NCBI GenBank assembly: GCA_030435675.1
Contig: CM059621.1
Location: 3,162,001 to 3,226,000 of the forward strand
Direction of reading: 5' to 3'
DNA: 64,000 nt
DNA from: Steinernema hermaphroditum
Lineage: Eukaryota; Nematoda; Chromadorea; Rhabditida; Steinernematidae
The notes beneath the pieces are model-generated. The model was given only the letters and a program-made list of their open reading frames with translations, did not search any database and was not told the origin of the DNA. Positions 1 to 64,000 of this stretch are shown in pieces (within the stretch, counting starts at the first letter, position 1; every line of letters starts with the position of its first letter). The position numbers and the translations under genes are program-made.

Positions 1-286
1 TAATGAGCAAACATCATTGTTATTGACGTCTACGTCTGCGTGTGATATGCCTTATCACCAATGATCCTGACCTCAGACTGCACTCAGAACTACTTTTATG
101 TGTTTTCATATTCGAATACACGTATGTACTCCTAAGGTTCCCGGTACTATCAGTTATCAATAGTTCTTCGTCAATTCTAAGTAGACTGATCAGCAAGTGT
201 AAATTGGGCGCTACTATCAAACAGTTGCCGGAATAGTCACCCTCGCCTATAGCCAACTAGGCTCTGTACAAGAATTATGTACATAA

Positions 287-365
287 TTTTGGAACGGGCC
301 TAACGGCCAGGCTTCGCTTAGGCAAACCCCGGCTTGGCTTAGGCTTCGGCTTAAGACTATGCCTA
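287..365. repeat. Short dispersed GGCTTAGGC-type repeat
   Basis: This AT-poor stretch is built from GGCTTGGCTTAGGC-like words. Related copies lie at about 2643-2700 and, inverted, at about 61479-61533. The rest of 1-396 holds only short chance frames and I see no gene there. Confidence 0.5.
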
Positions 366-410
366 TGGATTTTAAGCGAACCCAGTACTTAGTACTCAGG
401 CCACATCACG

Positions 411-902
411 ACTTTACACGACTTTATTTCGTGAATCAAAGGCATTTCGCCTTGCACAACACCGAAAATAGACAAACAGAGGATGTCTGGAAGACGGCTT
501 CATCCCTGGCGCGGCGTTCATGTCGAACCGGTGGGTGGCGGAGAGCTTCATGGGGCTTCTGGGAATCGGCAAATCTTCGGATTCAGGAGCGGAACATCGT
601 TTGCGGCACAGCGCACGCTTCTGTGCTCGAATCTGATGGTCCGTCCGGGAGTTGCGTCTTCGATGGTGGTGGCGTCCTCAGAGCGTCGGCGACCTTCGGG
701 ATGACTTCTCACGTGGCCGGATTCTTGACGTCGGACATCTTGTTGTCAGCGATGGTGGGACTACGGATTCCGGGTGTCCCAATTCCCTCTGGAAGCCGGA
801 AAACTCACACATGCCACAGGGTTTGCTGTCTGACCAACGGGACCCTCAGAGAGCGACCGGAGGGTCCGACCGCTCGCCACCGCGATACGAGTGAGAACTG
901 GC
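411..902 (-). mobile_element. Retroposon family R copy 1, full-length-like, with 14-bp TSD
   Basis: The copy is flanked by a perfect 14-base direct repeat, CAGGCCACATCACG, at 397-410 and 903-916. Read on the minus strand, the element ends with a hairpin (AAGGC, loop GAAAT, GCCTT), then AAATAAA and a short GTCGTG-type tandem tail next to the left target duplication. The body is alignable by eye with copies at 10.9, 35.7, 42.3 and 47.3 kb. No conserved reading frame or transposase is visible, so it looks non-autonomous. The open frame that crosses it on the plus strand is incidental. Confidence 0.8.
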
Positions 903-929
903 CAGGCCACATCACGCTTACCCTATAGA

Positions 930-1150
930 TTACGGCTTACGGAACATGCGCCCAAATGATGGGTACCGATCCGGCTGCGTGAGAAGTCATTCTTAAGGCT
1001 CTTAAGGTCGGCGACTCACTGAGGACAGTCTACTTCGGGGACCCGAAAGCTGGAATCCGGGGGTCTAAATTCCCTCTGAAAGCTGAAGCAGTCACAAGCC
1101 ACAGGGCCGTCAGACCAACCGCACGCTCAGAGGGCGACTGAGGCACATGA
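930..1150. repeat. Degraded relative of retroposon family R
   Basis: It contains diverged phrases from the family R body (a GAAGTCATTCTTAAGG-like segment and the segment around AGTCACAAGCCACAGGG), but no clear end or target duplication. Nothing else is recognisable up to 1307. Confidence 0.45.
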
Positions 1151-1307
1151 AATCTTAAGAGCACACCGTGTTTACCTTCTATGTGCTGGATGAAAACTAT
1201 TCAAATATTGGAAGGGTCATTAATGTGTACTTGTCAGAACATTGAAGATACTTTATTATATTCAATCCGTGAAAATATCAAATGCTGGCGATTCATAAGC
1301 CGTTCCG

Positions 1308-2006
1308 CTAACGAGTACCAAACGCTCGGAAAAGACTTGAGATGACATTTAGCACAAGAAGACATTCGATAGGACCACACATGCACGAGGAGTCGCCGAA
1401 CATTCCCCTCTCGCTAGCATTCTCTATATCTGAGTATTCCTGGTCGTTAGTTTTCGAATACTGCCAGTATGAATTGAAGACGTAAAGTTCAGCCAGAAAT
1501 AGTAGAATGTGCAAAATTAGAATGACCTCGGCGATAATTCGATGTTGCAGTATCACTGAAATTCCTATGTTTTAAATATAGAGATACGTGTATTTACATT
1601 CATCGTTTATGGCCGTGTATTCCCATAGAAGTCTAGGATCGATTACAACAAACATACACATCAGAAGCATCACCACGGCGAGGATCTGAAAACTCAGCTT
1701 TCCTAATTTCTCTTATACTGGCTTGAGAATACACACCTGTGACAAAAGGCCAAACGTGAAAGCACATCCGCTTGGTTGCATCATCGCAGAGATCATCGAA
1801 ACTCCGGCCACTATCATTAAAACACCCACCGCTATAGTGAGATGTGAAGCGGCGCACGCTACAACGCCAATACAAATATTGTAAATAGCCAAAATTATTA
1901 GGAATCTCTGAAGAGGGAACATATTGTCGTTCTCTACTGTAAACCTCACCTTAACATTTACAGCAGTGAAGCTGCGTGTCTTGCGCTCCGTCTGATCGTC
2001 GTCCAT
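1308..2006 (-). CDS. Four-helix membrane protein, paralog A
   Basis: Spliced model: 2006-1950, 1907-1737, 1685-1598 and 1555-1308, about 187 residues. Exon 1 (19 codons) is a polar N-terminus beginning MDDDQTERK. Exon 2 is exactly 171 bases and carries two hydrophobic helices with the motif ILAIYNICIG. Exon 3 carries helix 3 and joins exon 4 in phase 1, where helix 4 contains HILLFLAELYV followed by SYWQYSKTND. The tail has a cluster of cysteines. The architecture (short first exon, 171-base second exon, phase 0-0-1 introns) is shared with paralogs B, C, D and F. It resembles MARVEL/tetraspan-type nematode membrane proteins in topology only, and no family is assigned. Function is unknown. The start is the only ATG giving an in-frame short first exon. 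Confidence 0.75.
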
Positions 2007-3736
2007 TGTGCTGGAAAAGGAAAATTAAGGTTATACAAAGCAATAGGAAGACAATATAACATATTGTGCGCACCGTAATAAGGAAGCACATGACAATAAC
2101 GTCTTCGACCACTGTCTGTTCGTAACAGGTTTTAGGTGATGTTTGTTAACGTTGTCATGAGGACGACTAACTTGTTTTTGGAACAACAATCGATCGGTAT
2201 CGGGAAAACTCCGCGGACTTGGGAGATTCAGAGGATTCTAAACTCTCTCAAAACGAACATAGGACCATTGGTTTGATTGATTTCTGTATACGTGGATCAC
2301 CTTAGTAAAACTAAAGGTACATGTCCACAAATTTAGGCTGCGAGCGTGCGGCAGGCTGTGCTGGATCGGTAGTTCGTCTCGCGGTTGTCGTCGATCTGCT
2401 CGCCAATTCGCAGGCAATGTCCAATTGCAAGAGGCCACGCGGGAATGGAGATCGTGTATCGGGTGTACAAGAAGTAACAGGCAGGCGTAGTACAACAGGT
2501 ATACGAATTACAGTAACATGCACGCCACACACTCGCGCGCTCACAGTATCAAGTAAATCGTTGCGAGAGTCACATTGGTGAAACACACCCATTCAGTGAG
2601 GTCGTCGCGGTCGCTCGGCGACACAGGCGAATGTATTTATTTTCTGGAACGGGCTTAACATCCAGGCTTGGCTTAGGCTTGAATTTAAGCCTATTGATTT
2701 AATACCAGCCCAAAAGGCTAGCCTTGTAGTCTTGATAGCTTCATTGATATCCTACTACTTCTGACGGTCTAAATTCTGTTTTAGAGAGTTCTGAATTCAT
2801 TTTACATGTTGCTCATCCCATTGGATACGCCACAGTGGACAACCTGATGTATCTTAGGAAATTTCAACAAGAAATGGGAGCTAACAGGAGTTAAAATAAC
2901 CGAACGAATATTTTGGAAGTTCGCGGAACTTTCCCATCCGCAGAATATTCCTATAATCTAATCAATCTGCTTGTCCAATTCTTGTTTTTTTTTGTTTTAC
3001 ATCGTGTCTACTTTTCAGTACTGGAACTGCTAATGAAGCGATTGCGGTTTCGGTTAAACTATATGCGAACCGATAACCGGTATCTCTGCTCACAATTCTT
3101 TTCAATGAGAAAAGAAATCTTATATAGAAATATGTGTGCATGTCAATGGGAATGCTTGTGAACTGTGTGTGAATTGATGTGACAGGAGCATGTTAGATGA
3201 GGTACTTTTCTCTCGATTGTAGTATGCTCAGTAGTTTGTATGAATTTTTGAACTATTGAACAATTTCACGCATGAAGTTCTTAATTCATTTATGAAATAT
3301 TAACAATAAGAAATAGACTTAAGGCAAGTTAGCCGATTTGGATTTGGCCTTAGATAATATACGATACAATCCGAGTTGTTTTCTGTATGATACATAAAGA
3401 GCTTACGTATGGACTCCATCGACCAGTATTTCATGTATTTCATCAGTATTTCATGCGTGCTCCCAGTAACGCACTGGGAGAATTCATTGCTGTAGATGAA
3501 TGGGCATAAAATTACATTTGATATAAGTAAAATAGACCTCTATTGTTTCGAGCAATTCCCCAAGCGTGGGATTTTCATAGTTAATAAAATTAGTTCAGTG
3601 CAAATCATAAGCCCATTGGATTTAAGTACTAAACGGGACATAGGCGGCCCGCATTCAAAACAACTAATTATGGTGTTGTGAACCGTGAAGTTCGCAGAAG
3701 AACGGCTTTGTTTTCCCTTTTCTCAGTCATAGTCTA
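2007..3736. other. Intergenic, no supported gene
   Basis: Overlapping frames at 2311-2592 on both strands show no splice structure or family signal. A dispersed repeat copy lies at about 2643-2700. The remainder is AT-rich, with nothing recognised. Confidence 0.5.
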
Positions 3737-4989
3737 ATGGATCAGTATTACATCACCGCCTGCTCGATTATATCTATTGGAGTGCTTGGATTGTTCGGCA
3801 ACGTTAACACAGCAATAGCCACATATCAACTTACTCCACGAGCCAAATCCAGTTTGTTTCATCTTCTTTTAATAGCAGAAAAGCATGAATCAGGTCTCCT
3901 CGTCGGTCTCGTGGCGATTGTCGACATCTTCTGCATCCTGTTTGAGTTACAAAATGCCGCTAGGATTCTTTTCGGCGTGAAAAGTTACAGGCGGGAGTGC
4001 TTTTTGGCTATTAGTCCGTATCTTGTGCTTATCAAACTGCAGACAACTCTTATGGTTGCGCTGGCTTTCGACCGCTTTTTCGCTTTTACCTTTCCTTTCA
4101 AGTAAGTGCAACTGGTTGTTCCACGATTCAGTAAATGAAACGGAGTGGAAACGCATTCTTATCTTCCTGACAACTGCTCCAAAAAGAAAGGTTTTCATTT
4201 TCTCCGTTCGTCTGCGATCTCTCGCAGCGCTCCATGCGAACGGTTGCAAGTGAATACATCTTAATATTCCTATCAGAGTCCCGTAAAATCTCTAGCAATG
4301 TTGTAAGGTTTTCTTTCAGATATGCAAAAGTAAAAAAGCTTTCCTACATCGTCGTTTTATGTGTCCCAGGCCTGCTCTCAGCTGCGGTCTTCATCTACCT
4401 TGGGGTTGAATCGCTGATCGATGAACCAATCGCGGCTTGTAATCCTCCATTGGCCTACCCGCCTTCCGTCGGACAAGCATGGTATTACTGGGCTGTCAGT
4501 TTCGACTTTGTTGCTTTGGGCTTCTCGTCAATGGCGTTTTATTTTATGCTTCGAACAAGTAAGGTCAACCTTTTTTTTCATCAGTTCGAAATGGGGCATT
4601 TCAGTGTTCAGATTCAAAAGCTCATCGACAAGGAATGCTGAATATAGCATCTTTCAAAAACAGAAGCGAATGAGTAAATCGTTGGGCGTAATGATTGTAG
4701 TTTTCCTGTCCTCAGCTGTATTATGTTACACGTTGATCTTCACAGTTCGTCACGTTCCAATGGGAAAAACTGTCGCCGATAGTCTGCAGACTCTAGCTGT
4801 AAGCGTGAACAACGAGATGTGAATAATGGCGATTTTCAGGTTATTCCTAAGATGATATCATATTCACAAGCATACTACGTTTATTTTTGGCGCAGTGAAG
4901 TGTATCGGACAGTGTTTATCAAGCATCTCGCCATAGTTCTACCGATCAAAGGCGAAACTCCAATACAGGTGTTCACCACGAGGAGCTGA
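3737..4989 (+). CDS. Srsx-type 7TM chemoreceptor
   Basis: Exons 3737-4101, 4320-4558, 4605-4798 and 4840-4989 join in frame (phases 2, 1, 0). The protein shows a first helix with GLFGNVNTA, a third helix ending in the DRY-equivalent AFDRFFAFTFPFKYAK, a helix 6 segment MSKSLGVMIVVFLSS preceded by FQKQKR, and a tail YYVYFWRSEVYRTVF. This order and these motifs are typical of the nematode Srsx (rhodopsin-like) receptors, which act in the plasma membrane of sensory neurons. The loop before helix 2 (about residues 35-52) is unusual and may hide a small unrecognised intron. An alternative acceptor before 4605 gives a stop, which fixes the chosen site. The ligand is unknown. Confidence 0.75.
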
Positions 4990-5155
4990 ACGACTATTTT
5001 GTGGATTGAATAAGTCCGAAAGCAGTGCTTAACGCTGACATAACAAATAACAAATTCGATCCTGAGTCCTCGAGCTACCCGACACTACATTACAATGGGG
5101 ATTCGGACTCAAATTTGCTCAATGTCAGCAGTCCAATAACGCCCCATGGAAGGGT

Positions 5156-5193
5156 GGTTGTGCAAACGATCGCTGGTTGTGCAAACGATCGCT
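5156..5193 (+). repeat. 19-bp tandem duplication
   Basis: The 19-base unit GGTTGTGCAAACGATCGCT is present twice in direct succession. It lies in the intergenic region 4990-6498, which holds no supported gene. Confidence 0.7.
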
Positions 5194-5408
5194 AATAGGT
5201 GGATAAACGGCTCTCCATCAACAGCCACACTCCCTCTCTCTCATCTACCGATCATAATTATGGCCAATAAACTGCGTGTGGATAATTCGATTTCCTTTAC
5301 ATACTAACGACGGTCTGTCTCCCCGAACACGACACATTTTATGGCCCATGCTGTCCGAAGATATCAACTGTTCTACTAGGGTCATGAAGTTTGAAGATAC
5401 AGATAATG

Positions 5409-5490
5409 GATGCGGGACCCAACGGTTTCGTGGTTAGACGATTCGGACTTGGTATCCAGGCTCCCGAATCGTTCTCGGGTTCCGGTTCTC
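5409..5490 (+). repeat. tRNA-derived SINE-like sequence
   Basis: An A-box-like GTGGTTAGACGATTCGG is followed at roughly tRNA spacing by a B-box-like GGGTTCCGGTTC. The arms do not fold into a proper acceptor stem, so this is a tRNA-like relic rather than a working tRNA gene. Confidence 0.35.
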
Positions 5491-5519
5491 GGTGCGATTA
5501 CTTGACTCCAAATAGGAGT

Positions 5520-5990
5520 GTTTGCCATTTTATAACATCATATGCTTACAAGATTAAGTATGCTTATAAGGTTAAGTGCTATAACAGACAATGTGCAGGG
5601 ATATGCAGCAGGTAGCTATCACTCATAGCTACCGTGCCTAGCAAGTGCCTAACATAGCAACTCCGCGAGTTCATTCTACTTTACGCAAATAGAGGCCAAA
5701 TGAATAAAAAGTGACCTTTGCATTCGCAAAAAGTACGACTGCCCGAAACCTCGCTTTTCCAAGTTGACCTCCTCAATAGCTCTTCACTTTGAGATGAGAG
5801 ATTCCTTTTTTGCTGTTCGCATAGAACTCTCTTAGCCCTATCTTACTATCGTCCATAATTTGCCATAAACGACGACATAGTCGAAAAGCACTATGAATAA
5901 GATAAAGAGGTCGAAAATCGGACCAAATTTTTCGACTCTAAACCTCGGATTTTCTACAAGTGCGCCATCCGGCTCCTGCCAACAAAGTGG
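5520..5990. repeat. Diverged copy of the 59-60 kb TIR-element interior
   Basis: Long stretches are alignable by eye with 59540-59950: the GGTAGCTATCAC block, AAGTTGACCTCC, GAGAGATTCCTTT, ATCTTACT, and AAAGAGGTCGAAAAT followed by GGATTTTCT. I see no terminal repeats at this copy. A hydrophobic minus-strand frame (5838-6065) crosses it but is not conserved. Confidence 0.6.
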
Positions 5991-6498
5991 GCTGTGGCAA
6001 GCTAATGGTGAATAGTGTGATTTCTGTTCGTTTATGATAGGAAACTGAAGTAAAAAAAACGACATTAATTATGTAACAACCTGATATTATCACAAGAGTG
6101 AGATCGTTATTTATGTGAACGCGCTGTTGTGTTGACTAAAATCTTAACACATAAACATCTCCCGTTCCGTTTCAAATAGAGCGAAGTAGTTGTTATTATG
6201 CGAACCATGCCGACAACCATTCACAATACATGCATCCGTGGAGCAAACAGATCGTGTTGCTGGGAGTTCGAGTTGTTTCACGTTAGTTGGGGCCCGGCGG
6301 AAGGTCTGATGGGTGGAAGTTTTGCAGGAAAGCTGTACTAAATGGCTGAATGACCGTCCTGACAGATTTGGTACGCAAACCGTCTCTGTTCCTACCATTT
6401 GGCCTGCCGTTTTCGTCGCGTCCCCGATTCCCTCCCCCCTAGCTGTACCATGTTTTTATTTCCAATCGATTTTGGAATGAGAGCGACGTGCAAAACAT

Positions 6499-7566
6499 TT
6501 AGAGGAGACAAACCAGCTCGCAAATAATAACGACTATGCGTGTCAGCCACAGAAAACATTTGCAAATGCATGCGCACTGTGATGAGTCTTCCTGATTGCC
6601 TCTTTCTACCTCTTCATATTTCGGATTATTAGCCCTTGAACACTTCCAGTAGGATCGTAGAACAGCGGTTTCCAGCAAGAATAAAAGTAAATGTATGACA
6701 AGAGCAAGCTCTCCGTAAGCACCATCACTCATTGATACTGAAACTCTAATAGTTAGCGGCTATTGTTTACACACACAAATTTACTTATATACTGGTTGCG
6801 CAACCCTCCGACGGCCACTATGGTTAACACTAGCATGACGATTGTGAGCATCTGAAAGTGCATATTTTCCAAAGTTGTGGAGAACTCGATAGAAATGACA
6901 TACCTGCAGTATGATGGCAAGCGTGAAACTACATGCGTTTGGCTGTATCACCACATAGATTATCATGATTCCTGCCAGTATCATTAACACACCAAGAGCA
7001 ATAGTGAATTCATATAAAATGCACGACGCCGCACCCATGGAGATGTTGTAAATAGCGAAGATGATCAATAGTGTCTACATAAAAAATAATATTGGGCTCG
7101 TCAGTAATTTTTACGATATATTTGTACTACGCTTTTGTGGTAATTTTTTTTCGCCGTGTCGCAGAGCATACCGTGTCATTTAAGAGAGCCCGGTATAGTT
7201 TAGTATTGCAGATTTCTTTTGTTATCCAAAATATGTCTTACACGGAAACCTTACAAAGTGTCCATCTCAGCTCGAGCTGAAAATTCGTACAAAGGCAAGT
7301 ACATCTGTGTGACCGAACTGGGTAGTCTCTTGTTTTTTTTTTGTTGTATCCTGTTTGCATACCAATTTTCCGCTCGATCTACGGCGAATGGCCTCTTGAA
7401 AATGATGTATTATACGGGCCGTCACAACGGAAAAATCGTCACAAGTGCGTAGTACAAAATATCCCAAAAATGAAAATAATGAAATAACCCAAAATTGCAC
7501 TTTATACAAAAAACTCACCTTAGAAAGTGCTGAACAAATGCAACAGGATGTGCTAGATTCAGGCAT
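6499..7566 (-). CDS. Four-helix membrane protein, paralog B
   Basis: Exons 7566-7519, 7074-6904, 6851-6785 and 6737-6499 give about 174 residues. The first exon is 48 bases (N-terminus MPESSTSCCICSALSK, cysteine-rich and probably cytoplasmic). Exon 2 is exactly 171 bases and encodes helices 1-2 with IIFAIYNISMG and LGVLMILAGIMIIY. Exon 3 is helix 3 (MLTIVMLVLTIVAV). Exon 4 is helix 4 (VIHLLLFLLETAVL), followed by SYWKCSRANNPKYEE and a Cys-rich tail with a final hydrophobic stretch. It is nearly identical in structure to paralog C. Intron 1 (about 445 bases) contains a partial copy of the foldback element seen at 28.0 kb. The start was chosen because the same 16-codon exon is conserved in C. 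An AATAAA lies downstream. Function is unknown. Confidence 0.8.
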
Positions 7567-8152
7567 TGCAGAGCCGCCCGTCAACAAAATACATTAATTT
7601 TAACAATAAGCAGAGTCGCCGGAGTTCGCCGCCGCTTCCTCGTTGACATCGTGTGTCATCAACAGGTTTCTGATCCTCGTCGCTAACTGTAAACACCCCC
7701 GCCTAAAACGATTTTTTGGCCGAAGATACGGTGCATCGGCGAGATCATGAAAACTGTGGGGAAACTGACACTGGCCAAATGCCGTAAAGTGATTTCGTCT
7801 CGGTATGAGTTATCCAATGGTCAAGCCAACCATTTTCTTCACAGCATTCACATACAAGTGAGAAGCAAGATTGGCCGCAGGTTCCATGCAGAAGGCTCTG
7901 TAGCGCTCTATAGCGCTCACTCTTATTCAAGTGAATCAGAAATTACTATTCCCCGGTAGCTTATCGCCAACAACTCATCCCATGGACAATTCATTCGACA
8001 GCGTATCCCCATGAGTTAGGCGGGGATGACCTGCCGTCTTTGTTCCTACCGTTCATCCGCTTCTGGACTGCCATGTTCTTTGCGTCCCCGATTCCCTCCC
8101 CTGTGTGGTTGTTCGACGCTTTTTTATTTCAAATCGATTTTCCAATGAGCGC

Positions 8153-10157
8153 TTAGAGGAGACAAACCAGCTCACAAATAATAACGACTATGCGTAACAA
8201 CCACAGGAAACATGTGCAAATGCATTCGCACCGTGATGAACTTTCTTGATTCCCTCTTTCAATGTCTTCATAATTCGGATCATTAGCTTTTGCACATTTC
8301 CAATACGATCGTAGAACAGCAGTTTCCAGCAAGAATAAAAGTAAGTGTACGACAAGAGCAAGCTCTCCGTAAGCCCCATCACGCATTGATACTAAAACTC
8401 TAATAGTTAGCGGCCATTGTGTGCATACACAGATTTACTTCTGTAGTCGTTGCGTAACTGTGCGACGACAACTATGGTTACAACTAGCATGACGACGGTG
8501 AGCATCTGAAAGTGCAGAATTTCCAAAGTTCTGGTCAAGATGATGGGGACGACATACCTGTAGCATGATGGCAAGCGTGAAACTATATGCGTTTGGTTGT
8601 ATCACCACATAGATTATCATGATTCCGGCCAATATCATTAGCACACCAAGAGCAAGAGTGAATTTGTAAAAAATGCATGCCGCCGCACCAACGAAGATGT
8701 TGTAAGTAGCGAAGATGATCAATAGCGTCTGTATAAAACGATAAAATTGGGTTCGTCAATAATTTTTGTTATATTTCTGCACTTTGACGTCCCCCGCCCT
8801 TTTTTAGTATGACATTGTGTCGCAGAGCATACCGCATCACTTGAAAGAGATCTATCTAAACGTTTTTCTTTAGTCGTTAGTCGTTAAAAAAATTCTTTTT
8901 GGTTTTGTCCATTTCGAGCCCGGATGATTAGCAAGGCATATAACAAACACTAAACCACTTGCTCATAGTGGCAAGCATGCATCTTCCGAAAGGTGTTTAC
9001 AAGATGCGGTGTATGTATAAGCCAACGCGCTCCTGTTGTTAATAATGTATGCCAACTTCTATGCGATTTTTACGCTCGATCTATGGCAGAAGGAACTTCT
9101 GAACTTCGTCTGGTTTCTGTGCAAGTTCTACACTTATGTAATAATAAACCCGGCTGCGCGCGAATTCGCGCCCTCCAGGTACTAAAAGCCAATTAGAAGC
9201 TCATGCAAATGGTTGAAGTTGGGGCCAAAAAACAGTAGCCCTGCGGGCGGCAAGACACCATAGCCCTGCGGGCGGCAAGATTGGTGCTCATGCAAAGGGC
9301 TGAATTTGGGGCCAAAAAACTGTAGCCCTGCGGGCGGCAAGATTGGTACTCATGCAAAAGGCTGAATTTGGGGCCAAAAAACTGTAGCCCTGCGGGCGGC
9401 AAGACACCATAGCCTTGCGGGCGGCAAGATTGGTGCTGATGCAAAGGGCTGAATTTGGGGCCAAAAACTGTAGCCCTGCGGGCGGCGAGAAACCATAGCC
9501 CTGCGGGCGGCAAGACACCATAGCCCTGCGGGCGGCAAGATTGGCGCTCATGCAAAAAGCTGAAGTTGGGGCCTAAAACTGTAGCTCTGCGGACGGCGAG
9601 AAACCATAGCCCTGCGGGCGGCAAGACACCAATAGCCCTGCGGGCGGCAAGATTGGCGCTCATGTAAATGGCTAAAGTGGGCGAAAAAATTGTAAAGTCT
9701 CAGGAAACTCGAACCGAAAACACTGCTGGTTACAAAATAGATAAAAAATCACTCAAAAACAGCAAAAAAAAACTCAAAGCCTAGCATCACCAGAGAGATA
9801 GTGGAAGTAGAGCACTACCACCTCAACTGTCTGTGTGGCTCATTGCGAACGTTCTGTGTTTGTAAGCGGGCGGTGCCGGGTTCGGTTCCCCTCGGGGTCT
9901 TTATTTTGTGTGGGTGTTTTCGCCGTGCTCACGGAAAAACACACACACACACAAACAGACCAACGGACCCGTCGGTTCTCCATTTATATATAGGGGATAA
10001 TGTGCAAACAACTGCTCTTGCAAACGTCTGCCTGAAATGCGTAGGTCCAAGAACCCCAAGAAATGATGGACTAATCCAAAATTGCACAGTACAGTACAGA
10101 AAAACTCACCCTAGTAAGTACCGAACAAACACAACACAAAACGCTAGATTCGGGCAT
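8153..10157 (-). CDS. Four-helix membrane protein, paralog C
   Basis: Exons 10157-10110, 8728-8558, 8505-8439 and 8391-8153 give about 174 residues. Every exon length (48, 171, 67, 239) matches paralog B. Exon 1 encodes MPESSVLCCVCSVLTR; exon 2 has IIFATYNIFVG and GVLMILAGIMIIY; exon 4 has VVHLLLFLLETAVL then SYWKCAKANDPNYED. The first intron is about 1.4 kb, very long for this window, and holds a minisatellite, CA-rich DNA and a tRNA-like sequence. Without comparison with B, exon 1 would be missed. The protein is most likely a plasma or internal membrane tetraspan of unknown role. Confidence 0.78.
9225..9665 (+). repeat. GC-rich minisatellite in intron 1 of paralog C
   Basis: About a dozen copies of TAGCCCTGCGGGCGGCAAGA are separated either by short ACACCA linkers (about 25-base period) or by a longer unit containing CTCATGCAAAGGGCTGAA and TTTGGGGCC (about 62-base period), giving a higher-order arrangement. 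Several minus-strand frames stay open across it only because of the repeat; I do not consider them coding. Confidence 0.9.
9824..9905 (+). repeat. tRNA-derived SINE-like sequence in intron 1 of paralog C
   Basis: An A-box-like TGGCTCATTGCG and a B-box-like GGGTTCGGTTCCC lie about 45-50 bases apart, as in tRNA genes, followed by a CA-rich run at about 9940-9955. The T-arm pairs only partly and no acceptor stem is visible, so a SINE or tRNA relic is more likely than a tRNA gene. Confidence 0.35.
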
Positions 10158-10853
10158 TGGAGGAGAACTGACAATCAATAAGATACATTAATTTTGAGCG
10201 TTCATGCCTGGATTCGGGAAAGACAATAAGGAAATAAGAAAGACAACATGGAAAGACGCGCCTTAATAAGGAAAGAATGTCGGCGACGGGGCAACCGGCG
10301 GTGCGTCAGCAACAGGTTTCCGGTCCTCATCGCTGACTCCCGCACAAAACGATTTTTGACCGAAGACACGGTGGATCGGCCAGATCATGAAAACTGTGGG
10401 AAGAACGCAATCGCACCTGGTGACTCATTCCACCAATTGCCCAATTGGAGAAGCCGAGGAATCGCCGAAACTCTGAAGTCTGCGCCGTCAGCTGAACCAC
10501 AGATGGTTCTCCATGTCGTGGTGCAATGAGATGTGACTCTATAGTGGCGAGAGACCACCCGTTAGTTAATCCGGAGAGCGCTCGCCGTTAGCTGCCGCTC
10601 CCTATCCTATTTGAATGAACATTATAAGAAGTTTTACCTTTCAATAAGAAGACAGCAACGAGTAGTAGCGAACGCTCGCTGTTTGTTTTGTTGTTGACTG
10701 CTCTCATTCATTTGGTAACAAGTTTACAATCACGGTGCGTGACGTTATAAGTAGCTCTCCGGCAAAATTTTAACAACATTTAAGTTCAGCCTTTCAGCGG
10801 GGTATCTATCCACCTTAAATATAGCTATTTTGGGAATAACTAATAGAGCTGAT
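10158..10853. other. 5' flank of paralog C, no further gene
   Basis: Positions 10290-10405 match 7620-7760 upstream of paralog B and may hold the shared promoter. The rest (10406-10853) contains no supported gene. Confidence 0.4.
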
Positions 10854-10862
10854 CAGTGGTAC

Positions 10863-11351
10863 GAGCTCTCACTCGTGTCGCGGTGGCGAGCGGTCGGTCC
10901 CTCCGGTCGCTCTCCGAGTGTCTGGTTGGCCAAACCCCGTGGTAGTTGTGACTGTTCCGGCTTCCAGAGGGAATTGGGACACTCGGAAGCCGTAGTCCCA
11001 CCACCGATGACAACAAGATCTTCGGCGCCAGGAATCCGACGCCCGACGCTGCGTGAGAAGTCAACCCGAAGGTCGCCTACGCTCTGAGGACCAGCGCAGA
11101 CGCAACTCCCGGACCACGGACCATCAGATGCAAGCTCAGAAACGCCCGCTGTGCCGCAAACGATGTTCCGCTGGCGCAGCTGAAGATTTGACGATACCCA
11201 GATGCACCGTGAAGTGCGCAGTCTACGACCTGTTCGACATCTACGCCGCGCCAGGGATGAAGTCGTCTGCCAGACATCCTCTGTTCGTCTATTTTCGTCG
11301 TCGCGCAAGGCATAATGCCTTTGACTCGTGAAATAAAGTCATAAAGTCGAA
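10863..11351 (+). mobile_element. Retroposon family R copy 2, full-length-like, with 9-bp TSD
   Basis: It is flanked by CAGTGGTAC at 10854-10862 and 11352-11360. The 3' end carries a perfect hairpin (AAGGC, loop ATAAT, GCCTT), then GTGAAATAAAGTC and a second AAAGTC repeat. The body matches copy 1 in the opposite orientation. No coding frame is conserved. After it, up to 11665, nothing else is visible. Confidence 0.8.
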
Positions 11352-11665
11352 CAGTGGTACATCTATGCACATAAACATCAAATGTAAATCTATGTATCTA
11401 TGTCCTAAGACTTAGTAAGGGTAGTGCAACGTTGAAGTGTCGAACAGCGTTGAAGATACAAACATGTGAAAAGAACGTTCTGCATTAGGTGTCAACAATC
11501 AGTCACGCTGTTGACCTTCGTTTACGATCGCGACTTCATTAACCCAAAATACGACCTAATCGCCACGGCTGTTTGTTTTTGTGCGAAGTGTCGCGCTATC
11601 AGTGGCTTGAAATGTTATTGTATTTCTGCTCAGATCGCCATATTATGTTTCCTAGTTTTGAATTT

Positions 11666-13054
11666 ATGCTAATCGCTATTCAAGTGTCTTTCATTTTGAC
11701 TTCTGTGAAAGGGTGTGTCAGAATGGCCCCCTTGGCCAGTATGAGTGCGACATCCTCCACTGGTACACATTCATTATTTATAGAACTTGAAACACACTGT
11801 ATGATGATAGTTATCACCAATCCAGTGGGGTTTTCCCCTGCAAGTTGGAATCTCATCCTAATGAGTGAGGACGTTGAGAAGAGAGGCGAGGGAAAACGGG
11901 AGATGAAGAGCTGCTTATTTGACCCACTGCGCCAAATAGTGAGTGTCGCAAAATGGAATTTTTAGAGAAAAGTCCAGAGACCCGCTTGGGATGCTCACCT
12001 TCGTCATGCTACTTGTAACCAAATTATGAAACTGGTGGGGTTTTTCGTCTGCGTTCCCCACTTTTTCGTTTTACACTTACTGCATATGTGGTCATTGCTG
12101 TGTGCATCTTTTTAAATTTAGGTACACCATCCACAACTGTGCAAGGGAACACCACGACGACAGCGATATCTTCCACTGAAACATCGTCAACAACCACTAT
12201 TTCCACGAGCACTCCTACAACATCCATCACATCGACAATTGCATCAACTACTTCTACAACACCTTCGACAACTACATCGGCGTCTACATCAACATCAACA
12301 TCCACATCGACGTCAACCTCAACTGCTGCAACAACAACAACAATCCCTACAACATCGACGACAACAACAACGCCAGCGACTACTACAACTCCTACTACCA
12401 CCACAACTCCTGCTACCACCACAGCTCCTACTACCACCACAACTCCTACTACCACCACAAGCACTACTTCTACGACGACCACAACAACGACAACCACTAC
12501 CACAACTACTTCCCTTACTACAGGTAAGTTGCTGACCTGATCTTCCTTGAGACACATTCACAACTACTGATTCACAACTGCGCAAAGCAGGCCTGAAAAA
12601 ATCTTTCTTGTCTGTTTTCGCTATGTGAGTTAAAGAAGAAAAATCGTCGAGCTTGTCTAAGGCCGGTTTCTGCTTTACGGAAATAGTTTGATCCATAACC
12701 AAAATAAAACGAGATGCGTCGGCTGGCGCCCGCCTCTAAACTCTCGTTTCCATGACAGATCCTGTCTGTTTGATGAGTTAAGTGAGTTAGTAAAGAGCTT
12801 AGTTGAGTTAAGAGCAAATGAGTTAAAGCAGGAAAAATCATCGAGCTTGCTAAGGCCCGTTTCGCTTTTTCGGAAATAGTTTGATCTACAGTTAGGACAG
12901 AGCCATCGATCGCTATCGCCACTGTTTTTATAGCTAATAGAATGATGAGGGTTGTGTGCACATCGTACGACAAGGGATCGGAGTAAATAATATTGAATTT
13001 GTATAAATTTTATTGCTTTCAGTTCCTGCACCAGCGCCAGGAGGTGCACCGTAA
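11666..13054 (+). CDS. Secreted threonine-rich mucin-like protein
   Basis: Model: 11666-11762, 12122-12523 and 13023-13054, all joined in phase 1, about 176 residues. Exon 1 looks like a signal peptide (MLIAIQVSFILTSVKGC). Exon 2 is almost entirely Thr/Ser/Ala/Pro in repeats such as TTTTPATTTTP, expected to be densely O-glycosylated. Exon 3 is only VPAPAPGGAP and the stop. The central exon is symmetric (1-1), so it could expand without disturbing the frame. The strong GT-AG signals at 12121/12524 and 13022 support exons 2 and 3. The first exon is less certain. A role as a cuticle or gut surface mucin is inference. Confidence 0.55.
12627..12887 (+). repeat. Two 68-base direct repeats in the mucin intron
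   Basis: 12627-12694 and 12820-12887 share GAGTTAAAG, TCGAGCTTG, TAAGGCC and CGGAAATAGTTTGATC in the same order with several differences. They lie between the threonine exon and the terminal exon. Confidence 0.75.
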
Positions 13055-13498
13055 CTACCACTTGGATCATAATCGGGTCGTTGCTCTGAATTGTCATATC
13101 GAACCGTTGGTGTCCTTTTTATGTCGGAATTGTTCATAAAATGCGGTTTACATTGAAGTCACGCGCTCTTCATCTGCTCTGTTCATCTGTCATCTCTCAG
13201 GCTGTTAAGTAGAATCTGAACTGTAGAAATCGAATAGCAAAATTTTGAGTTTCAAAATCGAGACCTTCTTGACAAGAACTAGAGTTGGCACTTCGAGTCG
13301 CCTTTTTCGCCTCGACTCGGTGACTCGGCGGGGGTTCTGCTTTAAAAATATGCCTAGATATCTGAGGTACGCGTCTAGGTTCAATGGTTTTCAATACGAT
13401 AGTTCCAAATTCTGAGTCCCGCCAGCCGAACCGAAGATGACTTTTTATCTGCTTTTCAACGAAGTAAAAAAACAAAAATTGTGCGGAGGCACAACAAA

Positions 13499-14181
13499 TC
13501 AATGCAATAAGTCTGCTACAAACCGAAACATGTCTACACATGGTGTGCAACACCCATTGTCTAGGCTAGATCGGTCAGTCATTCCAGCATAGTTCGAGTC
13601 ATGATCCTTCACGTATTTCCAATATATAGACAGAATGAACAGCTGAAGTACGATGACGAAGATGTGCACGGAGAACAGCAGTTCTAGTACAAGGACACGC
13701 TTCGCGATCACTGAAACAAAAATGTTCAGCACAAAACAGCAGAGGTGGCCGTTTTACGTTGATAGTTCTGGGTTGCCAGTGTATCATTACCCATAATGTT
13801 TGGGTCCACCGCTGTCATGAGAACAATCCCCATGAAGGCGAACGATACAATAATAGAAAGAACCTGAAAGAGGAAGTTTCTTAGAACGACTGGGCCAAAG
13901 CAAAAGGAAAATAGCATACCAGTGTGATCGTCACGAATGTGAGGGTGTATGCAGTTGGCCATCGCAATCCATAGAGACATCCAACTCCAGCAAATAACAT
14001 TAAGAGACCAATGGGAAAAGAGTTATAGTTATAGGCACAAATTACCAGTCCAACGACAATATTGCAAATGGAAAAACCGATCAGTATAGCCTGAAATGGA
14101 AGATTCCCGGTATGCTTTCTCCTCACGTCCTACCTTCACATGAAGAGGACGAAGATTCCTTGTCGGACGACCTTTATTCAT
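13499..14181 (-). CDS. Four-helix membrane protein, paralog D
   Basis: Exons 14181-14134 (48 bases), 14090-13920 (171), 13863-13758 (106) and 13710-13499 give about 178 residues. The N-terminus is MNKGRPTRNLRPLHVK. Helices 1-2 contain LIGFSICNIVVGLVI and IGLLMLFAGVG. Helix 3 is in exon 3 (VLSIIVSFAFMGIVL), with a longer extracellular loop ending TLATQNYQ. Helix 4 (VHIFVIVLQLFILSIYW) is followed by KYVKDHDSNYAG. Exons 1 and 2 have exactly the lengths seen in paralogs B and C despite low sequence identity, which argues for common descent. Function is unknown. 13055-13498 downstream holds no other gene. Confidence 0.78.
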
Positions 14182-14585
14182 ATTTGTAATCAGTAAAGGA
14201 CGGGCTTACACCACACTGGAAGATGAACACCGTATATAACAAATGACTACAAGGGAGCGCGTGGTAATTGATTTGTACTGACTGATCTGTTGTGTTCCAT
14301 CCGCATTCTAGGAACGGGTTCTCAATCTATCTTCAGTGGTAAACATCTGTGTTAGATGAGAAGCAATCTTTGTCCCTTGGAAGACTTCCTTTTCGAAAAA
14401 TAAGGTGCCGAAAAATGGACAGATGTATCAAGACTGTGAGCCAAAAACTGTTTTAATGTCAAACACCAGCTAATAGTCATAGCTAGTAATAAGGTCGCAT
14501 CCATAATATAGAGCATTATATAACGTATAATCTAGTGGGCGTATAACGTTCTATGCTTCGATACGTTCGATACATCTCTACCTTC

Positions 14586-15216
14586 TCACATTTCGAAAAC
14601 TTGGCAGATCGTATCGAACTTTTCGTATGTGCAGGAGGCGGTGGAGGAAATAAACGTCGCACTGCGATTTTCCGCGTCTCGGCAAAAGGCGAAGTACTTT
14701 TTATTCGCCTCCTTTCCATAAGAGGACAGCTTAGATTGGAGTTTGCCGACTTCGACCTGATCGTCATCGTCAAAACTCTGGAAGGACCTTGTAGACACAC
14801 ATGGAAAATAAAGTCACAGTCACCTCTTGAATGATTTTCTGCAGTACAGGATCGGAGCATTCAGCCTTCGCGCTTCTCTTCTTTCTTCCACAGCCTCCAC
14901 AACCACCACCACAGCCTCCTCCTCCACCACAGCCTCCTCCTCCACCACCACAGCCTCCTCCTCCATCACAGCCTCCTCCTCCTCCTCCACAACCACCCCC
15001 TCCGCCGCAGCCTCCTCCTCCACCGCAGCCTCCTCCTCCACCGCAACCTCCTCCACCTCCACCACAGCCTCCTCCACCTCCACAAGGAGGAGGTGGAGGA
15101 GGACAGCAGCATCCGCCTCCTCCAGCTGGAGGAGCAGCAGCCGGAGCTGGAGGGAAGAAGAGTCCCTCAGTAGGAACAAGCAAGACAATAAGTAGAACAG
15201 GAGCCAAAAGAAGCAT
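14586..15216 (-). CDS. Ground-like domain (hedgehog-related, GRL-type) secreted protein
   Basis: Exons 15216-14824 and 14777-14586 give about 194 residues. A signal peptide (MLLLAPVLLIVLLVPTEG) is followed by a proline patch and about 70 residues of GGGGCGGGG-type Gly/Cys repeats. A dibasic GRKKRS follows, which could be a furin-like cleavage site, then the C-terminal ground-like domain: the initial Cys in AECSDPVLQKIIQE, a central YFAFCRDA, and the final ASCTYEKFDTICQVF. Gly/Cys or proline linkers in front of a ground-like domain are characteristic of nematode GRL proteins, which are linked to cuticle and apical matrix. The complementary strand also reads open through the repeat, but only as an artefact of composition. 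The assignment rests on cysteine spacing and architecture seen by eye. Confidence 0.75.
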
Positions 15217-15408
15217 GGCAGAAGAAGATGTTGAATACCCCACCACGAGCTTCGTTAAATATGCGCGAATTAGGAACTGTTCGATTAATGATATGTGAAT
15301 GCGGCGGGACACTGCAAATGCAATTACAGGCCTCATTACACTTGTCTCCCCAACGGAGATATACCCGATTTGCGGGATCCGATTTGTCGTGTGAGATAGC
15401 TGATCACA

Positions 15409-15642
15409 ATGGTGATCATGTTCAATTGGGAAGAGGTTGCATCTGTGGATTCATTCATAGGAGACACCACTGACTTAAAATGTAAAATATGTTCACAAAC
15501 ATCGAACAACAGTGTCCTTTCTTTGGATGAACTTCACATGTGTAATGCCTGTTATACTCCGTATTTTCAAAAAGTTTATAATAACATCTTATACCGTGTC
15601 GCAAATGGCTTTAGGAACGGGATGCATCTCAGATTCTTTTAG
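15409..15642 (+). other. Open frame with C4 zinc-finger-like motif (possible nuclear-receptor fragment)
   Basis: The 77-codon frame has CKIC, sixteen residues, then CNAC, followed by YTPYFQKVY. This is reminiscent of the first zinc finger of nuclear receptors (C-x2-C ... C-x2-C with an FF-R motif), but the spacing is longer than usual and no second finger follows. It overlaps the 3' end of paralog E on the other strand. It is most likely a relic or chance; I give it low weight. Confidence 0.2.
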
Positions 15643-16447
15643 TCTCTCATTTTCCCGTTCCAAATATTCGTAGCATTTCAAGGTCGTGGAAAAGAAGCAA
15701 GCGTTTAGCAGGCTGCAAGGTATGGTAACTCCAGCAATAATAAGATGGAATACCACTAAAGAACTTCTATTATCAACCAATACGAAAAAGGGCGTCTCAC
15801 GATTTTTATAGCTATGTTGCATCGCATCTGGTGTTATTTTGTACACAATGAGGATGAGTGATATTGCGCAGAAAATGAACGTTCCGATTACCTAAATGTG
15901 CCGCGAGTTATGTAGGTTAAGAACTGAACCTTACCGAAGTGGTCATGATAGGAATCAGCAGTTTACGGAAGTTTCGGACGGCGCCGTAAATGGCTAACCC
16001 GCCCGTAATGATGTAGAGCACCGCAACAATTGCATGTGGGATAAAGAGGCTGCTGTATAATAGATAACAGATGGTTGTACTCAGCAAAACACATATTCCT
16101 GCAACCACGCAGAAGGTTCCAATGCATACTGTACCGCACTGAAATAGCGATGTCATGTCACATCACAAACCCTGATCTCTTAACATTACGGGCATTTTTT
16201 CTGCTCATACACGTAAACGTTAAGGACACTGATCTGGTATTCCTGAACAGCCATCTGTGGCCCAGTGATCAAGAGGAAATGCCAGCATGCACGTAGAACC
16301 AACTCGGACAAAAAGCCCGGACAATGAATGTCTTTTTGGCACACTGTGTTACGCTATTTGTTGATAAACTTAAAGGTATTGAGATAGTATTTCAGCAACA
16401 TTTACCTTCACATGCATTAGTCCACGGAGACAGCGGTCGCTTGACAT
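15589..16447 (-). CDS. Four-helix membrane protein, paralog E
   Basis: Exons 16447-16406 (14 codons, MSSDRCLRGLMHVK), 16138-15935 (68 codons) and 15891-15589 give about 182 residues. Helix 1 (TVCIGTFCVVAGICVLL), helix 2 (HAIVAVLYIITGGLAIYG), helix 3 (VIGTFIFCAISLILIV) and helix 4 (FHLIIAGVTIPCSLLNA) are clear. The fourth is followed by YEYLERENERLKESEMH. Unlike A-D, the third and fourth helices share one exon. The short first exon ending in HVK, spliced in phase 0, is the family hallmark (compare D and H). The loop between helices 3 and 4 is long and polar. Function is unknown. Confidence 0.72.
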
Positions 16448-17463
16448 AATACAGAAGTGAGTTATTCGACGTGTGGTCGTCGTAAAAGAAAAAATAGCCT
16501 TGCAAAGAATGTATTTCACAACAATATGAGGATGAATCAACTTCACAGAGGAACAAGTTTTGGTCATGATGGCCGTTTTTCTCTTGACGGACAAATGACG
16601 TAATGAATAACAAATAAGTAGTGGTGTGATGACTCATTGATTGAAAAACGGAGATGCTTTGATGCACAACAATTTTACATCTGGTTCATTTATGTTATCA
16701 AACGACCTGTGTACATGAGCAGATGTACTAATTTACGTACATACGAACTTTCCCGACACCGCATCGAAATCGGATGTGGTGTTGTTGGGTCTCGTTACGC
16801 TTCGCCTGTATGGGCAGGGGCATTTTGCGGGCGACCCTGTAGCAGTGTTTGTTTGTGTGTTTTTACGCTGCAAAAGTTATTCTTGCACCTTTTCTTTTCA
16901 CATCGCAAAGGTTAACCTGTCGCGCAGCCCAGGCTAGTCATAGGTATTACATTTTTTATGTCATCAAAATACAGACTAAATAAAGACTTCCGGCTTCCGT
17001 GGACGGCGCTTACAAAGAGCTGATGCACAGAGGACGAACAATCGGAGCAGCTGGCGCGCGAAAATATGGATGTTCTAATACAAAACTGCTGTAAAAACAC
17101 TTTGCAGTCCACAGAAAACAACTGAACTACGAAGTAAAGATAATTCGAGCGTTATTGTTTGGCTGCTTCGCATGACTGCATAGCAGCGTCACATAGGCGC
17201 GCCTTTGTCTCCGCCGTCATAGTTGTGGTTATCGCTAACAGGCCTAAGTTTTAGCAGGGTCTGTTATCGTTATTGACAAGGCATCGTTCCTGCGATTGCA
17301 ACTTAAAGGTAGTCAAAATATTTGTTGAACAAAACTACATGTCCGTTAATGTTTTTTGTATGATCGTTGTTTGTCTCCGTAGAATTTTCTCTACGATTCT
17401 ATTGGAAACAAACGGCTTATAGAAGAAGTGGGCTCACATCAGTTTTTGTATTACGCATTACAG
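16448..17463. other. Intergenic, no supported gene
   Basis: Short frames at 16370-16667 (minus) and 16637-16915 (plus) lack splice or family support. A TTACAG immediately before the ATG at 17464 is compatible with a trans-splice acceptor for the next gene. Confidence 0.4.
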
Positions 17464-18539
17464 ATGTTTTTACCGATCGTTGAAATCCCTTCCATCTCAT
17501 TTCCTGGCTTTCTCCTCGTGACCAAAATAGGATCGGTGTTAGGAGTCATTATTGCCTTAGTAGGCTGGATTGCGAATACCATGATTATTGTGGTTACCAT
17601 AAGGTTCGATAAAACCCACTAAATCATAATAATATCATTGTTCAGAGATAAGCACCTTCGAAGTCCATGCAATGTGCTGATTGTAATTCAGGCTATCGCT
17701 GACATAATGATCCACATGTCGCACCCTTTCTTTGCTTATTTTGCCTGGAACGAATACTTCATATCTCATCGACGTTGCTATTTTATTAATTTCTTGTTCA
17801 TCTCCGCCGTGGATTTGTCGGTAATTACCATATTCTTTATTGCATTGGATCGCTACATTGCTTGCAAATATCCTCTATTCTATGGGAGTGTAATTCTAAA
17901 GAAGAAGTGGGCCTACATGGGTGGAATATCAGGTATTTCCTTGGCATACTGCGCTCTGTTCAAAATCATGTTCTATTTATCTACAACTGATGAGCTTTGC
18001 ATGTGCGTCATCACCGAAAGTTTGACCGAACCTATCATCTATGTTTGGTACGCCGTTACGACCTCAATGAATGTCGCTATGGTCGGCATCTACGTTCGAC
18101 TTTTAAGAATGCTGAAAAGTGAGTATATGAGCTTCGCGAAATCCTTGTGATATATTTCAGATTTCCACGGAGAATACGACAAGATAAATAAGTCTCTGAG
18201 TACTATGATAAAGGTGTACGTGTGTGGATGGCTATTTTCCGCGGCCGGCGGTTCGTTTGCTATTCTAATAGCTCCGGAGTAACATCGCATGCTTCATGCG
18301 CCTCTATAGTCTGCTACTTTAACCATAATACGTTTCTCGTCTTTGCCATTGCCACATCTATTCCGGCGAATGTAAACATGGCCGCCCCGTTCTTCATCTA
18401 CTACTTTCGAAGCACTCTCTACAGGGAGGCTTTCAACAAAATGCTGCGAATAACAAGCGTTCATATGGGGAAAGTTGAAGCCAGCAGCCATAAATCTGCA
18501 AGTCAGAAAAACCCTCAAATTCGGTCGAACCGCAAGTAA
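17464..18539 (+). CDS. Srsx-type 7TM receptor with a frameshift before helix 7
   Basis: Exons 17464-17603 and 17646-18118 join in phase 2, and the next exon starts near 18162. Helices 1-5 read well: GVIIALVGWIANTMIIV, then RDKHLRSPCNVLIVIQAIADI, then FFIALDRYIACKYPLFYGS after helix 3. Helix 6 reads VCGWLFSAAGGSFAILIAPE in one frame and meets a stop at once. Helix 7 (FLVFAIATSIPANVNMAAPF, IYYFRSTLYREAF) is open only in the next frame, from about 18270 to 18539. No plausible intron restores the frame. The gene is therefore either a recent pseudogene or carries a one-base assembly error. It would otherwise be a rhodopsin-like chemosensory receptor. Confidence 0.6.
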
Positions 18540-18879
18540 TTGTTGAGTCAATACTTTTCTTGAACACGGGAGCCCTGAGTCCCCGAAGGCCCATTCGAAC
18601 GGAAACGTGTGAAAGGGTGATGTACATATTGCACTCTGTACATACAATTCAGTAAAAAGGCCATTTCCTGTTGGCCCATTCCAGATGTTCTCAAAAAGAG
18701 TCGTTGTGATAGCTGTATTCATAAGAATTGTATGTCTTTGATGCATGTCCTTGATTGTGGTGGTTGTGATGTTTGCATAATTGCTTTTGGAGCTTGTGGT
18801 AGCTAATAGACATGGAGCTGGAGGTAGCTAATAAAGATAGGACTTTATGACATTCCTTGAAAATAATGAATCAAATACC

Positions 18880-19570
18880 CTACTTCTTACTACACATTTG
18901 AAGAACGACTGCACAAGCTATACATTTCACACCACAGCACTCCGTATTCTGTAGACAAGATTGCCAATTGTCGCCGCAACTATAGCAGCTGTAATATGTC
19001 ATTCCAACTCCGCTCGGTCGTATTTGTCTCCAGTATACCACAAACACCAGCAACTGCAATAGGAAGACTGCCAAATGCAAGGATATCACTACTATCGCAA
19101 GAATATGATGCTCAGATATTTCTGAAAGCCCAAAAGTTCACTAAAGAAATGCATGACATAAACCATACGTTTATTGTCCACTTGCATACCCGGGATGTCC
19201 TCGAATGCATTGTGATCTTTTGCTACGATGATCAAAGTGATCAACAACACGATGGTTGTAAAAATCTATAAAATGCGCTGTGATATTCTTATTTTGTCTT
19301 AAAATGACGTACATGCAGTATGATCACAACGGTAAGGGCGCCTCCGCTAGTCCTCAGCAATGCCGATATACCGATAGATCCCACTACTACTGCCAGCAGA
19401 CCCACTACGACAGTTGTTAGGGAAATAGCGCATGCTGCCACGCCAACGACGATGTTGTAAATGCAGAACACAATCAATAGAATCTGTGAACAAGATACTG
19501 TTAATGCAGGAAAACGTCGCAGGCTCACCTTTAGATGATGAAGACACTTTGGAGATTGATCAGTGTCCAT
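18880..19570 (-). CDS. Four-helix membrane protein, paralog F
   Basis: Exons 19570-19529 (14 codons, MDTDQSPKCLHHLK), 19483-19313 (171 bases), 19265-19190 and 19121-18880 give about 176 residues. Exon 2 has IVFCIYNIVVGVAAC and VVVGLLAVVVGSIGI; exon 3 has IFTTIVLLITLIIVA; exon 4 has LHLAVFLLQLLVFVVYWRQI, then a cysteine-rich tail (SCYSCGDNWQSC, ECCGVKC). The third intron is in phase 1, as in A, B, C and D. The CxxC-rich tail is shared loosely with A-C and could be palmitoylated, which is inference. Function is unknown. Confidence 0.78.
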
Positions 19571-20502
19571 TATGGACCAAAGAATTAGACATTAAGTGAC
19601 ATTTCAAAGGAAGAGCATGAAGAAATTTACACGGTGCGGACTTAACGCCAGCGTCAAGTGCTGAGAAACGAATGCAACTGCTATTGCTTTGTTTTCTGCA
19701 TTGATCGAAACAAGTTCTTTTGGCAGGTGGCAATGGCCGACGGTGAAAACATCTGAAGAGCAAAGGTGCTGGTGAAAGATGGCAGCACTGAGCGAGTTCC
19801 TTGAAAGGACAACACGCAAACGTGTTGCTTACACTGTACATATTTTATTTCGGTTTGATGGGACACTTGATAATTGCTCTTCTGTTTTCATGACTTTTTT
19901 CAGATAAACAAGCTGTGGTGACCACATTGCCGCATGGATGGACATCGTCCTCTGGCGTCCAGACTGACTACATGACTACATGATGTGAATATCGGTGCCG
20001 CCTTCAGAGGTAGCTCTAAAGTTATATTTTCACAAAAACGCTAGGAACGCGTTTGCGACTTATAAGCAAATAAAGGATAAGATCACTTTCTATCACGCAT
20101 CGTATTGCGGCTTTAAAAAATTGTAGATTTATAAAGTCTCTAGCAGTTGAAACATGTCCCTGAACTATTAAGAGTTTCACAACTTCAAGGCATGCCTCTC
20201 GAATGCATTCGGAACAGTCACAACTGCCACAGGGTTTGCGATCAGACGAACGACAGGCTCGGAGAGCAGCCGAGAGACCGACCGCTCGCCACGGAAACAT
20301 AAATGACTTTTCCTCGACTTTTCAGATGATCTAGAAAACAAATCTGGAATCCTGAAGGTCGCCGACGCGTCGAGGACATCACTACTGGAAAGCAGTCTAT
20401 TAGGACTTTATTAAAAGATGTAAAAGCGAAAGTACAACATGTTTACGCAAATGCATTAAGTGAAAAAATAGGCGATCACTGATCGAAAGGCTTATCATCC
20501 GT
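19571..20502. other. Intergenic with a short family R fragment
   Basis: 20185-20300 carries the 5' portion of retroposon family R in reverse orientation (GGAACAGTCACAACTGCCAC ... ACCGCTCGCCACGG). The rest shows no supported gene. Confidence 0.5.
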
Positions 20503-22873
20503 TTACGACGAGCGAACACTGGTGAGTTCAACTTTGCCCTCGATGGAGAGCCCAGCGTAGTTCTGCATGGGATCACGAGTGCGATGCGAAAAGGCACAGA
20601 ACTGCGCGTCGTTGACGAGCACCGTTGACGGAGGGCGTAGGGTTCATTGATAATAGTGATGTCGAATCCCTCGTTCTTATGGAAGGGGAACTTGCCCTCG
20701 CGCTCCTCGCTTCCCCACTGGCCGTCGACTTCGCTGTTGCGAACCACCTGAAATCGGTGAATTTTCCAGTTTTTGTTTACTTAGTCGCCTCGTGACTCAT
20801 TTGACCCCAGCTCGACCCATTTTGTTTACCTTTTTCTCGCTGAAACGCGGATTGAAATGGAACAGGCGCTCGCCGCGGCTGTTGAGTAGGTTGACTTGGA
20901 AGTCACCGCTCGCGCTTCCGCTCACGTACACTCGACTGCCTGGAACGAAACCGTTAAAACAAATATTTGTTTTTATTCTTCGATGACGGACCTGCGCGAA
21001 GGCTCCCAAAAGGAAAGCCTTGCTGATAGGGGACGGCGTGGTAGGCGCCGCCCCATTCAAGCTGATCGAGCGAGATATCGCCGTCGACGTGGATCTTGCG
21101 GATCTCCTGCAGAGGCAAACGGGCCTTGAACTCGTGGATATCCTTATGGTTGGCGGTGATCTCGTAGACGTCGCTGTGGGCCCGGACGCGGAGATCGAAG
21201 TGTTCTCCGCGCTTGAAGGGGTTGGAAACGCGCTCTTCCTTTGCCCATTCACCGTTCTGATTGAATATGATTGTATTTAAGCATATGCCGAGTTCGTACC
21301 GAGTGAGTGTTGAAGACGATCTTCTTCTCGTCAAAACGAACGCTGATGTGCAAAATGATCAAATTGTTCTGGGTGTTGTACGAGTCGTAGTTGTAAGCGA
21401 AGTTGACGTCAAAACTAAAATGTTTCCTGTTGATAAAAGTGGCCAGATGGATCGTGGGTGTCTGTTGGGGCAATTTGTGTTAGTGGGCAGTACAACGGTA
21501 GTACTTAGTCAGTATTAGAGCGAAGGACAGGAATCCAAGTTATTTCGATGAAAACAGATGTATCGGGTTTTATTATGAAGGTTGGACCTATGAAATTAAA
21601 CTTTGCTAGCAAATTTCATCGTTATTAGTTGGTTTATTGCGGCTCGTTACGTTGACGTCACTGGGGCTATGATAATGTTTCATTTCGATGGAGATTCGAA
21701 AAATTCTTTAGTTCATATCGCATCCTAGTGTTGATATAACAAAGTCACCGAATTTGCCGAGGATTCGTTGATATAATTTATCTACGAAGGGGCGTTCGAT
21801 ATGGTTTTCTTTGTAGTAAACATGCATTTTTACATCCATTAGTTTTCTGATGAAGCATTCTTAGTTTGATGCCGGTGTGTGCCATGAAACCTCTCTAAAA
21901 AGAACTCATTTTCTATGACCAATTACAGCGATTGAGAGGAAGTGTCAGATGTCATTTAGTTACGGAAACCCCATTGATCTCGGTTCCCTAAGACTTAGAT
22001 TTTTTAAATGCTGTTCAATAGAGAAACTCTATTAGAGTTTAATTTAAGAAATTGCAATATCGTGCTAAATGGAAATATTGTTATTACAATTTCTAAAATT
22101 ATATTTTCAGCTTATCGATGTGCGCTCCAGCAGGCTATGAAGGGGAACCCACCGCTTAGCATTCTCGTGAACACGTCCGTTGAATTTGACCGTCTCTCCA
22201 GGACGGATCTGCTGCTTCAGATCAACGTTAACGGGAAGGGTGTGAGTATGCATCTGAAATGTATCACAAATCAATACGTACAATCGACTGCACGATAAGA
22301 GGGCAGATCGGCAATTGAGCGGCGCTGAGGTGCCGCGGGAGTTTTTAAGTTATCGGGCGAGTGCGGAGGGAAACGTCTAACTGGTCGTTGTGATCACAAG
22401 CGGCGGAGTTTTGTTTGCCCGTGATCACACTCTAAACTGTCGTTTGGCTTCGAAGCAACATTTCGTTTTATGAGCGGGCCTGCCATAAAAGGAGACATCA
22501 AAAAACGGTTTAAATATTATCGTTTACATAAAGGGACGTCCGACGGAATGAAACGATTCAAATTGTGTGCTCTGAGTAAGGAGCGATGGAATTTGCCGCT
22601 TTTGTAGAACGCTGAGGAGCATTAGTCACGTACCGTGGGGAACGGCTGTCGTCCTTCGCCGTCGGCGTTGTTTGTGGGCGACTGATAAGCGGGGCTTCCA
22701 GTGACGTCAGGCTGAAAGCCAATGCCTCCTCCGATATGGGGTTGCTGATGACCCGGAAAAGGTCCAAAACCGTTAGATGGGTAAGGGGCCGGGTTTTGTC
22801 CATCTTTGATGAACGGCTGACCGAATGGATCTTCCTGATGCTGCTGGTGATGATGATGGTGGTGATGGTCCAT
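20503..22873 (-). CDS. Tandem-repeat galectin with a frameshift in the second CRD
   Basis: Exons 22873-22634, 22253-22153, 21426-21300, 21256-20992, 20939-20830 and 20749-20503. The N-terminus is His/Gln/Pro-rich, starting with seven histidines after MD. CRD 1 has GETVKFNGRVHENAKR, LHISVRFDEKKIVFNTHS and NGEWAKEERVSNPF; it keeps the W-x-x-E-x-R pattern but has lost part of H-x-N-P-R. CRD 2 has LFHFNPRFSEKKVVRNS and DGQWGSEEREGKFPF, the complete sugar-binding set. After NEPYAL the frame slips near 20621-20632. The next frame continues VLVNDAQFCAF, RTRDPMQNYAGLSIEGKVEL and TSVRSS to a stop at 20503, as a normal galectin C-terminus would. Galectins bind beta-galactosides outside the cell. The slip may be an assembly error or a real truncation. 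Confidence 0.85.
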
Positions 22874-23471
22874 GATCTAAAAGGTAAAACGAAGAGCTAA
22901 ACATCCCCACAACGCTAACAATCCGTCTTTTTCACAGAAACTGTCGAATAAATAGATGTGTACCGACCATTCGGTTCGTTTGCTCAACGTCCCTTATGAT
23001 GAAAACCAACAGATGAGTCACCGCGCGCAGTAAAAAGGGGAAGCGTCAGGCGATGATTAAGGGCAGAGGTGTCTGCAAAACTCGATTTGTACAATGCCGA
23101 TGACAGATGATGTACAGGTGGAATCAATAGAGCAAGATGATCCTCGAGCGAAGGATCATCCTGGATCTTTGAGCCGCGATTATTTGCAAGCTGTTCAGTG
23201 AAACTTAAACAGAGTTAGTATTTTTGTGGAAATTTTGAAATGATCCTATGCATACATGCTAGGTAGCTTGTTTCAGAAAGTGCCAGACAAAATCATATGA
23301 CTATAGCTGGCGTGCAAGAAAAAAACGTATAGAATGCAACACAAGCGCATAAAAACAGACAGCGGAGTCATTTTGTTATCATGTGACATAGATAATCATC
23401 GGTGTTTGTGACAGACCTAAACGCGTCCAAATCCACGATGGGGATTAAGAGTACACCAAATCATAGGAGTA
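22874..23471. other. Upstream of the galectin gene, no gene seen
   Basis: It contains a 9-base perfect hairpin stem, GATGATCCT with AGGATCATC, at 23136-23160 and otherwise no recognisable feature. Confidence 0.4.
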
Positions 23472-24794
23472 CAGGGTGGCGCATAAATACTGTAAGTGGA
23501 AAAACTGCTCATAACTTTTCATTTACGACAAGGAAACAAAATGAATTCATAACCGTAAGATTGGCGAGGAAATTCTGTACAACATACTTGAACTCTGTTC
23601 GAAATGCCCTCCTTGACAGTTTGATTAAGGCGTTCAGACGATTCTGGAAATTCTTCAGGATTCCCGCGGTGACTTTTGGCATGATTTCCTTCCAAGCGGT
23701 CTTCAGAGAGCGCTCCAGGGAATTCACACTATCGTGGCTTGTAGCGCATACGTTTGTCTCTAGGACTGACCAAACAGCGAAGTCGAGAGGGTTGAGGACC
23801 GGAGAGTTCCGCAGCCAAATATCTTTCCTCTTGACCCAACATCCTTCCTTCACATGGTTGGCTGTGACGAGACAAGGGTATTCTTGACTCCATGGCCAGG
23901 CGTCCAGTCCTGCTGAAACGTCCATGCGGTGTTGAGGGACAGATCTAGGGCCCAGGATTTCACCACGCCGTTCAGAACCAGGTTTCGGCAGTTCTCGCCA
24001 TGGCAGGTCACCTTTTTTTTCATTGGCGTCGAAGAAAACGAGCTCTACGTTCCCAAGTCCAGAAACCCCGGCCCAAACCATGATGGACTTTGGGAAATGG
24101 CTCTTTTCGATGGTGACGTTGCGGGGAGAGCCTTTCGGAAGACGTTCACAGTGATCCCGGGTGTTTCGCACCGGATCAACGATGAAAATCTTCTCATCCG
24201 AGAACAGGATTTTCTGGATGCTCCCTCCGCGGACTTCGACCTTTATCTTCCGACACTTGTCCTGTCTTACGGCTTTCATTTTGATCGTCCAAGAGCTAGC
24301 TGTATGTCATCTTGTAGGAGTCGAGTCCGCGATTTTCTTTTCACAAATTTTCTCTGCGATCCCTCAATGACTCCCTGTTTCGACCAGTTTTCTTATGGAT
24401 ATGACCAGATTCTGCTTGATATTGTTCCAAATGGCTTCTGTGGCCCTTGCTGTTTTGGACTGTTCTCGGTCTTCCACTTATTTGGCAAACAGTGATTCCT
24501 CCTGTCTCTTGAAAGTGTTCGACAAAACTCTGGACTTGAAAAAAATGGAATTTCCTTAACTTTTCAATTTCCGGAATCGGCATTCCACACTTTTAATCAG
24601 CGATGGTAGCAAAACGGTCATTTTGGGACACCATTTTGTCGAAGGGGCAAGGAGAAAAATAACAGGGGAAACAGTAATCCTAGATCAAAAAAGAACGAGG
24701 AACACGAATATAACAACAGAAGTGGTACAAAAAGGCGAAAAAGCAGGACAAATTGAAAAGTTTGACCCACTTACAGTATTTATGCGCCACCCTG
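23472..24794 (-). mobile_element. Tc1/mariner-type DNA transposon, degenerate
   Basis: The 1323-base element has matching terminal inverted repeats of at least 28 bases (both begin CAGGGTGGCGCATAAATACT, read inward) and is flanked on both sides by TA (23470-23471 and 24795-24796), the target duplication of the Tc1/mariner superfamily. It contains a broken transposase gene on the minus strand. The near-perfect ends suggest relatively recent activity of the family even though this copy is dead. Confidence 0.9.
23509..24634 (-). pseudogene. Tc1/mariner transposase pseudogene
   Basis: The apparent start at 24634 (MVSQNDRFATIAD) is followed by an in-frame TAA. Downstream come a helix-turn-helix-like segment (24341-24583), then the catalytic core: ILFSDEKIF (first Asp), SIMVWAGVS, and, in a shifted frame, FQQDWTPGHGVKNT (second Asp). 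The core ends in NSPVLNPLDFAVWSVLE (last acidic residue region). Several frame changes and stops separate these blocks. This is the order expected for a DDE/D transposase of the Tc1/mariner superfamily. It cannot be functional as read. Confidence 0.85.
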
Positions 24795-24796
24795 TA

Positions 24797-25521
24797 CATA
24801 AAAGCACACTTTTATAATCGGAAACCAACACAGTTGAGGGCAGACTTAGACTAGTCCACCCCGCAGACCATAAGGGCTAGTGTGTATCATGTGCTCCATT
24901 CTGGGTTTCATCAATGAAGGAGTCGGTAGCGTGTTTGTGATTTTACATCACTTTTAAGGTCGTCTCTATGACGGAATCGCGTTGGTCTTCGCAAGGATCG
25001 ACCCGGCGCTTAGGCGCACAACATGGGCCGATCGGACCAAATTTGATTCATTTTAACAAATGCCTGCTCCAGATTCCCGGTCGTTTTTTGAGTACATGAT
25101 TCAATTTCGTGAACGGACGGTCCAAGGAAATGGGGACGACTGAAATTTTCGAAGGATAGTGTGCTTCCCTGCGCACAAGGACACTTCAGAAAAAAATGAA
25201 TGCTCATACGGACAGGGCGCCTACAAGTAACGTGCATCAGCTTTCCTAGTAAGTCGCCATTTTTGGGCCAAAGATGATTGGCCCTAAAACACTCCAGATC
25301 TGAAGACCTCGCGATGTTAGTCATCTCAAAGAAGAAAGCTTGCGGAGAACTGAACGCCACAATAAAATCGCTGAACACTGCTCTTCGTGGTAGCCTGTAC
25401 CAAAATTTCTATGCGAAATCCGGCGGCCATCGGCAAAAATTTGAAGTGAGTCCTATGTATGGTGGTCACATGTCTTTACGAAAGACATTTATGTCCATTG
25501 TCGGGTCTGAGATTTTTGTTA
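24797..25521 (-). pseudogene. Degenerate fukutin-like fragment
   Basis: A minus-strand frame at 25010-25378 contains GDLLGKLMHVTC, closely resembling ADLLGKLMYVPC in the intact gene just upstream on the same strand. The surrounding sequence shares no complete domain and no splice structure. It looks like the decayed 3' part of a tandem duplicate of the fukutin-like gene. 24797-25009 holds nothing recognised. Confidence 0.4.
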
Positions 25522-26812
25522 TTATAGCTTCATGCTGAGTGGCAGCGCATTAAGGTGCACAAGCCTATACACCCTTCTCCACATTTCATTTGGCCATGTC
25601 TCTTTCTTAACGATGTTTGGAGGATCGTCAAATGGGGAATAGCTCGATGAAGGTCGATCATTTCTCCACATCTTACCGTAGTCCGTCTTAAATTTACTGC
25701 TGCATTAGGTCATTTCTGCTCCACAGAAACTTACCTCGATTATCTGTTCCGCATTACAAGGAACGTACATCAGCTTTCCCAGTAAGTCGGCGGCACAAAT
25801 ATTATCCTTCATGATGCGCGGGTAGCCCAAAATTGTTTTTTCTTTCTTTTGCACTTCAACAACGCAATAGGTAGACCGATTCTCTAGCGGTTCGTCATAT
25901 ACATAAAATACATCGATCTTGATTCCCTTGCGGTAAAGGCTTATCTCGAAGCAGTCGTCAAATTCGCCTAGCATCCAGTATGCCAGGAAGACTTTGGGCA
26001 TCAGGAACGTTGAGTAGATAAGCGATTGAGAGTGCTCTTCGCGCAGAACGCCAAAGTCAACATCCGTCGTATGGGGAATGATGCTGCACTCCCGGTACCA
26101 TCCTGAAATGGCAAATTTTGAAGATGCCCAACTATGGGATACATAAGGGGATCTCCTAATTAAAAATTCTAGGGTGCTAAGAATGTTTAATGAGCTGCAA
26201 AGCGTGTGCTTTAAGAAGCTTCTTACCAAGCAGCGATCCACCCAAAAGAATAGGAGTGACGTTGTGCCATATCATAATGTCGCGTAGCTCCGCCATATAG
26301 TTCACAAAATCAAGACCTATTACTCTATCGGTGTTCTCTCGTTTCATCTGAATATTTTTGCATTCCAGCAGCTTCGCACGGTTCCATTCCCATAAAAATC
26401 TCTCGGGATCGGACGGTATTTGCACTTTGACCCCACGAACATAGCCAATGTTTGTGCTGAATCTGCAAAGGCATCGCACCGTTTAGGATAATGTCCCTGC
26501 TACTTACTTCCTCACTGCTCTTTTCTCACCATTGAAATCGATGACGACAAAATCTTTATTGCTTGCATTGTAGGCTTTATGGAAACGAGAGTTCTTTATA
26601 TGCGGAGGCTTGGTCGAAAAGAACGCAAACTGGATTGTTAGGGTGTCGTCTACGGAGCAGTTTAGACAGCTGAGAACAATTCGATCGATTAGAATCACGG
26701 ACTCGTCAACGGGAATATTAGAGCAGACATTGTCGAGTCGATGTATGTAGAAGGCCCAGTAGGTGATGAAGAATAGCAGAAGTAAAGCGCCAAGCCGTGT
26801 TCTTCGAATCAT
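25522..26812 (-). CDS. Fukutin-like LicD-family Golgi phosphotransferase
   Basis: Exons 26812-26508, 26462-26227, 26102-25735 and 25686-25522 give about 357 residues. A short cytoplasmic MIRRTR is followed by one membrane anchor (LGALLLLFFITYWAFYI), giving type II topology as in Golgi enzymes. The catalytic region has LLGGSLLGWYRECSIIPHTT then DVDFGV, the acidic motif of the LicD/fukutin nucleotidyl- or phosphotransferase fold. Further on are ISLYRKGIKIDVFYVYDE and ADLLGKLMYVPC. The last exon begins TDYGKMW and ends ALPLSMKL. The final acceptor is TTTAAG rather than CAG, but it is the only one giving an open frame. The likely role is adding a sugar-phosphate (ribitol phosphate in vertebrate homologs) to glycans, by family inference. 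A decayed duplicate lies downstream. Confidence 0.8.
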
Positions 26813-28005
26813 GGCTAGCTTGCTGGGGTTCTACAACATGAGCGGAAGCAAAATGGACCGGAGAACAAGTATGTAGAACTAATATCAGACAACTGTGGTA
26901 CTGCAAACATGTTCAACATGCAAATCAGGATGGCACAACAGCAATCGAGGCGTAAAACATTATATATGCCGAGTGACCGGCATACAAAGTAGGATTGATT
27001 TTGTTTTTAAATACGTGAGACACTATTGCACAGTGAACTAATTTTCATCTGCGCTAAAGGAAGTTCCAACCAGACAAGGCGCAAAAACAATGTGCGCATG
27101 TTTTATTTAAGAAACATTACAAAAGAGTTCTGGAAGAGGATGTGAATGACGAGCATTACCGCTTGTCATTCACAACAACGTGAATTGCCGTGATCTGTAG
27201 AGAGCCATAGAGAAGGCACAATGATTGTCGTTTTTTACCGTTCAGCAAAAGAAATGCAGGTAGTAAAACGGTGGTACAAAGAACACTACAAATAAATTCA
27301 GAGGAGTAGGCAAGACACCTAGAGTAAGCCTATCATTTTGGCCCATCCGACGCAAATTGTTATGTTTTGAGGGATATTGTTTAGTTTGCCTATCTCACAC
27401 GAGAGGTTTTGTGTCAACAGCAGGCGGTCGAGTCGTGCGCTTACCCTGTGTGATGTTCCTGGAATGAGTTGGACGTTTTTGGACGTCGTTGTTGACGTAG
27501 TGGTCGCCTTGTTTCGATCCTTCATGGCTAAAGCAGACGCAACGTAAGCTACTAAAATGCAATGTTTGAAATTCACGGCTGCTACCTCTCCGATGACGGG
27601 CTACCGCTTTTCCTACTGCCCTCCAACACGGCTTCCAAGTTCGTTTACATTAATAAGATGAGTTACCTTCAACACTGTGCCTTGTACCAAACAAAGTACA
27701 TAAACCCACGGAGACGACGGTAGCATGGGTTTTTCCACTGTGCATTATTCGTCATCTTGCATGGCAAATGGCATTGATTCAAGATTAAAACTCAAGCAAA
27801 AACACGGTTTTTGCTATCACGTGTTGCGCGATGCCCTTCCATAATGGCCATAAATCTAAGTTCCCCAAATGAGATGCCTTTACGATACGAACGTCAACCT
27901 GCAGTACATAATTTAGTATGTTTTTCGTAACCGTGTCGCATCATCAATAAACCAAACACATGTGCAGCAGCAATTAAAATTAGTGCTTGGTTTAGTGTAC
28001 TTACA
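26813..28005. other. Intergenic with a possible degenerate exon
   Basis: On the minus strand, 27726-27667 reads as a 20-codon ATG exon with a GTAACT donor. Its DNA resembles exon 1 of paralog E (CCG then GTCTCCGTGG shared). No helix exons follow, so it may be a relic of the four-helix family. Just downstream, 27319-27576 is a frame with a signal-like segment (CILVAYVASALA) and a TTTSTTT run but no ATG. The rest has no visible gene. Confidence 0.3.
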
Positions 28006-28466
28006 AGGGAACCGTCCGAAGTGTCCACATCGGATCGAGCTGAAAATTGACATACAGGTAGGTCTACACTAGTGAACGTTAACCCAAAACAGCGTCGGCT
28101 TATACTCTTACCAGGTCATGTAAACACCCTTCCAAAGTTAGGGTTAAATGACTATAGTACACTGACTGACTATAGTAATGACTATAGTTTTTGCGGTTCA
28201 GGTTCGACTCCGGTTTTGTCCCACAAATTTAAATGTGTTGGAGAAGCGAAAGGAAAAAATGTGGACCAGAAGTGGAGTCGATTGGGTTCATCGTTTGCGA
28301 AGTTCGCTATAGTCATTTAACCCTAAGTTTCGAGGGATGTTTACCTGACCTGGTATGAGTATAAGCCGACGCCGTTCTGGGGTTCGCGTCATTAGTGTAG
28401 GCCTACCAGTTTGTCAGTTTTCAGCTCGATACGAGGCGGACATTTCGGAAGGTTCCCTCGTTAGAG
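28006..28466. repeat. Foldback (MITE-like) element with about 190-base inverted arms
   Basis: The left arm starts AAGGGAACCGTCCGAAGTGT and the right arm, read in reverse, starts GAGGGAACCTTCCGAAATGT. The arms continue to pair through GATCGAGCTGAAAA, the GTAGGTCTACACTA block, GTCGGCTTATACTC and ATGACTATAG. A short spacer of about 90 bases holds GACTATAGT repeats. The arms are imperfect, which indicates age. A partial copy lies at about 7245-7300 inside intron 1 of paralog B. The B-box-like GGTTCGACTCC at the spacer has no partner A box. Confidence 0.8.
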
Positions 28467-28642
28467 TACTTGAGTCCTTGTGCAAAATTAACCGTTTTCG
28501 AGAGTTGAACTAAAAGACATTTACGGTTATCCTACCGTGTTATCCTATCCATTCTTGACAACATTCGCGTTGCGACGCAGGTGGAAAACTTAGAAACGGT
28601 GGTCATAGCGGAAAGTGCATCCATAAAACGCTATTTGTTAGA

Positions 28643-29722
28643 ATGAGTGCGACAGATCGAAGACAAATAATATCCACTTGCTATCCTGGAAATTTTAAGG
28701 TACTATTCACTGGAATGGAACTCGGCACTATTATCTATATCTGTGACTGGCTTCTCTTTGCATTTCCACTTATCGCTGGACTTCTCTACGCCCGTATCAT
28801 CTATGTGAGTTAGCTACCTAAATTGAGCAAATTTATGCAGATTCAGATTTTCATTTCGACGAAAGAATATCGGAGTCTTGAATGCTACAAGATAATGATT
28901 CAGCTGGGTGTCGTTCAGATCACAACAGGCGTAATATACTCTGTCCAGGCACTGTCAATTGTGTTAGGCTATCCGCCGTGGAACGTGGTTGAAAGACTGG
29001 CCATTGTATGCACCAAAGCGGAAATAGCACTTAGCTTTGTACTCTCCCTGAATCGACTAAAGATATTAACAGGCTTACGCTATAGTGATCATGTTCATAA
29101 GGTAGGCATACTCTCAAGAGACAACATGTACTTTTAGATCCTAACATGCTTTATTTGGCTCTATTTGGTTGGCTATCAAGCACTAGCGCTGAGCCCGCTG
29201 GTCTCCTTCTACAGCGTACGCCCTCATGTGGTGCCCCGCTATGACAACTCAGATCCGTGTTCTTACCTCATCTTCAGAATCGGATCTTACTGACTGCTTT
29301 GCTTTGTTTTATCAACTCTACTTGTTTACATCATTATAATAGTTTTCCTACTGTGGCAAGAAGTAAAAATCTTTAAGTCTTCCAACGTTGGGAAGCTGAA
29401 AGAAAAACCTATTCTTATTTATGCGTCCGTTAAGTTTTTGGGCGATTTTACTGTAGCGATAATGTACCATTTCGGTGACTACTTCCTTCCACAGGAACTC
29501 TGGATGGAACATGTGATTATCTACTGCTATGGGCTCAACTATGCAATTGTTCCTCCACTGTTGTATGTGGCCACTTCAAGGTAGTGTTTGACCGAGTTCA
29601 CGTGGAGCAATTCTTGTTTTAGAGCAGTGCGAGAAAAAATATTTCACTTTATGGAAAGGCCAGTCGCTGTAGTCGCTATTACTGCAAGTTCAAACCACGC
29701 TACAGGGCATGAGAATAAGTAG
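28643..29722 (+). pseudogene. Srt-type 7TM receptor with a premature stop
   Basis: Exons 28643-28804, 28841-29101, 29138-29580 and 29623-29722 join cleanly in phases 0, 0 and 2. Helix 1 lies near DWLLFAFPLIAGLLYARI. The second exon has SLECYKIMIQLGVVQITTGV, the Srt hallmark, and SFVLSLNRLKILTGL. The third has VGYQALALSPLVSFYSV, LLVYIIIIVFLLWQEVKIF and IYASVKFLGDFTVAIMYHF. The fourth begins AVREKIFHFMERP. A TGA at 29291-29293 interrupts helix 5 (FRIGSY, stop, LLCFVLSTLLV). The splice layout matches the minus-strand relative at 33.1-34.1 kb. All else being intact, this is a very young pseudogene or a consensus error. Srt proteins are chemosensory GPCRs. Confidence 0.7.
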
Positions 29723-30015
29723 TCTTTCATGTCCTTTTTTGTCAGAACAGTTTGCCTTTGCTAGTCCGATATGTGTACATGAGTTTGGGTTGTTCCGTTG
29801 TTAGCGGTCTCTTGGTTTCATGTACCCACGACAGTCAACAAAATCTTGTTCAGTTCATTTATTAAAAATGCACAAATACAAGATTATTCCCAAGCATAAA
29901 AGAGGACTCCGTGGCCGGCACCGGTTTTGCAGAAAGTATTTGATGTATACACCTTGGTGTATTCGTTTTTGTCGTTGGTATAGAACGAGTCTGAAAGTAG
30001 AAGATAGTTCGGTTG

Positions 30016-30766
30016 CTATGATGGCAGCCATAGCTTGCCTCTGCCGAAAGCAAGTCCGTCTTTGCTGATGACGTAATACACCGGAACGGTCGCTCCACAG
30101 TAGCCTGGCGTAGTAGCCGCGACAAGGGTCTCGCCGTTGCTTCTATGGTTTGCATTCGTATACTTCGTTTTGTAGTAGAACTGGTTGTGATAGAGCTGAT
30201 CGCCCAATCCAAAAGTTTCGAAATTTTCATGGAAGACGGCCAAGTCGGGGCAGAGACGATCGATCGTGTTCTTGTTCGATTTGTAGTCAGCGTAGGGAAT
30301 AACTTTTCCGGCAACATCTAAAAGTGCTCTGATGCGTTCAATGCGTCCTTTTCAGCTTTACTCTCATATTTGTATCCACGGGCGACCAGCTTCTTGAGGT
30401 ACTCCCAGTTATGGTGGTACGCGTGCCTAATGTGCGGGTAGCTGTAAGTACGGTAGAAGGACTTTGCCAGAGGAACGATGTTCTTTTGGATCAGAACCTG
30501 AAAAAGGGGCTTGCATGGAACCTGGTCAACGAGGTGACGGGAACCTGAGGGCGGATCAGTGTGGTGGTCGTTGTCGTAGGCTTGCGGGTTGTGGTGGTCG
30601 TGAAGAGATAATCCAGGTTCTTACCCTCGATAACATTGTATGCGCACACGAAACCAGAAGGAGAAGGCTTATCACCATCGGCATCAGCCACCGCATTTTT
30701 GCCGGATCCGTGCACATCCATTAGTATACCATATTTCATCGAGTAGGACCCATAAACAAGGTCCTT
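30016..30766 (-). CDS. Unrecognised protein with Thr-rich linker (5' end unresolved)
   Basis: Exons 30766-30545, 30497-30362 and 30317-30016 join in frame through 40-odd-base introns. The upstream exon or start was not found. The first part contains YSMKYGILMDVHGSGKNAV and SGFVCAYNVIEG. A linker of TTTTTRKPTTTTTT follows, then a conserved-looking region (FYRTYSYPHIRHAYHHNW, LVARGYKYE). The C-terminal part has RLCPDLAVFHENFETFG, QLYHNQFYYKTKYTNANH and YCGATVPVYYVISKDG, ending RGKLWLPS. It is rich in Tyr and His with few cysteines. I do not recognise the family; the Thr linker suggests secretion. A fragment of retroposon family R lies further upstream (about 30875-30930). Confidence 0.6.
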
Positions 30767-31812
30767 CTAAAACATCGCATATGGCATAATTTGTTGCATC
30801 GAAAAGAAGATTTTCCAAAACTGACGGATCAATAGTGCTTTATAAGATCAAAATGTTGATGGCGAGTTTCATTCATGTCGCGGTCGGTCCCTCCGGTCGC
30901 TCTCTGAGTGTCCGGTCGGTCTGATGGCTATGTATGTCAGTGAAGAAAAATATCAGTGAAGCTGTTTTTAGGTGTTTGTCCACTGGAGAATATGACAACC
31001 TTGATGCATAGCGACGAGGAGCGGTCGGACGACCTTAAGGAATGATTGATTGATGGGTGGCGAAAACGCGCTCTTGCCGTAGCAGATCCGAAAATCCTTT
31101 ATGTATGGAACACATTGAGTTCTTTATATCACCAGAGTCGACGTTTGCGTCCCCGCAGTGCTTCGACTTGAGTTGCTAGCCCAGAGCTTCCAGTAGTTGC
31201 TAGCCCAGTACAATCGCTACTCATTCGTGGATTCTTGCCATATAAGTAATTTCAATTCGCAATTTGATTTAGCATATCGCGATTTCATTAGCGCACAAAT
31301 CTGGCTGTTGTTTAGCACATTACAGATCACAGGTTTAGCGCACAAAGACAGGATAAAGCAATTGACATTTTGAACACGTACAGTACAGTGACTCGAAGTT
31401 CGTCGATACTGGCAACAACGTTACTCCAAAATAATTAACAATCGCTAGCATAATCCAGTATTTAAGCCGAAACCTAACCATACATCACCGCTTCAGTTCG
31501 TACCCCTTATTTTTCATTCCTTTGTCTTTTGTTTTTCTCTCTACCCTTTCTATTCCCACCAAATGTTTCATGATATCAATCTTCTTACTTTTGATCCGTC
31601 TAGACGAAGAATAGTTCTCATCGTGATTTTTCTAAAGGGGGCAAAGCCTCACCTATGATGTCTCACCTTTGAAATTACTTTCAGACGGTGTAGTGTGATC
31701 TTGAAATTTTCGATCTCAGGCTCGCCCAGCTGTATCCAAATCTTTATCTTACATATTTGCTCGTCGATTATATGTAATTTCTGTAGACTTTAAACGATTT
31801 CACCAAAGTCCG
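30767..31812. other. Intergenic, short family R fragment only
   Basis: About 30875-30930 matches the family R 5' region (GGTCGGTCCCTCCGGTCGCT). The remainder, including a pyrimidine-rich tract near 31500-31560, shows no gene. Confidence 0.45.
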
Positions 31813-32723
31813 ATGGCGACGGTATGCGTGAGCGAGGGTATCAGAGCTTTGTGTTCTTTGATTACGCTCACCCTGAATCCTATTTGCCTTTACCACGGAA
31901 CGAAGAGCAAGTCAAGCTACACCCAAGCACCTATGCTTGTATTCCATTTGTGCATCAAGATGTTGCTGGCCGTCAGCACGATCGTGGTCATTGTTTACTT
32001 TGCAATTGCCTTCCAAACCTCACTTCAACTCAATAATGATCTACTGTTCTGGCCTATTCTCTTCCATCAAGCACTTTTGCCGGTCACCGTTTACTCGGAC
32101 ATCTTCCTAACCCTGGACCGAATCATCGCTATATCCGTTCCGCTTAAATACGTTCGCATCAAGAAGAGATTAGTCACGTTGGCGGCATTTGTTTGCGCTA
32201 CTGTATGCACCTCATATGTGTTCGTCTTTTTGATATATCGAAAGAGAGTCCCCGAAGACCAACCAGCAATGTGGAATGATTCATTTTCCAGTAACATTGC
32301 TGGAATCATGATGTTTGCCACCTGTATGGCAGCGATTCCCTTGACATGTTTGGGCTTTCTGTTCTTGTGCCAATTTTGGCGCTACAAGAAACGGGTATTT
32401 TTCAAGCCTGTATCCGAGAATCAGTCCATACTTGTAGGTGTCATCTCGAAATCGATATCCAGCTACATCCACATTTTCAGGTGAACAGCATTGTCTTCAA
32501 ACAAATCATTTTTTTGTTGTGTATTTTCATTGTACCAGTGACGATTCGCCTTCTCGTCGACTGGCTTGTTCTTAATTGGATAATTTATGCGCGCCTTCAG
32601 ACGGAACCTATAGTCACGTTATTGGTGGTATATACGGCATGCTGCAGTATCATTTACTGGAGGCACTTCGTGAAGAAGAAAAGTGATCAGGTTCAACATC
32701 ATGATTCGAACACTAACGTGTAG
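31813..32723 (+). CDS. 7TM chemoreceptor, Srbc-like
   Basis: Two exons, 31813-32433 and 32481-32723, join in phase 0 and give about 287 residues. Helix 1 is ALCSLITLTLNPICLY. Helix 2 is MLVFHLCIKMLLAVSTIVVI. Helix 3 runs into DIFLTLDRIIAISVPLKYVR, the DRY-equivalent. Helix 4 is LVTLAAFVCATVCTSYVFVF. Helix 5 is AGIMMFATCMAAIPLTCLGF. Helix 6 is IFLLCIFIVPVTIRLLVDW and helix 7 is TLLVVYTACCSIIYW. The overall length and LDRxIAxxxP-Y motif suggest Srbc or a close group; Srx is a weaker alternative. It is intact as read. The role is presumably odour or pheromone reception in ciliated neurons, by family inference. Confidence 0.7.
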
Positions 32724-33055
32724 GAGGAAATGACGACTTTGCCGTTTGTGATTTTTGCTTTCAATAGAACAATGTGACCATGTAAAAGTGTGCGCGAACT
32801 AAAAACTGAAAGCCGTCTAAGCGGTATACCAGTCGGCTATATACAATCTCAATCAATCTCAGTCCAATAATTTATTGAGATCCATGCTCAAAAGAACACA
32901 TCTATTCCAGAAACCACCAAATATGAGTTATATACAATCTCAAGCGGTGGATCTCCATCATACGATGAACTGAAAAAACACATTTGTTGAAGGAACAAGC
33001 AAACAAGAGCATCTGTTTCTTAGTTTTTATATTCTTTATTAATTTGCGTGCAGCT

Positions 33056-34092
33056 TCAACGTCCGTTATTCCTTCCCAATCTGGCTGGTACGGTCGATCT
33101 CAAGCCGACGTCGGATCGTGGTAACACGCTGGCGAGTTTCGCAGAGCGCTTGAAATTGAAAAACTCTTCTCGTATACCCCTGAAGTCATGTGCTGTTATC
33201 GTATGGCTATCACACAGCTTACTTATATAGGGTAAGATAAAGAAATGGTGGAACGAAAAGATTGCTCACGCCGCTACTAAAACCGATGGGGATGATGGCC
33301 CACTCATTAGTAGGATGAGGTATATAGTTATAGCTGACCACGTAGAGCATGTCAAAAACAAAGCGGATGAATGCGTAAATGAGAATAGTCCCTTCGCTTT
33401 TGAGGTTCTTGATTTTTCCTGTTTTGGCCTTTTTCCAGAGTATATAGGCGCTGATGACGATGTAGCATGCAAGACTCGCTCCCATCGCGGTCGTGTTGAC
33501 TATAGCGCTTGTCTGTCGGAGTACTGAGCTGTATGGCTTCGTATAGTCGAACTGAGATAAGAACAAGTGCATGTTGTAGATTAGATTACAGCATGGGGTG
33601 AATAGCGCTGTAAAGTACGTTGCACCGTACATCCAAATAACGATCATCAGAGTCTAAAGCAACAGGTTCATGTTTTAAATAAACCCAATAGTGATTACCT
33701 TATGAACCTTGCTTGAATATGATAGCTCACAGATGACTTGGACCCTGTTAAGTGCGAGAAGAAAACTAAGCGGAGGCTCGACGCGTATGGCCGTGGTACC
33801 GAGTTTCACCGCCACCAGAGTAATACCCCAGAAATCGTGCTGCCACAGATGGGTTTGTGCGGAGATCATCGATGTTGGAGATGTGATCAGCTGAACAATG
33901 CCAATCTGTGCCATGATACGGTAGCATTCGACGTTCTTGAATTGTGGTCTGGTTAGCAAAATCTGTATAATGTGAGTGAAACAATCTTAAACAAAGACGA
34001 CTGCTTACGTAAACGATTCTGATATAGAATGGGGAGCAAAGCAGTGCCAAACTTGTACTTGAGGCCGCGTAGACGATATCCAGCTCGTTCAT
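33056..34092 (-). CDS. Srt-type 7TM chemoreceptor
   Basis: Exons 34092-34009, 33962-33699, 33653-33223 and 33179-33056 give about 300 residues. The start MNELDIVYAASS is the first ATG, but an upstream exon cannot be excluded because the frame stays open to about 34158. The second exon has NVECYRIMAQIGIVQLITS, matching the Srt motif, and FLLALNRVQVICEL. The third has GASLACYIVISAYILWKKAK and LIYAFIRFVFDMLYVVSYNY. The last begins KGIREEFFNFKRS. Exon phases (0, 0, 2) equal those of the broken plus-strand relative at 28.6 kb, so the two are paralogs in opposite orientation. An AATAAA lies about 15-20 bases after the stop. Confidence 0.75.
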
Positions 34093-34659
34093 CCTCTTCT
34101 CCAAACCAGCTACGGCTGCCGAAACAGGAAACGACTGGCCTGCAATTGAGGTGGGCAATCACATAAAAATTAAGTTACTTCGGAATTCTTCAAATCATGA
34201 CCATATGTTTTCGAGACATAGGTAATTTGACAAATTGGGTAATTTATTCTAACAGAATCAGCGTGGTATTACGGAAATACGATACATCTAAATGACACTA
34301 AAACACTGGCAAACAAGATCGCTAAAATTGTTGTTCGGGATAGTCTGACATCATTGACCATATATCCGGCAGGAAACTTCCGACTGCCGCGTCTCTGGAT
34401 TCTGCTTCCTGTTTCCATGTGGTCGTCATTAACATCAGTCCCCGTGTTCTTTTCGTAATTTCATCACAGTCACAAGCCGTTCTTGACCACTATAATAACA
34501 CACCAAGGCAAAAACAGTATACAATGAATAAGTTAACAAAAAAGTGAACACTTCACTCTTCACCCGTGCAGATATTGTTTTGTGAATGCAAGACAATGCA
34601 GCATAATATTCATGCAAATGATTTATTCATTTTCCAAATGGAAAACAAAGGTTGAACGT
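34093..34659. other. Intergenic, no gene seen
   Basis: No supported frame. The right part (from about 34590) belongs to the inverted duplication shared with 43520-43620, including an AATAAA for the glycine-rich gene. Confidence 0.4.
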
Positions 34660-35431
34660 TTAGTGACCTCCGACGACACTGCCGACAACGGGAAGACCCT
34701 TGAGGAGAGGGACGACTGAAATATGCTACTGTAGAGTGAAGAGATGGAGAGAACCTACGGAGGTTGAGGACGGTTTGGAGGAGGGAGACGACGAGGCCGA
34801 GGATTCCACCGATGGGACCAGCAGCGAGACCTCCGACGATGGGGATACCGCTGACGACTCCGGTGATAGTCTTCTCAAGACCACCAAGGAGTCCAGAAAT
34901 GTCCAGACCTCCAATGGATCCACCAGCAGATCCAGCAGCAGATCCGGCGGCGCCCTGGGCACCTCCAAGGATTCCAGTCACGGATCCGAGAGGACCAGAT
35001 CCTCCAGTGAGTCCTCCAAGAGCTCCAGTGATGTCTCCAGCAGCTCCGGAAGCGGCGTCCTTTCCTCCAGTGGCTCCTCCGACGATTCCTCCAAGTGCGT
35101 TGGTAGCAGTGTTGGTGACATCCGAGGCGACGCCGCTGACTCCAGAGGCAGCGTTTCCAGCACCTCCGATGCCTCCGAGGAGACCTCCGACAGAGTCGGT
35201 AGCACTATTGGCAGCTCCCGACGCGGCTCCAGTGGCATCAGAAGGGGCACCTCCGATACCACCAAGGCCTCCAAGCAGACCTCCGAGCGCTCCGGCGTCG
35301 CCGTTCTTTTCTCCGCTTCCATTCTTATCCTTCTTGTGGCCCTCACCCAGGTGGAGGCCGTTGTTTCCTTGGTCGTTGTCGGCCAGGGCGACGGAAAGGA
35401 GGAGCAGAGAGAAGAGAGCGATCGCCTTCAT
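34660..35431 (-). CDS. Glycine/alanine-rich secreted protein, copy 1
   Basis: Exons 35431-34759 and 34715-34660, joined in phase 1, give about 242 residues. A clear signal peptide (MKAIALFSLLLLSVALA) is followed by a charged stretch (GHKKDKNGSGEKNGD) and a long Gly/Ala/Ser region with repeated GGLLGGLGGIGG, SDVTNTATNALGG and DITGALGGLTGG motifs. The C-terminus is hydrophobic (SGIPIVGGLAAGPIGGILG, then LVPLLKGLPVVGSVVGGH). Codon use is strongly biased to C/G third positions, as in highly expressed nematode genes. A near-identical gene lies inverted at 42763-43519. Gly-rich secreted proteins of this kind occur in cuticle, glue or antimicrobial roles; I cannot choose among these. Open frames on the other strand are shadows. 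Confidence 0.8.
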
Positions 35432-35689
35432 GGTTCACGAAACGTTGGAATGAGTGACGCTCTCTCCCACCGGCCCTCTTTTGTATCAGTTGCCATTCGA
35501 TGGCCACGTTGGCATCCGCTCACAATTTGAATACGCCACGAATGATTTTTGCCCAAATAATCCGCAACACTCCACAAATAGGCACATAGAAATCGGTTAG
35601 CCACGTCCGCCACGTCGGCTGAGTTTCAAAAGTCATCTGGTAAAAAAACAACTTTTACATGATTGACGAACATGCATGACACGGGCTCA

Positions 35690-36140
35690 GCGACACTTGG
35701 GCTTCGCACTCCCGGCCGCTCTCTGAGTGTCTGGTTGGCCAGATGGCAAACCCCGTAGCAGTTGTGACTGTTCCGGCTTCCAGAGGGAATTGGGACACTC
35801 GGAAGCCGCAGTCGCACTGCCGCTGACAACAGGATGTCCGATGCATAGGAATCGGACTGCGTGAGAAGTCATCCTGAAGGTGGCCGACGGTTTGAGGACG
35901 CTCTGAGGATCAGTGAAGACGAAGACCGGACAAGGTACCCATATCTTCGATGCAGATGCTTGCCGCGAAACTGTTTCTGTATCGTCAACATCCCGAGAAC
36001 TAGAATATCCGTCACAATTTCCGGAGTTTCGCAGATTCCCTGATGCCCCGTGAAGTGCGCCGCCAATGACCGGTTCGACGTCAACGGCACGACACAGATG
36101 AGGCCAGCTTCAAGTGATATCCTCTGTTTGTCTATCATTC
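35690..36140 (+). mobile_element. Retroposon family R copy 3, diverged 3' end
   Basis: The body matches copy 2 (TCTGAGTGTCTGGTTGGCC; GGAATTGGGACACTCGGAAG; GTGAGAAGTCATCC). The end is CCTCTGTTTGTCTAT without a clear hairpin, and no target duplication was found. It lies directly upstream of the glycine-rich gene, and the corresponding place beside copy 2 of that gene also carries family R sequence. Confidence 0.65.
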
Positions 36141-36762
36141 TGTGTTATACATGGCTTTTGTAAGATCCATTTTCGTGAGATACATGTTCCAACCGGCACA
36201 CTACTTTAAATACAAAAACGACTCTGCAACAACTCAGTTATCTTATTTGCACCTTTCTAAAAACGGAAACAAGCAACCACTCAAACCACGACAACTCCAT
36301 CACGCAGCTGTCCCAGCAAAACGTTTTAGTCCTTTCAAGCCATCTGTTTCGTTCGTAAAATGGTGTAGCTACACTTAGGCTGCGTGTGTGATTGTCATCA
36401 TAGATTTGAGCACATGACGAATGTCCGAATAATTGTCTACAGCACTCCTGTCATCAGCGCAACTACGACACGCAACCAACGTAAAAAAAGGAACTTCAGA
36501 TAATTACGCGCCAACACTAATGGCTAACTGCTAAGACAAACTTTGTATTTTACAAAATAGCACGGATACAAATAATTGTTTGGCTTTGTGTCCTTTTCTA
36601 TGTCGACCTACAATTGCTTTCACAATCTCACAAATTGTATGTACAAAACGTGGTCGGCCCTTACAGAGTCGCCTATTAGTCAAAAACAACAATTGAGCAC
36701 GAAAGCAATTGCTGTCGGACGAGTTCATTTGATATTTGTCTCTGAGGTCTTTGGTGACTTAA
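36141..36762. other. Intergenic, no gene seen
   Basis: No supported frame, splice pair or repeat boundary was found here. Confidence 0.4.
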
Positions 36763-36936
36763 ATGGCTGAGAGCGAACTCGTGCAGGAAATTCAAGCCAG
36801 TTTTGAAGCTCATCGACGTCTCATGCTCGTCAATGGAGTTATCGCCTTTCCGTTGAACATACTCGTAGTCTATTTGATATTTTTCAAATCACCGAAGCAG
36901 ATGAAAACGTACAGATATGTGCTACTCAACATATCG
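36763..36936 (+). pseudogene. Orphan first exon of an Srh/Str-type 7TM receptor
   Basis: An ATG opens 58 codons ending at a good GTAAGT donor. The protein MAESELVQEIQASFEAHRR leads into helix 1, GVIAFPLNILVVYLIFFK, then SPKQMKTYRYVLLNIS, the standard Srh/Str/Srd first-exon layout. No following helix exon is present in 36937-38007, which contains only a possible family R-type fragment around 37540-37600. It is therefore most likely a truncated receptor gene. Confidence 0.55.
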
Positions 36937-38007
36937 GTAAGTTGCAACTCAGATTTGCTCTTTTATCTTCTTCCACATTCTTCGCTTATGGCAAGGGTCT
37001 GTAGATCTCATAAGCAACGGTTTTACGGAAAAGACTAAGCAAAAAACAACACAGCTATCAATTAATTCAATGTTTTTTTCCAAATTTGATTCAATTGCGT
37101 GGGTACTTTATCTTAGAGGCCTCATCTTCTTTCTCACCAACAACAACGGCTACTTACTCCTAATTGTCGTGCTTACACACGTCAAATAGTTCCGCGAGGT
37201 AAACAATACTTACTCAAACATCTTTATTGCCGTGTTGTTCCTTACTCGTGTTTTTCTTCCTGTTGTTTTTTGAATACATGCACACTATTACATTATGGTT
37301 AATTATGAAACATCGGTGAGCACATAGTGACAAACATGAATACATCCATCCCATCAGTGTGTGTGGGTCTAGAAGAGGCGCGAAAAGGGTGAATCGGGAA
37401 TCATCGCGGGTGGTGTGAAACAGCGGGCGAAGCGGAAAACCTTTATCGGAGCGGCAGGTGGAGCACACTTCAGAGTTCCGGCAAATCTTTGGCGGCTTTT
37501 TGTTTCAGGTGGGCTCTCTGGTGTTTCAATCTTTGTGAAGACCGTAGCGATCATTGCACTAAAGGCGACGACCAACAACGACCGCTCACACACCTCATTT
37601 TCGATAGAACGAACGGACGACCTGACCGATCGATACTGCCACAAATGAAGAAGCCTTTGTACATTTTTTTGCATATAAAACGGAAGATAGTAGTTAAACT
37701 TTCACAGAAAATCCAATTTTACATTGTTTACTTAAGAGATAAATACATGATTGCACCCATAGACCGTTTTTGAACAATATAGTTTTTGTGCAGCGACTTC
37801 TTTCGGAAGCTTTTTGTTGTCAGAAGCACCTTCCGTGATGCCAGCTCTAATTCGTTCTGTTCACTGTACTTCATTATTTTCACAGATTTTTGCCAAAACT
37901 GCCCATATTACAATGAACCACATACCAGAAACGTTATACGAGACAACATTTATTGTAACACATAGTGCAAATAATACTTTTCTAAAAAATTTATGTCGTC
38001 ACAAGGA

Positions 38008-39227
38008 TTAGCTCGCTGGGGCGGCGTTCTTCGCTGACGTTGCCGCGAGTCTTTCGCTGCTTGTTGGATCGATTTTTATATTTTTTCGAATCCCCAAGAA
38101 CTTATGCACTTCCGGATTGAAGATGATAAGTGCAAGTCTAAAAATGGTCATATGAAATAGAGCGGAAAGTGTGGGACGTACCCATTGTTAAGGTGGCTTG
38201 CGATAAGTGCATTGAATGCGATGATAGAGTACGCCTGGCCGGAAGACGCTCTGTTATTCACCATCACCACAGCTACGAGCGGTGCACTTGATGAAGACGT
38301 ATTCGTAAAACTGAGGACTGTAGCCAATCATGCTGCATGGGATGACTACAATAAATGTTGCGATATATCTTAGGAGCTCGCGTTTTACCATGATATAACG
38401 TCATGATGATGGCGACCTCCAGCCATGTGATGAGTATGATGGTCGCTGTGACCCGTTTCGTAAAAATTGATTTGTATTTTATTGGCGTACAAACGGCAAA
38501 CATTCGATTGGCGGAGATGTATTGGTGCAGGACGCATGACTCGCACGCAAAGAAATAGCCGACAGTGAAGGCGACTATGCCGAATGTGGGGGATATGTCT
38601 TTGGGTTGCCTGCAATGAGATGAATCGTAAGAACTTGGTCGAATATTAGGGCAGCATAGAGGTTTTTTGAAACACTTGATAAACAAGATAGAGTGAACGC
38701 AGCAGCTGAACGTTCAATCCTGTGAAACTGTAGACCCAAAAATCATGTACTAGACTTATGGATTGCAAAGGCAACAGCATCGGAAAGATCAGGCGAGGCA
38801 CGATCGTATTTTTCATCCTAGTCATTTGGGATTGGCATTTTAGAAATTTGAGGATCGGTGATCATTAGCTCGCAACTTACAGAATAGTAATAGGACCGGA
38901 GTAGATGACGTGCACGATGTTGGCGCCAATTTCACCGATGGTTCTGCTGATCCACAGGCAGCCGAAAGCACTATGAAAGATGGTCATCTTTTTGATGATG
39001 TACAGATTCCGTATTCCAACAGATACTGCCGCCAAGCTGAGCTAAAATAGTAAAATAATGTAATATATGTGGCCAGTTCACTTCACTATATGCTTTTCAA
39101 ATATTGAACATCAATCACTTACCATGGTTACAAAAACACCTACAGCGATGTCAAACGCAGACGTCTCACCGCGGCCTTGCAGCTCGTTACCGTAGTAAAA
39201 TACCTCAGTCACATTCAGCTGCTCCAT
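38008..39227 (-). pseudogene. Srx-type 7TM receptor lacking helix 5
   Basis: Exons 39227-39123, 39041-38881 and 38609-38389 have the same lengths in exons 2 and 3 (161 and 221 bases) as the intact Srx gene at 47.9-49.7 kb. The N-terminus has YYGNELQGRG, then SAFGCLWISRTIGEIGANIV, QYISANRMFAVCTPIKYK and TATIILITWLEVAIIM. A fourth exon from 38345 reads VIPCSMIGYSPQFYEYVFIK as in the intact gene. It then jumps, in another frame, to VAVVMVNNRASSGQAYSIIA (helices 6/7). The last exon (38137-38008) has LIIFNPEVHKFLG. Helix 5 and its flanking exon are missing with a frame change, so this is probably a pseudogene. Confidence 0.65.
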
Positions 39228-40823
39228 TTCAATAGATCCTATTGAGGCTGTATGGCTAATGCGGTCAGCTCCGCGCTTTTATGCTTTCCAACCGACGGGA
39301 GCACAAAGGCGGAAGAATAGGTTCGTTAGTACATATCAGTTTGACAATAGTCTCATTGAATAACTCCGTGCGAACCATAAAAAATGATTAAGCCGTCAAT
39401 TCTAAGGATTTAACGTAGTATGGTTAAAGTTCAAACACCTGCACAACTGTCGCATAAGTAGTTTGAGCTGCACGAACTCTATGCACAGCCATCCTATGAT
39501 CTGTTTTCTAAACCATTACTAGCTAATGCTACTAGTCAAAACATCGATTATGCGTTGTATGTACACCCTTCGCAGCAGTATTCGTGTCTATTCTCTTCCG
39601 AACTGAGATGAGGTACAATGACACTCGCAAACAAATCTTAAATTTGGATCTATCTGGGCTTGAGAAAATAAGAAAAAGTGCTCTTCTTTAGAATCTGAAT
39701 TCTAAAAAAGCTATAATGCACCTCTGACGATGATCGAATTCTCAGAGCTGTGACGACTTCGTACTAGTCATTTTCTCATTTCTCATTTACCGGCTTTCTC
39801 AGGCGTGTGCCTCTTTCTTTTTCATTTTCTCAAGCACTTTTGTAAAGACACAAAAATTACGCGGCGATGACTGTTCACGCTGATGAATGTTGAAACGAGT
39901 CCTCGAATTAGGCATCTGAACTAATATTGAACTGTGTCTATCATACGTGTAGTCTGTAGTGAGTTTGTGCATGTTAATTACTATCGTCTATCAGTGATTC
40001 AAAGGTCCTGGATACAATTCTGCTTTGTATTATTCGAGCCTCCCATTCTGCGAGAGTACTGATTCACATTTTATGTAAGAGGAGCGTACAATTTAATACT
40101 TCACTCGTTCATTTTACTGCTCACACGCTTCATCTACGTAAGTAAACAGCGTTCGACGTCACATAAAGCACGGAGAAGAGCAGTATCACACAGAAATGAC
40201 TGCGTCGCTTCTAGTACTAACACAAGAAACGAAAATCGTGATCGTATCAGTGGATCCGGGCGTCGAAGTGGCGCTGAATCCCATCGAGGTGCAGCAGTGA
40301 AGCGAGCCTTGTAGAGAGCCTTCTTCGATTCGGCTAAGGATAGAAACCTCCGAGTTATCGGCGGGCTTTCACTTCTTATGGCGGCACGGGTGGTCTTGTG
40401 GTCACGACAGATGCTGACGAGTCCATCCTCGTTAGTGGACTTCGCGATATGACGCATCTTAGACAAGGCCTGCCAAAAACAATTGACTCACTGAACGTCG
40501 CTGACCCAAAAGTCTGAAACGAAATCTCGCTTCGATGTATGGCGACTACGGTTGAAAATTTTTCAAATTGTTTGGAAGCCTTTTTGTTGCTCTTTCATGT
40601 GATAACTGTGTTCTTTATTTCAATCCGTTCACCGGCTCGAGATACTATCCATTTTCGGTGTGACAGAACTTTTCCCGGACCCTGTAGGAGTCATTATAAC
40701 AATAAGAACGATCGAATCACTGAACTCATTTCTGAGAGAGCGAACCCCAACCGGTGCCTAGAGAAACTTGTTATCAGTAGAAAAGTCAAATATCAAACTA
40801 AAACCAAGCCAGCATCATTGTAG
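39228..40823. other. Mostly non-coding, unresolved small frames
   Basis: 40134-40457 on the minus strand is an unbroken basic frame (MRHIAKSTNEDGLVSICRDH ...) with a possible acceptor upstream, and I do not recognise it. A plus-strand ATG frame at 40539 (MATTVENFSN, then LLLFHVITVFF) looks like a receptor first exon, but its donor phase does not match the next exon at 40824. The rest shows nothing. Confidence 0.35.
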
Positions 40824-42081
40824 GCATGGGTATTCGTCACCGACATCTGGCTGCACGTTGTTTATGTACCATTCCCACTTATGGAAATCTTCAGCTTCTC
40901 AGCTACAGGAGTCGGTCAATATCTTGGACCATCAGCCGGGTTCGCGTGCTTCGTCTTTTCAGGTAAGACCTGTTAATGTCTATTTATCCTCAGCTCCTTC
41001 AGTTTTCTGCATTTGCGAGCACCTTGTCACCCTACTCTTCGCCTTTTTCTACCGATGGATATCGCTGAAAGATGATGTCCGCATATTTGGCAAAATCATC
41101 CAGAAATGGCAATATGGCATTGGCATAGGCGCTGTGAGCCTCGTTCCCCCGGGATCTGTGGCAGCAGCGATGACGCTGAGCTACATTCCCAAAGAGACTT
41201 TCAGAAGACACGTAGAAATGGTCAGCCATGAATTTTTGTTCGTTATCGATAGAATTATTTTAGGTTCACCCTGAATTATGTCCATTCTTTGATATTCTCC
41301 CTGTGTTTGGCCTTGACCCGATGGCTTTCCTCGTGGGATGTGCCGTCATGTTTGTGTGGATTACGCTCTGGATAGTCTCCATTGGCTTATGCATGAGCGG
41401 AATTTTCAAGCAATTCAAAGAGCATAGGGAGAGCTTATCGCCGTTCACCTACCGGCTCCACATACAGCTAATGAAATCGTTGGCTGTCCAGGTCAGCGAG
41501 GACAATTTGTAATGTAGCACAAAGGACGTAGGCCTTCGCTCCACTTGTACTTCTCGCCATCCCGTTGTCGGTCGACTTGGTTGGACTAATAATGGGACTG
41601 AATATAATTGATGGTAGGTACTTGAACAATTATTTTGGGATGAAAGAGAAAATCGCACAAAGGACTTTTTTATCGTCTCTTCGTACCACTCCTCGTGACC
41701 GTGGCCAATTGACCTCAGGATATAAACGGGCCTGGATCGAGTCGACTCGGGTTTGAAGTAGCTAACGAACCAACTGAGCCAGGCCGGAGCAGGGTCAACT
41801 TAAGGCGGTCTGATTCTGAGTTCGGGTCATTACGAGCATCAGTCGGCTTCAGCATTAATATGCATATTTAAGAGCTAGTGCAACTGACGCTTATTGCAAT
41901 GAGCATGCACTCGACAATAAACTCAATGGCCGTTATTCTCCTCATAGCACCTTATCGAAAAGCAACTTTTCATATGATTCGCAAATTGTACTGTTCCAAC
42001 GTCCCGGCCACTACTGTGGTCCCAACAGCCCAGCACACAAGAACGAATGACAGTGCAATACGTCGCACGAGTGCCTACTAA
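40824..42081 (+). CDS. Srh/Str-type 7TM chemoreceptor (first exon unresolved)
   Basis: Exons 40824-40962, 40994-41220, 41264-41491, 41532-41613 and 41873-42081 join in phases 1, 0, 0 and 1. The protein runs WVFVTDIWLHVVYVPFPLM, CEHLVTLLFAFFYRWISL, IGIGAVSLVPPGSVAAAM, LVGCAVMFVWITLWIVSIG, then SLSPFTYRLHIQLMKSLAVQ. That last segment is the conserved cytoplasmic motif before helix 6. Helix 6 is PLVLLAIPLSVDLVGL and helix 7 is SMHSTINSMAVILLIAPYRK. The final intron uses a TTTAAG acceptor. The N-terminal helix must lie upstream; a candidate at 40539 is out of phase. The motifs fit the Str superfamily, with Srh or Sri most likely. Confidence 0.7.
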
Positions 42082-42244
42082 ATACGGTATATCCAATAAC
42101 CCGACAAGACCATAATTTGTTCAGAAACAGTGACATTGCTCAAGATCCTTCCAGTAAAACAAACGTCTCTTTTATGTTGATCTCATCACACGTAGGACTC
42201 TTACATGTTCGTTCTTGCATCTTCTACATCTCGGGTCAACTTCG

Positions 42245-42480
42245 GGGCTCGCATCTGCTTCGTAGAGATGATTGCGCGGTCTGGGAGTTGTGTCTTCGCT
42301 AGTCCTCAGAATGTCGGCGACCTTTAGGGTGACTTCTCACGCAGCCGGACTCCTGGAATTGGACATCTTGTTGTCAGTGGGGGTGTTCCAATTGCCTATG
42401 GGAGCCGAAACACTAACAACTGTCACATGTTTTGTTGTCAGGACGCTCCAAGAGCGGCCGAGGATCGCTCGCCACGATGA
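42245..42480 (-). mobile_element. Retroposon family R copy 4, partial
   Basis: On the minus strand it carries the family body (CTGGGAGTTGTGTCTTCG and GTGACTTCTCACGCAGCCGG on the plus strand are the complement). The hairpin end is not visible. It flanks glycine-rich copy 2, mirroring copy 3 beside glycine-rich copy 1, so it was probably carried along in the inverted duplication. Confidence 0.55.
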
Positions 42481-42762
42481 AGTGATGAAACCCATTGAGC
42501 CTGTGGCATACCTGTTCGTCGATCATGCAAAAGTTGTTTTTCACCAGAAGACTTTTGAAACTCAGCCGATGTGGCAGACGTGGCTACCTGATTTTCAAAG
42601 AGTAACGGGGTCTATTTTTGGATTGTTTCGGATTATGTGGGCGAAAATCATCCACTATGTATTCAAATTGTGAGCAGATGCCAACATGGCACTCGAATGA
42701 CAAATGATACAAAAGAGGACCGAAGGGAGAGAGCGTTCACTCATTCCAACGTTTTGTGAACC

Positions 42763-43519
42763 ATGAAGGCGATCGCTCTCTTCTCTCTGCTCCTCCTTTC
42801 CGTCGCCCTGGCCGACAACGACCAAGGAAACAACGGGCTCCACCTGGGTGAGGGCCACAAGAAGGATAAGAATGGAAGCGGAGAAAAGAACGGTGACGCC
42901 GCAGCCATTGGAGGTCTACTTGGAGGCCTTGGTGGTATCGGCGGTTCTAACGCCGCGTCGGGAGCTGCTGGTACGGCCACCGATGCCCTTGGAGGAATCC
43001 TCGGAGGTATCGGAGGTGCTGGAAACGCTGCTTCTGGAGCCAGCGGTGCTGCCTCGGATGTCACCAACACTGCTACCAACGCCCTTGGAGGAATCATCGG
43101 CGGAACCACTGGAGGAAAGGACGCCGCTTCCGGAGCTGCTGAAGATATCACTGGAGCTCTTGGAGGAATCACTGGAGGATCTGGTCCCCTCGGAGCGGTG
43201 ACTGGAATCCTGGGAGGTGCCCAGGGCGCTGCCGGATCTGCTGCTGGATCTGCTGGTGGAGCCATTGGAGGTCTCGACATCTCTGGACTTCTGGGTGATC
43301 TCGAGAAGACCGTCACCGGAGTTCTCAGCGGTATCCCCATCGTCGGAGGTATCGCCGCTGGTCCCATCGGTGGAATCCTCGGCCTCGTCATCTCCCTTCT
43401 CCAAACTGTCCTCAACCTCCGTAGGTTCTCTCCCTCTCTTCGCTCTACAGTAGCATATTTCAGTCGTCCCTCTCCTCAAGGGTCTTCCCGTCGTCGGTGG
43501 TGTCGTCGGAGGTCACTAA
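42763..43519 (+). CDS. Glycine/alanine-rich secreted protein, copy 2
   Basis: Exons 42763-43420 and 43464-43519, joined in phase 1, give about 237 residues. The signal peptide and charged region are identical to copy 1 (MKAIALFSLLLLSVALA; GHKKDKNGSGEKNGD). The Gly/Ala body differs by small indels (GGIGGSNAASGAAGTATDAL here) and scattered substitutions. The tail is LVPLLKGLPVVGGVVGGH. AATAAA occurs about 25 bases after the stop. Intron position and length are the same in both copies. It is secreted, with function unknown. Having both copies intact suggests either selection for dosage or recent duplication. Confidence 0.8.
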
Positions 43520-45323
43520 ACGTTCAACCTTTATCTTAAATTTGGAAAATAAATAAATCCCTTGCATGAATATTATGTTGCATTGTCTTGCATTCACAAA
43601 TAGTTGTACAATATGCGGTGTTGGAATTACGAGTGATATTCCATGTTTTTTGGGATCCGGGGCAATCGATGTGCCGACAACGACGATGGAAAACGACCGC
43701 TCACTGAACAGAGCAAGTGGACAAGCCATTTGCATCGCCACCGACGTAAATGAAAAACCAAATCGAAGATTAGGTAGCACTTCCGGAGTACAACATGATC
43801 GCGCAATATGTGATCTCGCCATAGCATTTAACATTTTCAATGCAGCATGGTGCAAGTTGCAAGAGCTGTACAATTTGTCGATGCACTTACATACAGCACT
43901 ACTCATGCTGGTTGTTGACGTCATTACTTAACTTATCCTCGTAGTTGCTTGGACCTGTATTTGGTGCATTTTGTCCAAAACACCACAATACGAAGAGCAC
44001 GCCATATGCGCGAAATTTGTACATTACCTGCATTGGTCAAGGTATCCTAGAAGCATATGCGGTCCGTCTGATGCTTTCCCATCAATTTACCATGATTCGC
44101 AAGATCGTCGTACTCGACCAACACCCTCACAAGGCAGCAATGAATCAAACGCGTCACAAGCCGAACGAGTTTTAGGACGACTACGCACAAAAACATCAAC
44201 AAACGAATCCGGAATTTTGATGCGTATTTGTTTTTCATGTAACATTTTTAATCTAATTCGTGTAAAGCACTCCACAAAAGATATAATGCATTTAAAGGAA
44301 TTCCGAGATGTTCGAATGAGAGATCAAAAAGTCCACTGCAGAATGCACTTTCCAACACACAACATAAAACACAATGTCCATATGCATGTACATCATTGCT
44401 GAAAACCATCTGGTTCACGAATTTGGAGTTCCGAGATGAAAACATGAAAACTTGTGGCAGGCGTTGTTGTTGGCTTGTTCACATAGAATTTGATGATCGA
44501 CGACCTTCCTGCAAAGTTGCCTCTTGGCTTCTAACCTGCGCGCCTCTTCGATCTCTGTTTGTGCAACTCGATCGTCTCCCGAATCCGCTCCCACCGTCTT
44601 CGCCAACCCACCACAGGTTGTTTTTCGCTTGCGCAATGCCTTAATGTAACAAGTTTTTCTCTTTCAGAACCGACAAAGTTTGATATCTGGCTGCTCTTCT
44701 TGGAGATGCACAATGTCGTCTGGTTATGCGAGAACGTCCTGCTTCTTTAACATGACCGCTGGAGAGCGAATCGACATCTTTGTGGTTGGTTCCTTCTTTT
44801 TTTGCTTTGAGTTCTTAAGAATGCGATTACACATTGGAGTTTTATTAATCAAATTCTCAATTGTGTTTTAATTTCTTTCGAGTCCACCTCGAAATCATGC
44901 AGCTTTCTTCAAGGTATCAAAAATGGGAACCTAAGTCAAAACCTGAGCTGACTTGACAAGTTATAGGTCGGCTGATTACTTCTATCAAGCTCCTTAGCGG
45001 GTAATTAGGTGTAATTATCGACGGGTGCCAAGTGGACAACAGCACCTGAAAGGAATGGTTAGGAAAGCAGTTAAATTCACTCAAACAGTTCGGGGTCATT
45101 TGTCAGCCGTTGGATGAGATAACTCAGGCACATAACAGCCGATCTACAACAAAAAGACATCACCCTTTGCTAAACCAGAAACTGAGAAATGTGTAGCCCT
45201 TGTGAATATCGTTATTTCAATTAAGCTTGGGATCGCTAAGGTCTTCGAATTGAGGAAACTGGTTGGTTGCAAAAGTGTACCAAAACCTAGAAAAAAAACT
45301 TGTCCTGTTAAACGTTATTTCAG
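43520..45323. other. Mostly non-coding, with a broken membrane-like segment
   Basis: 43670-43720 resembles (reversed) the 5' end of the retroposon at 50.7 kb (AACGACCGCTCACTGAAC). At about 43880-44170 a plus-strand frame reads HTALLMLVVDVIT, TAA, LILVVAWTCIWCIL and then a polar tail, as if a membrane protein were interrupted. It is not assignable. 44700-44870 may hold the missing first exon of the following receptor (NMTAGERIDIF), unproven. Confidence 0.3.
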
Positions 45324-46371
45324 AGAAACCGTGCCCTTCGACTGGACTGGGTCCTGAAAACGTTTTTCGGTCGACTGGCGCTCCCATTCGCTGTCACTGC
45401 TCTTATCCTGACTATCATCTTCATCATCGTCATTTCCCGTGCGATTAAGCAACGCCGCGTCAGCCGAAAATGCTATATTCTTCTGCTGAACAGGGCCATT
45501 GGCGACATACTCATCTGCGTATGTGCGCTGTTTTTGGCCGGATACGTGCTGCTTTCAAACGATATCAAGTAGGGATCATTTCGGCTGTTGATTATGTCGT
45601 CTTTTGGCTTTTTAGTCGTGACATAGTCAGCGTTTTTGATCTTTTCTTTGTGGCCTCGTTTTGGTCGGCTATGGTGTCCTACGTCTCACTCAGCCTGATG
45701 AAGCTCATCGCGGTGGCTAGACCATTCTACTATCGACGGGAGGTAACCATGCGGCGCTGCGTCTATACGATGATCTTCAGGTAATAAATGTCGTTTTATG
45801 CGTGCGTAGACATGAAATTTAGCTGGCTCGTCTTTCTGTTCATGGCCGCTTACGCTCTCACATCGATGGCACTCGTTTTGATACCGTCTCTGAATGAATG
45901 GTCAGGCTGCAAGAGGGAGACCTGTTTAGTGATAATGTACCGCTCGAGGAATGTCTTGAATGCCACTGTGTACTTCTTAACGATAATCACTTTCTTCATA
46001 ACGGGTGAGAGTTCTTTGTCTGTTCTATTTACATGGCAACAAGCACTTTGATTTCAGTGTTCTTTATCCGACGATCACAGCGTTTTATCGACTCATTCAA
46101 TCGGCGCTCTGACCAAGAATCTGCCAGAACGCGGTTCCCGCTCTGGAAACTGGCCTTGAATGTAGCAACGTTCGGCTTTCTCAACGCCTTCTACGTCATT
46201 TTTGGCCTTTCGCTCATACTGAATACGGATAGATGCTTCTGGCAGCGACACGAGGCCGAGATGTTCCGTCTGCTCGGACTCATTCGCATCACTTTAGAAA
46301 TCAGAGTCATTCTCGATGCGGTCATCAGTTTCTTCACCGACTTCCAGGTATTTCCACAATCGTCGCACTAG
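45324..46371 (+). CDS. 7TM receptor of unassigned nematode class (5' end unresolved)
   Basis: Exons 45324-45568, 45616-45780, 45823-46004 and 46058-46371 join in phases 2, 2 and 1. The protein has helix 1 ALPFAVTALILTIIFIIVI, a basic loop (KQRRVSRKC), and helix 2 ILLLNRAIGDILICVCALF. Helix 3 ends SLSLMKLIAVARPFYYRREV, the DRY-equivalent region. Helix 4 is FLFMAAYALTSMALVLI, with a cysteine pair in the second loop (GCKRETC). Helix 5 is NATVYFLTIITFFIT, helix 6 is NVATFGFLNAFYVIFGL and helix 7 is RVILDAVISFFTDF. The rhodopsin-like layout fits nematode Srsx/Srw-like groups, but I cannot place it. The start exon was not identified. Confidence 0.6.
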
Positions 46372-47274
46372 CTGAAAACAAAGTTTGGTTAGATTCGACG
46401 AGGTGTACTCGAGCTGTTCCATATCAAAGGTAACAGGATTGGCACCGAATCACGCAACAGAATCTTCCAACACTCGTCGAGCAGAGACAACTCGTCTACT
46501 GGAAGTAGCAGACCTGCGAGAATGGACGCAGAATGAGGCCTGCGAACATAAAATAGGATGGAGTTGTATTTGTAATGCCCTGCTATGTACAGGTTGTCTA
46601 GGGTATTAACTGTGTGACTGACAGTGAACACTTCGATACTGTAGGGTCACGTGTGTTCCAACCCGAGGAAGCCCGCCGACTTGCAATTGTGATCATGAAT
46701 TTGCGAATTTATTTGTGAAATCGATCGTATACGATGCCGCACCCCACATTTCACCATCGCCACCTGGCTGCCTGTACCCAGAACGTGGTATAAAACAGAA
46801 CATAAGAGAATGGGGATAAACCATATAGGCGGTGCAGATAAGCGGATAGAGTAACTGATTTGATAGGCTAATTTAGAATTTAGCCCATTTCAGAAGATAT
46901 GCTGTCGTTGATTGGCGGTCACTGATGCGGGAACAGGTTTATCCTGCCTTGTTGACATCGTCCGACGTCACAACCTTGTCTCGCCAGTCGCATGACACCC
47001 TATCGGTTTATAATCTGATTTTTAGGTACTGCAGCGGTAAGCACCTTAATCTCTAGATCTAAAGCTGGCTATCACGCTGTCTGTCAAAAAGTCCCTCCGG
47101 CAAGCGATTGATCATGAGAGTCATGGAGAGCGAGTGCTCTATCTTCACTTACCGAATTCGTTCCAATTCGAACTGACCCTGAGCAATTGAACAACTGTTT
47201 ACAAAATGTCAATAGTATGAGCTCTTTACCGCATTCTGCCACTGTGAATCGTTGTCAGGTCAACCGGCTATCAT
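46372..47274. other. Intergenic, no gene seen
   Basis: Only short frames without splice or family support. Confidence 0.4.
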
Positions 47275-47286
47275 TCACGTTTCGCT

Positions 47287-47661
47287 TTACTTACTTACTT
47301 TATTTCCCGAATCAAAGGCTTTGCGCCTTGCAGGACACCGAAAAATAGACAAACAGAGGAAGTCTCATTGCTGCAGGCTTCATCCCTGGCGTAGCGGTGG
47401 TGTCGAACCGGTCTTAGACGGCGCGCTTCACGGGGCATCTGGGAATCGGCGAAACTTCGGGAATGGCGACGGAACATCTTCTTCGCGGGCGTTTGCGGCA
47501 CAGCGGACGCTTCTGAGCTCGCATCTGTTTCGGAGAGATGAGCCCATGGTCCGGGAGTTGCGTCTTTGCTGGTGGTGGCATCCTCAGAGCGTCGGCGACC
47601 TTCGGGATGACATCTCGCGCTGCCGGATTCCTGGCGTCGGACATCTTGTTGTCAACGGTTG
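47287..47661 (-). mobile_element. Retroposon family R copy 5, 5'-truncated, with 12-bp TSD
   Basis: It is flanked by TCACGTTTCGCT at 47275-47286 and 47662-47673. On the minus strand the 3' end shows the hairpin (AAGGC, loop GCAAA, GCCTT), AAATAAA and a (GTAA)-type tandem tail. It is about 375 bases, lacking the 5' part present in copies 1 and 2. 5' truncation with intact 3' end and target duplication is the hallmark of reverse-transcribed insertion. Confidence 0.85.
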
Positions 47662-47673
47662 TCACGTTTCGCT

Positions 47674-47869
47674 ATGAAGTTTTAAAGCTTTTTTCTTCAC
47701 CAAACTCAACCATTAAATCCCTACCTTATCATTTACCCATTTCATGGAAAACACTTTAATAACACTGCAAGCACAGCACATCCGTCTAATAACGAGTAAC
47801 ACTAATAGATAAAAAAGATGGTCATTAGGGTTGTGAAAGATCCGTTCATGCAGCAAAATCGTTTATCCC
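47674..47869. other. Short 3' flank of the Srx gene
   Basis: No additional feature is visible. Confidence 0.3.
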
Positions 47870-49666
47870 TTAAGTGTGTGCATTGTGCGTGGTCGTCGGA
47901 TTTTGTGTATAGCTGGAAACGGCATTTGCACGGCCAGCCTTCCGGAGTAAGAAACGTCGACATTCCGGATTGAAGAACACCATTGACAGGCTGAACATAT
48001 TACGAGAAAAAAAAATTGAAAACCATCGTGATTAACCTACGTATTAATAATATAGATGAAAACCAATCCATCATAGCTCAGTATAATGCCAATCGTTGGC
48101 GCATTAACATCATTGTTACAAATGATTATCGCTGCCACAACAACTGTCATACAGATATCCTGAACTACTCCCTGAAAGGCCGGTACATCAGTATGTGGGT
48201 ATAGTATAGGGAACATACCAAAGTGAAGAGTCTGACGTCTCTCTTAAACTCCTTCTGATTATACGCCATGGTCGAAGTCTGAAAACAAAGTTACAACTTT
48301 TAGCATCGACGCTTACCAGTCGAATATGTGCGATCTTCGCAAAAGTGATGAGGTTGACCACCCCAGTTCCTGCACAGGCAATGGTGAAGCAGGCCTTGTA
48401 GAGAAGGTGTGCTATTTGAGAATAATCTCTGTCCAAATCTGCCGAACACTTCACAAAGACGTTTTCATGAAAGCGCGGTCCGTAACCGATATGGTTGCAT
48501 GGGAAAACTGGAAAGAACACTTTGTACTCATCAGAGATGTACGCCAGCCGACTGGAACGGATCGGCTAGCCAGTCAGGTGATCCGTCAGCCTTTGAATCA
48601 CGTAATTTGCCGGCCTTCCACTCAATGCCACTCCAACTGAATTCGTTCGCCTCTGTCCGTCTGTGTGAGAGGTCGCAGATAAAAAGAGACAAGTTCCGTC
48701 AGCCGTTTAGCGGAGAGGCACACCCACTTTCTCCGTTTATCCGTGCTCTCTCGGATCAGCTAACGGAACGGAACGGGTTTAGCCGACTCAGCCAATCATA
48801 CAGCCGAGCCGTCAAACATCTCAAGTGCACATAGATCGTACTAAACTTACTAAAATATAGGACGATGATCAGAAGAGCCTTAACGCATATGCCAACGACG
48901 ACAGCGATGCACAATTTCTTGTTGAATATCTTCCTGTAGTGGATAGGAAAGCATACAGCTATAAGACGGTTCAGCGATACAGCCCAGTGCATGACACACT
49001 GTATGTAGGTGAAGACGAAAGCGAAGTGATAAGCGAAGACGCTCAGATCGGGTGGGATGTTAGTCGTTTGACTGAATACATAAACTGCTTAGAATTCTAC
49101 GGAAAATTTTAAAACGAACTCGCTGGAGCCCTTAGTCTATACTGTAAAGTTAAGCTTTCACAATTGGATTCTGGCACTGCGCAACACTTTAAAAATTGGA
49201 ACAAAGAGAGCACAAACTGACAGAGAAAACGAACATCTCTCACATTTTTTCCTATGGTGCTCATAATAGAGGCCTTCAAAGGGGTTTGTCACGAGTAGTC
49301 TAAGGTGTGACACTTGTTTTTTGGGGAAAAGTGTTCCGATATCCCGATGAACCTGCCAAACTCACATTATGGTCAAGGGTCCTGTGTACACTCCATAAAC
49401 AAAGTCGCTTCCAATCTCTCCGACCGTCCGTGCGCCCCAAAAGAAGCCAAACGCACTGTGGAACGTCTTCACATTTTTGATGAGGTAGAAATTGAGAAGA
49501 CCGCCGAAAAAAGCCACAACACCAATCTAGACAAAGAAGAACAGCCTTCTTTTTACAGAAGCGAACAACATACTACAGTGGTAAACCAACCGAAAACTAA
49601 GTCGGTGTTTGTAGCGTAGCCTCGACCTTGGAGTTCGCTACCGTAGACAAAATTCGAAGAATTCAT
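47870..49666 (-). CDS. Srx-type 7TM chemoreceptor, intact
   Basis: Seven exons: 49666-49574, 49526-49366, 49071-48851, 48507-48317, 48278-48219, 48171-48041 and 47990-47870, with consistent phases (0, 2, 1, 0, 0, 2). The N-terminus MNSSNFVYGSELQGRG has an N-glycosylation-like site. It is followed by helix 1, HSAFGFFWGARTVGEIGSDF, then QCVMHWAVSLNRLIAVCFPI (the Srx LNRxxA motif) with HYRKIFNKK. The second loop is IFPCNHIGYGPRFHENVFVK. Helix 5 is LLYKACFTIACAGTGVVNLI, helix 6 is VVQDICMTVVVAAIII, helix 7 is LSYDGLVFIYIIN, and the segment after it is SMVFFNPECRRFLL. All Srx landmarks are present. The pseudogene at 38.0-39.2 kb is its paralog. Its first exon is also duplicated upstream at 50.4 kb. 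Confidence 0.82.
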
Positions 49667-50396
49667 TGTGTTCCTATAGCTGAGAGCTCGTCTCGAGGAA
49701 CTAAAACAAAGCTGTCGACAGCGTTGTTGAAACGAGTGGTCGTGTAACTCAACGACATATTCGTAACTTTATTTATGACAATGTTGTTAGCCATATTACG
49801 TGAAGCACACAACAAGCAATTAAACAATCAAACAGATTAAGTCGTAATTTAATCGGCAATGGCGGCAGCCAGGCTTTCAAGAAACTGAGTCTCTAGAAGA
49901 AGAAAACAAGTCGGTAACAACATCTATCAAAGGTAGACAGAAAGAACGAAAAGAGAAAGACAATCAATGTTACGGAAAGGAGTTGAAATATGGCAAAATC
50001 CTCTAAAGTACACGGTCATAGTGATAATACGTTTTCAGCTTCGACAAAGTGGAACGCTCATCGTAAAGGATGATAAGAAATCGCCCAAAGCAAGAACTGA
50101 ACATTGCTGGCGAACGCAAAGTAAAGTTTCCTCTCCGTTCACAAAATTCCTTACCTTCTTGTTGTAGAGATTACACTCAGTACCGTCCCAAAGTTAGCTT
50201 GTCAAAAAACGTTGTAACTTTCAAAACTACACCTTAATGCGTAGTATGAACATTACTTCGTGAAGGCACGTGACCGAAGTTTCCGCGTTTTCTACGAAGT
50301 AAGCCAGTCTCAGCATTTGGTGCGTCTAGACAAAGACGTCTAGACCAATCTAGACAAAGAAGAACAGCCTTCTTTTTACAGAAGCGAACAACATAC

Positions 50397-50489
50397 TACA
50401 GTGGTAAACCAACCGAAAACTAAGTCGGTGTTTGTAGCGTAGCCTCGACCTTGGAGTTCGCTACCGTAGACAAAATTCGAAGAATTCAT
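50397..50489 (-). pseudogene. Orphan duplicate of Srx exon 1
   Basis: It is the same 31-codon ATG exon as 49574-49666 (SSNFVYGSELQGRG region) and the same donor, but no following exon lies in the correct place except by splicing over the original first exon. It could act as an alternative first exon and promoter, or simply be dead. Confidence 0.65.
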
Positions 50490-50668
50490 TGTGTTCCTAT
50501 AGCTGAGAGCTCATCTAGAGGAACTAAAACAAAGCTGTCGACAGCGTTGTTGAAACGAGCGTGGTTGTGTGACTCAACGACATATTCGTAACTTTATTTA
50601 TGACAATGTTGTTAGCCATATTACGTGAAGCACACAACAAGCAATTAAACAATCAAACAGATTAAGTC

Positions 50669-51217
50669 TGAGCCGATTGAGTTGAGTGAGCGGTCGTTCT
50701 CGGCCGTCGTTGTTGGCGCAATGATCGCCCCGGCTCCCAGAAGGCCTGGAATACCAGGGAGCCGTAGTTCCACCGTCTTGCCAAGAAGCCCGTCACTGCC
50801 GCCCGACTCCACTCGCGCCGCCAGAGAAGCCGAAGAACCGCCACAATTCCGAAGTCCGCGTCGCCAGCTGCCCTGATGGTTCCCGGTTCGCCTGTTATGC
50901 TCCGACAACGCGTTTCGCCTGCATGCCTGTTCTTCACTCGTGCCGCCCGCGGAAGCCGCCGAAGAAGCTCCTCAACTCCGACGTCCGCGCCGCCACCTGA
51001 GCTGAAGATGGGTTTGCTGTGCTCCACCGTCTCCGGAATCAGCTCTTCGCCTCTCTGATGCCCGCGCACACTAATGGGATCGCCGTGCTCTACTCTGATG
51101 TGCCGAAGTCAGAAGAAGACCGGCGACTACGGAGTGATAATGTGTTTCTTGTGAATATATATAACGTCTCGCAAGGCGTAAGCCTTTGATACGAGAAATA
51201 AACTCGTGAAACTCGTG
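50669..51217 (+). mobile_element. Retroposon family R, divergent subfamily, with 14-bp TSD
   Basis: It is flanked by AAACAGATTAAGTC at 50655-50668 and 51218-51231. The uninterrupted sequence is present once in the sister duplicate (around 49828-49841), giving a direct empty-site comparison. The 3' end has the family hairpin (AAGGC, GTAA loop, GCCTT), GAAATAAA and a tandem ACTCGTGAA tail. The body differs from copies 1-5 but shares layout words (GGGAGCCGTAGTTCCACC versus GGAAGCCGTAGTCCCACC). It is GC-rich, with no conserved coding frame. Confidence 0.88.
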
Positions 51218-51517
51218 AAACAGATTAAGTCGTAATTTAATCGGCAATGGTGACAGCCAGGCTTTCAAGAAACTGAGTCTCTAGAAGAAGAAAACAAGTC
51301 GGTAACAACATCTATCAAAGGTAGACAGAAAGAACGAACAGAGAAAGACAATCAATGTTACGGAAAGGAATTGAAATATGGCAAAATCCTCTAAAGTACA
51401 CGGTCATAGTTATAATACGTTTTCAGCTTCCACAAAGTGGAACACTCATCGTAAAGGATGATAAGAAATCACCCAAAGCAAGAACTGAACATTGCTGGCG
51501 AACACGAAGCAAACATA

Positions 51518-51927
51518 TTCTACGCGCCGATCCTGTTACTTCAAGCGGGTCCTGTCATTGCGCGAGAAGATCTACTTCTTGCAAAGTACTTGGTCACTTG
51601 GTTAATACTATACTTGGTTAATAAACGTGAGCTGATTGGTCTGTGCAGAGCTTTTCTTTGTTTAAAGTCTCCAGCTTTTTTTTTCGCCGGCAGCCAGAGC
51701 GACACATTATAATATGGTAATGTTTGCCACGTTGTTCCGGTATTCCGTTTCCAACCATCGCTATACAGTCAAAACAGTATGATAATGAAGCTGTCCACGG
51801 CTTCCAAAAGGATTACACGTCGGCAGAATGGCCCCATTTCGAGCAATACAAAAGAGTGCCGCAGCCACAGATCCGACAGCGGGTTCGGTTGGAGCGATCC
51901 CTCTTCTCGTCTCGGTTCTGGAACATC
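51518..51927. other. 5' region of the next gene
   Basis: The reading frame of the following gene stays open back to about 51724 but has no ATG there. Nothing else is visible. Confidence 0.35.
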
Positions 51928-53295
51928 ATGCTCGCTGTCGGAGGTCAATCTGCTTGGCTTTGTGCCATCCTCGCCACCTTGCCCGTCCTCACTGGCATCT
52001 CCGGACAGGCAATGGGACCTGCACAGCAGGCGGCTTTAGCTCCAGAGCTTGTCGGCTACTGGGGCAACGGCGACAGCATGCTGGTCTCCGCTCTGGTCAA
52101 CATCTCATCGCAACTCACCGGCGAAGAGGCTGTTGAGTGGAACTGGGTGGTCGAGGACTGCAACGCGACGGCCAACAACGCTTCGTTCACCGCGGACGAA
52201 GTCATCGTTGCCTGCGCCTCGGAGATCCAGGCCTACTTCCAGAAGTTCCCTGATGTGCAGCAGATGTTCCTCTACTCGTCCATTGGAAACTGGGGCAGCT
52301 TCAGCGACCTCTTCCAGGAACTTCTTTCCTGAGATCCACGGTGTTCTCAACAACACCGCTCTCAGCTATGATCAGCAGATGGCGAACCTGTCTTCCATCT
52401 TCGCCGACTTCTTCAAGCAGCACCCTGCTTGGGCAGCATCCATCCGCGGCATCAAGATCCCCGGCTTCGGCTCAATCGGAGACTTCCTGAACGTTGCCGA
52501 CCAGGTATGCTGTATGGAAGTGCTACTGATCTCATAGGTTTGCAGCACTTCCGCATCGACAACTTCGGTCAGCTCTTCGTCATCGACGCCGGACAGACCC
52601 AGAGCCGCTTGGTCGTCGACCTGACCAACGACGTCAACAACCCCGCTTACAACCTCACCCGAAGCGAGAAGACCCTCCTGCTGGACTTCATCAACGACAT
52701 CCAAGCGATCTCCAGCAACGCCTCGCTGAGCACCAACGACAAGATCGCCGCCATCGTGGCTGCGTACCAGCAGTTGATGTTGATCGCCCCCTACCTGCAG
52801 TCCGTTCTCGGCTCGTTCCCCATCGGAACCGAGTTCGGTTTCGGCACATTCCAGGACCTGATCAACGCCTATGACTTCGTAAGTTATTGCACTTGCAACA
52901 CCCCAGTAATGTCCTTTTAGTCCGTGGTCTTCGCGCCGACGGCTGCCCCCACAACAAAGGCTCCAACCACCACCCCCATGCTGGGCAACTGCGCTACCTT
53001 GTCTCAGGTCATCAAGGTCTTCAACGGCAACGAGACCATCTTCTACGACTCGTCCAACCAGTACCTGAACAACAACCCCGGCACTCAGGCTACCAACTGG
53101 CGCCCGTACCTCACTCGTATCCAGAACACTATCATCATGAACAGCACGCTGACGACCACCCAGCAGATCCAGCAAATCACCTACACTATCAAGACCTACG
53201 AGGGCACCAACACCGCCCGTATCTCCTATCTCAACGGCATCATGATCGGCAGCTGGGGCACCTACGCTCAGTTGCTCACCTGTGGAGGATACTAA
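51928..53295 (+). CDS. Secreted repeat protein of the WGS/FGSF family, short member, with a frameshift
   Basis: Exons 51928-52504, 52546-52878 and 52921-53295. It has a signal-like N-terminus (WLCAILATLPVLTGISG), then about 100-residue repeats, each ending in a Gly-Ser/aromatic motif: SIGNWGSFSDLF, IPGFGSIGDFLNVADQ, EFGFGTFQDLINAYDF and IGSWGTYAQL. Exon 1 needs a one-base shift near 52319: the frame reading SFSDLFQELL stops, while the next frame continues PEIHGVLNNTALSYDQ. Exon 3 has a linker of APTTKAPTTTP and a final cysteine pair region. Exon order matches the last four exons of the 55.3-58.2 kb gene. AATAAA lies at 53362. Biased codon use suggests high expression. A weak likeness to the SXP/RAL-2 (DUF148) fold is possible but unproven. 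Confidence 0.65.
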
Positions 53296-53703
53296 ATGGC
53301 GCGTGAATGAATACGCGTCATTCTGACAATCTCGAATTGTCCAATTTGAATAACACCTAAGAATAAACAATGAGCATGCAAATAATTGTGAGGATTGGAG
53401 TTGGACAGCTGGAGTTTCTTCGTTACTTAATAGTTTTTGATTAACTTCGCGGGACTATTATTTACCGATCAAAATTGCTGGTCGATTAATTAATCATCAT
53501 TAGTGTGTTTATTCACTTATTTCTGTTCTTACACAACATACGCCTCTAGCAGGCTGCCTGTCCTGGGCGTCAGTCATATGTGCCTTGCATCATATGGTAA
53601 GCCTCATCAGCGTTTTTTCAGTCAGTCGCTTTTCACGGCAATATGCTCCTGCTTCCAATGCGGCTCTTACCATTTGTTTGTATTATTTCATTTAGTAAGT
53701 TTT
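53296..53703. other. 3' flank, no gene seen
   Basis: It contains the AATAAA of the preceding gene and otherwise nothing recognised. Confidence 0.4.
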
Positions 53704-53982
53704 ATGATCAAAGACTTAAACTGTGAAAGGCACCCAGCTTACGCACTGACGCTTTCGGAAATATACGAAAACATCATCAAAGCCGAGAGGGAACATTTAA
53801 GACGACAAGAAGTGGACTCTGTGCTCACACCTAGCATCACTCATCCGGAATACCATCGGCACCGCGAAGTAATCGGATCCATAAGAGGGAGACCACTATA
53901 CAATCGCCAGTACAGTGGCTTCATAGACGATAACGGTGTGCCGGTGCCGGTTCTCCCATACTCTAGGAACACTCCTGACTGA
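53704..53982 (+). CDS. Small polar protein, unrecognised
   Basis: 92 codons from MIKDLNCERHPAYALTLSEI through IIKAEREHLRRQEVD to a tail with EVIGSIRGRPLYNRQYSGF and VPVPVLPYSRNTPD. The composition (charged helix, then Pro/Tyr/Asn-rich tail) looks protein-like, and an AATAATAAAA lies about 90 bases downstream. The frame is open upstream to 53503, so an upstream exon ending near TTTAG at 53696 is possible. No known domain was recognised. It may be the terminal exon of a larger gene. Confidence 0.4.
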   Translation: MIKDLNCERHPAYALTLSEIYENIIKAEREHLRRQEVDSVLTPSITHPEYHRHREVIGSIRGRPLYNRQYSGFIDDNGVPVPVLPYSRNTPD

Positions 53983-54108
53983 TGGGTATGTGTTTGACGA
54001 TTGCGCAATCGATGTGACGCCACAACACTCAGATATACATTGCTCTCTTAATATTTATTTGCTTTCAATAATAATAAAACGTTGATTTGAGAATGATGTT
54101 ATTGAAAT

Positions 54109-54746
54109 TCAGCTGGCCGCGATCGTATCTTTAATCACCTTTGCCTCCATTTTATCCAGAATTCTTAGGTAACACAGAGGTATCGCGGTAGTCACAATGA
54201 CATGAACAGCAGTTGCGGAATATACGCTTTCGATGGTGTCTTCTAAAATCTCACACTTATTTATTGAAGCGTCTCTTACTGCATTTACGATATACGTTGT
54301 CGTTGGGAGCGATCAGACCAAGAATCTTCGCTACTCGAATATAGAAAATAGCAGTAAATACAACAGTAGCTATGAATATACCAATGCAGATCATAATCGT
54401 ATACTATGCAGAAAACATAACTTGAATGTAATGAGCGAAAGTATACCTGGAGCACGATAACCGGCCATAGCCATGCGAAGCGCTGCCTGATCGCGAATAG
54501 AATTGTCGTTCCGCCGACAACTACCACCATAATGTCGATGAACATGACGCATAGTAAAACGAAAATCTCATCTTGTGCAGTTCCGTGAGCTACCCAAAAG
54601 TAGTCAAAAACTCCCGCTAAAATCATGAAACATCCTAGAACAAGTGTCGCCGTCTAAAGTTATCAAAGGCACTACATGGACGGTCATTAAACCGATCGAA
54701 CCTTGATAGTCACGAGGCCGAAACAGCAGTTGTCAGATTCCGACAT
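54109..54746 (-). CDS. Four-helix membrane protein, paralog G
   Basis: Exons 54746-54702 (15 codons, MSESDNCCFGLVTIK), 54653-54447 (69 codons), 54403-54289 and 54242-54109, with phases 0, 0 and 1, give about 166 residues. Helices are TLVLGCFMILAGVF, FIDIMVVVVGGTTILFAI, IMICIGIFIATVVFTAIFYI and ATAVHVIVTTAIPLCYL. The short first exon and the phase pattern match paralogs A-F and H although sequence identity is low. Exon 2 is 207 bases, near paralog E's 204. The C-terminal tail is short and charged, without the cysteine cluster of A-C and F. It converges with the plus-strand gene ending at 53982. Function is unknown. Confidence 0.7.
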
Positions 54747-55333
54747 CTTCGTTGACAACAATCGATTGCGCTAGCAGAACAACTGGAGGACTGATTCACC
54801 GTGTTTTGCCAGTACACAGTCCATGTGACTGCTGGAAGATGTTATGCAATAATTAGAACTTGTTTTCTGTGTTTGCGACGCAAAGAACTTTGCCCACCGA
54901 CTAAGTAAAAATGTCTCCACGTCTATAAAATAACAGAGCACACGTGCCTCAACTGATGACAATCTCTCTATCTGAAGATTGCAGAACTTGATGCTTCATG
55001 CGCTAGGCTAGATTGCATTTGTGGTGCTCGGATTTTCTCGACCCAATTGGGCCTCCTTTCTTGTCCCGATACGATGGCATTACTGCATGATATTGTGCAC
55101 AAGAATTAGTTCTAATCCAGAAAGTGTTACGAATAACTAACAAGTTGTACGGATTGACTGTTCAGTAAAGTTACTGCTCGGAAACGCGCTTTCGCAAGAC
55201 AAAATTTATTTGTCTCAACATTTTAGATGCATAGTAATTTATCCCATCCCGAGGAAGAAAAACAAATAATGATGATTGTGGGCCTGCCACAATTAGTCGT
55301 GGTGTTATGGGCAGGGCCGCGGACCTGCCGCAT
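54747..55333. other. Intergenic, no gene seen
   Basis: TTTATT at 55205-55210 is an AATAAA on the minus strand and may serve the repeat-protein gene upstream of it. Confidence 0.4.
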
Positions 55334-58165
55334 TTAGCCAGACATGGTTCCATTGCAGTTGCACAGCTGCTGGACGGAGCCCCATCCATTGCTCATTTGC
55401 GAGTTCATCACCCAGAAGAGACGGAGAGAGTTGGTACCGCAATACTGTGTGATGATGTAGGCGAAGGCATTAATTCGCTGGACGTCGGTGGTGAGCGTGG
55501 TGTTGCGAACGACGCTGTTGTCGATCTTAAGGATGTAGGGCTTGAAGTTGACGCACTGGGTTCCGTTGTAGCTGTTACAGTCGGTGTAGAGACTATCCAC
55601 CTGAAGAGGGTTTTGGAAGGAAAGGCGGTGAGGTAGGCCTCACCACAATGGAGTGGTTGTTGTTGAGTTGGAAGAGTGGGCCCGCAGTAGCACAGTTTCC
55701 AGTCATCATGGTCGTTGTGGGTGGCATAGGAGTAGTCATGGGAGGCAGCGAAGGCACTTCGGTTCCGCTGGGGTTGAGGACACACATCTAAATAAAACGG
55801 AAAGCTGAGAACTATACACAGAAATATACGATGTCAAAGCAGTCGAGGAAGTCACCGAAGCTGCCGAAGATGACTTCCAGGAAGATGGAGAACTCGCGGA
55901 TACTGGCGAAGAGGAAGTTGTTGATCTTGAGGAACTGCTTCCAGTCAATGACGATGTTCTGTGCGATTGTCATAGCGACTCCAGGCTGCTGCGAGTGCGC
56001 CTGGATATTGGAGATCAAGTCAAGAGTGGAGGTCTGTTCAGCGCGCGTGAGGCCATAGCTCGAGTTGCTGCAGTCATTCGTCATATCGTTTGCCATGATG
56101 CACTGCGACTGTCCGGCTCGAGCAGAGAAGAGGTGTTCGAAGTGCGAGAAGCGGAACCACTGCACAAATAGCTTAGTTCGTGAAAGCTAACAAGCACCTA
56201 CTTCCAATGACACGTCCCGGAACATCTTGAAAGCTCCCCAGGAACCGATATTGATGTTTGCGAACTGATCTTCCAGTTCTGGGTGACTCTTGAAGAAAGA
56301 TTGGAATCGGATCTCGAGCTCCTCCAAAATTTGGGAAGAGCTGAGCGACGAGCTGCTTGCGATCGATTTGATGTCGGCGACGAGGGCGTTACAGTCAGAC
56401 TGCTGCTGGACTGTGAGGCTGAAGGACGAGATGGCAGATTCGATGGAAGAGGTGAGCTGACATTCTCCGCCGCTGAAGACGAGCACAGACTGACACGATT
56501 GTCCGTTAAACTGAATCGGCTGATGTAGATATTTCGAGAATATTCACAAATACCTCGATGGCGACATTGAAGAGATCGTTGAGCATGCCCCAGCTGCTGA
56601 TGAAGAGATACCGTACGATCTTTTTGATAGATAGGTGACCTTTGCAGAAGTCTTTAATGTGGTAGGTGGAGAAGACGAGCTGTTGCTGAGAGCTGAGGGA
56701 GACGTTGCACACGATGTTGTCGCGTACGAACTGCACTTCGGTGATCCAGTCAGTTTGGTCGGACCCGCTGAGGCTAGACGCCATGTTCAGAAGGCCTTGG
56801 ATGAGGAGGGTGCCAGCAGCGCCGCCGTGACTGCAGTCGACGAGGGTCAGGGCAGTTTGGAATCTGCCAATGGCTTCCGATGAAGGAGTTCCGGGCGACA
56901 CGGACTGAGTGCGAAGCTGGGTAACTGAGGAGGACATTTGGGTCACGCTCTGCGAGGATGCGGCAGTTGTTGCACCGGAAATTTGGGTGGCTCCAGAGAC
57001 GGGAGCACCGGGAACTCCGGTGACACCAGGTTGAATAACGGACATCTAGAGCGGTCAAGTGAGATGGATATTCAAGAGCAGACTTACGAAGGAGAAGCAG
57101 TCGAAGAAGTCACCAAAGGAGCCAAAGTTGAACTGAGAGCCAACGCTGATCACGATGCGCATACGAGCTTCCATGAATTCGAAGGTGAGCAGGAATTGTC
57201 TGAAAGAGTGCACACATGCCCTCATCTTGTCGAAGTCGGCCAAGGTGTTGTCATTCATGACGATCTGCAGGTTTGAAATGAAGTCAAGCAGCTGAGTGCG
57301 CTCGGAGCGACTCCATGGGGCGTTCGAGTCCTGTGCGGAGGCGTTGATGCCTTGCAGGAAGGCACAGTTGTTGCCACCCATAAAGAGATTGTGGATGTTG
57401 GCGAGGCGGTGGAACTGCTTGCAGACGCGGCGGAACTGGCCAAGGAATCCGAACGAGGTGATCTGAATCTCCGAGAAAGCCTCGAAGTCGGCAGCGCCAA
57501 ACTGCGCCTCAAAGTCTTGGAACACTTCTTCGATGAGCACATGTTTGTAGTGGACGTCGTCGGAACCGATTATGACAGAATGGATCTGCGATACAAGCCA
57601 CTGGCATTCATGCAGCTGCATACCACTGGATGCGGCGGCACACTTGTGCTTCAGGGCCCGCGTGACGTCGCAGTCGCCATCACTGCCCACAAAAAGCAGG
57701 CCCTCGGTTTGTTCGCCGTCGACTTGCTGCGCGACATCGCAGAAATCGTTGAAACTGCCAAAGCCAACGATCTGGAAGAACTGAATCTCCAAAGCGATCG
57801 ACTGGTACTGCTTGAAGAAGATGAGGAGCAGGTATCCACAGGCCGAAATCTGCTCATCGTCCGTCAGGGAAGCGTTTGAGAGGATTTCGTTGACCTGATC
57901 GACGACCACGTTGAAATTGACTAGATCGGAACCGGACAGCTGTAGGCTGGCATTGTGGAGGCCCTCCTTTAGGGGACAATCTCCGTTTTGATCCTTTTTC
58001 ACACAAGAACCGCGTTTGCTGAACTTGTCCCGACTCTCCTGCGATCCCGATCCTGCTTCCACTAAACGCAAAACATTAGGGTGCCTTACATGGTTTCCAA
58101 ATCTTACCAGAACCGAGGAAGAGCAGAGCGACGGAGAAGGCCAGAACCACACCACGACAACACAT
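55334..58165 (-). CDS. Secreted repeat protein of the WGS/FGSF family, long member (left arm)
   Basis: Exons 58165-58108, 58061-57088, 57045-56554, 56510-56202, 56159-55830, 55787-55644 and 55600-55334 give about 857 residues. The signal peptide is MCCRGVVLAFSVALLFLGS. About seven repeats of roughly 100 residues follow, ending in IVGFGSFNDFCDVAQQ, ITSFGFLGQF, FNFGSFGDFFDCFSF, ISSWGMLNDLFNVA, NIGSWGAFKMFRDV, VIFGSFGDFLDCFDI and NGWGSVQQLCNC. Most repeats have N-glycosylation sites near NASL and one or two cysteines. After the first intron (phase 1), all introns are phase 0 and mostly fall at repeat ends, suggesting growth by exon duplication. A Ser/Thr linker lies at exon 3's start and a TTTP linker in exon 6. 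No known domain was recognised. The 5' half is duplicated in inverted orientation at 62.2 kb. Confidence 0.8.
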
Positions 58166-58462
58166 GACTGTGCCTGCGCTGCTATCTGTATCGGGAGCTC
58201 CGTTTTATAGTCGTTCCACGAGTACCCACTTATTTGCCACGTTTCTTGTTTGTTGTTGCCATCCTGGATTAGTGAGCGCAGTGTTACAGCGGATTCATTA
58301 TGTATTCCGTTTCTGTGCGTGTCTACCATTCTGTTCCGTCAGTACCGTCGTTTAATCTGCTAACAGAAGCCATAATCATTTCCATGAACATATCGGAAAC
58401 TATATTGATCAGAGCATAGTGGGCACAAACGCAAGCGAAGGTTCTTTTCAAAGGTGAAACAT
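56362..58462 (-). repeat. Left arm of a large inverted repeat
   Basis: About 2.1 kb, almost identical in reverse complement to 61900-64000 and of the same length, so it lacks net insertions. It includes the 5' flank and first four exons of the repeat-protein gene. The homology reaches the right edge of the window, so the true arm length is unknown. The inner boundary is near TGTTTCACCTT at 58452-58462. Confidence 0.95.
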
Positions 58463-59019
58463 ACTGAAACGCAACAGGTGCCACTTCGCCCGCTGCACCA
58501 TGCCGTCGCGCGTTCAAAGAATACAGCTTTTCGCCTGCTCTACCTACGGAAACTGCCGAAACTCCAAACCGCACGGCTTCAGTCAAAAATAAAGATGGGA
58601 TTCCGCTCATTTCGCTGTACCGACGCGCCTCGTTAGGATTTAGCCTTCTCGCCTCTCTGATACCCGCGCACATTGATGCTGTTACGCCGTAACAAGTGTT
58701 TGAGGAAGCGGAATCTGAACTTGGTGGAGAACCTCGCAGTCGGGTAATTAAACCTTTATTTACAACAGGGCATAGGCACGAGCTCGCGGTTATTACATCA
58801 AGTGAACAGAATGGTGGCTAAATTGTAGACTACACAGGAGCAGAGAGGGAGCTTCGGCAAGTCGAAATGATAGTCAGCGAGACCGCAGACGGAGCGCTCG
58901 TGGTAGACCTAGACATTTCGACAATGAAAGCCTGTGAAGTCGACCTCTACGATGCAGGTGGTGTTGTTAGATAGGTGTTGTCGTTAATTATAGCCATTAG
59001 AATGCCAGACAACGATTTC
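58463..59019. other. Spacer between inverted arms, left part
   Basis: About 58600-58690 resembles the 3' half of the 50.7-kb retroposon (CTTCTCGCCTCTCTGATACC, CCGCGCACA). No gene was seen. Confidence 0.45.
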
Positions 59020-60059
59020 TATTGGGTTGCTGCATTGAAAATGTTAAAAATTATAAATATCTTCTGTTCTCGCCATGTTTACTCCTAGAGCATAACTGAC
59101 GGGCGCGTTGGTGAGCACAGTTAACTGTTAACTGGGCGACTTGTCCATTGCATTCCTCTTAGTGTTGAAGGTTTATTTTGTCTTAATGGGGCATTTGGCA
59201 CCTCGAAATCGCGAAGTGCGAAGTGATGTTCGGGCTTCCTATGGTATTAATTGTGTGATAGACGGTCACCGCCTTCAGCCACGTACATTTTCTACCGGAT
59301 ACACCTATCGCTGTATTGGTCATGTAGCGCTTCAACCTCAGATGTCTAGACATGCATATGAAAACTTGAACACATCGTATACATTTACGTGTATCAACAA
59401 GGAGTGAAAACCACGGTGGGTACCGTCAGAAAGGTCCCACCACATTTTTCCTGAAGACGCTGTCAGTGTTTGGGGCGCAAATGTCTGGGGCGCAAGTGTG
59501 GTATTGTCACATCACCATGTTCTCTTAACTCCAAATGTTTTCAATATGTTAAGTGCTACAGTACTCTATAACAGGCTATGGGACATGCAATAGGTAGCTA
59601 TCACACACAGCTACCAAGCCCACATGGCGACTACACGAGCTCACTTCTACTTCTCGGAAATAGAGACCAAATGTTGAAACAATCACATTTTAGGAATGGC
59701 GCCTGAAATCTCACATTTTCAAGTTGACCTCCAGAATGGCCCTCCACATTGAGCTGAGAGATTCCTTTCTTGCTATTTATCAAGAACCTTCTTAGGACTA
59801 TCTTACTGTCGTGTTTACTCATCCGTAAATGGATACATCAGAGAATTCCAGTCAGAATAAGGTAAAGAGGTCGAAAATGGGACCGAAACATTTTTTTGAC
59901 TCAAAACCCCGGATTTTCTTTTAACGCGACATCCGGCATGTGCCCGAGAAGTGTACTGTAGTTTTTCGTCCGAATGGTGACTACCTTGAGTGAGATCGAG
60001 GCTACTGTTAATAAACTACAATTTTAATTTTGTAACATTTTCAATGCAGCAACCCAATA
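59020..60059. mobile_element. TIR DNA element, probably Tc1/mariner-type relic
   Basis: It is bounded by perfect inverted repeats of about 27 bases starting TATTGGGTTGCTGCATTGAA at both ends. The terminal TA could be the target duplication. The interior (59540-59950) is related to 5520-5990. A frame at 59186-59404 with GYTYRCIGH and YTFTCINKE is open but not conserved in the other copy. No intact transposase was found. Confidence 0.75.
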
Positions 60060-60459
60060 CTTATGTTTTTTTTTCTGTCTTAATTATGTAGCAAGTTGCA
60101 ATTTCATGATGCATACGTGTCGTTATCACCATATCATGTTTTTTCCGGTTGTTCAAGACACCATGTGGAATCTCTCCAAGAAAAGTCTCAAATACATAGC
60201 AAGTCGTTTAAATTATGATATACTGGGCATTCGAAATGTTATAACCATACCATTTTTTTTTATTTGCGGCATGCCTGACGTCATGTCAAGTCTCAACACA
60301 GAGTATCTTGTGACAAAAAGACATCAGGCATGTCGAGTGAATCACCGACTGGAACAAGTTTTTTTCTCAATGACGTAATGTCTCTCATCAAAACAACTTT
60401 TCTTCCTTGTTTCTTTTTATATATTCAATGCTGGAGTTGGCAATTCAGTGCACAGTAGG

Positions 60460-61092
60460 ATGACTTTGAGCTCAAATGACCACTGCCTATGCGGCGTTAT
60501 GCATGTAAGAGTAAGTGAACTATCGTAAGCTCCTAATATATTAAATAGATTGTTTATAGTCGGGAACTCTCCTTATTGGTGTATTCTACTTGACGTTTGG
60601 TTGCATAGCTACTGTTGCCGAACATGGTCGGCTATTCGCTGTTGACTTAGCCGCTCTTGCTGTTATGGTTCTAGGAGCGTGTACTGCCTGTGGAGCGGAT
60701 AAGAATAAGCACCAATTGTTGATGCCTTTAATGATCGTTCTGGTACCACAATTCTCATATATCCGAGCACATTGTCCGTTTTTCAGGTTATCTCGAACAT
60801 CGCATTCATCATATCGGTTCCCTTACTGGGGATTTTTATTCTTTCTCCAAATTTATTCTTTGAGAACAAAGTATCAGAGTCTCAAGGTACGTAGTATTTG
60901 ATTAAACGATGACAACTTTCCATTTTAGAGACAGAATTCCGACAGATTGGTGTAGTTGCCGACTTTGTTATATTTCTTCTGCTGCTGAAAGGACTGTGGT
61001 TTCTCAGTACATTGTACGAATGCTATAAGTATCTAAAGCACAATGACAGTTCTTTTGATGTAGAAATGCAGAATTCAAGGATCTGCCGATGA
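60460..61092 (+). CDS. Four-helix membrane protein, paralog H
   Basis: Exons 60460-60510 (17 codons, MTLSSNDHCLCGVMHVR), 60560-60742 (61 codons), 60787-60886 and 60929-61092, with phases 0, 0 and 1, give about 165 residues. Helices are TLLIGVFYLTFGCIATVA, LAALAVMVLGACTACG, VISNIAFIISVPLLGIFIL and VADFVIFLLLLKGLWFLSTL, followed by YECYKYLKHNDSSFDVEM. The first exon (MHVR at the splice) closely parallels paralog E (MHVK). It is the only plus-strand member and lies in the spacer between the inverted-repeat arms. AATAAA occurs about 50 bases after the stop. Function is unknown. Confidence 0.75.
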
Positions 61093-61899
61093 TATGCAAT
61101 GTGCCGATCTAACTGCCTAGTGTACAAACTCTAATTGTAGATGAATAAACATCGTAATGTTATGTACTCCAGATTTCGCATGGCGTCTTATGCAACTGGA
61201 AAAAACATGATATGTTGATAACAATTCATGCACGATATTTCATTTACTATCGTAATAACAACTTGCTATATAATTAAGACCAAAAACATCAGTAGAAATC
61301 GTCGTCTGACAGATTAGGGCAAAAATGTGTATACTGAGGATTCTGAATACAGACAAAGCAAGACTTTCGTCTAGACAAAGCTGAAAACAAACAAACTTTA
61401 ACAGCATAGACTGCTAACAGAATTCAGTCCGACAGAAGAATAACGGCGAAGCCTTCAAGACAACAGGCCTTGCGTAAAATCAATAGGCATAGTCCTAAGC
61501 CGGAGCCTAAGCCAAGCCTGGATGTTAGGCCATGCGCAAAAATGATTGGAGCTCGTTACGGAGCTCGTTCCCCTCGCCCGCAGCTTAAATTTTTAGATTG
61601 TGAACTGATGTGCGCTTTTTTCTCGTTGCCGTCTGGCATAGTGACTGGGATTGATGATAACGTCGTAGAGGTTGAATTCCTTCTCTGTGATATTAGGCTG
61701 ATCTATCATCGGTACGGTAGTGTCTTTTCGCTGTGCGGGTGGATGGGTGGACGAGCGGTGATGACGGTCGTCTTTGCGAGGCAATAGAACTACGGCTTCA
61801 CTTAGAGCGATCCCGAGTTATAGCCAGCGACACAAGTTAAACAATGCCAAAACGGCCAAATGCACAACACAATGTTCTTATGTTTCACAAGGCAGACGA
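61093..61899. other. Spacer between inverted arms, right part
   Basis: 61479-61533 is an inverted copy of the GGCTTAGGC-type short repeat. A plus frame at 61470-61787 crosses it and has no family support. No gene was seen. Confidence 0.4.
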
Positions 61900-64000
61900 A
61901 TGTTTCACCTTCGAAAAGAACCTTCGCTTGCGTTTGTGCCCACTATGTTCTAATCAATATAGTTTCCGCCATGTTCATGGAAATGATTATGGCTTCTGTT
62001 AGCAGATTAAACGACGGTACTGACGGAACAGAATGGTAGACACGCACAGAAACGGAATACATAATGAATCCGCTGTAACACTGCGCTCACTAATCCAGGA
62101 TGGCAACAACAAACAAGAAACGTGGCAAATAAGTGGGTACTCGTGGAACGACTATAAAACGGAGCTCCCGATACAGATAGCAGCGCAGGCACAGTCATGT
62201 GTTGTCGTGGTGTGGTTCTGGCCTTCTCCGTCGCTCTGCTCTTCCTCGGTTCTGGTAACATTTGGAAACCATGTAAGGCACCCTAATGTTTTGCGTTTAG
62301 TGGAAGCAGGATCGGGATCTCAGGAGAGTCGGGACAAGTTCAGCAAACGCGGTTCTTGTGTGAAAAAGGATCAAAACGGAGACTGTCCCCTAAAGGAGGG
62401 CCTTCACAATGCCAGCCTGCAGCTGTCCGGTTCCGATCTAGTCAATTTCAACGTGGTCGTCGACCAGATCAACGAAGTCCTCTCGAACGCTTCCCTGACG
62501 GACGATGAGCAGATTTCGGCCTGTGGATACCTGCTCCTCATCTTCTTCAAGCAGTACCAGTCGATCGCTTTGGAGATTCAGTTCTTCCAGATCGTTGGCT
62601 TTGGCAGTTTCAACGATTTCTGCGATGTCGCGCAGCAAGTCGACGGCGAACAGACCGAGGGACTGCTTTTTGTGGGCAGTGATGGCGACTGCGACGTCAC
62701 GCGGGCCTTGAAGCACAAGTGTGCCGCCGCGTCCAGTGGTATGCAGCTGCATGAGTGCCAGTGGCTTGTATCGCAGATCCATTCTGTCATCATCGGCTCC
62801 GACGACGTCCACTACAAGCATGTGCTCATCGAAGAAGTGTTCCAAGACTTTGAGGCGCAGTTTGGCGCTGCCGACTTCGAGGCCTTCTCGGAAATTCAGA
62901 TCACCTCGTTCGGATTCCTTGGCCAGTTCCGCCGCGTTTGCAAGCAGTTCCACCGCCTCGCCAACATCCACAATCTCTTTATGGGTGGCAACAACTGTGC
63001 CTTCCTGCAAGGCATCAACGCCTCCGCACAGGACTCGAACGCCCCTTGGAGTCGCTCCGAGCGCACTCAGCTGCTTGACTTCATTTCAAACCTGCAGATC
63101 GTCATGAATGACAACACCTTGGCCGACTTCGACAAGATGAGAGCATGTGTGCACTCTTTCAGACAATTCCTGCTCACCTTTGAATTCATGGAAGCTCGTA
63201 TGCGCATCCTGATCAGCGTTGGCTCTCAGTTCAACTTTGGCTCCTTTGGTGACTTCTTCGACTGCTTCTCCTTCGTAAGTCTGCTCTTGAATATCCATCT
63301 CGCTTGACCGCTCTAGATGTCCGTTATTCAACCTGGTGTCACCGGAGTTCCCGGTGCTCCCGTCTCTGGAGCCACGCAAGTTTCCAGCGCAACAACTGCA
63401 GCATCCTCTCCGAGCGTCACCCAAATGTCCTCCTCAGTTACCCAGCTCCCCACTCAGTCCGTGTCGCCCGGAACTCCCTCATCGGAAGCCATTGGCAGAT
63501 TCCAAACTGCCCTGAACCTCGTCGACTGCAGTCACGGCGGAGCTGCTGGCACCCTCCTCATCCAAGGCCTTCTGAACATGGCGTCTAGCCTCAGCGGATC
63601 CGACCAAACTGACTGGATCACCGAAGTGCAGTTCGTACGCGACAACATCGTGTGCAACGTCTCTCTCAGCTCTCAACAACAGCTCGTCTTCGCCACCTAC
63701 CATATTAAGGACTTCTGCAAAGGTCACCTATCTATCAAAAAGATCGTACGGTATCTCTTCATCAGCAGCTGGGGCATGCTCAACGATCTCTTCAATGTCG
63801 CCATCGAGGTATCTGTGAATGTTCTCGAAATATCTACATTAGCCGATTAAGTTTAACGGACGATCGTGTCAGTCTGTGCTCGTCTTCAGCGGCGGAGAAT
63901 GTCAGCTCACCTCTTCCATCGAATCTGCCATCTCGTCCTTCAGCCTCACAGTCCAGCAGCAGTCTGACTGTAACGCCCTCGTCGCCGACATCAAATCGAT
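61900..64000 (+). repeat. Right arm of a large inverted repeat (runs off window)
   Basis: Reverse complement of 56362-58462, with matching length and only scattered substitutions. It contains the first exons of the second repeat-protein gene. Confidence 0.95.
62197..64000 (+). CDS. Secreted repeat protein of the WGS/FGSF family, right-arm copy (partial)
   Basis: Exons 62197-62254, 62301-63274 and 63317-63808, then a fourth from about 63852 that continues past the window end. It has the same signal peptide (MCCRGVVLAFSVALLFLGS) and repeat landmarks as the left copy, with a few substitutions (DQINEVLSNAS for DQVNEILSNAS; RMRILISV for RMRIVISV). Exon lengths 58, 974 and 492 are identical. The acceptor of exon 4 reads ATTAAG instead of the left copy's ATTCAG. 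Either AAG is tolerated or a CAG about 21 bases further in (near 63872) is used, which would remove seven residues in frame. The frame is open to the edge, so the copy appears functional so far. Confidence 0.8.

Follow-up and report, generated by a model that had tools for sequence, protein, structure and literature searches.

The four repeated elements found in a 64,000-nt stretch of Steinernema hermaphroditum DNA (the window) very probably represent two families of SINEs that derive from RTE-type LINEs and are copied in trans by the protein of a resident RTE LINE. What is kept at both ends of these elements is apparently an RNA fold rather than the exact letters, a hint that the copying machinery may recognise shapes. 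The original prediction, a non-autonomous retroposon served by a LINE that reads a 3´ hairpin, is supported, and the type of LINE can be narrowed to RTE; that the LINE protein does the recognising is something we infer.

All four predicted copies are present (Table 1), with exact target duplications that re-measured as 14, 9, 12 and 14 bases for copies 1 to 4, and each carries the AAGGC/GCCTT stem and AAATAAA. One copy had been proposed to be 5´-truncated; in fact two are, copy 3 and copy 4, as other members of the family of copy 4 begin ~62 bp further upstream. The copies had been regarded as one family, and they do have both ends in common, but the body of copy 4 is different, and there are two families, one of ~490 bp that includes copies 1-3 and one of ~610 bp at full length to which copy 4 belongs. 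By BLAST, similarity between copy 4 and the others is limited to the 3´ ~50 bp; alignment shows that the 5´ hairpin is also common to them. The tail unit, thought to differ from copy to copy, does have copy-specific variants, but genome-wide it is typical of the subfamily (GTCGTGAAA, CTCGTAAA, ATCGTGAAA).

Table 1. SINE copies in the window and their component features.
Feature	Position	Strand	Details
Copy 1	411..902	-	full-length SINE, ~490-bp family
Copy 1 target duplication, left	397..410		CAGGCCACATCACG
Copy 1 target duplication, right	903..916
Copy 1 3´ two-stem fold	429..459	-	TTGTG/CACGA + AAGGC/GCCTT, loop GAAAT
Copy 1 AAATAAA; tail	423..429; 411..422	-	tail starts GTCGTGTAAAGT
Copy 1 LINE-type 5´ hairpin + loop partner	756..798	-	hairpin 764..798, partner 756..761; one stem pair broken
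Copy 2	10863..11351	+	full-length SINE, ~490-bp family; head homologous to LINE 5´ UTR
Copy 2 target duplication, left	10854..10862		CAGTGGTAC
Copy 2 target duplication, right	11352..11360
Copy 2 LINE-type 5´ hairpin + loop partner	10958..11000	+	hairpin 10958..10992, partner 10995..11000; LINE start codon lost beside hairpin
Copy 2 3´ two-stem fold	11301..11331	+	TCGCG/CGTGA + AAGGC/GCCTT, loop ATAAT
Copy 2 AAATAAA; tail	11331..11337; 11338..11351	+	tail starts GTCATAAAGTCGAA
Copy 3	47287..47661	-	5´-truncated SINE, without head and 5´ hairpin
Copy 3 target duplication, left	47275..47286		TCACGTTTCGCT
Copy 3 target duplication, right	47662..47673
Copy 3 3´ two-stem fold	47305..47335	-	TCCTG/CGGGA + AAGGC/GCCTT, loop GCAAA
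Copy 3 AAATAAA; tail	47299..47305; 47287..47298	-	tail starts GTAAGTAAGTAA
Copy 4	50669..51217	+	second SINE family (full length ~610 bp), 5´-truncated by ~62 bp
Copy 4 target duplication, left	50655..50668		AAACAGATTAAGTC
Copy 4 target duplication, right	51218..51231
Copy 4 LINE-type 5´ hairpin + loop partner	50731..50772	+	hairpin 50731..50764, partner 50767..50772
Copy 4 3´ two-stem fold	51167..51196	+	TCTCG/CGAGA + AAGGC/GCCTT, loop GTAA
Copy 4 AAATAAA; tail	51196..51202; 51203..51217	+	tail starts CTCGTGAAACTCGTG
Older decayed copy	35711..36145	+	first family, 74% to a relative
Fragment	42247..42385	-	first family

Across the genome, the exact 3´ pattern GCAAGGCN{3,9}GCCTTTGAN{3,8}GAAATAAA has 466 matches (238+228) and its reversed control has none (0+0), so the pattern is not due to chance. 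The copies also begin alike: 39 of 44 that best match copies 1 or 2 start within 12 nt of one point, in a sample biased to good matches, and selection by the hairpin alone places 15 of 20 at the common 5´ end. Target duplications vary in length. Of 68 matches, 14 were dropped because the 3´ end, the AAATAAA or a flank was missing. The remaining 54 copies include 31 with an exact duplication of at least 9 bases and 23 without one; mismatched flank pairs give such a duplication in 0.3% of cases. In the second family, duplications appear in 5/6 copies when these are read to the true 5´ end, and in 0/19 when the 5´ end is misplaced. Upstream of the insertion point, T makes up 66 of 124 bases in a box from -12 to -9 and is found at -1 in 19 of 31 sites, both above all 260 control offsets. 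The SINE insertion signature is RTE-like in its T box and in its T at -1. With regard to Tn-TA, given as the insertion signature of the RTE clade in the available part of PMC13295347, the first duplicated base is the point of departure, being most often G (14/31) rather than A or T.

The SINEs have no coding capacity. A 113-aa open stretch was considered as a possible protein and rejected, given that frame-breaking indels separate the subfamilies, which differ by indels of 8, 9, 11, 12-13 and 3 nt, and that antisense frames are longer; changes by codon position (42/54/72) show a weak phase bias, with slightly more at the third position.

The partner LINEs appear to be RTE-like, judging from their ORF domains and 3´ ends. 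Five of them have a single ORF of 959-966 aa, which is open, and the two ORFs scanned both contain RVT_1 (PF00078) and an APE-type endonuclease (PF03372). Among named proteins, the nearest are Steinernema hypothetical proteins. A very short 3´ UTR of short AT-rich repeats marks the RTE clade (PMC1291365) and is found in the resident LINEs, except for type G with its ~350-nt 3´ UTR. Of 68 LINE 3´ ends examined, 60 fall into eight types (A-H), 57 of them classified by script and three (L078, L081, L106) by eye. They have the same architecture as the SINEs: an outer stem, an inner hairpin, a short joint, A(A)ATAAA and a short tandem tail. The stem sequences vary between LINE types and the pairing is maintained, with a strict two-stem scan failing in 12 of the 57 ends classified by script.

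The inner hairpin had been seen before; the outer stem had been missed. In the alignment of 3´ ends, 90.7% of the cells of the two-stem fold are paired, compared with 61.3% after shuffling and 43% or less in slid frames. The covariation score is 0.764 versus 0.231, with none of 500 shuffles as high, and RNAalifold unaided recovers 9 of the 11 pairs. These values come from a MAFFT alignment in which type C is off by one register and type F wrongly aligned; the two types were retained and mostly count as failures. Of five covariation measures, two do not clearly exceed the shuffles, either here or in the 5´ fold described below: the level for pairs changed on both sides was reached by 51 of 500 shuffles for the 3´ fold and 16 of 500 for the 5´ fold, and that for further pair types by 29 and 171 of 500, respectively. 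Within the SINEs alone, the outer stem reaches the upper end of the shuffle range but does not exceed it. Four-base SINE loops are GNRA in 9/9 cases in one sample and, by eye, in 32/34 among the listed genome matches (the others being AAAT and GTTA). Five-base loops, mostly ATAAT, are commoner, so GNRA is not general.

The original prediction did not touch on the SINE head, which comes from the LINE 5´ UTR (copy 4 and LINE B are 86% identical over 58 nt, copy 2 and LINE A 90% over 40 nt). The head shows no relation to a small RNA gene (tRNA, 5S or 7SL RNA): ARAGORN finds no tRNA in the copies, and Rfam has no match in the window at the gathering threshold, nor in L001 and L059 at E up to 1. 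With the LINE sequence came a covarying hairpin that lies beside the LINE start codon and is retained in the SINEs, where the AUG is lost. At least 7 of its 8 pairs are present in 31 of 51 LINE loci scanned, and the loop partner TYCCA follows in all 31. L175 has 6/8 pairs. The hairpin is missing in 19 of the 51 loci, among which L134 and L180 (type F) are without it in this form, L170 and L171 stop before or inside it, and the others are without a recognised LINE 5´ end. Represented by one or few loci per type and with L175 left out, the 5´ fold is paired in 98.4% of cells (79.9% shuffled; slid 44% or less), and in 97.9% of a thinned set (79.1% shuffled). Its loop pairs with GUUCCA or GUCCCA immediately past the stem, four of the six pairs being invariant. 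The joint of only 2-4 nt looks, in our judgement, too short for a true H-type pseudoknot with an 8-bp stem, which makes a switch or a contact between molecules equally likely. An HDV-like or other known ribozyme was also considered for the 5´ end and was rejected in the absence of an Rfam match.

We propose that a SINE of this kind is built from the LINE 5´ UTR to past the start-codon site, a non-coding body and a LINE-type 3´ structure. An RTE LINE protein would attach to the fold at the 3´ end, made up of the outer stem, the inner hairpin with its loop of 4-5 bases, the short joint and AATAAA, and would nick a T-rich target. Reverse transcription would then begin inside the short tail, where slippage could generate the tandem repeats, and the insertion would end up flanked by target duplications of some 9-16 bp. 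At the AUG lies sequence with which the loop of the 5´ hairpin could pair, whether in a pseudoknot, in a switch or between molecules. More tentatively, the RTE protein may recognise the RNA by its fold at both ends, the 3´ fold serving to start reverse transcription and the 5´ hairpin being needed for retrotransposition, a role suggested by the AUG-less SINEs, which keep the hairpin with compensatory changes.

The LINE with the same hairpin and tail that had been called for was found in part: the fold, the joint, AATAAA and the tail core are common to LINEs and SINEs, and the stem sequence is not. A donor LINE ending in the AAGGC hairpin was looked for and had to be given up, so that the LINE ends examined offer no direct donor for the SINE 3´ end. 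One search gave 5 matches against 3 in the control; one of the five overlaps a SINE, one overlaps a listed hairpin, and none of them, by eye, is near a listed RT match. A second search gave 0. When the listed part of the 466 hairpins was compared by eye with the RT list, no LINE was seen to end in this hairpin. The AAGGC palindrome does occur in 3 of 68 LINE loci (L080, L081, L125), each time downstream of the LINE stop, and that of L080 is an antisense SINE. Since no LINE with this stem was seen, the common feature is the fold and not the stem sequence. The stem is common to both SINE families, and just 150 of 388 RT candidates were scored, so the SINEs might owe their copying to a LINE, of RTE or another type such as CR1/L2, that is extinct or was not sampled and whose 3´ end had exactly the AAGGC hairpin, the shared fold reflecting only common descent. 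We consider this unlikely: living LINE B agrees with the SINEs in tail core (TCGTAAA) and 5´ stem (CGGCTTCC/GGAAGCCG), and the 98.8% average similarity of 19 compared second-family copies, although biased because these are best matches, indicates that copying was recent.

Less probable still is that the 3´ fold and AATAAA, the usual poly(A) signal, act in processing the 3´ end of the transcript rather than in binding reverse transcriptase. A-runs in the tails of one LINE copy (L098) and one SINE (L053) would fit such a role, but new copies end mostly in tandem units, AATAAA comes 3´ of the stems, and other stringent LINEs have a 3´ stem-loop that is bound by the LINE protein, as described in the available part of PMC4176376. 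That each copy arose independently as an internally deleted LINE, without a self-propagating SINE lineage, would explain why both ends are LINE-like, but is very improbable when the copies have a common 5´ end, the body beyond the head has no significant BLAST match in five LINEs, and 29 full-length copies differ by an average of only 2.4% from the majority over their common body. A DNA transposon or MITE, which would account for the short length and the target duplications, is the most remote of these readings. The duplications vary in length, 5´ truncation and tandem tails are seen, and the best terminal 12-mer match is 7, a value that 462 of 500 shuffles also reach. The search for a terminal inverted repeat came up empty, in keeping with the original prediction, which leaves a DNA transposon out.

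The mammalian SINEs Bov-A2, RTESINE1, MAR4 and RTE1-N1_LA are listed as joining the 5´ end of a BovB/RTE LINE, as head, to the tail of the same LINE (PMC3747384). SINEs with an RTE head and tail are thus already known in mammals, and those of Steinernema, with their RTE-LINE head, RTE-LINE tail (in fold, not stem sequence) and target duplications, are a nematode variant. They differ in that the head carries, at the site of the LINE start codon, a hairpin that covaries, and in that the 3´ stems keep the fold of the LINE ends examined but not their sequence. Comparison of the sequences provides clear evidence that an RNA fold has been kept at both ends in this variant. The Sauria SINE and its partner Bov-B likewise combine an RTE partner, tandem 3´ repeats, tail units unlike between LINE and SINE, and a T-stretch ~10 nt upstream of the duplication with an adjacent T (PMC13295347); the first duplicated base there is T, unlike the G most often seen in Steinernema, and the Sauria head is listed as tRNA (PMC3747384). 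Maize and sorghum SINEs with L1-clade LINE tails also show compensatory changes in the stem of a 3´ hairpin between LINEs and SINEs (PMC3747384), but these are plant elements of another clade with one hairpin. Experiments back the L2-clade ZfL2-1, ZfL2-2 and UnaL2, which require a 3´ stem-loop (PMC4176376), whereas the Steinernema fold is known from sequence alone. In ZfL2-1/2 the stem can be exchanged provided that pairing and loop are retained; in UnaL2 changes to the stem sequence lower activity sharply (PMC4176376), which counts against pure fold recognition.

In the open literature searched, we came across no account of RTE elements with an RNA fold that covaries at the 3´ or the 5´ end. 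How RTE LINEs choose their RNA is poorly understood, hence the relevance of these elements, and the available part of a 2026 paper calls for assays of the RTE integration machinery and of the role of the 3´ repeats (PMC13295347). If fold recognition at both ends is true, the SINEs would be a natural minimal RTE template. Those that have the start-codon hairpin but no longer the AUG make it easier to tell a function in retrotransposition from one in translation. RTE LINEs transfer between species more often than L1-clade LINEs. With eight LINE 3´-end types and two SINE families, one small genome here holds a ready-made set of compensatory mutants.

These SINEs add to those already known a nematode LINE/SINE pair in which the fold is conserved at both ends. 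Re-reading the window bore out the original prediction of four copies, both in their positions and in their target duplications (see table). Copies 1-3 have a common body, that of the first family (~490 bp), while copy 4, from a second family (full length ~610 bp), has a different body and only its ends in common with them. The exact 3´-end pattern has 238+228 matches in the 90.65 Mb host genome, against 0+0 for the reversed pattern used as a control. Searches with copies 2 and 4 each gave 40 long matches (query included) from the 40 scored among 1309 and 1872 candidates, at 90-100% and 97-100% identity, respectively. Mean divergence from the majority sequence was 2.4% in 29 full-length first-family copies, and mean likeness was 98.8% among 19 compared second-family copies (20 fetched; one, without AAATAAA, left out); both samples consist of best matches, so that the family ages are understated.

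Features of the window (window coordinates)
Feature	Position	Strand	Remark
SINE copy 1, first family	411-902	-	target duplication 14 bases
SINE copy 2, first family	10863-11351	+	target duplication 9 bases
SINE copy 3, first family	47287-47661	-	target duplication 12 bases
SINE copy 4, second family	50669-51217	+	target duplication 14 bases
Short fragments of both SINE families	1052-1138, 10448-10509, 20210-20292, 30880-30927, 37512-37597, 43634-43709
Tandem repeats	9222-9668		TAGCCCTGCGGGCGGCAAGA-type units
Gly/Ala-rich ORF, inverted pair	34610-35431	-	secreted-looking; contains an ARAGORN tRNA-Ser call, probably false
Gly/Ala-rich ORF, inverted pair	42763-43539	+	secreted-looking
424-aa ORF, inverted pair	57055-58329	-	nearly identical to partner
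424-aa ORF, inverted pair	62033-63307	+	nearly identical to partner

Full-length members of the second family begin ~62 bp upstream of window copy 4. Read to this 5´ end, five of six copies, and also locus L040, have target duplications of at least 9 bases (null pairs, at most 8); 0/19 had them when an incorrect 5´ end was assumed. Copy 4 is therefore 5´-truncated, and the earlier count of one truncated copy, although right that truncation occurs, was too low. An inverted twin of copy 4, 100% identical, lies 31 kb off at G000:C1:3244097-3244645; since the 3´ flank is identical in the two, the twin is due to segmental duplication and not to an insertion of its own.

By sequence, the probable partner LINEs are RTE-like. 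Our survey scored 150 of 388 RT candidates and fetched 68 LINE 3´ ends, of which 57 fell into types A-H by script and 3 more by eye; seven loci had no recognisable end, and L119 read N. In most types A(A)ATAAA overlaps the stop codon or lies within ~30 bases of it and precedes a short tail of tandem units that are characteristic of each type (TTCGTAAA in A, TCGTAAA in B, TCTGTAAA in C, TGTTA in D, CTTGAAA in E and ACAGTTA in H); type G is an exception, with a longer 3´ UTR. A short 3´ UTR made of simple repeats is described as an RTE trait in PMC1291365. Five LINE ORFs (959-966 aa) are 60-69% identical to one another, and both ORFs scanned contain APE-type endonuclease and RT domains. L119 is the only fetched stretch of an RTE-type LINE tandem array on contig C8 (120,849 bases), which has 22 RT matches, often 4.27 kb apart, and open frames mostly of 835-992 aa.

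The 3´ fold has a 4-5-bp outer stem and an inner hairpin; a short joint, in most cases GAT and one further base, links these to the downstream AATAAA. In an unedited MAFFT alignment of 18 LINE and 4 SINE ends, 90.7% of cells paired, compared with 61.3% when shuffled and at most 43% when slid, and the covariation score was 0.764 compared with 0.231; neither value was reached in 500 shuffles. Changes on both sides were found in some sequence for 10 of the 11 pairs, a count also met by 51/500 shuffles. RNAalifold, unaided, recovered nine of the pairs. Under a strict scan, 45 of the 57 LINE ends assigned to a type by script have both stems. All five outer-stem pairs are intact in 36/40 distinct SINE ends, and 12 distinct arm combinations gave 4.58 of 5 pairs, compared with 4.16 for shuffled arms; as 4.58 equals the shuffle maximum, support for this stem within SINEs alone is modest. 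Four-base SINE loops are GNRA in 9/9 cases; five-base loops are commoner. The original note had advised looking for a LINE with the same terminal hairpin and tail. Most resident LINE ends examined do have the fold, A(A)ATAAA and a tandem tail, but no LINE with the AAGGC stem was seen among these ends or in genome pattern searches.

The SINE head is homologous to LINE 5´ UTRs, in which an 8-bp hairpin (loop AGAAG..UGGAAC..) adjoins the start codon. This hairpin was found in 31/51 LINE loci scanned, with the loop partner then present in 31/31, and is absent in this form from type F. Its stem varies between LINE types with pairing kept (98.4% of cells compared with 79.9% shuffled in 16 sequences; 97.9% compared with 79.1% in 12). 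The count of pairs changed on both sides was reached by 16/500 and 12/500 shuffles of the 16- and 12-sequence sets, and that of further pair types by 171/500 and 95/500; two of the five covariation measures, above all further pair types, are thus less clear. The SINEs carry GTAGT in place of the GTATGTT of LINE B and so have lost the AUG; they retain the hairpin and the loop complementarity to the next bases. In the loop helix, whose 3´ side is also coding in LINEs, a single pair has both of its bases replaced, in LINE E as well as in the first SINE family. Simultaneous formation of hairpin and loop helix as a pseudoknot is doubtful, because the joint is only 2-4 nt. In two type G LINEs the usual start-codon site is ACG (L135) or AAG (L181) rather than AUG, with the hairpin retained in both.

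Among the 54 SINE copies with 3´ end, AAATAAA and flank (from 68 non-redundant matches), 31 have an exact target duplication of at least 9 bases, compared with 0.3% of mismatched flank pairs. In these 31, positions -12 to -9 are T-rich (66/124; mean 34.4 and maximum 52 at 260 control offsets), and T occupies -1 in 19 (control mean 8.6, maximum 16). A similar run of T, some ten bases upstream, has been described in PMC13295347 for RTE LINEs and the SINEs that go with them. In the reptile elements of that study the first duplicated base is A or T, whereas here it is most often G (14/31), a reading for which the boundary may be ambiguous where target and tail have bases in common.

We suggest that RTE protein translated from a LINE probably takes up SINE RNA in trans via the 3´ fold and nicks a T-rich site, and that reverse transcription would begin in the tail, with slippage yielding the tandem repeats. 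Slippage at insertion fits the tails, since units can be uniform within one copy and differ between copies (GTCAA x4 in L033, GTTGTGAA x3 in L028). Loss of 5´ ends in some copies would be ordinary incomplete reverse transcription. More speculatively, the 5´ hairpin may aid completion of insertion, by analogy with R2Bm; its 5´ UTR has been suggested to stimulate top-strand cleavage, as mentioned in PMC12222951, whose authors doubt such a role for R2Tg.

The kind of SINE is itself already known, since Table 1 of Ohshima, 2013 (PMC3747384) includes mammalian SINEs in which the head is the 5´ end of an RTE and the tail, too, is that of an RTE. That review also describes compensatory changes between LINEs and SINEs in a plant L1 hairpin. 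Stem changes sharply reduce UnaL2 activity, and ZfL2 stems are exchangeable when pairing and loop are preserved (PMC4176376), both as shown by experiment; for the Steinernema hermaphroditum folds the evidence is sequence conservation. The window also holds two inverted ORF pairs and a tandem-repeat stretch, and units similar to those of the latter occur in the flank of locus L136.
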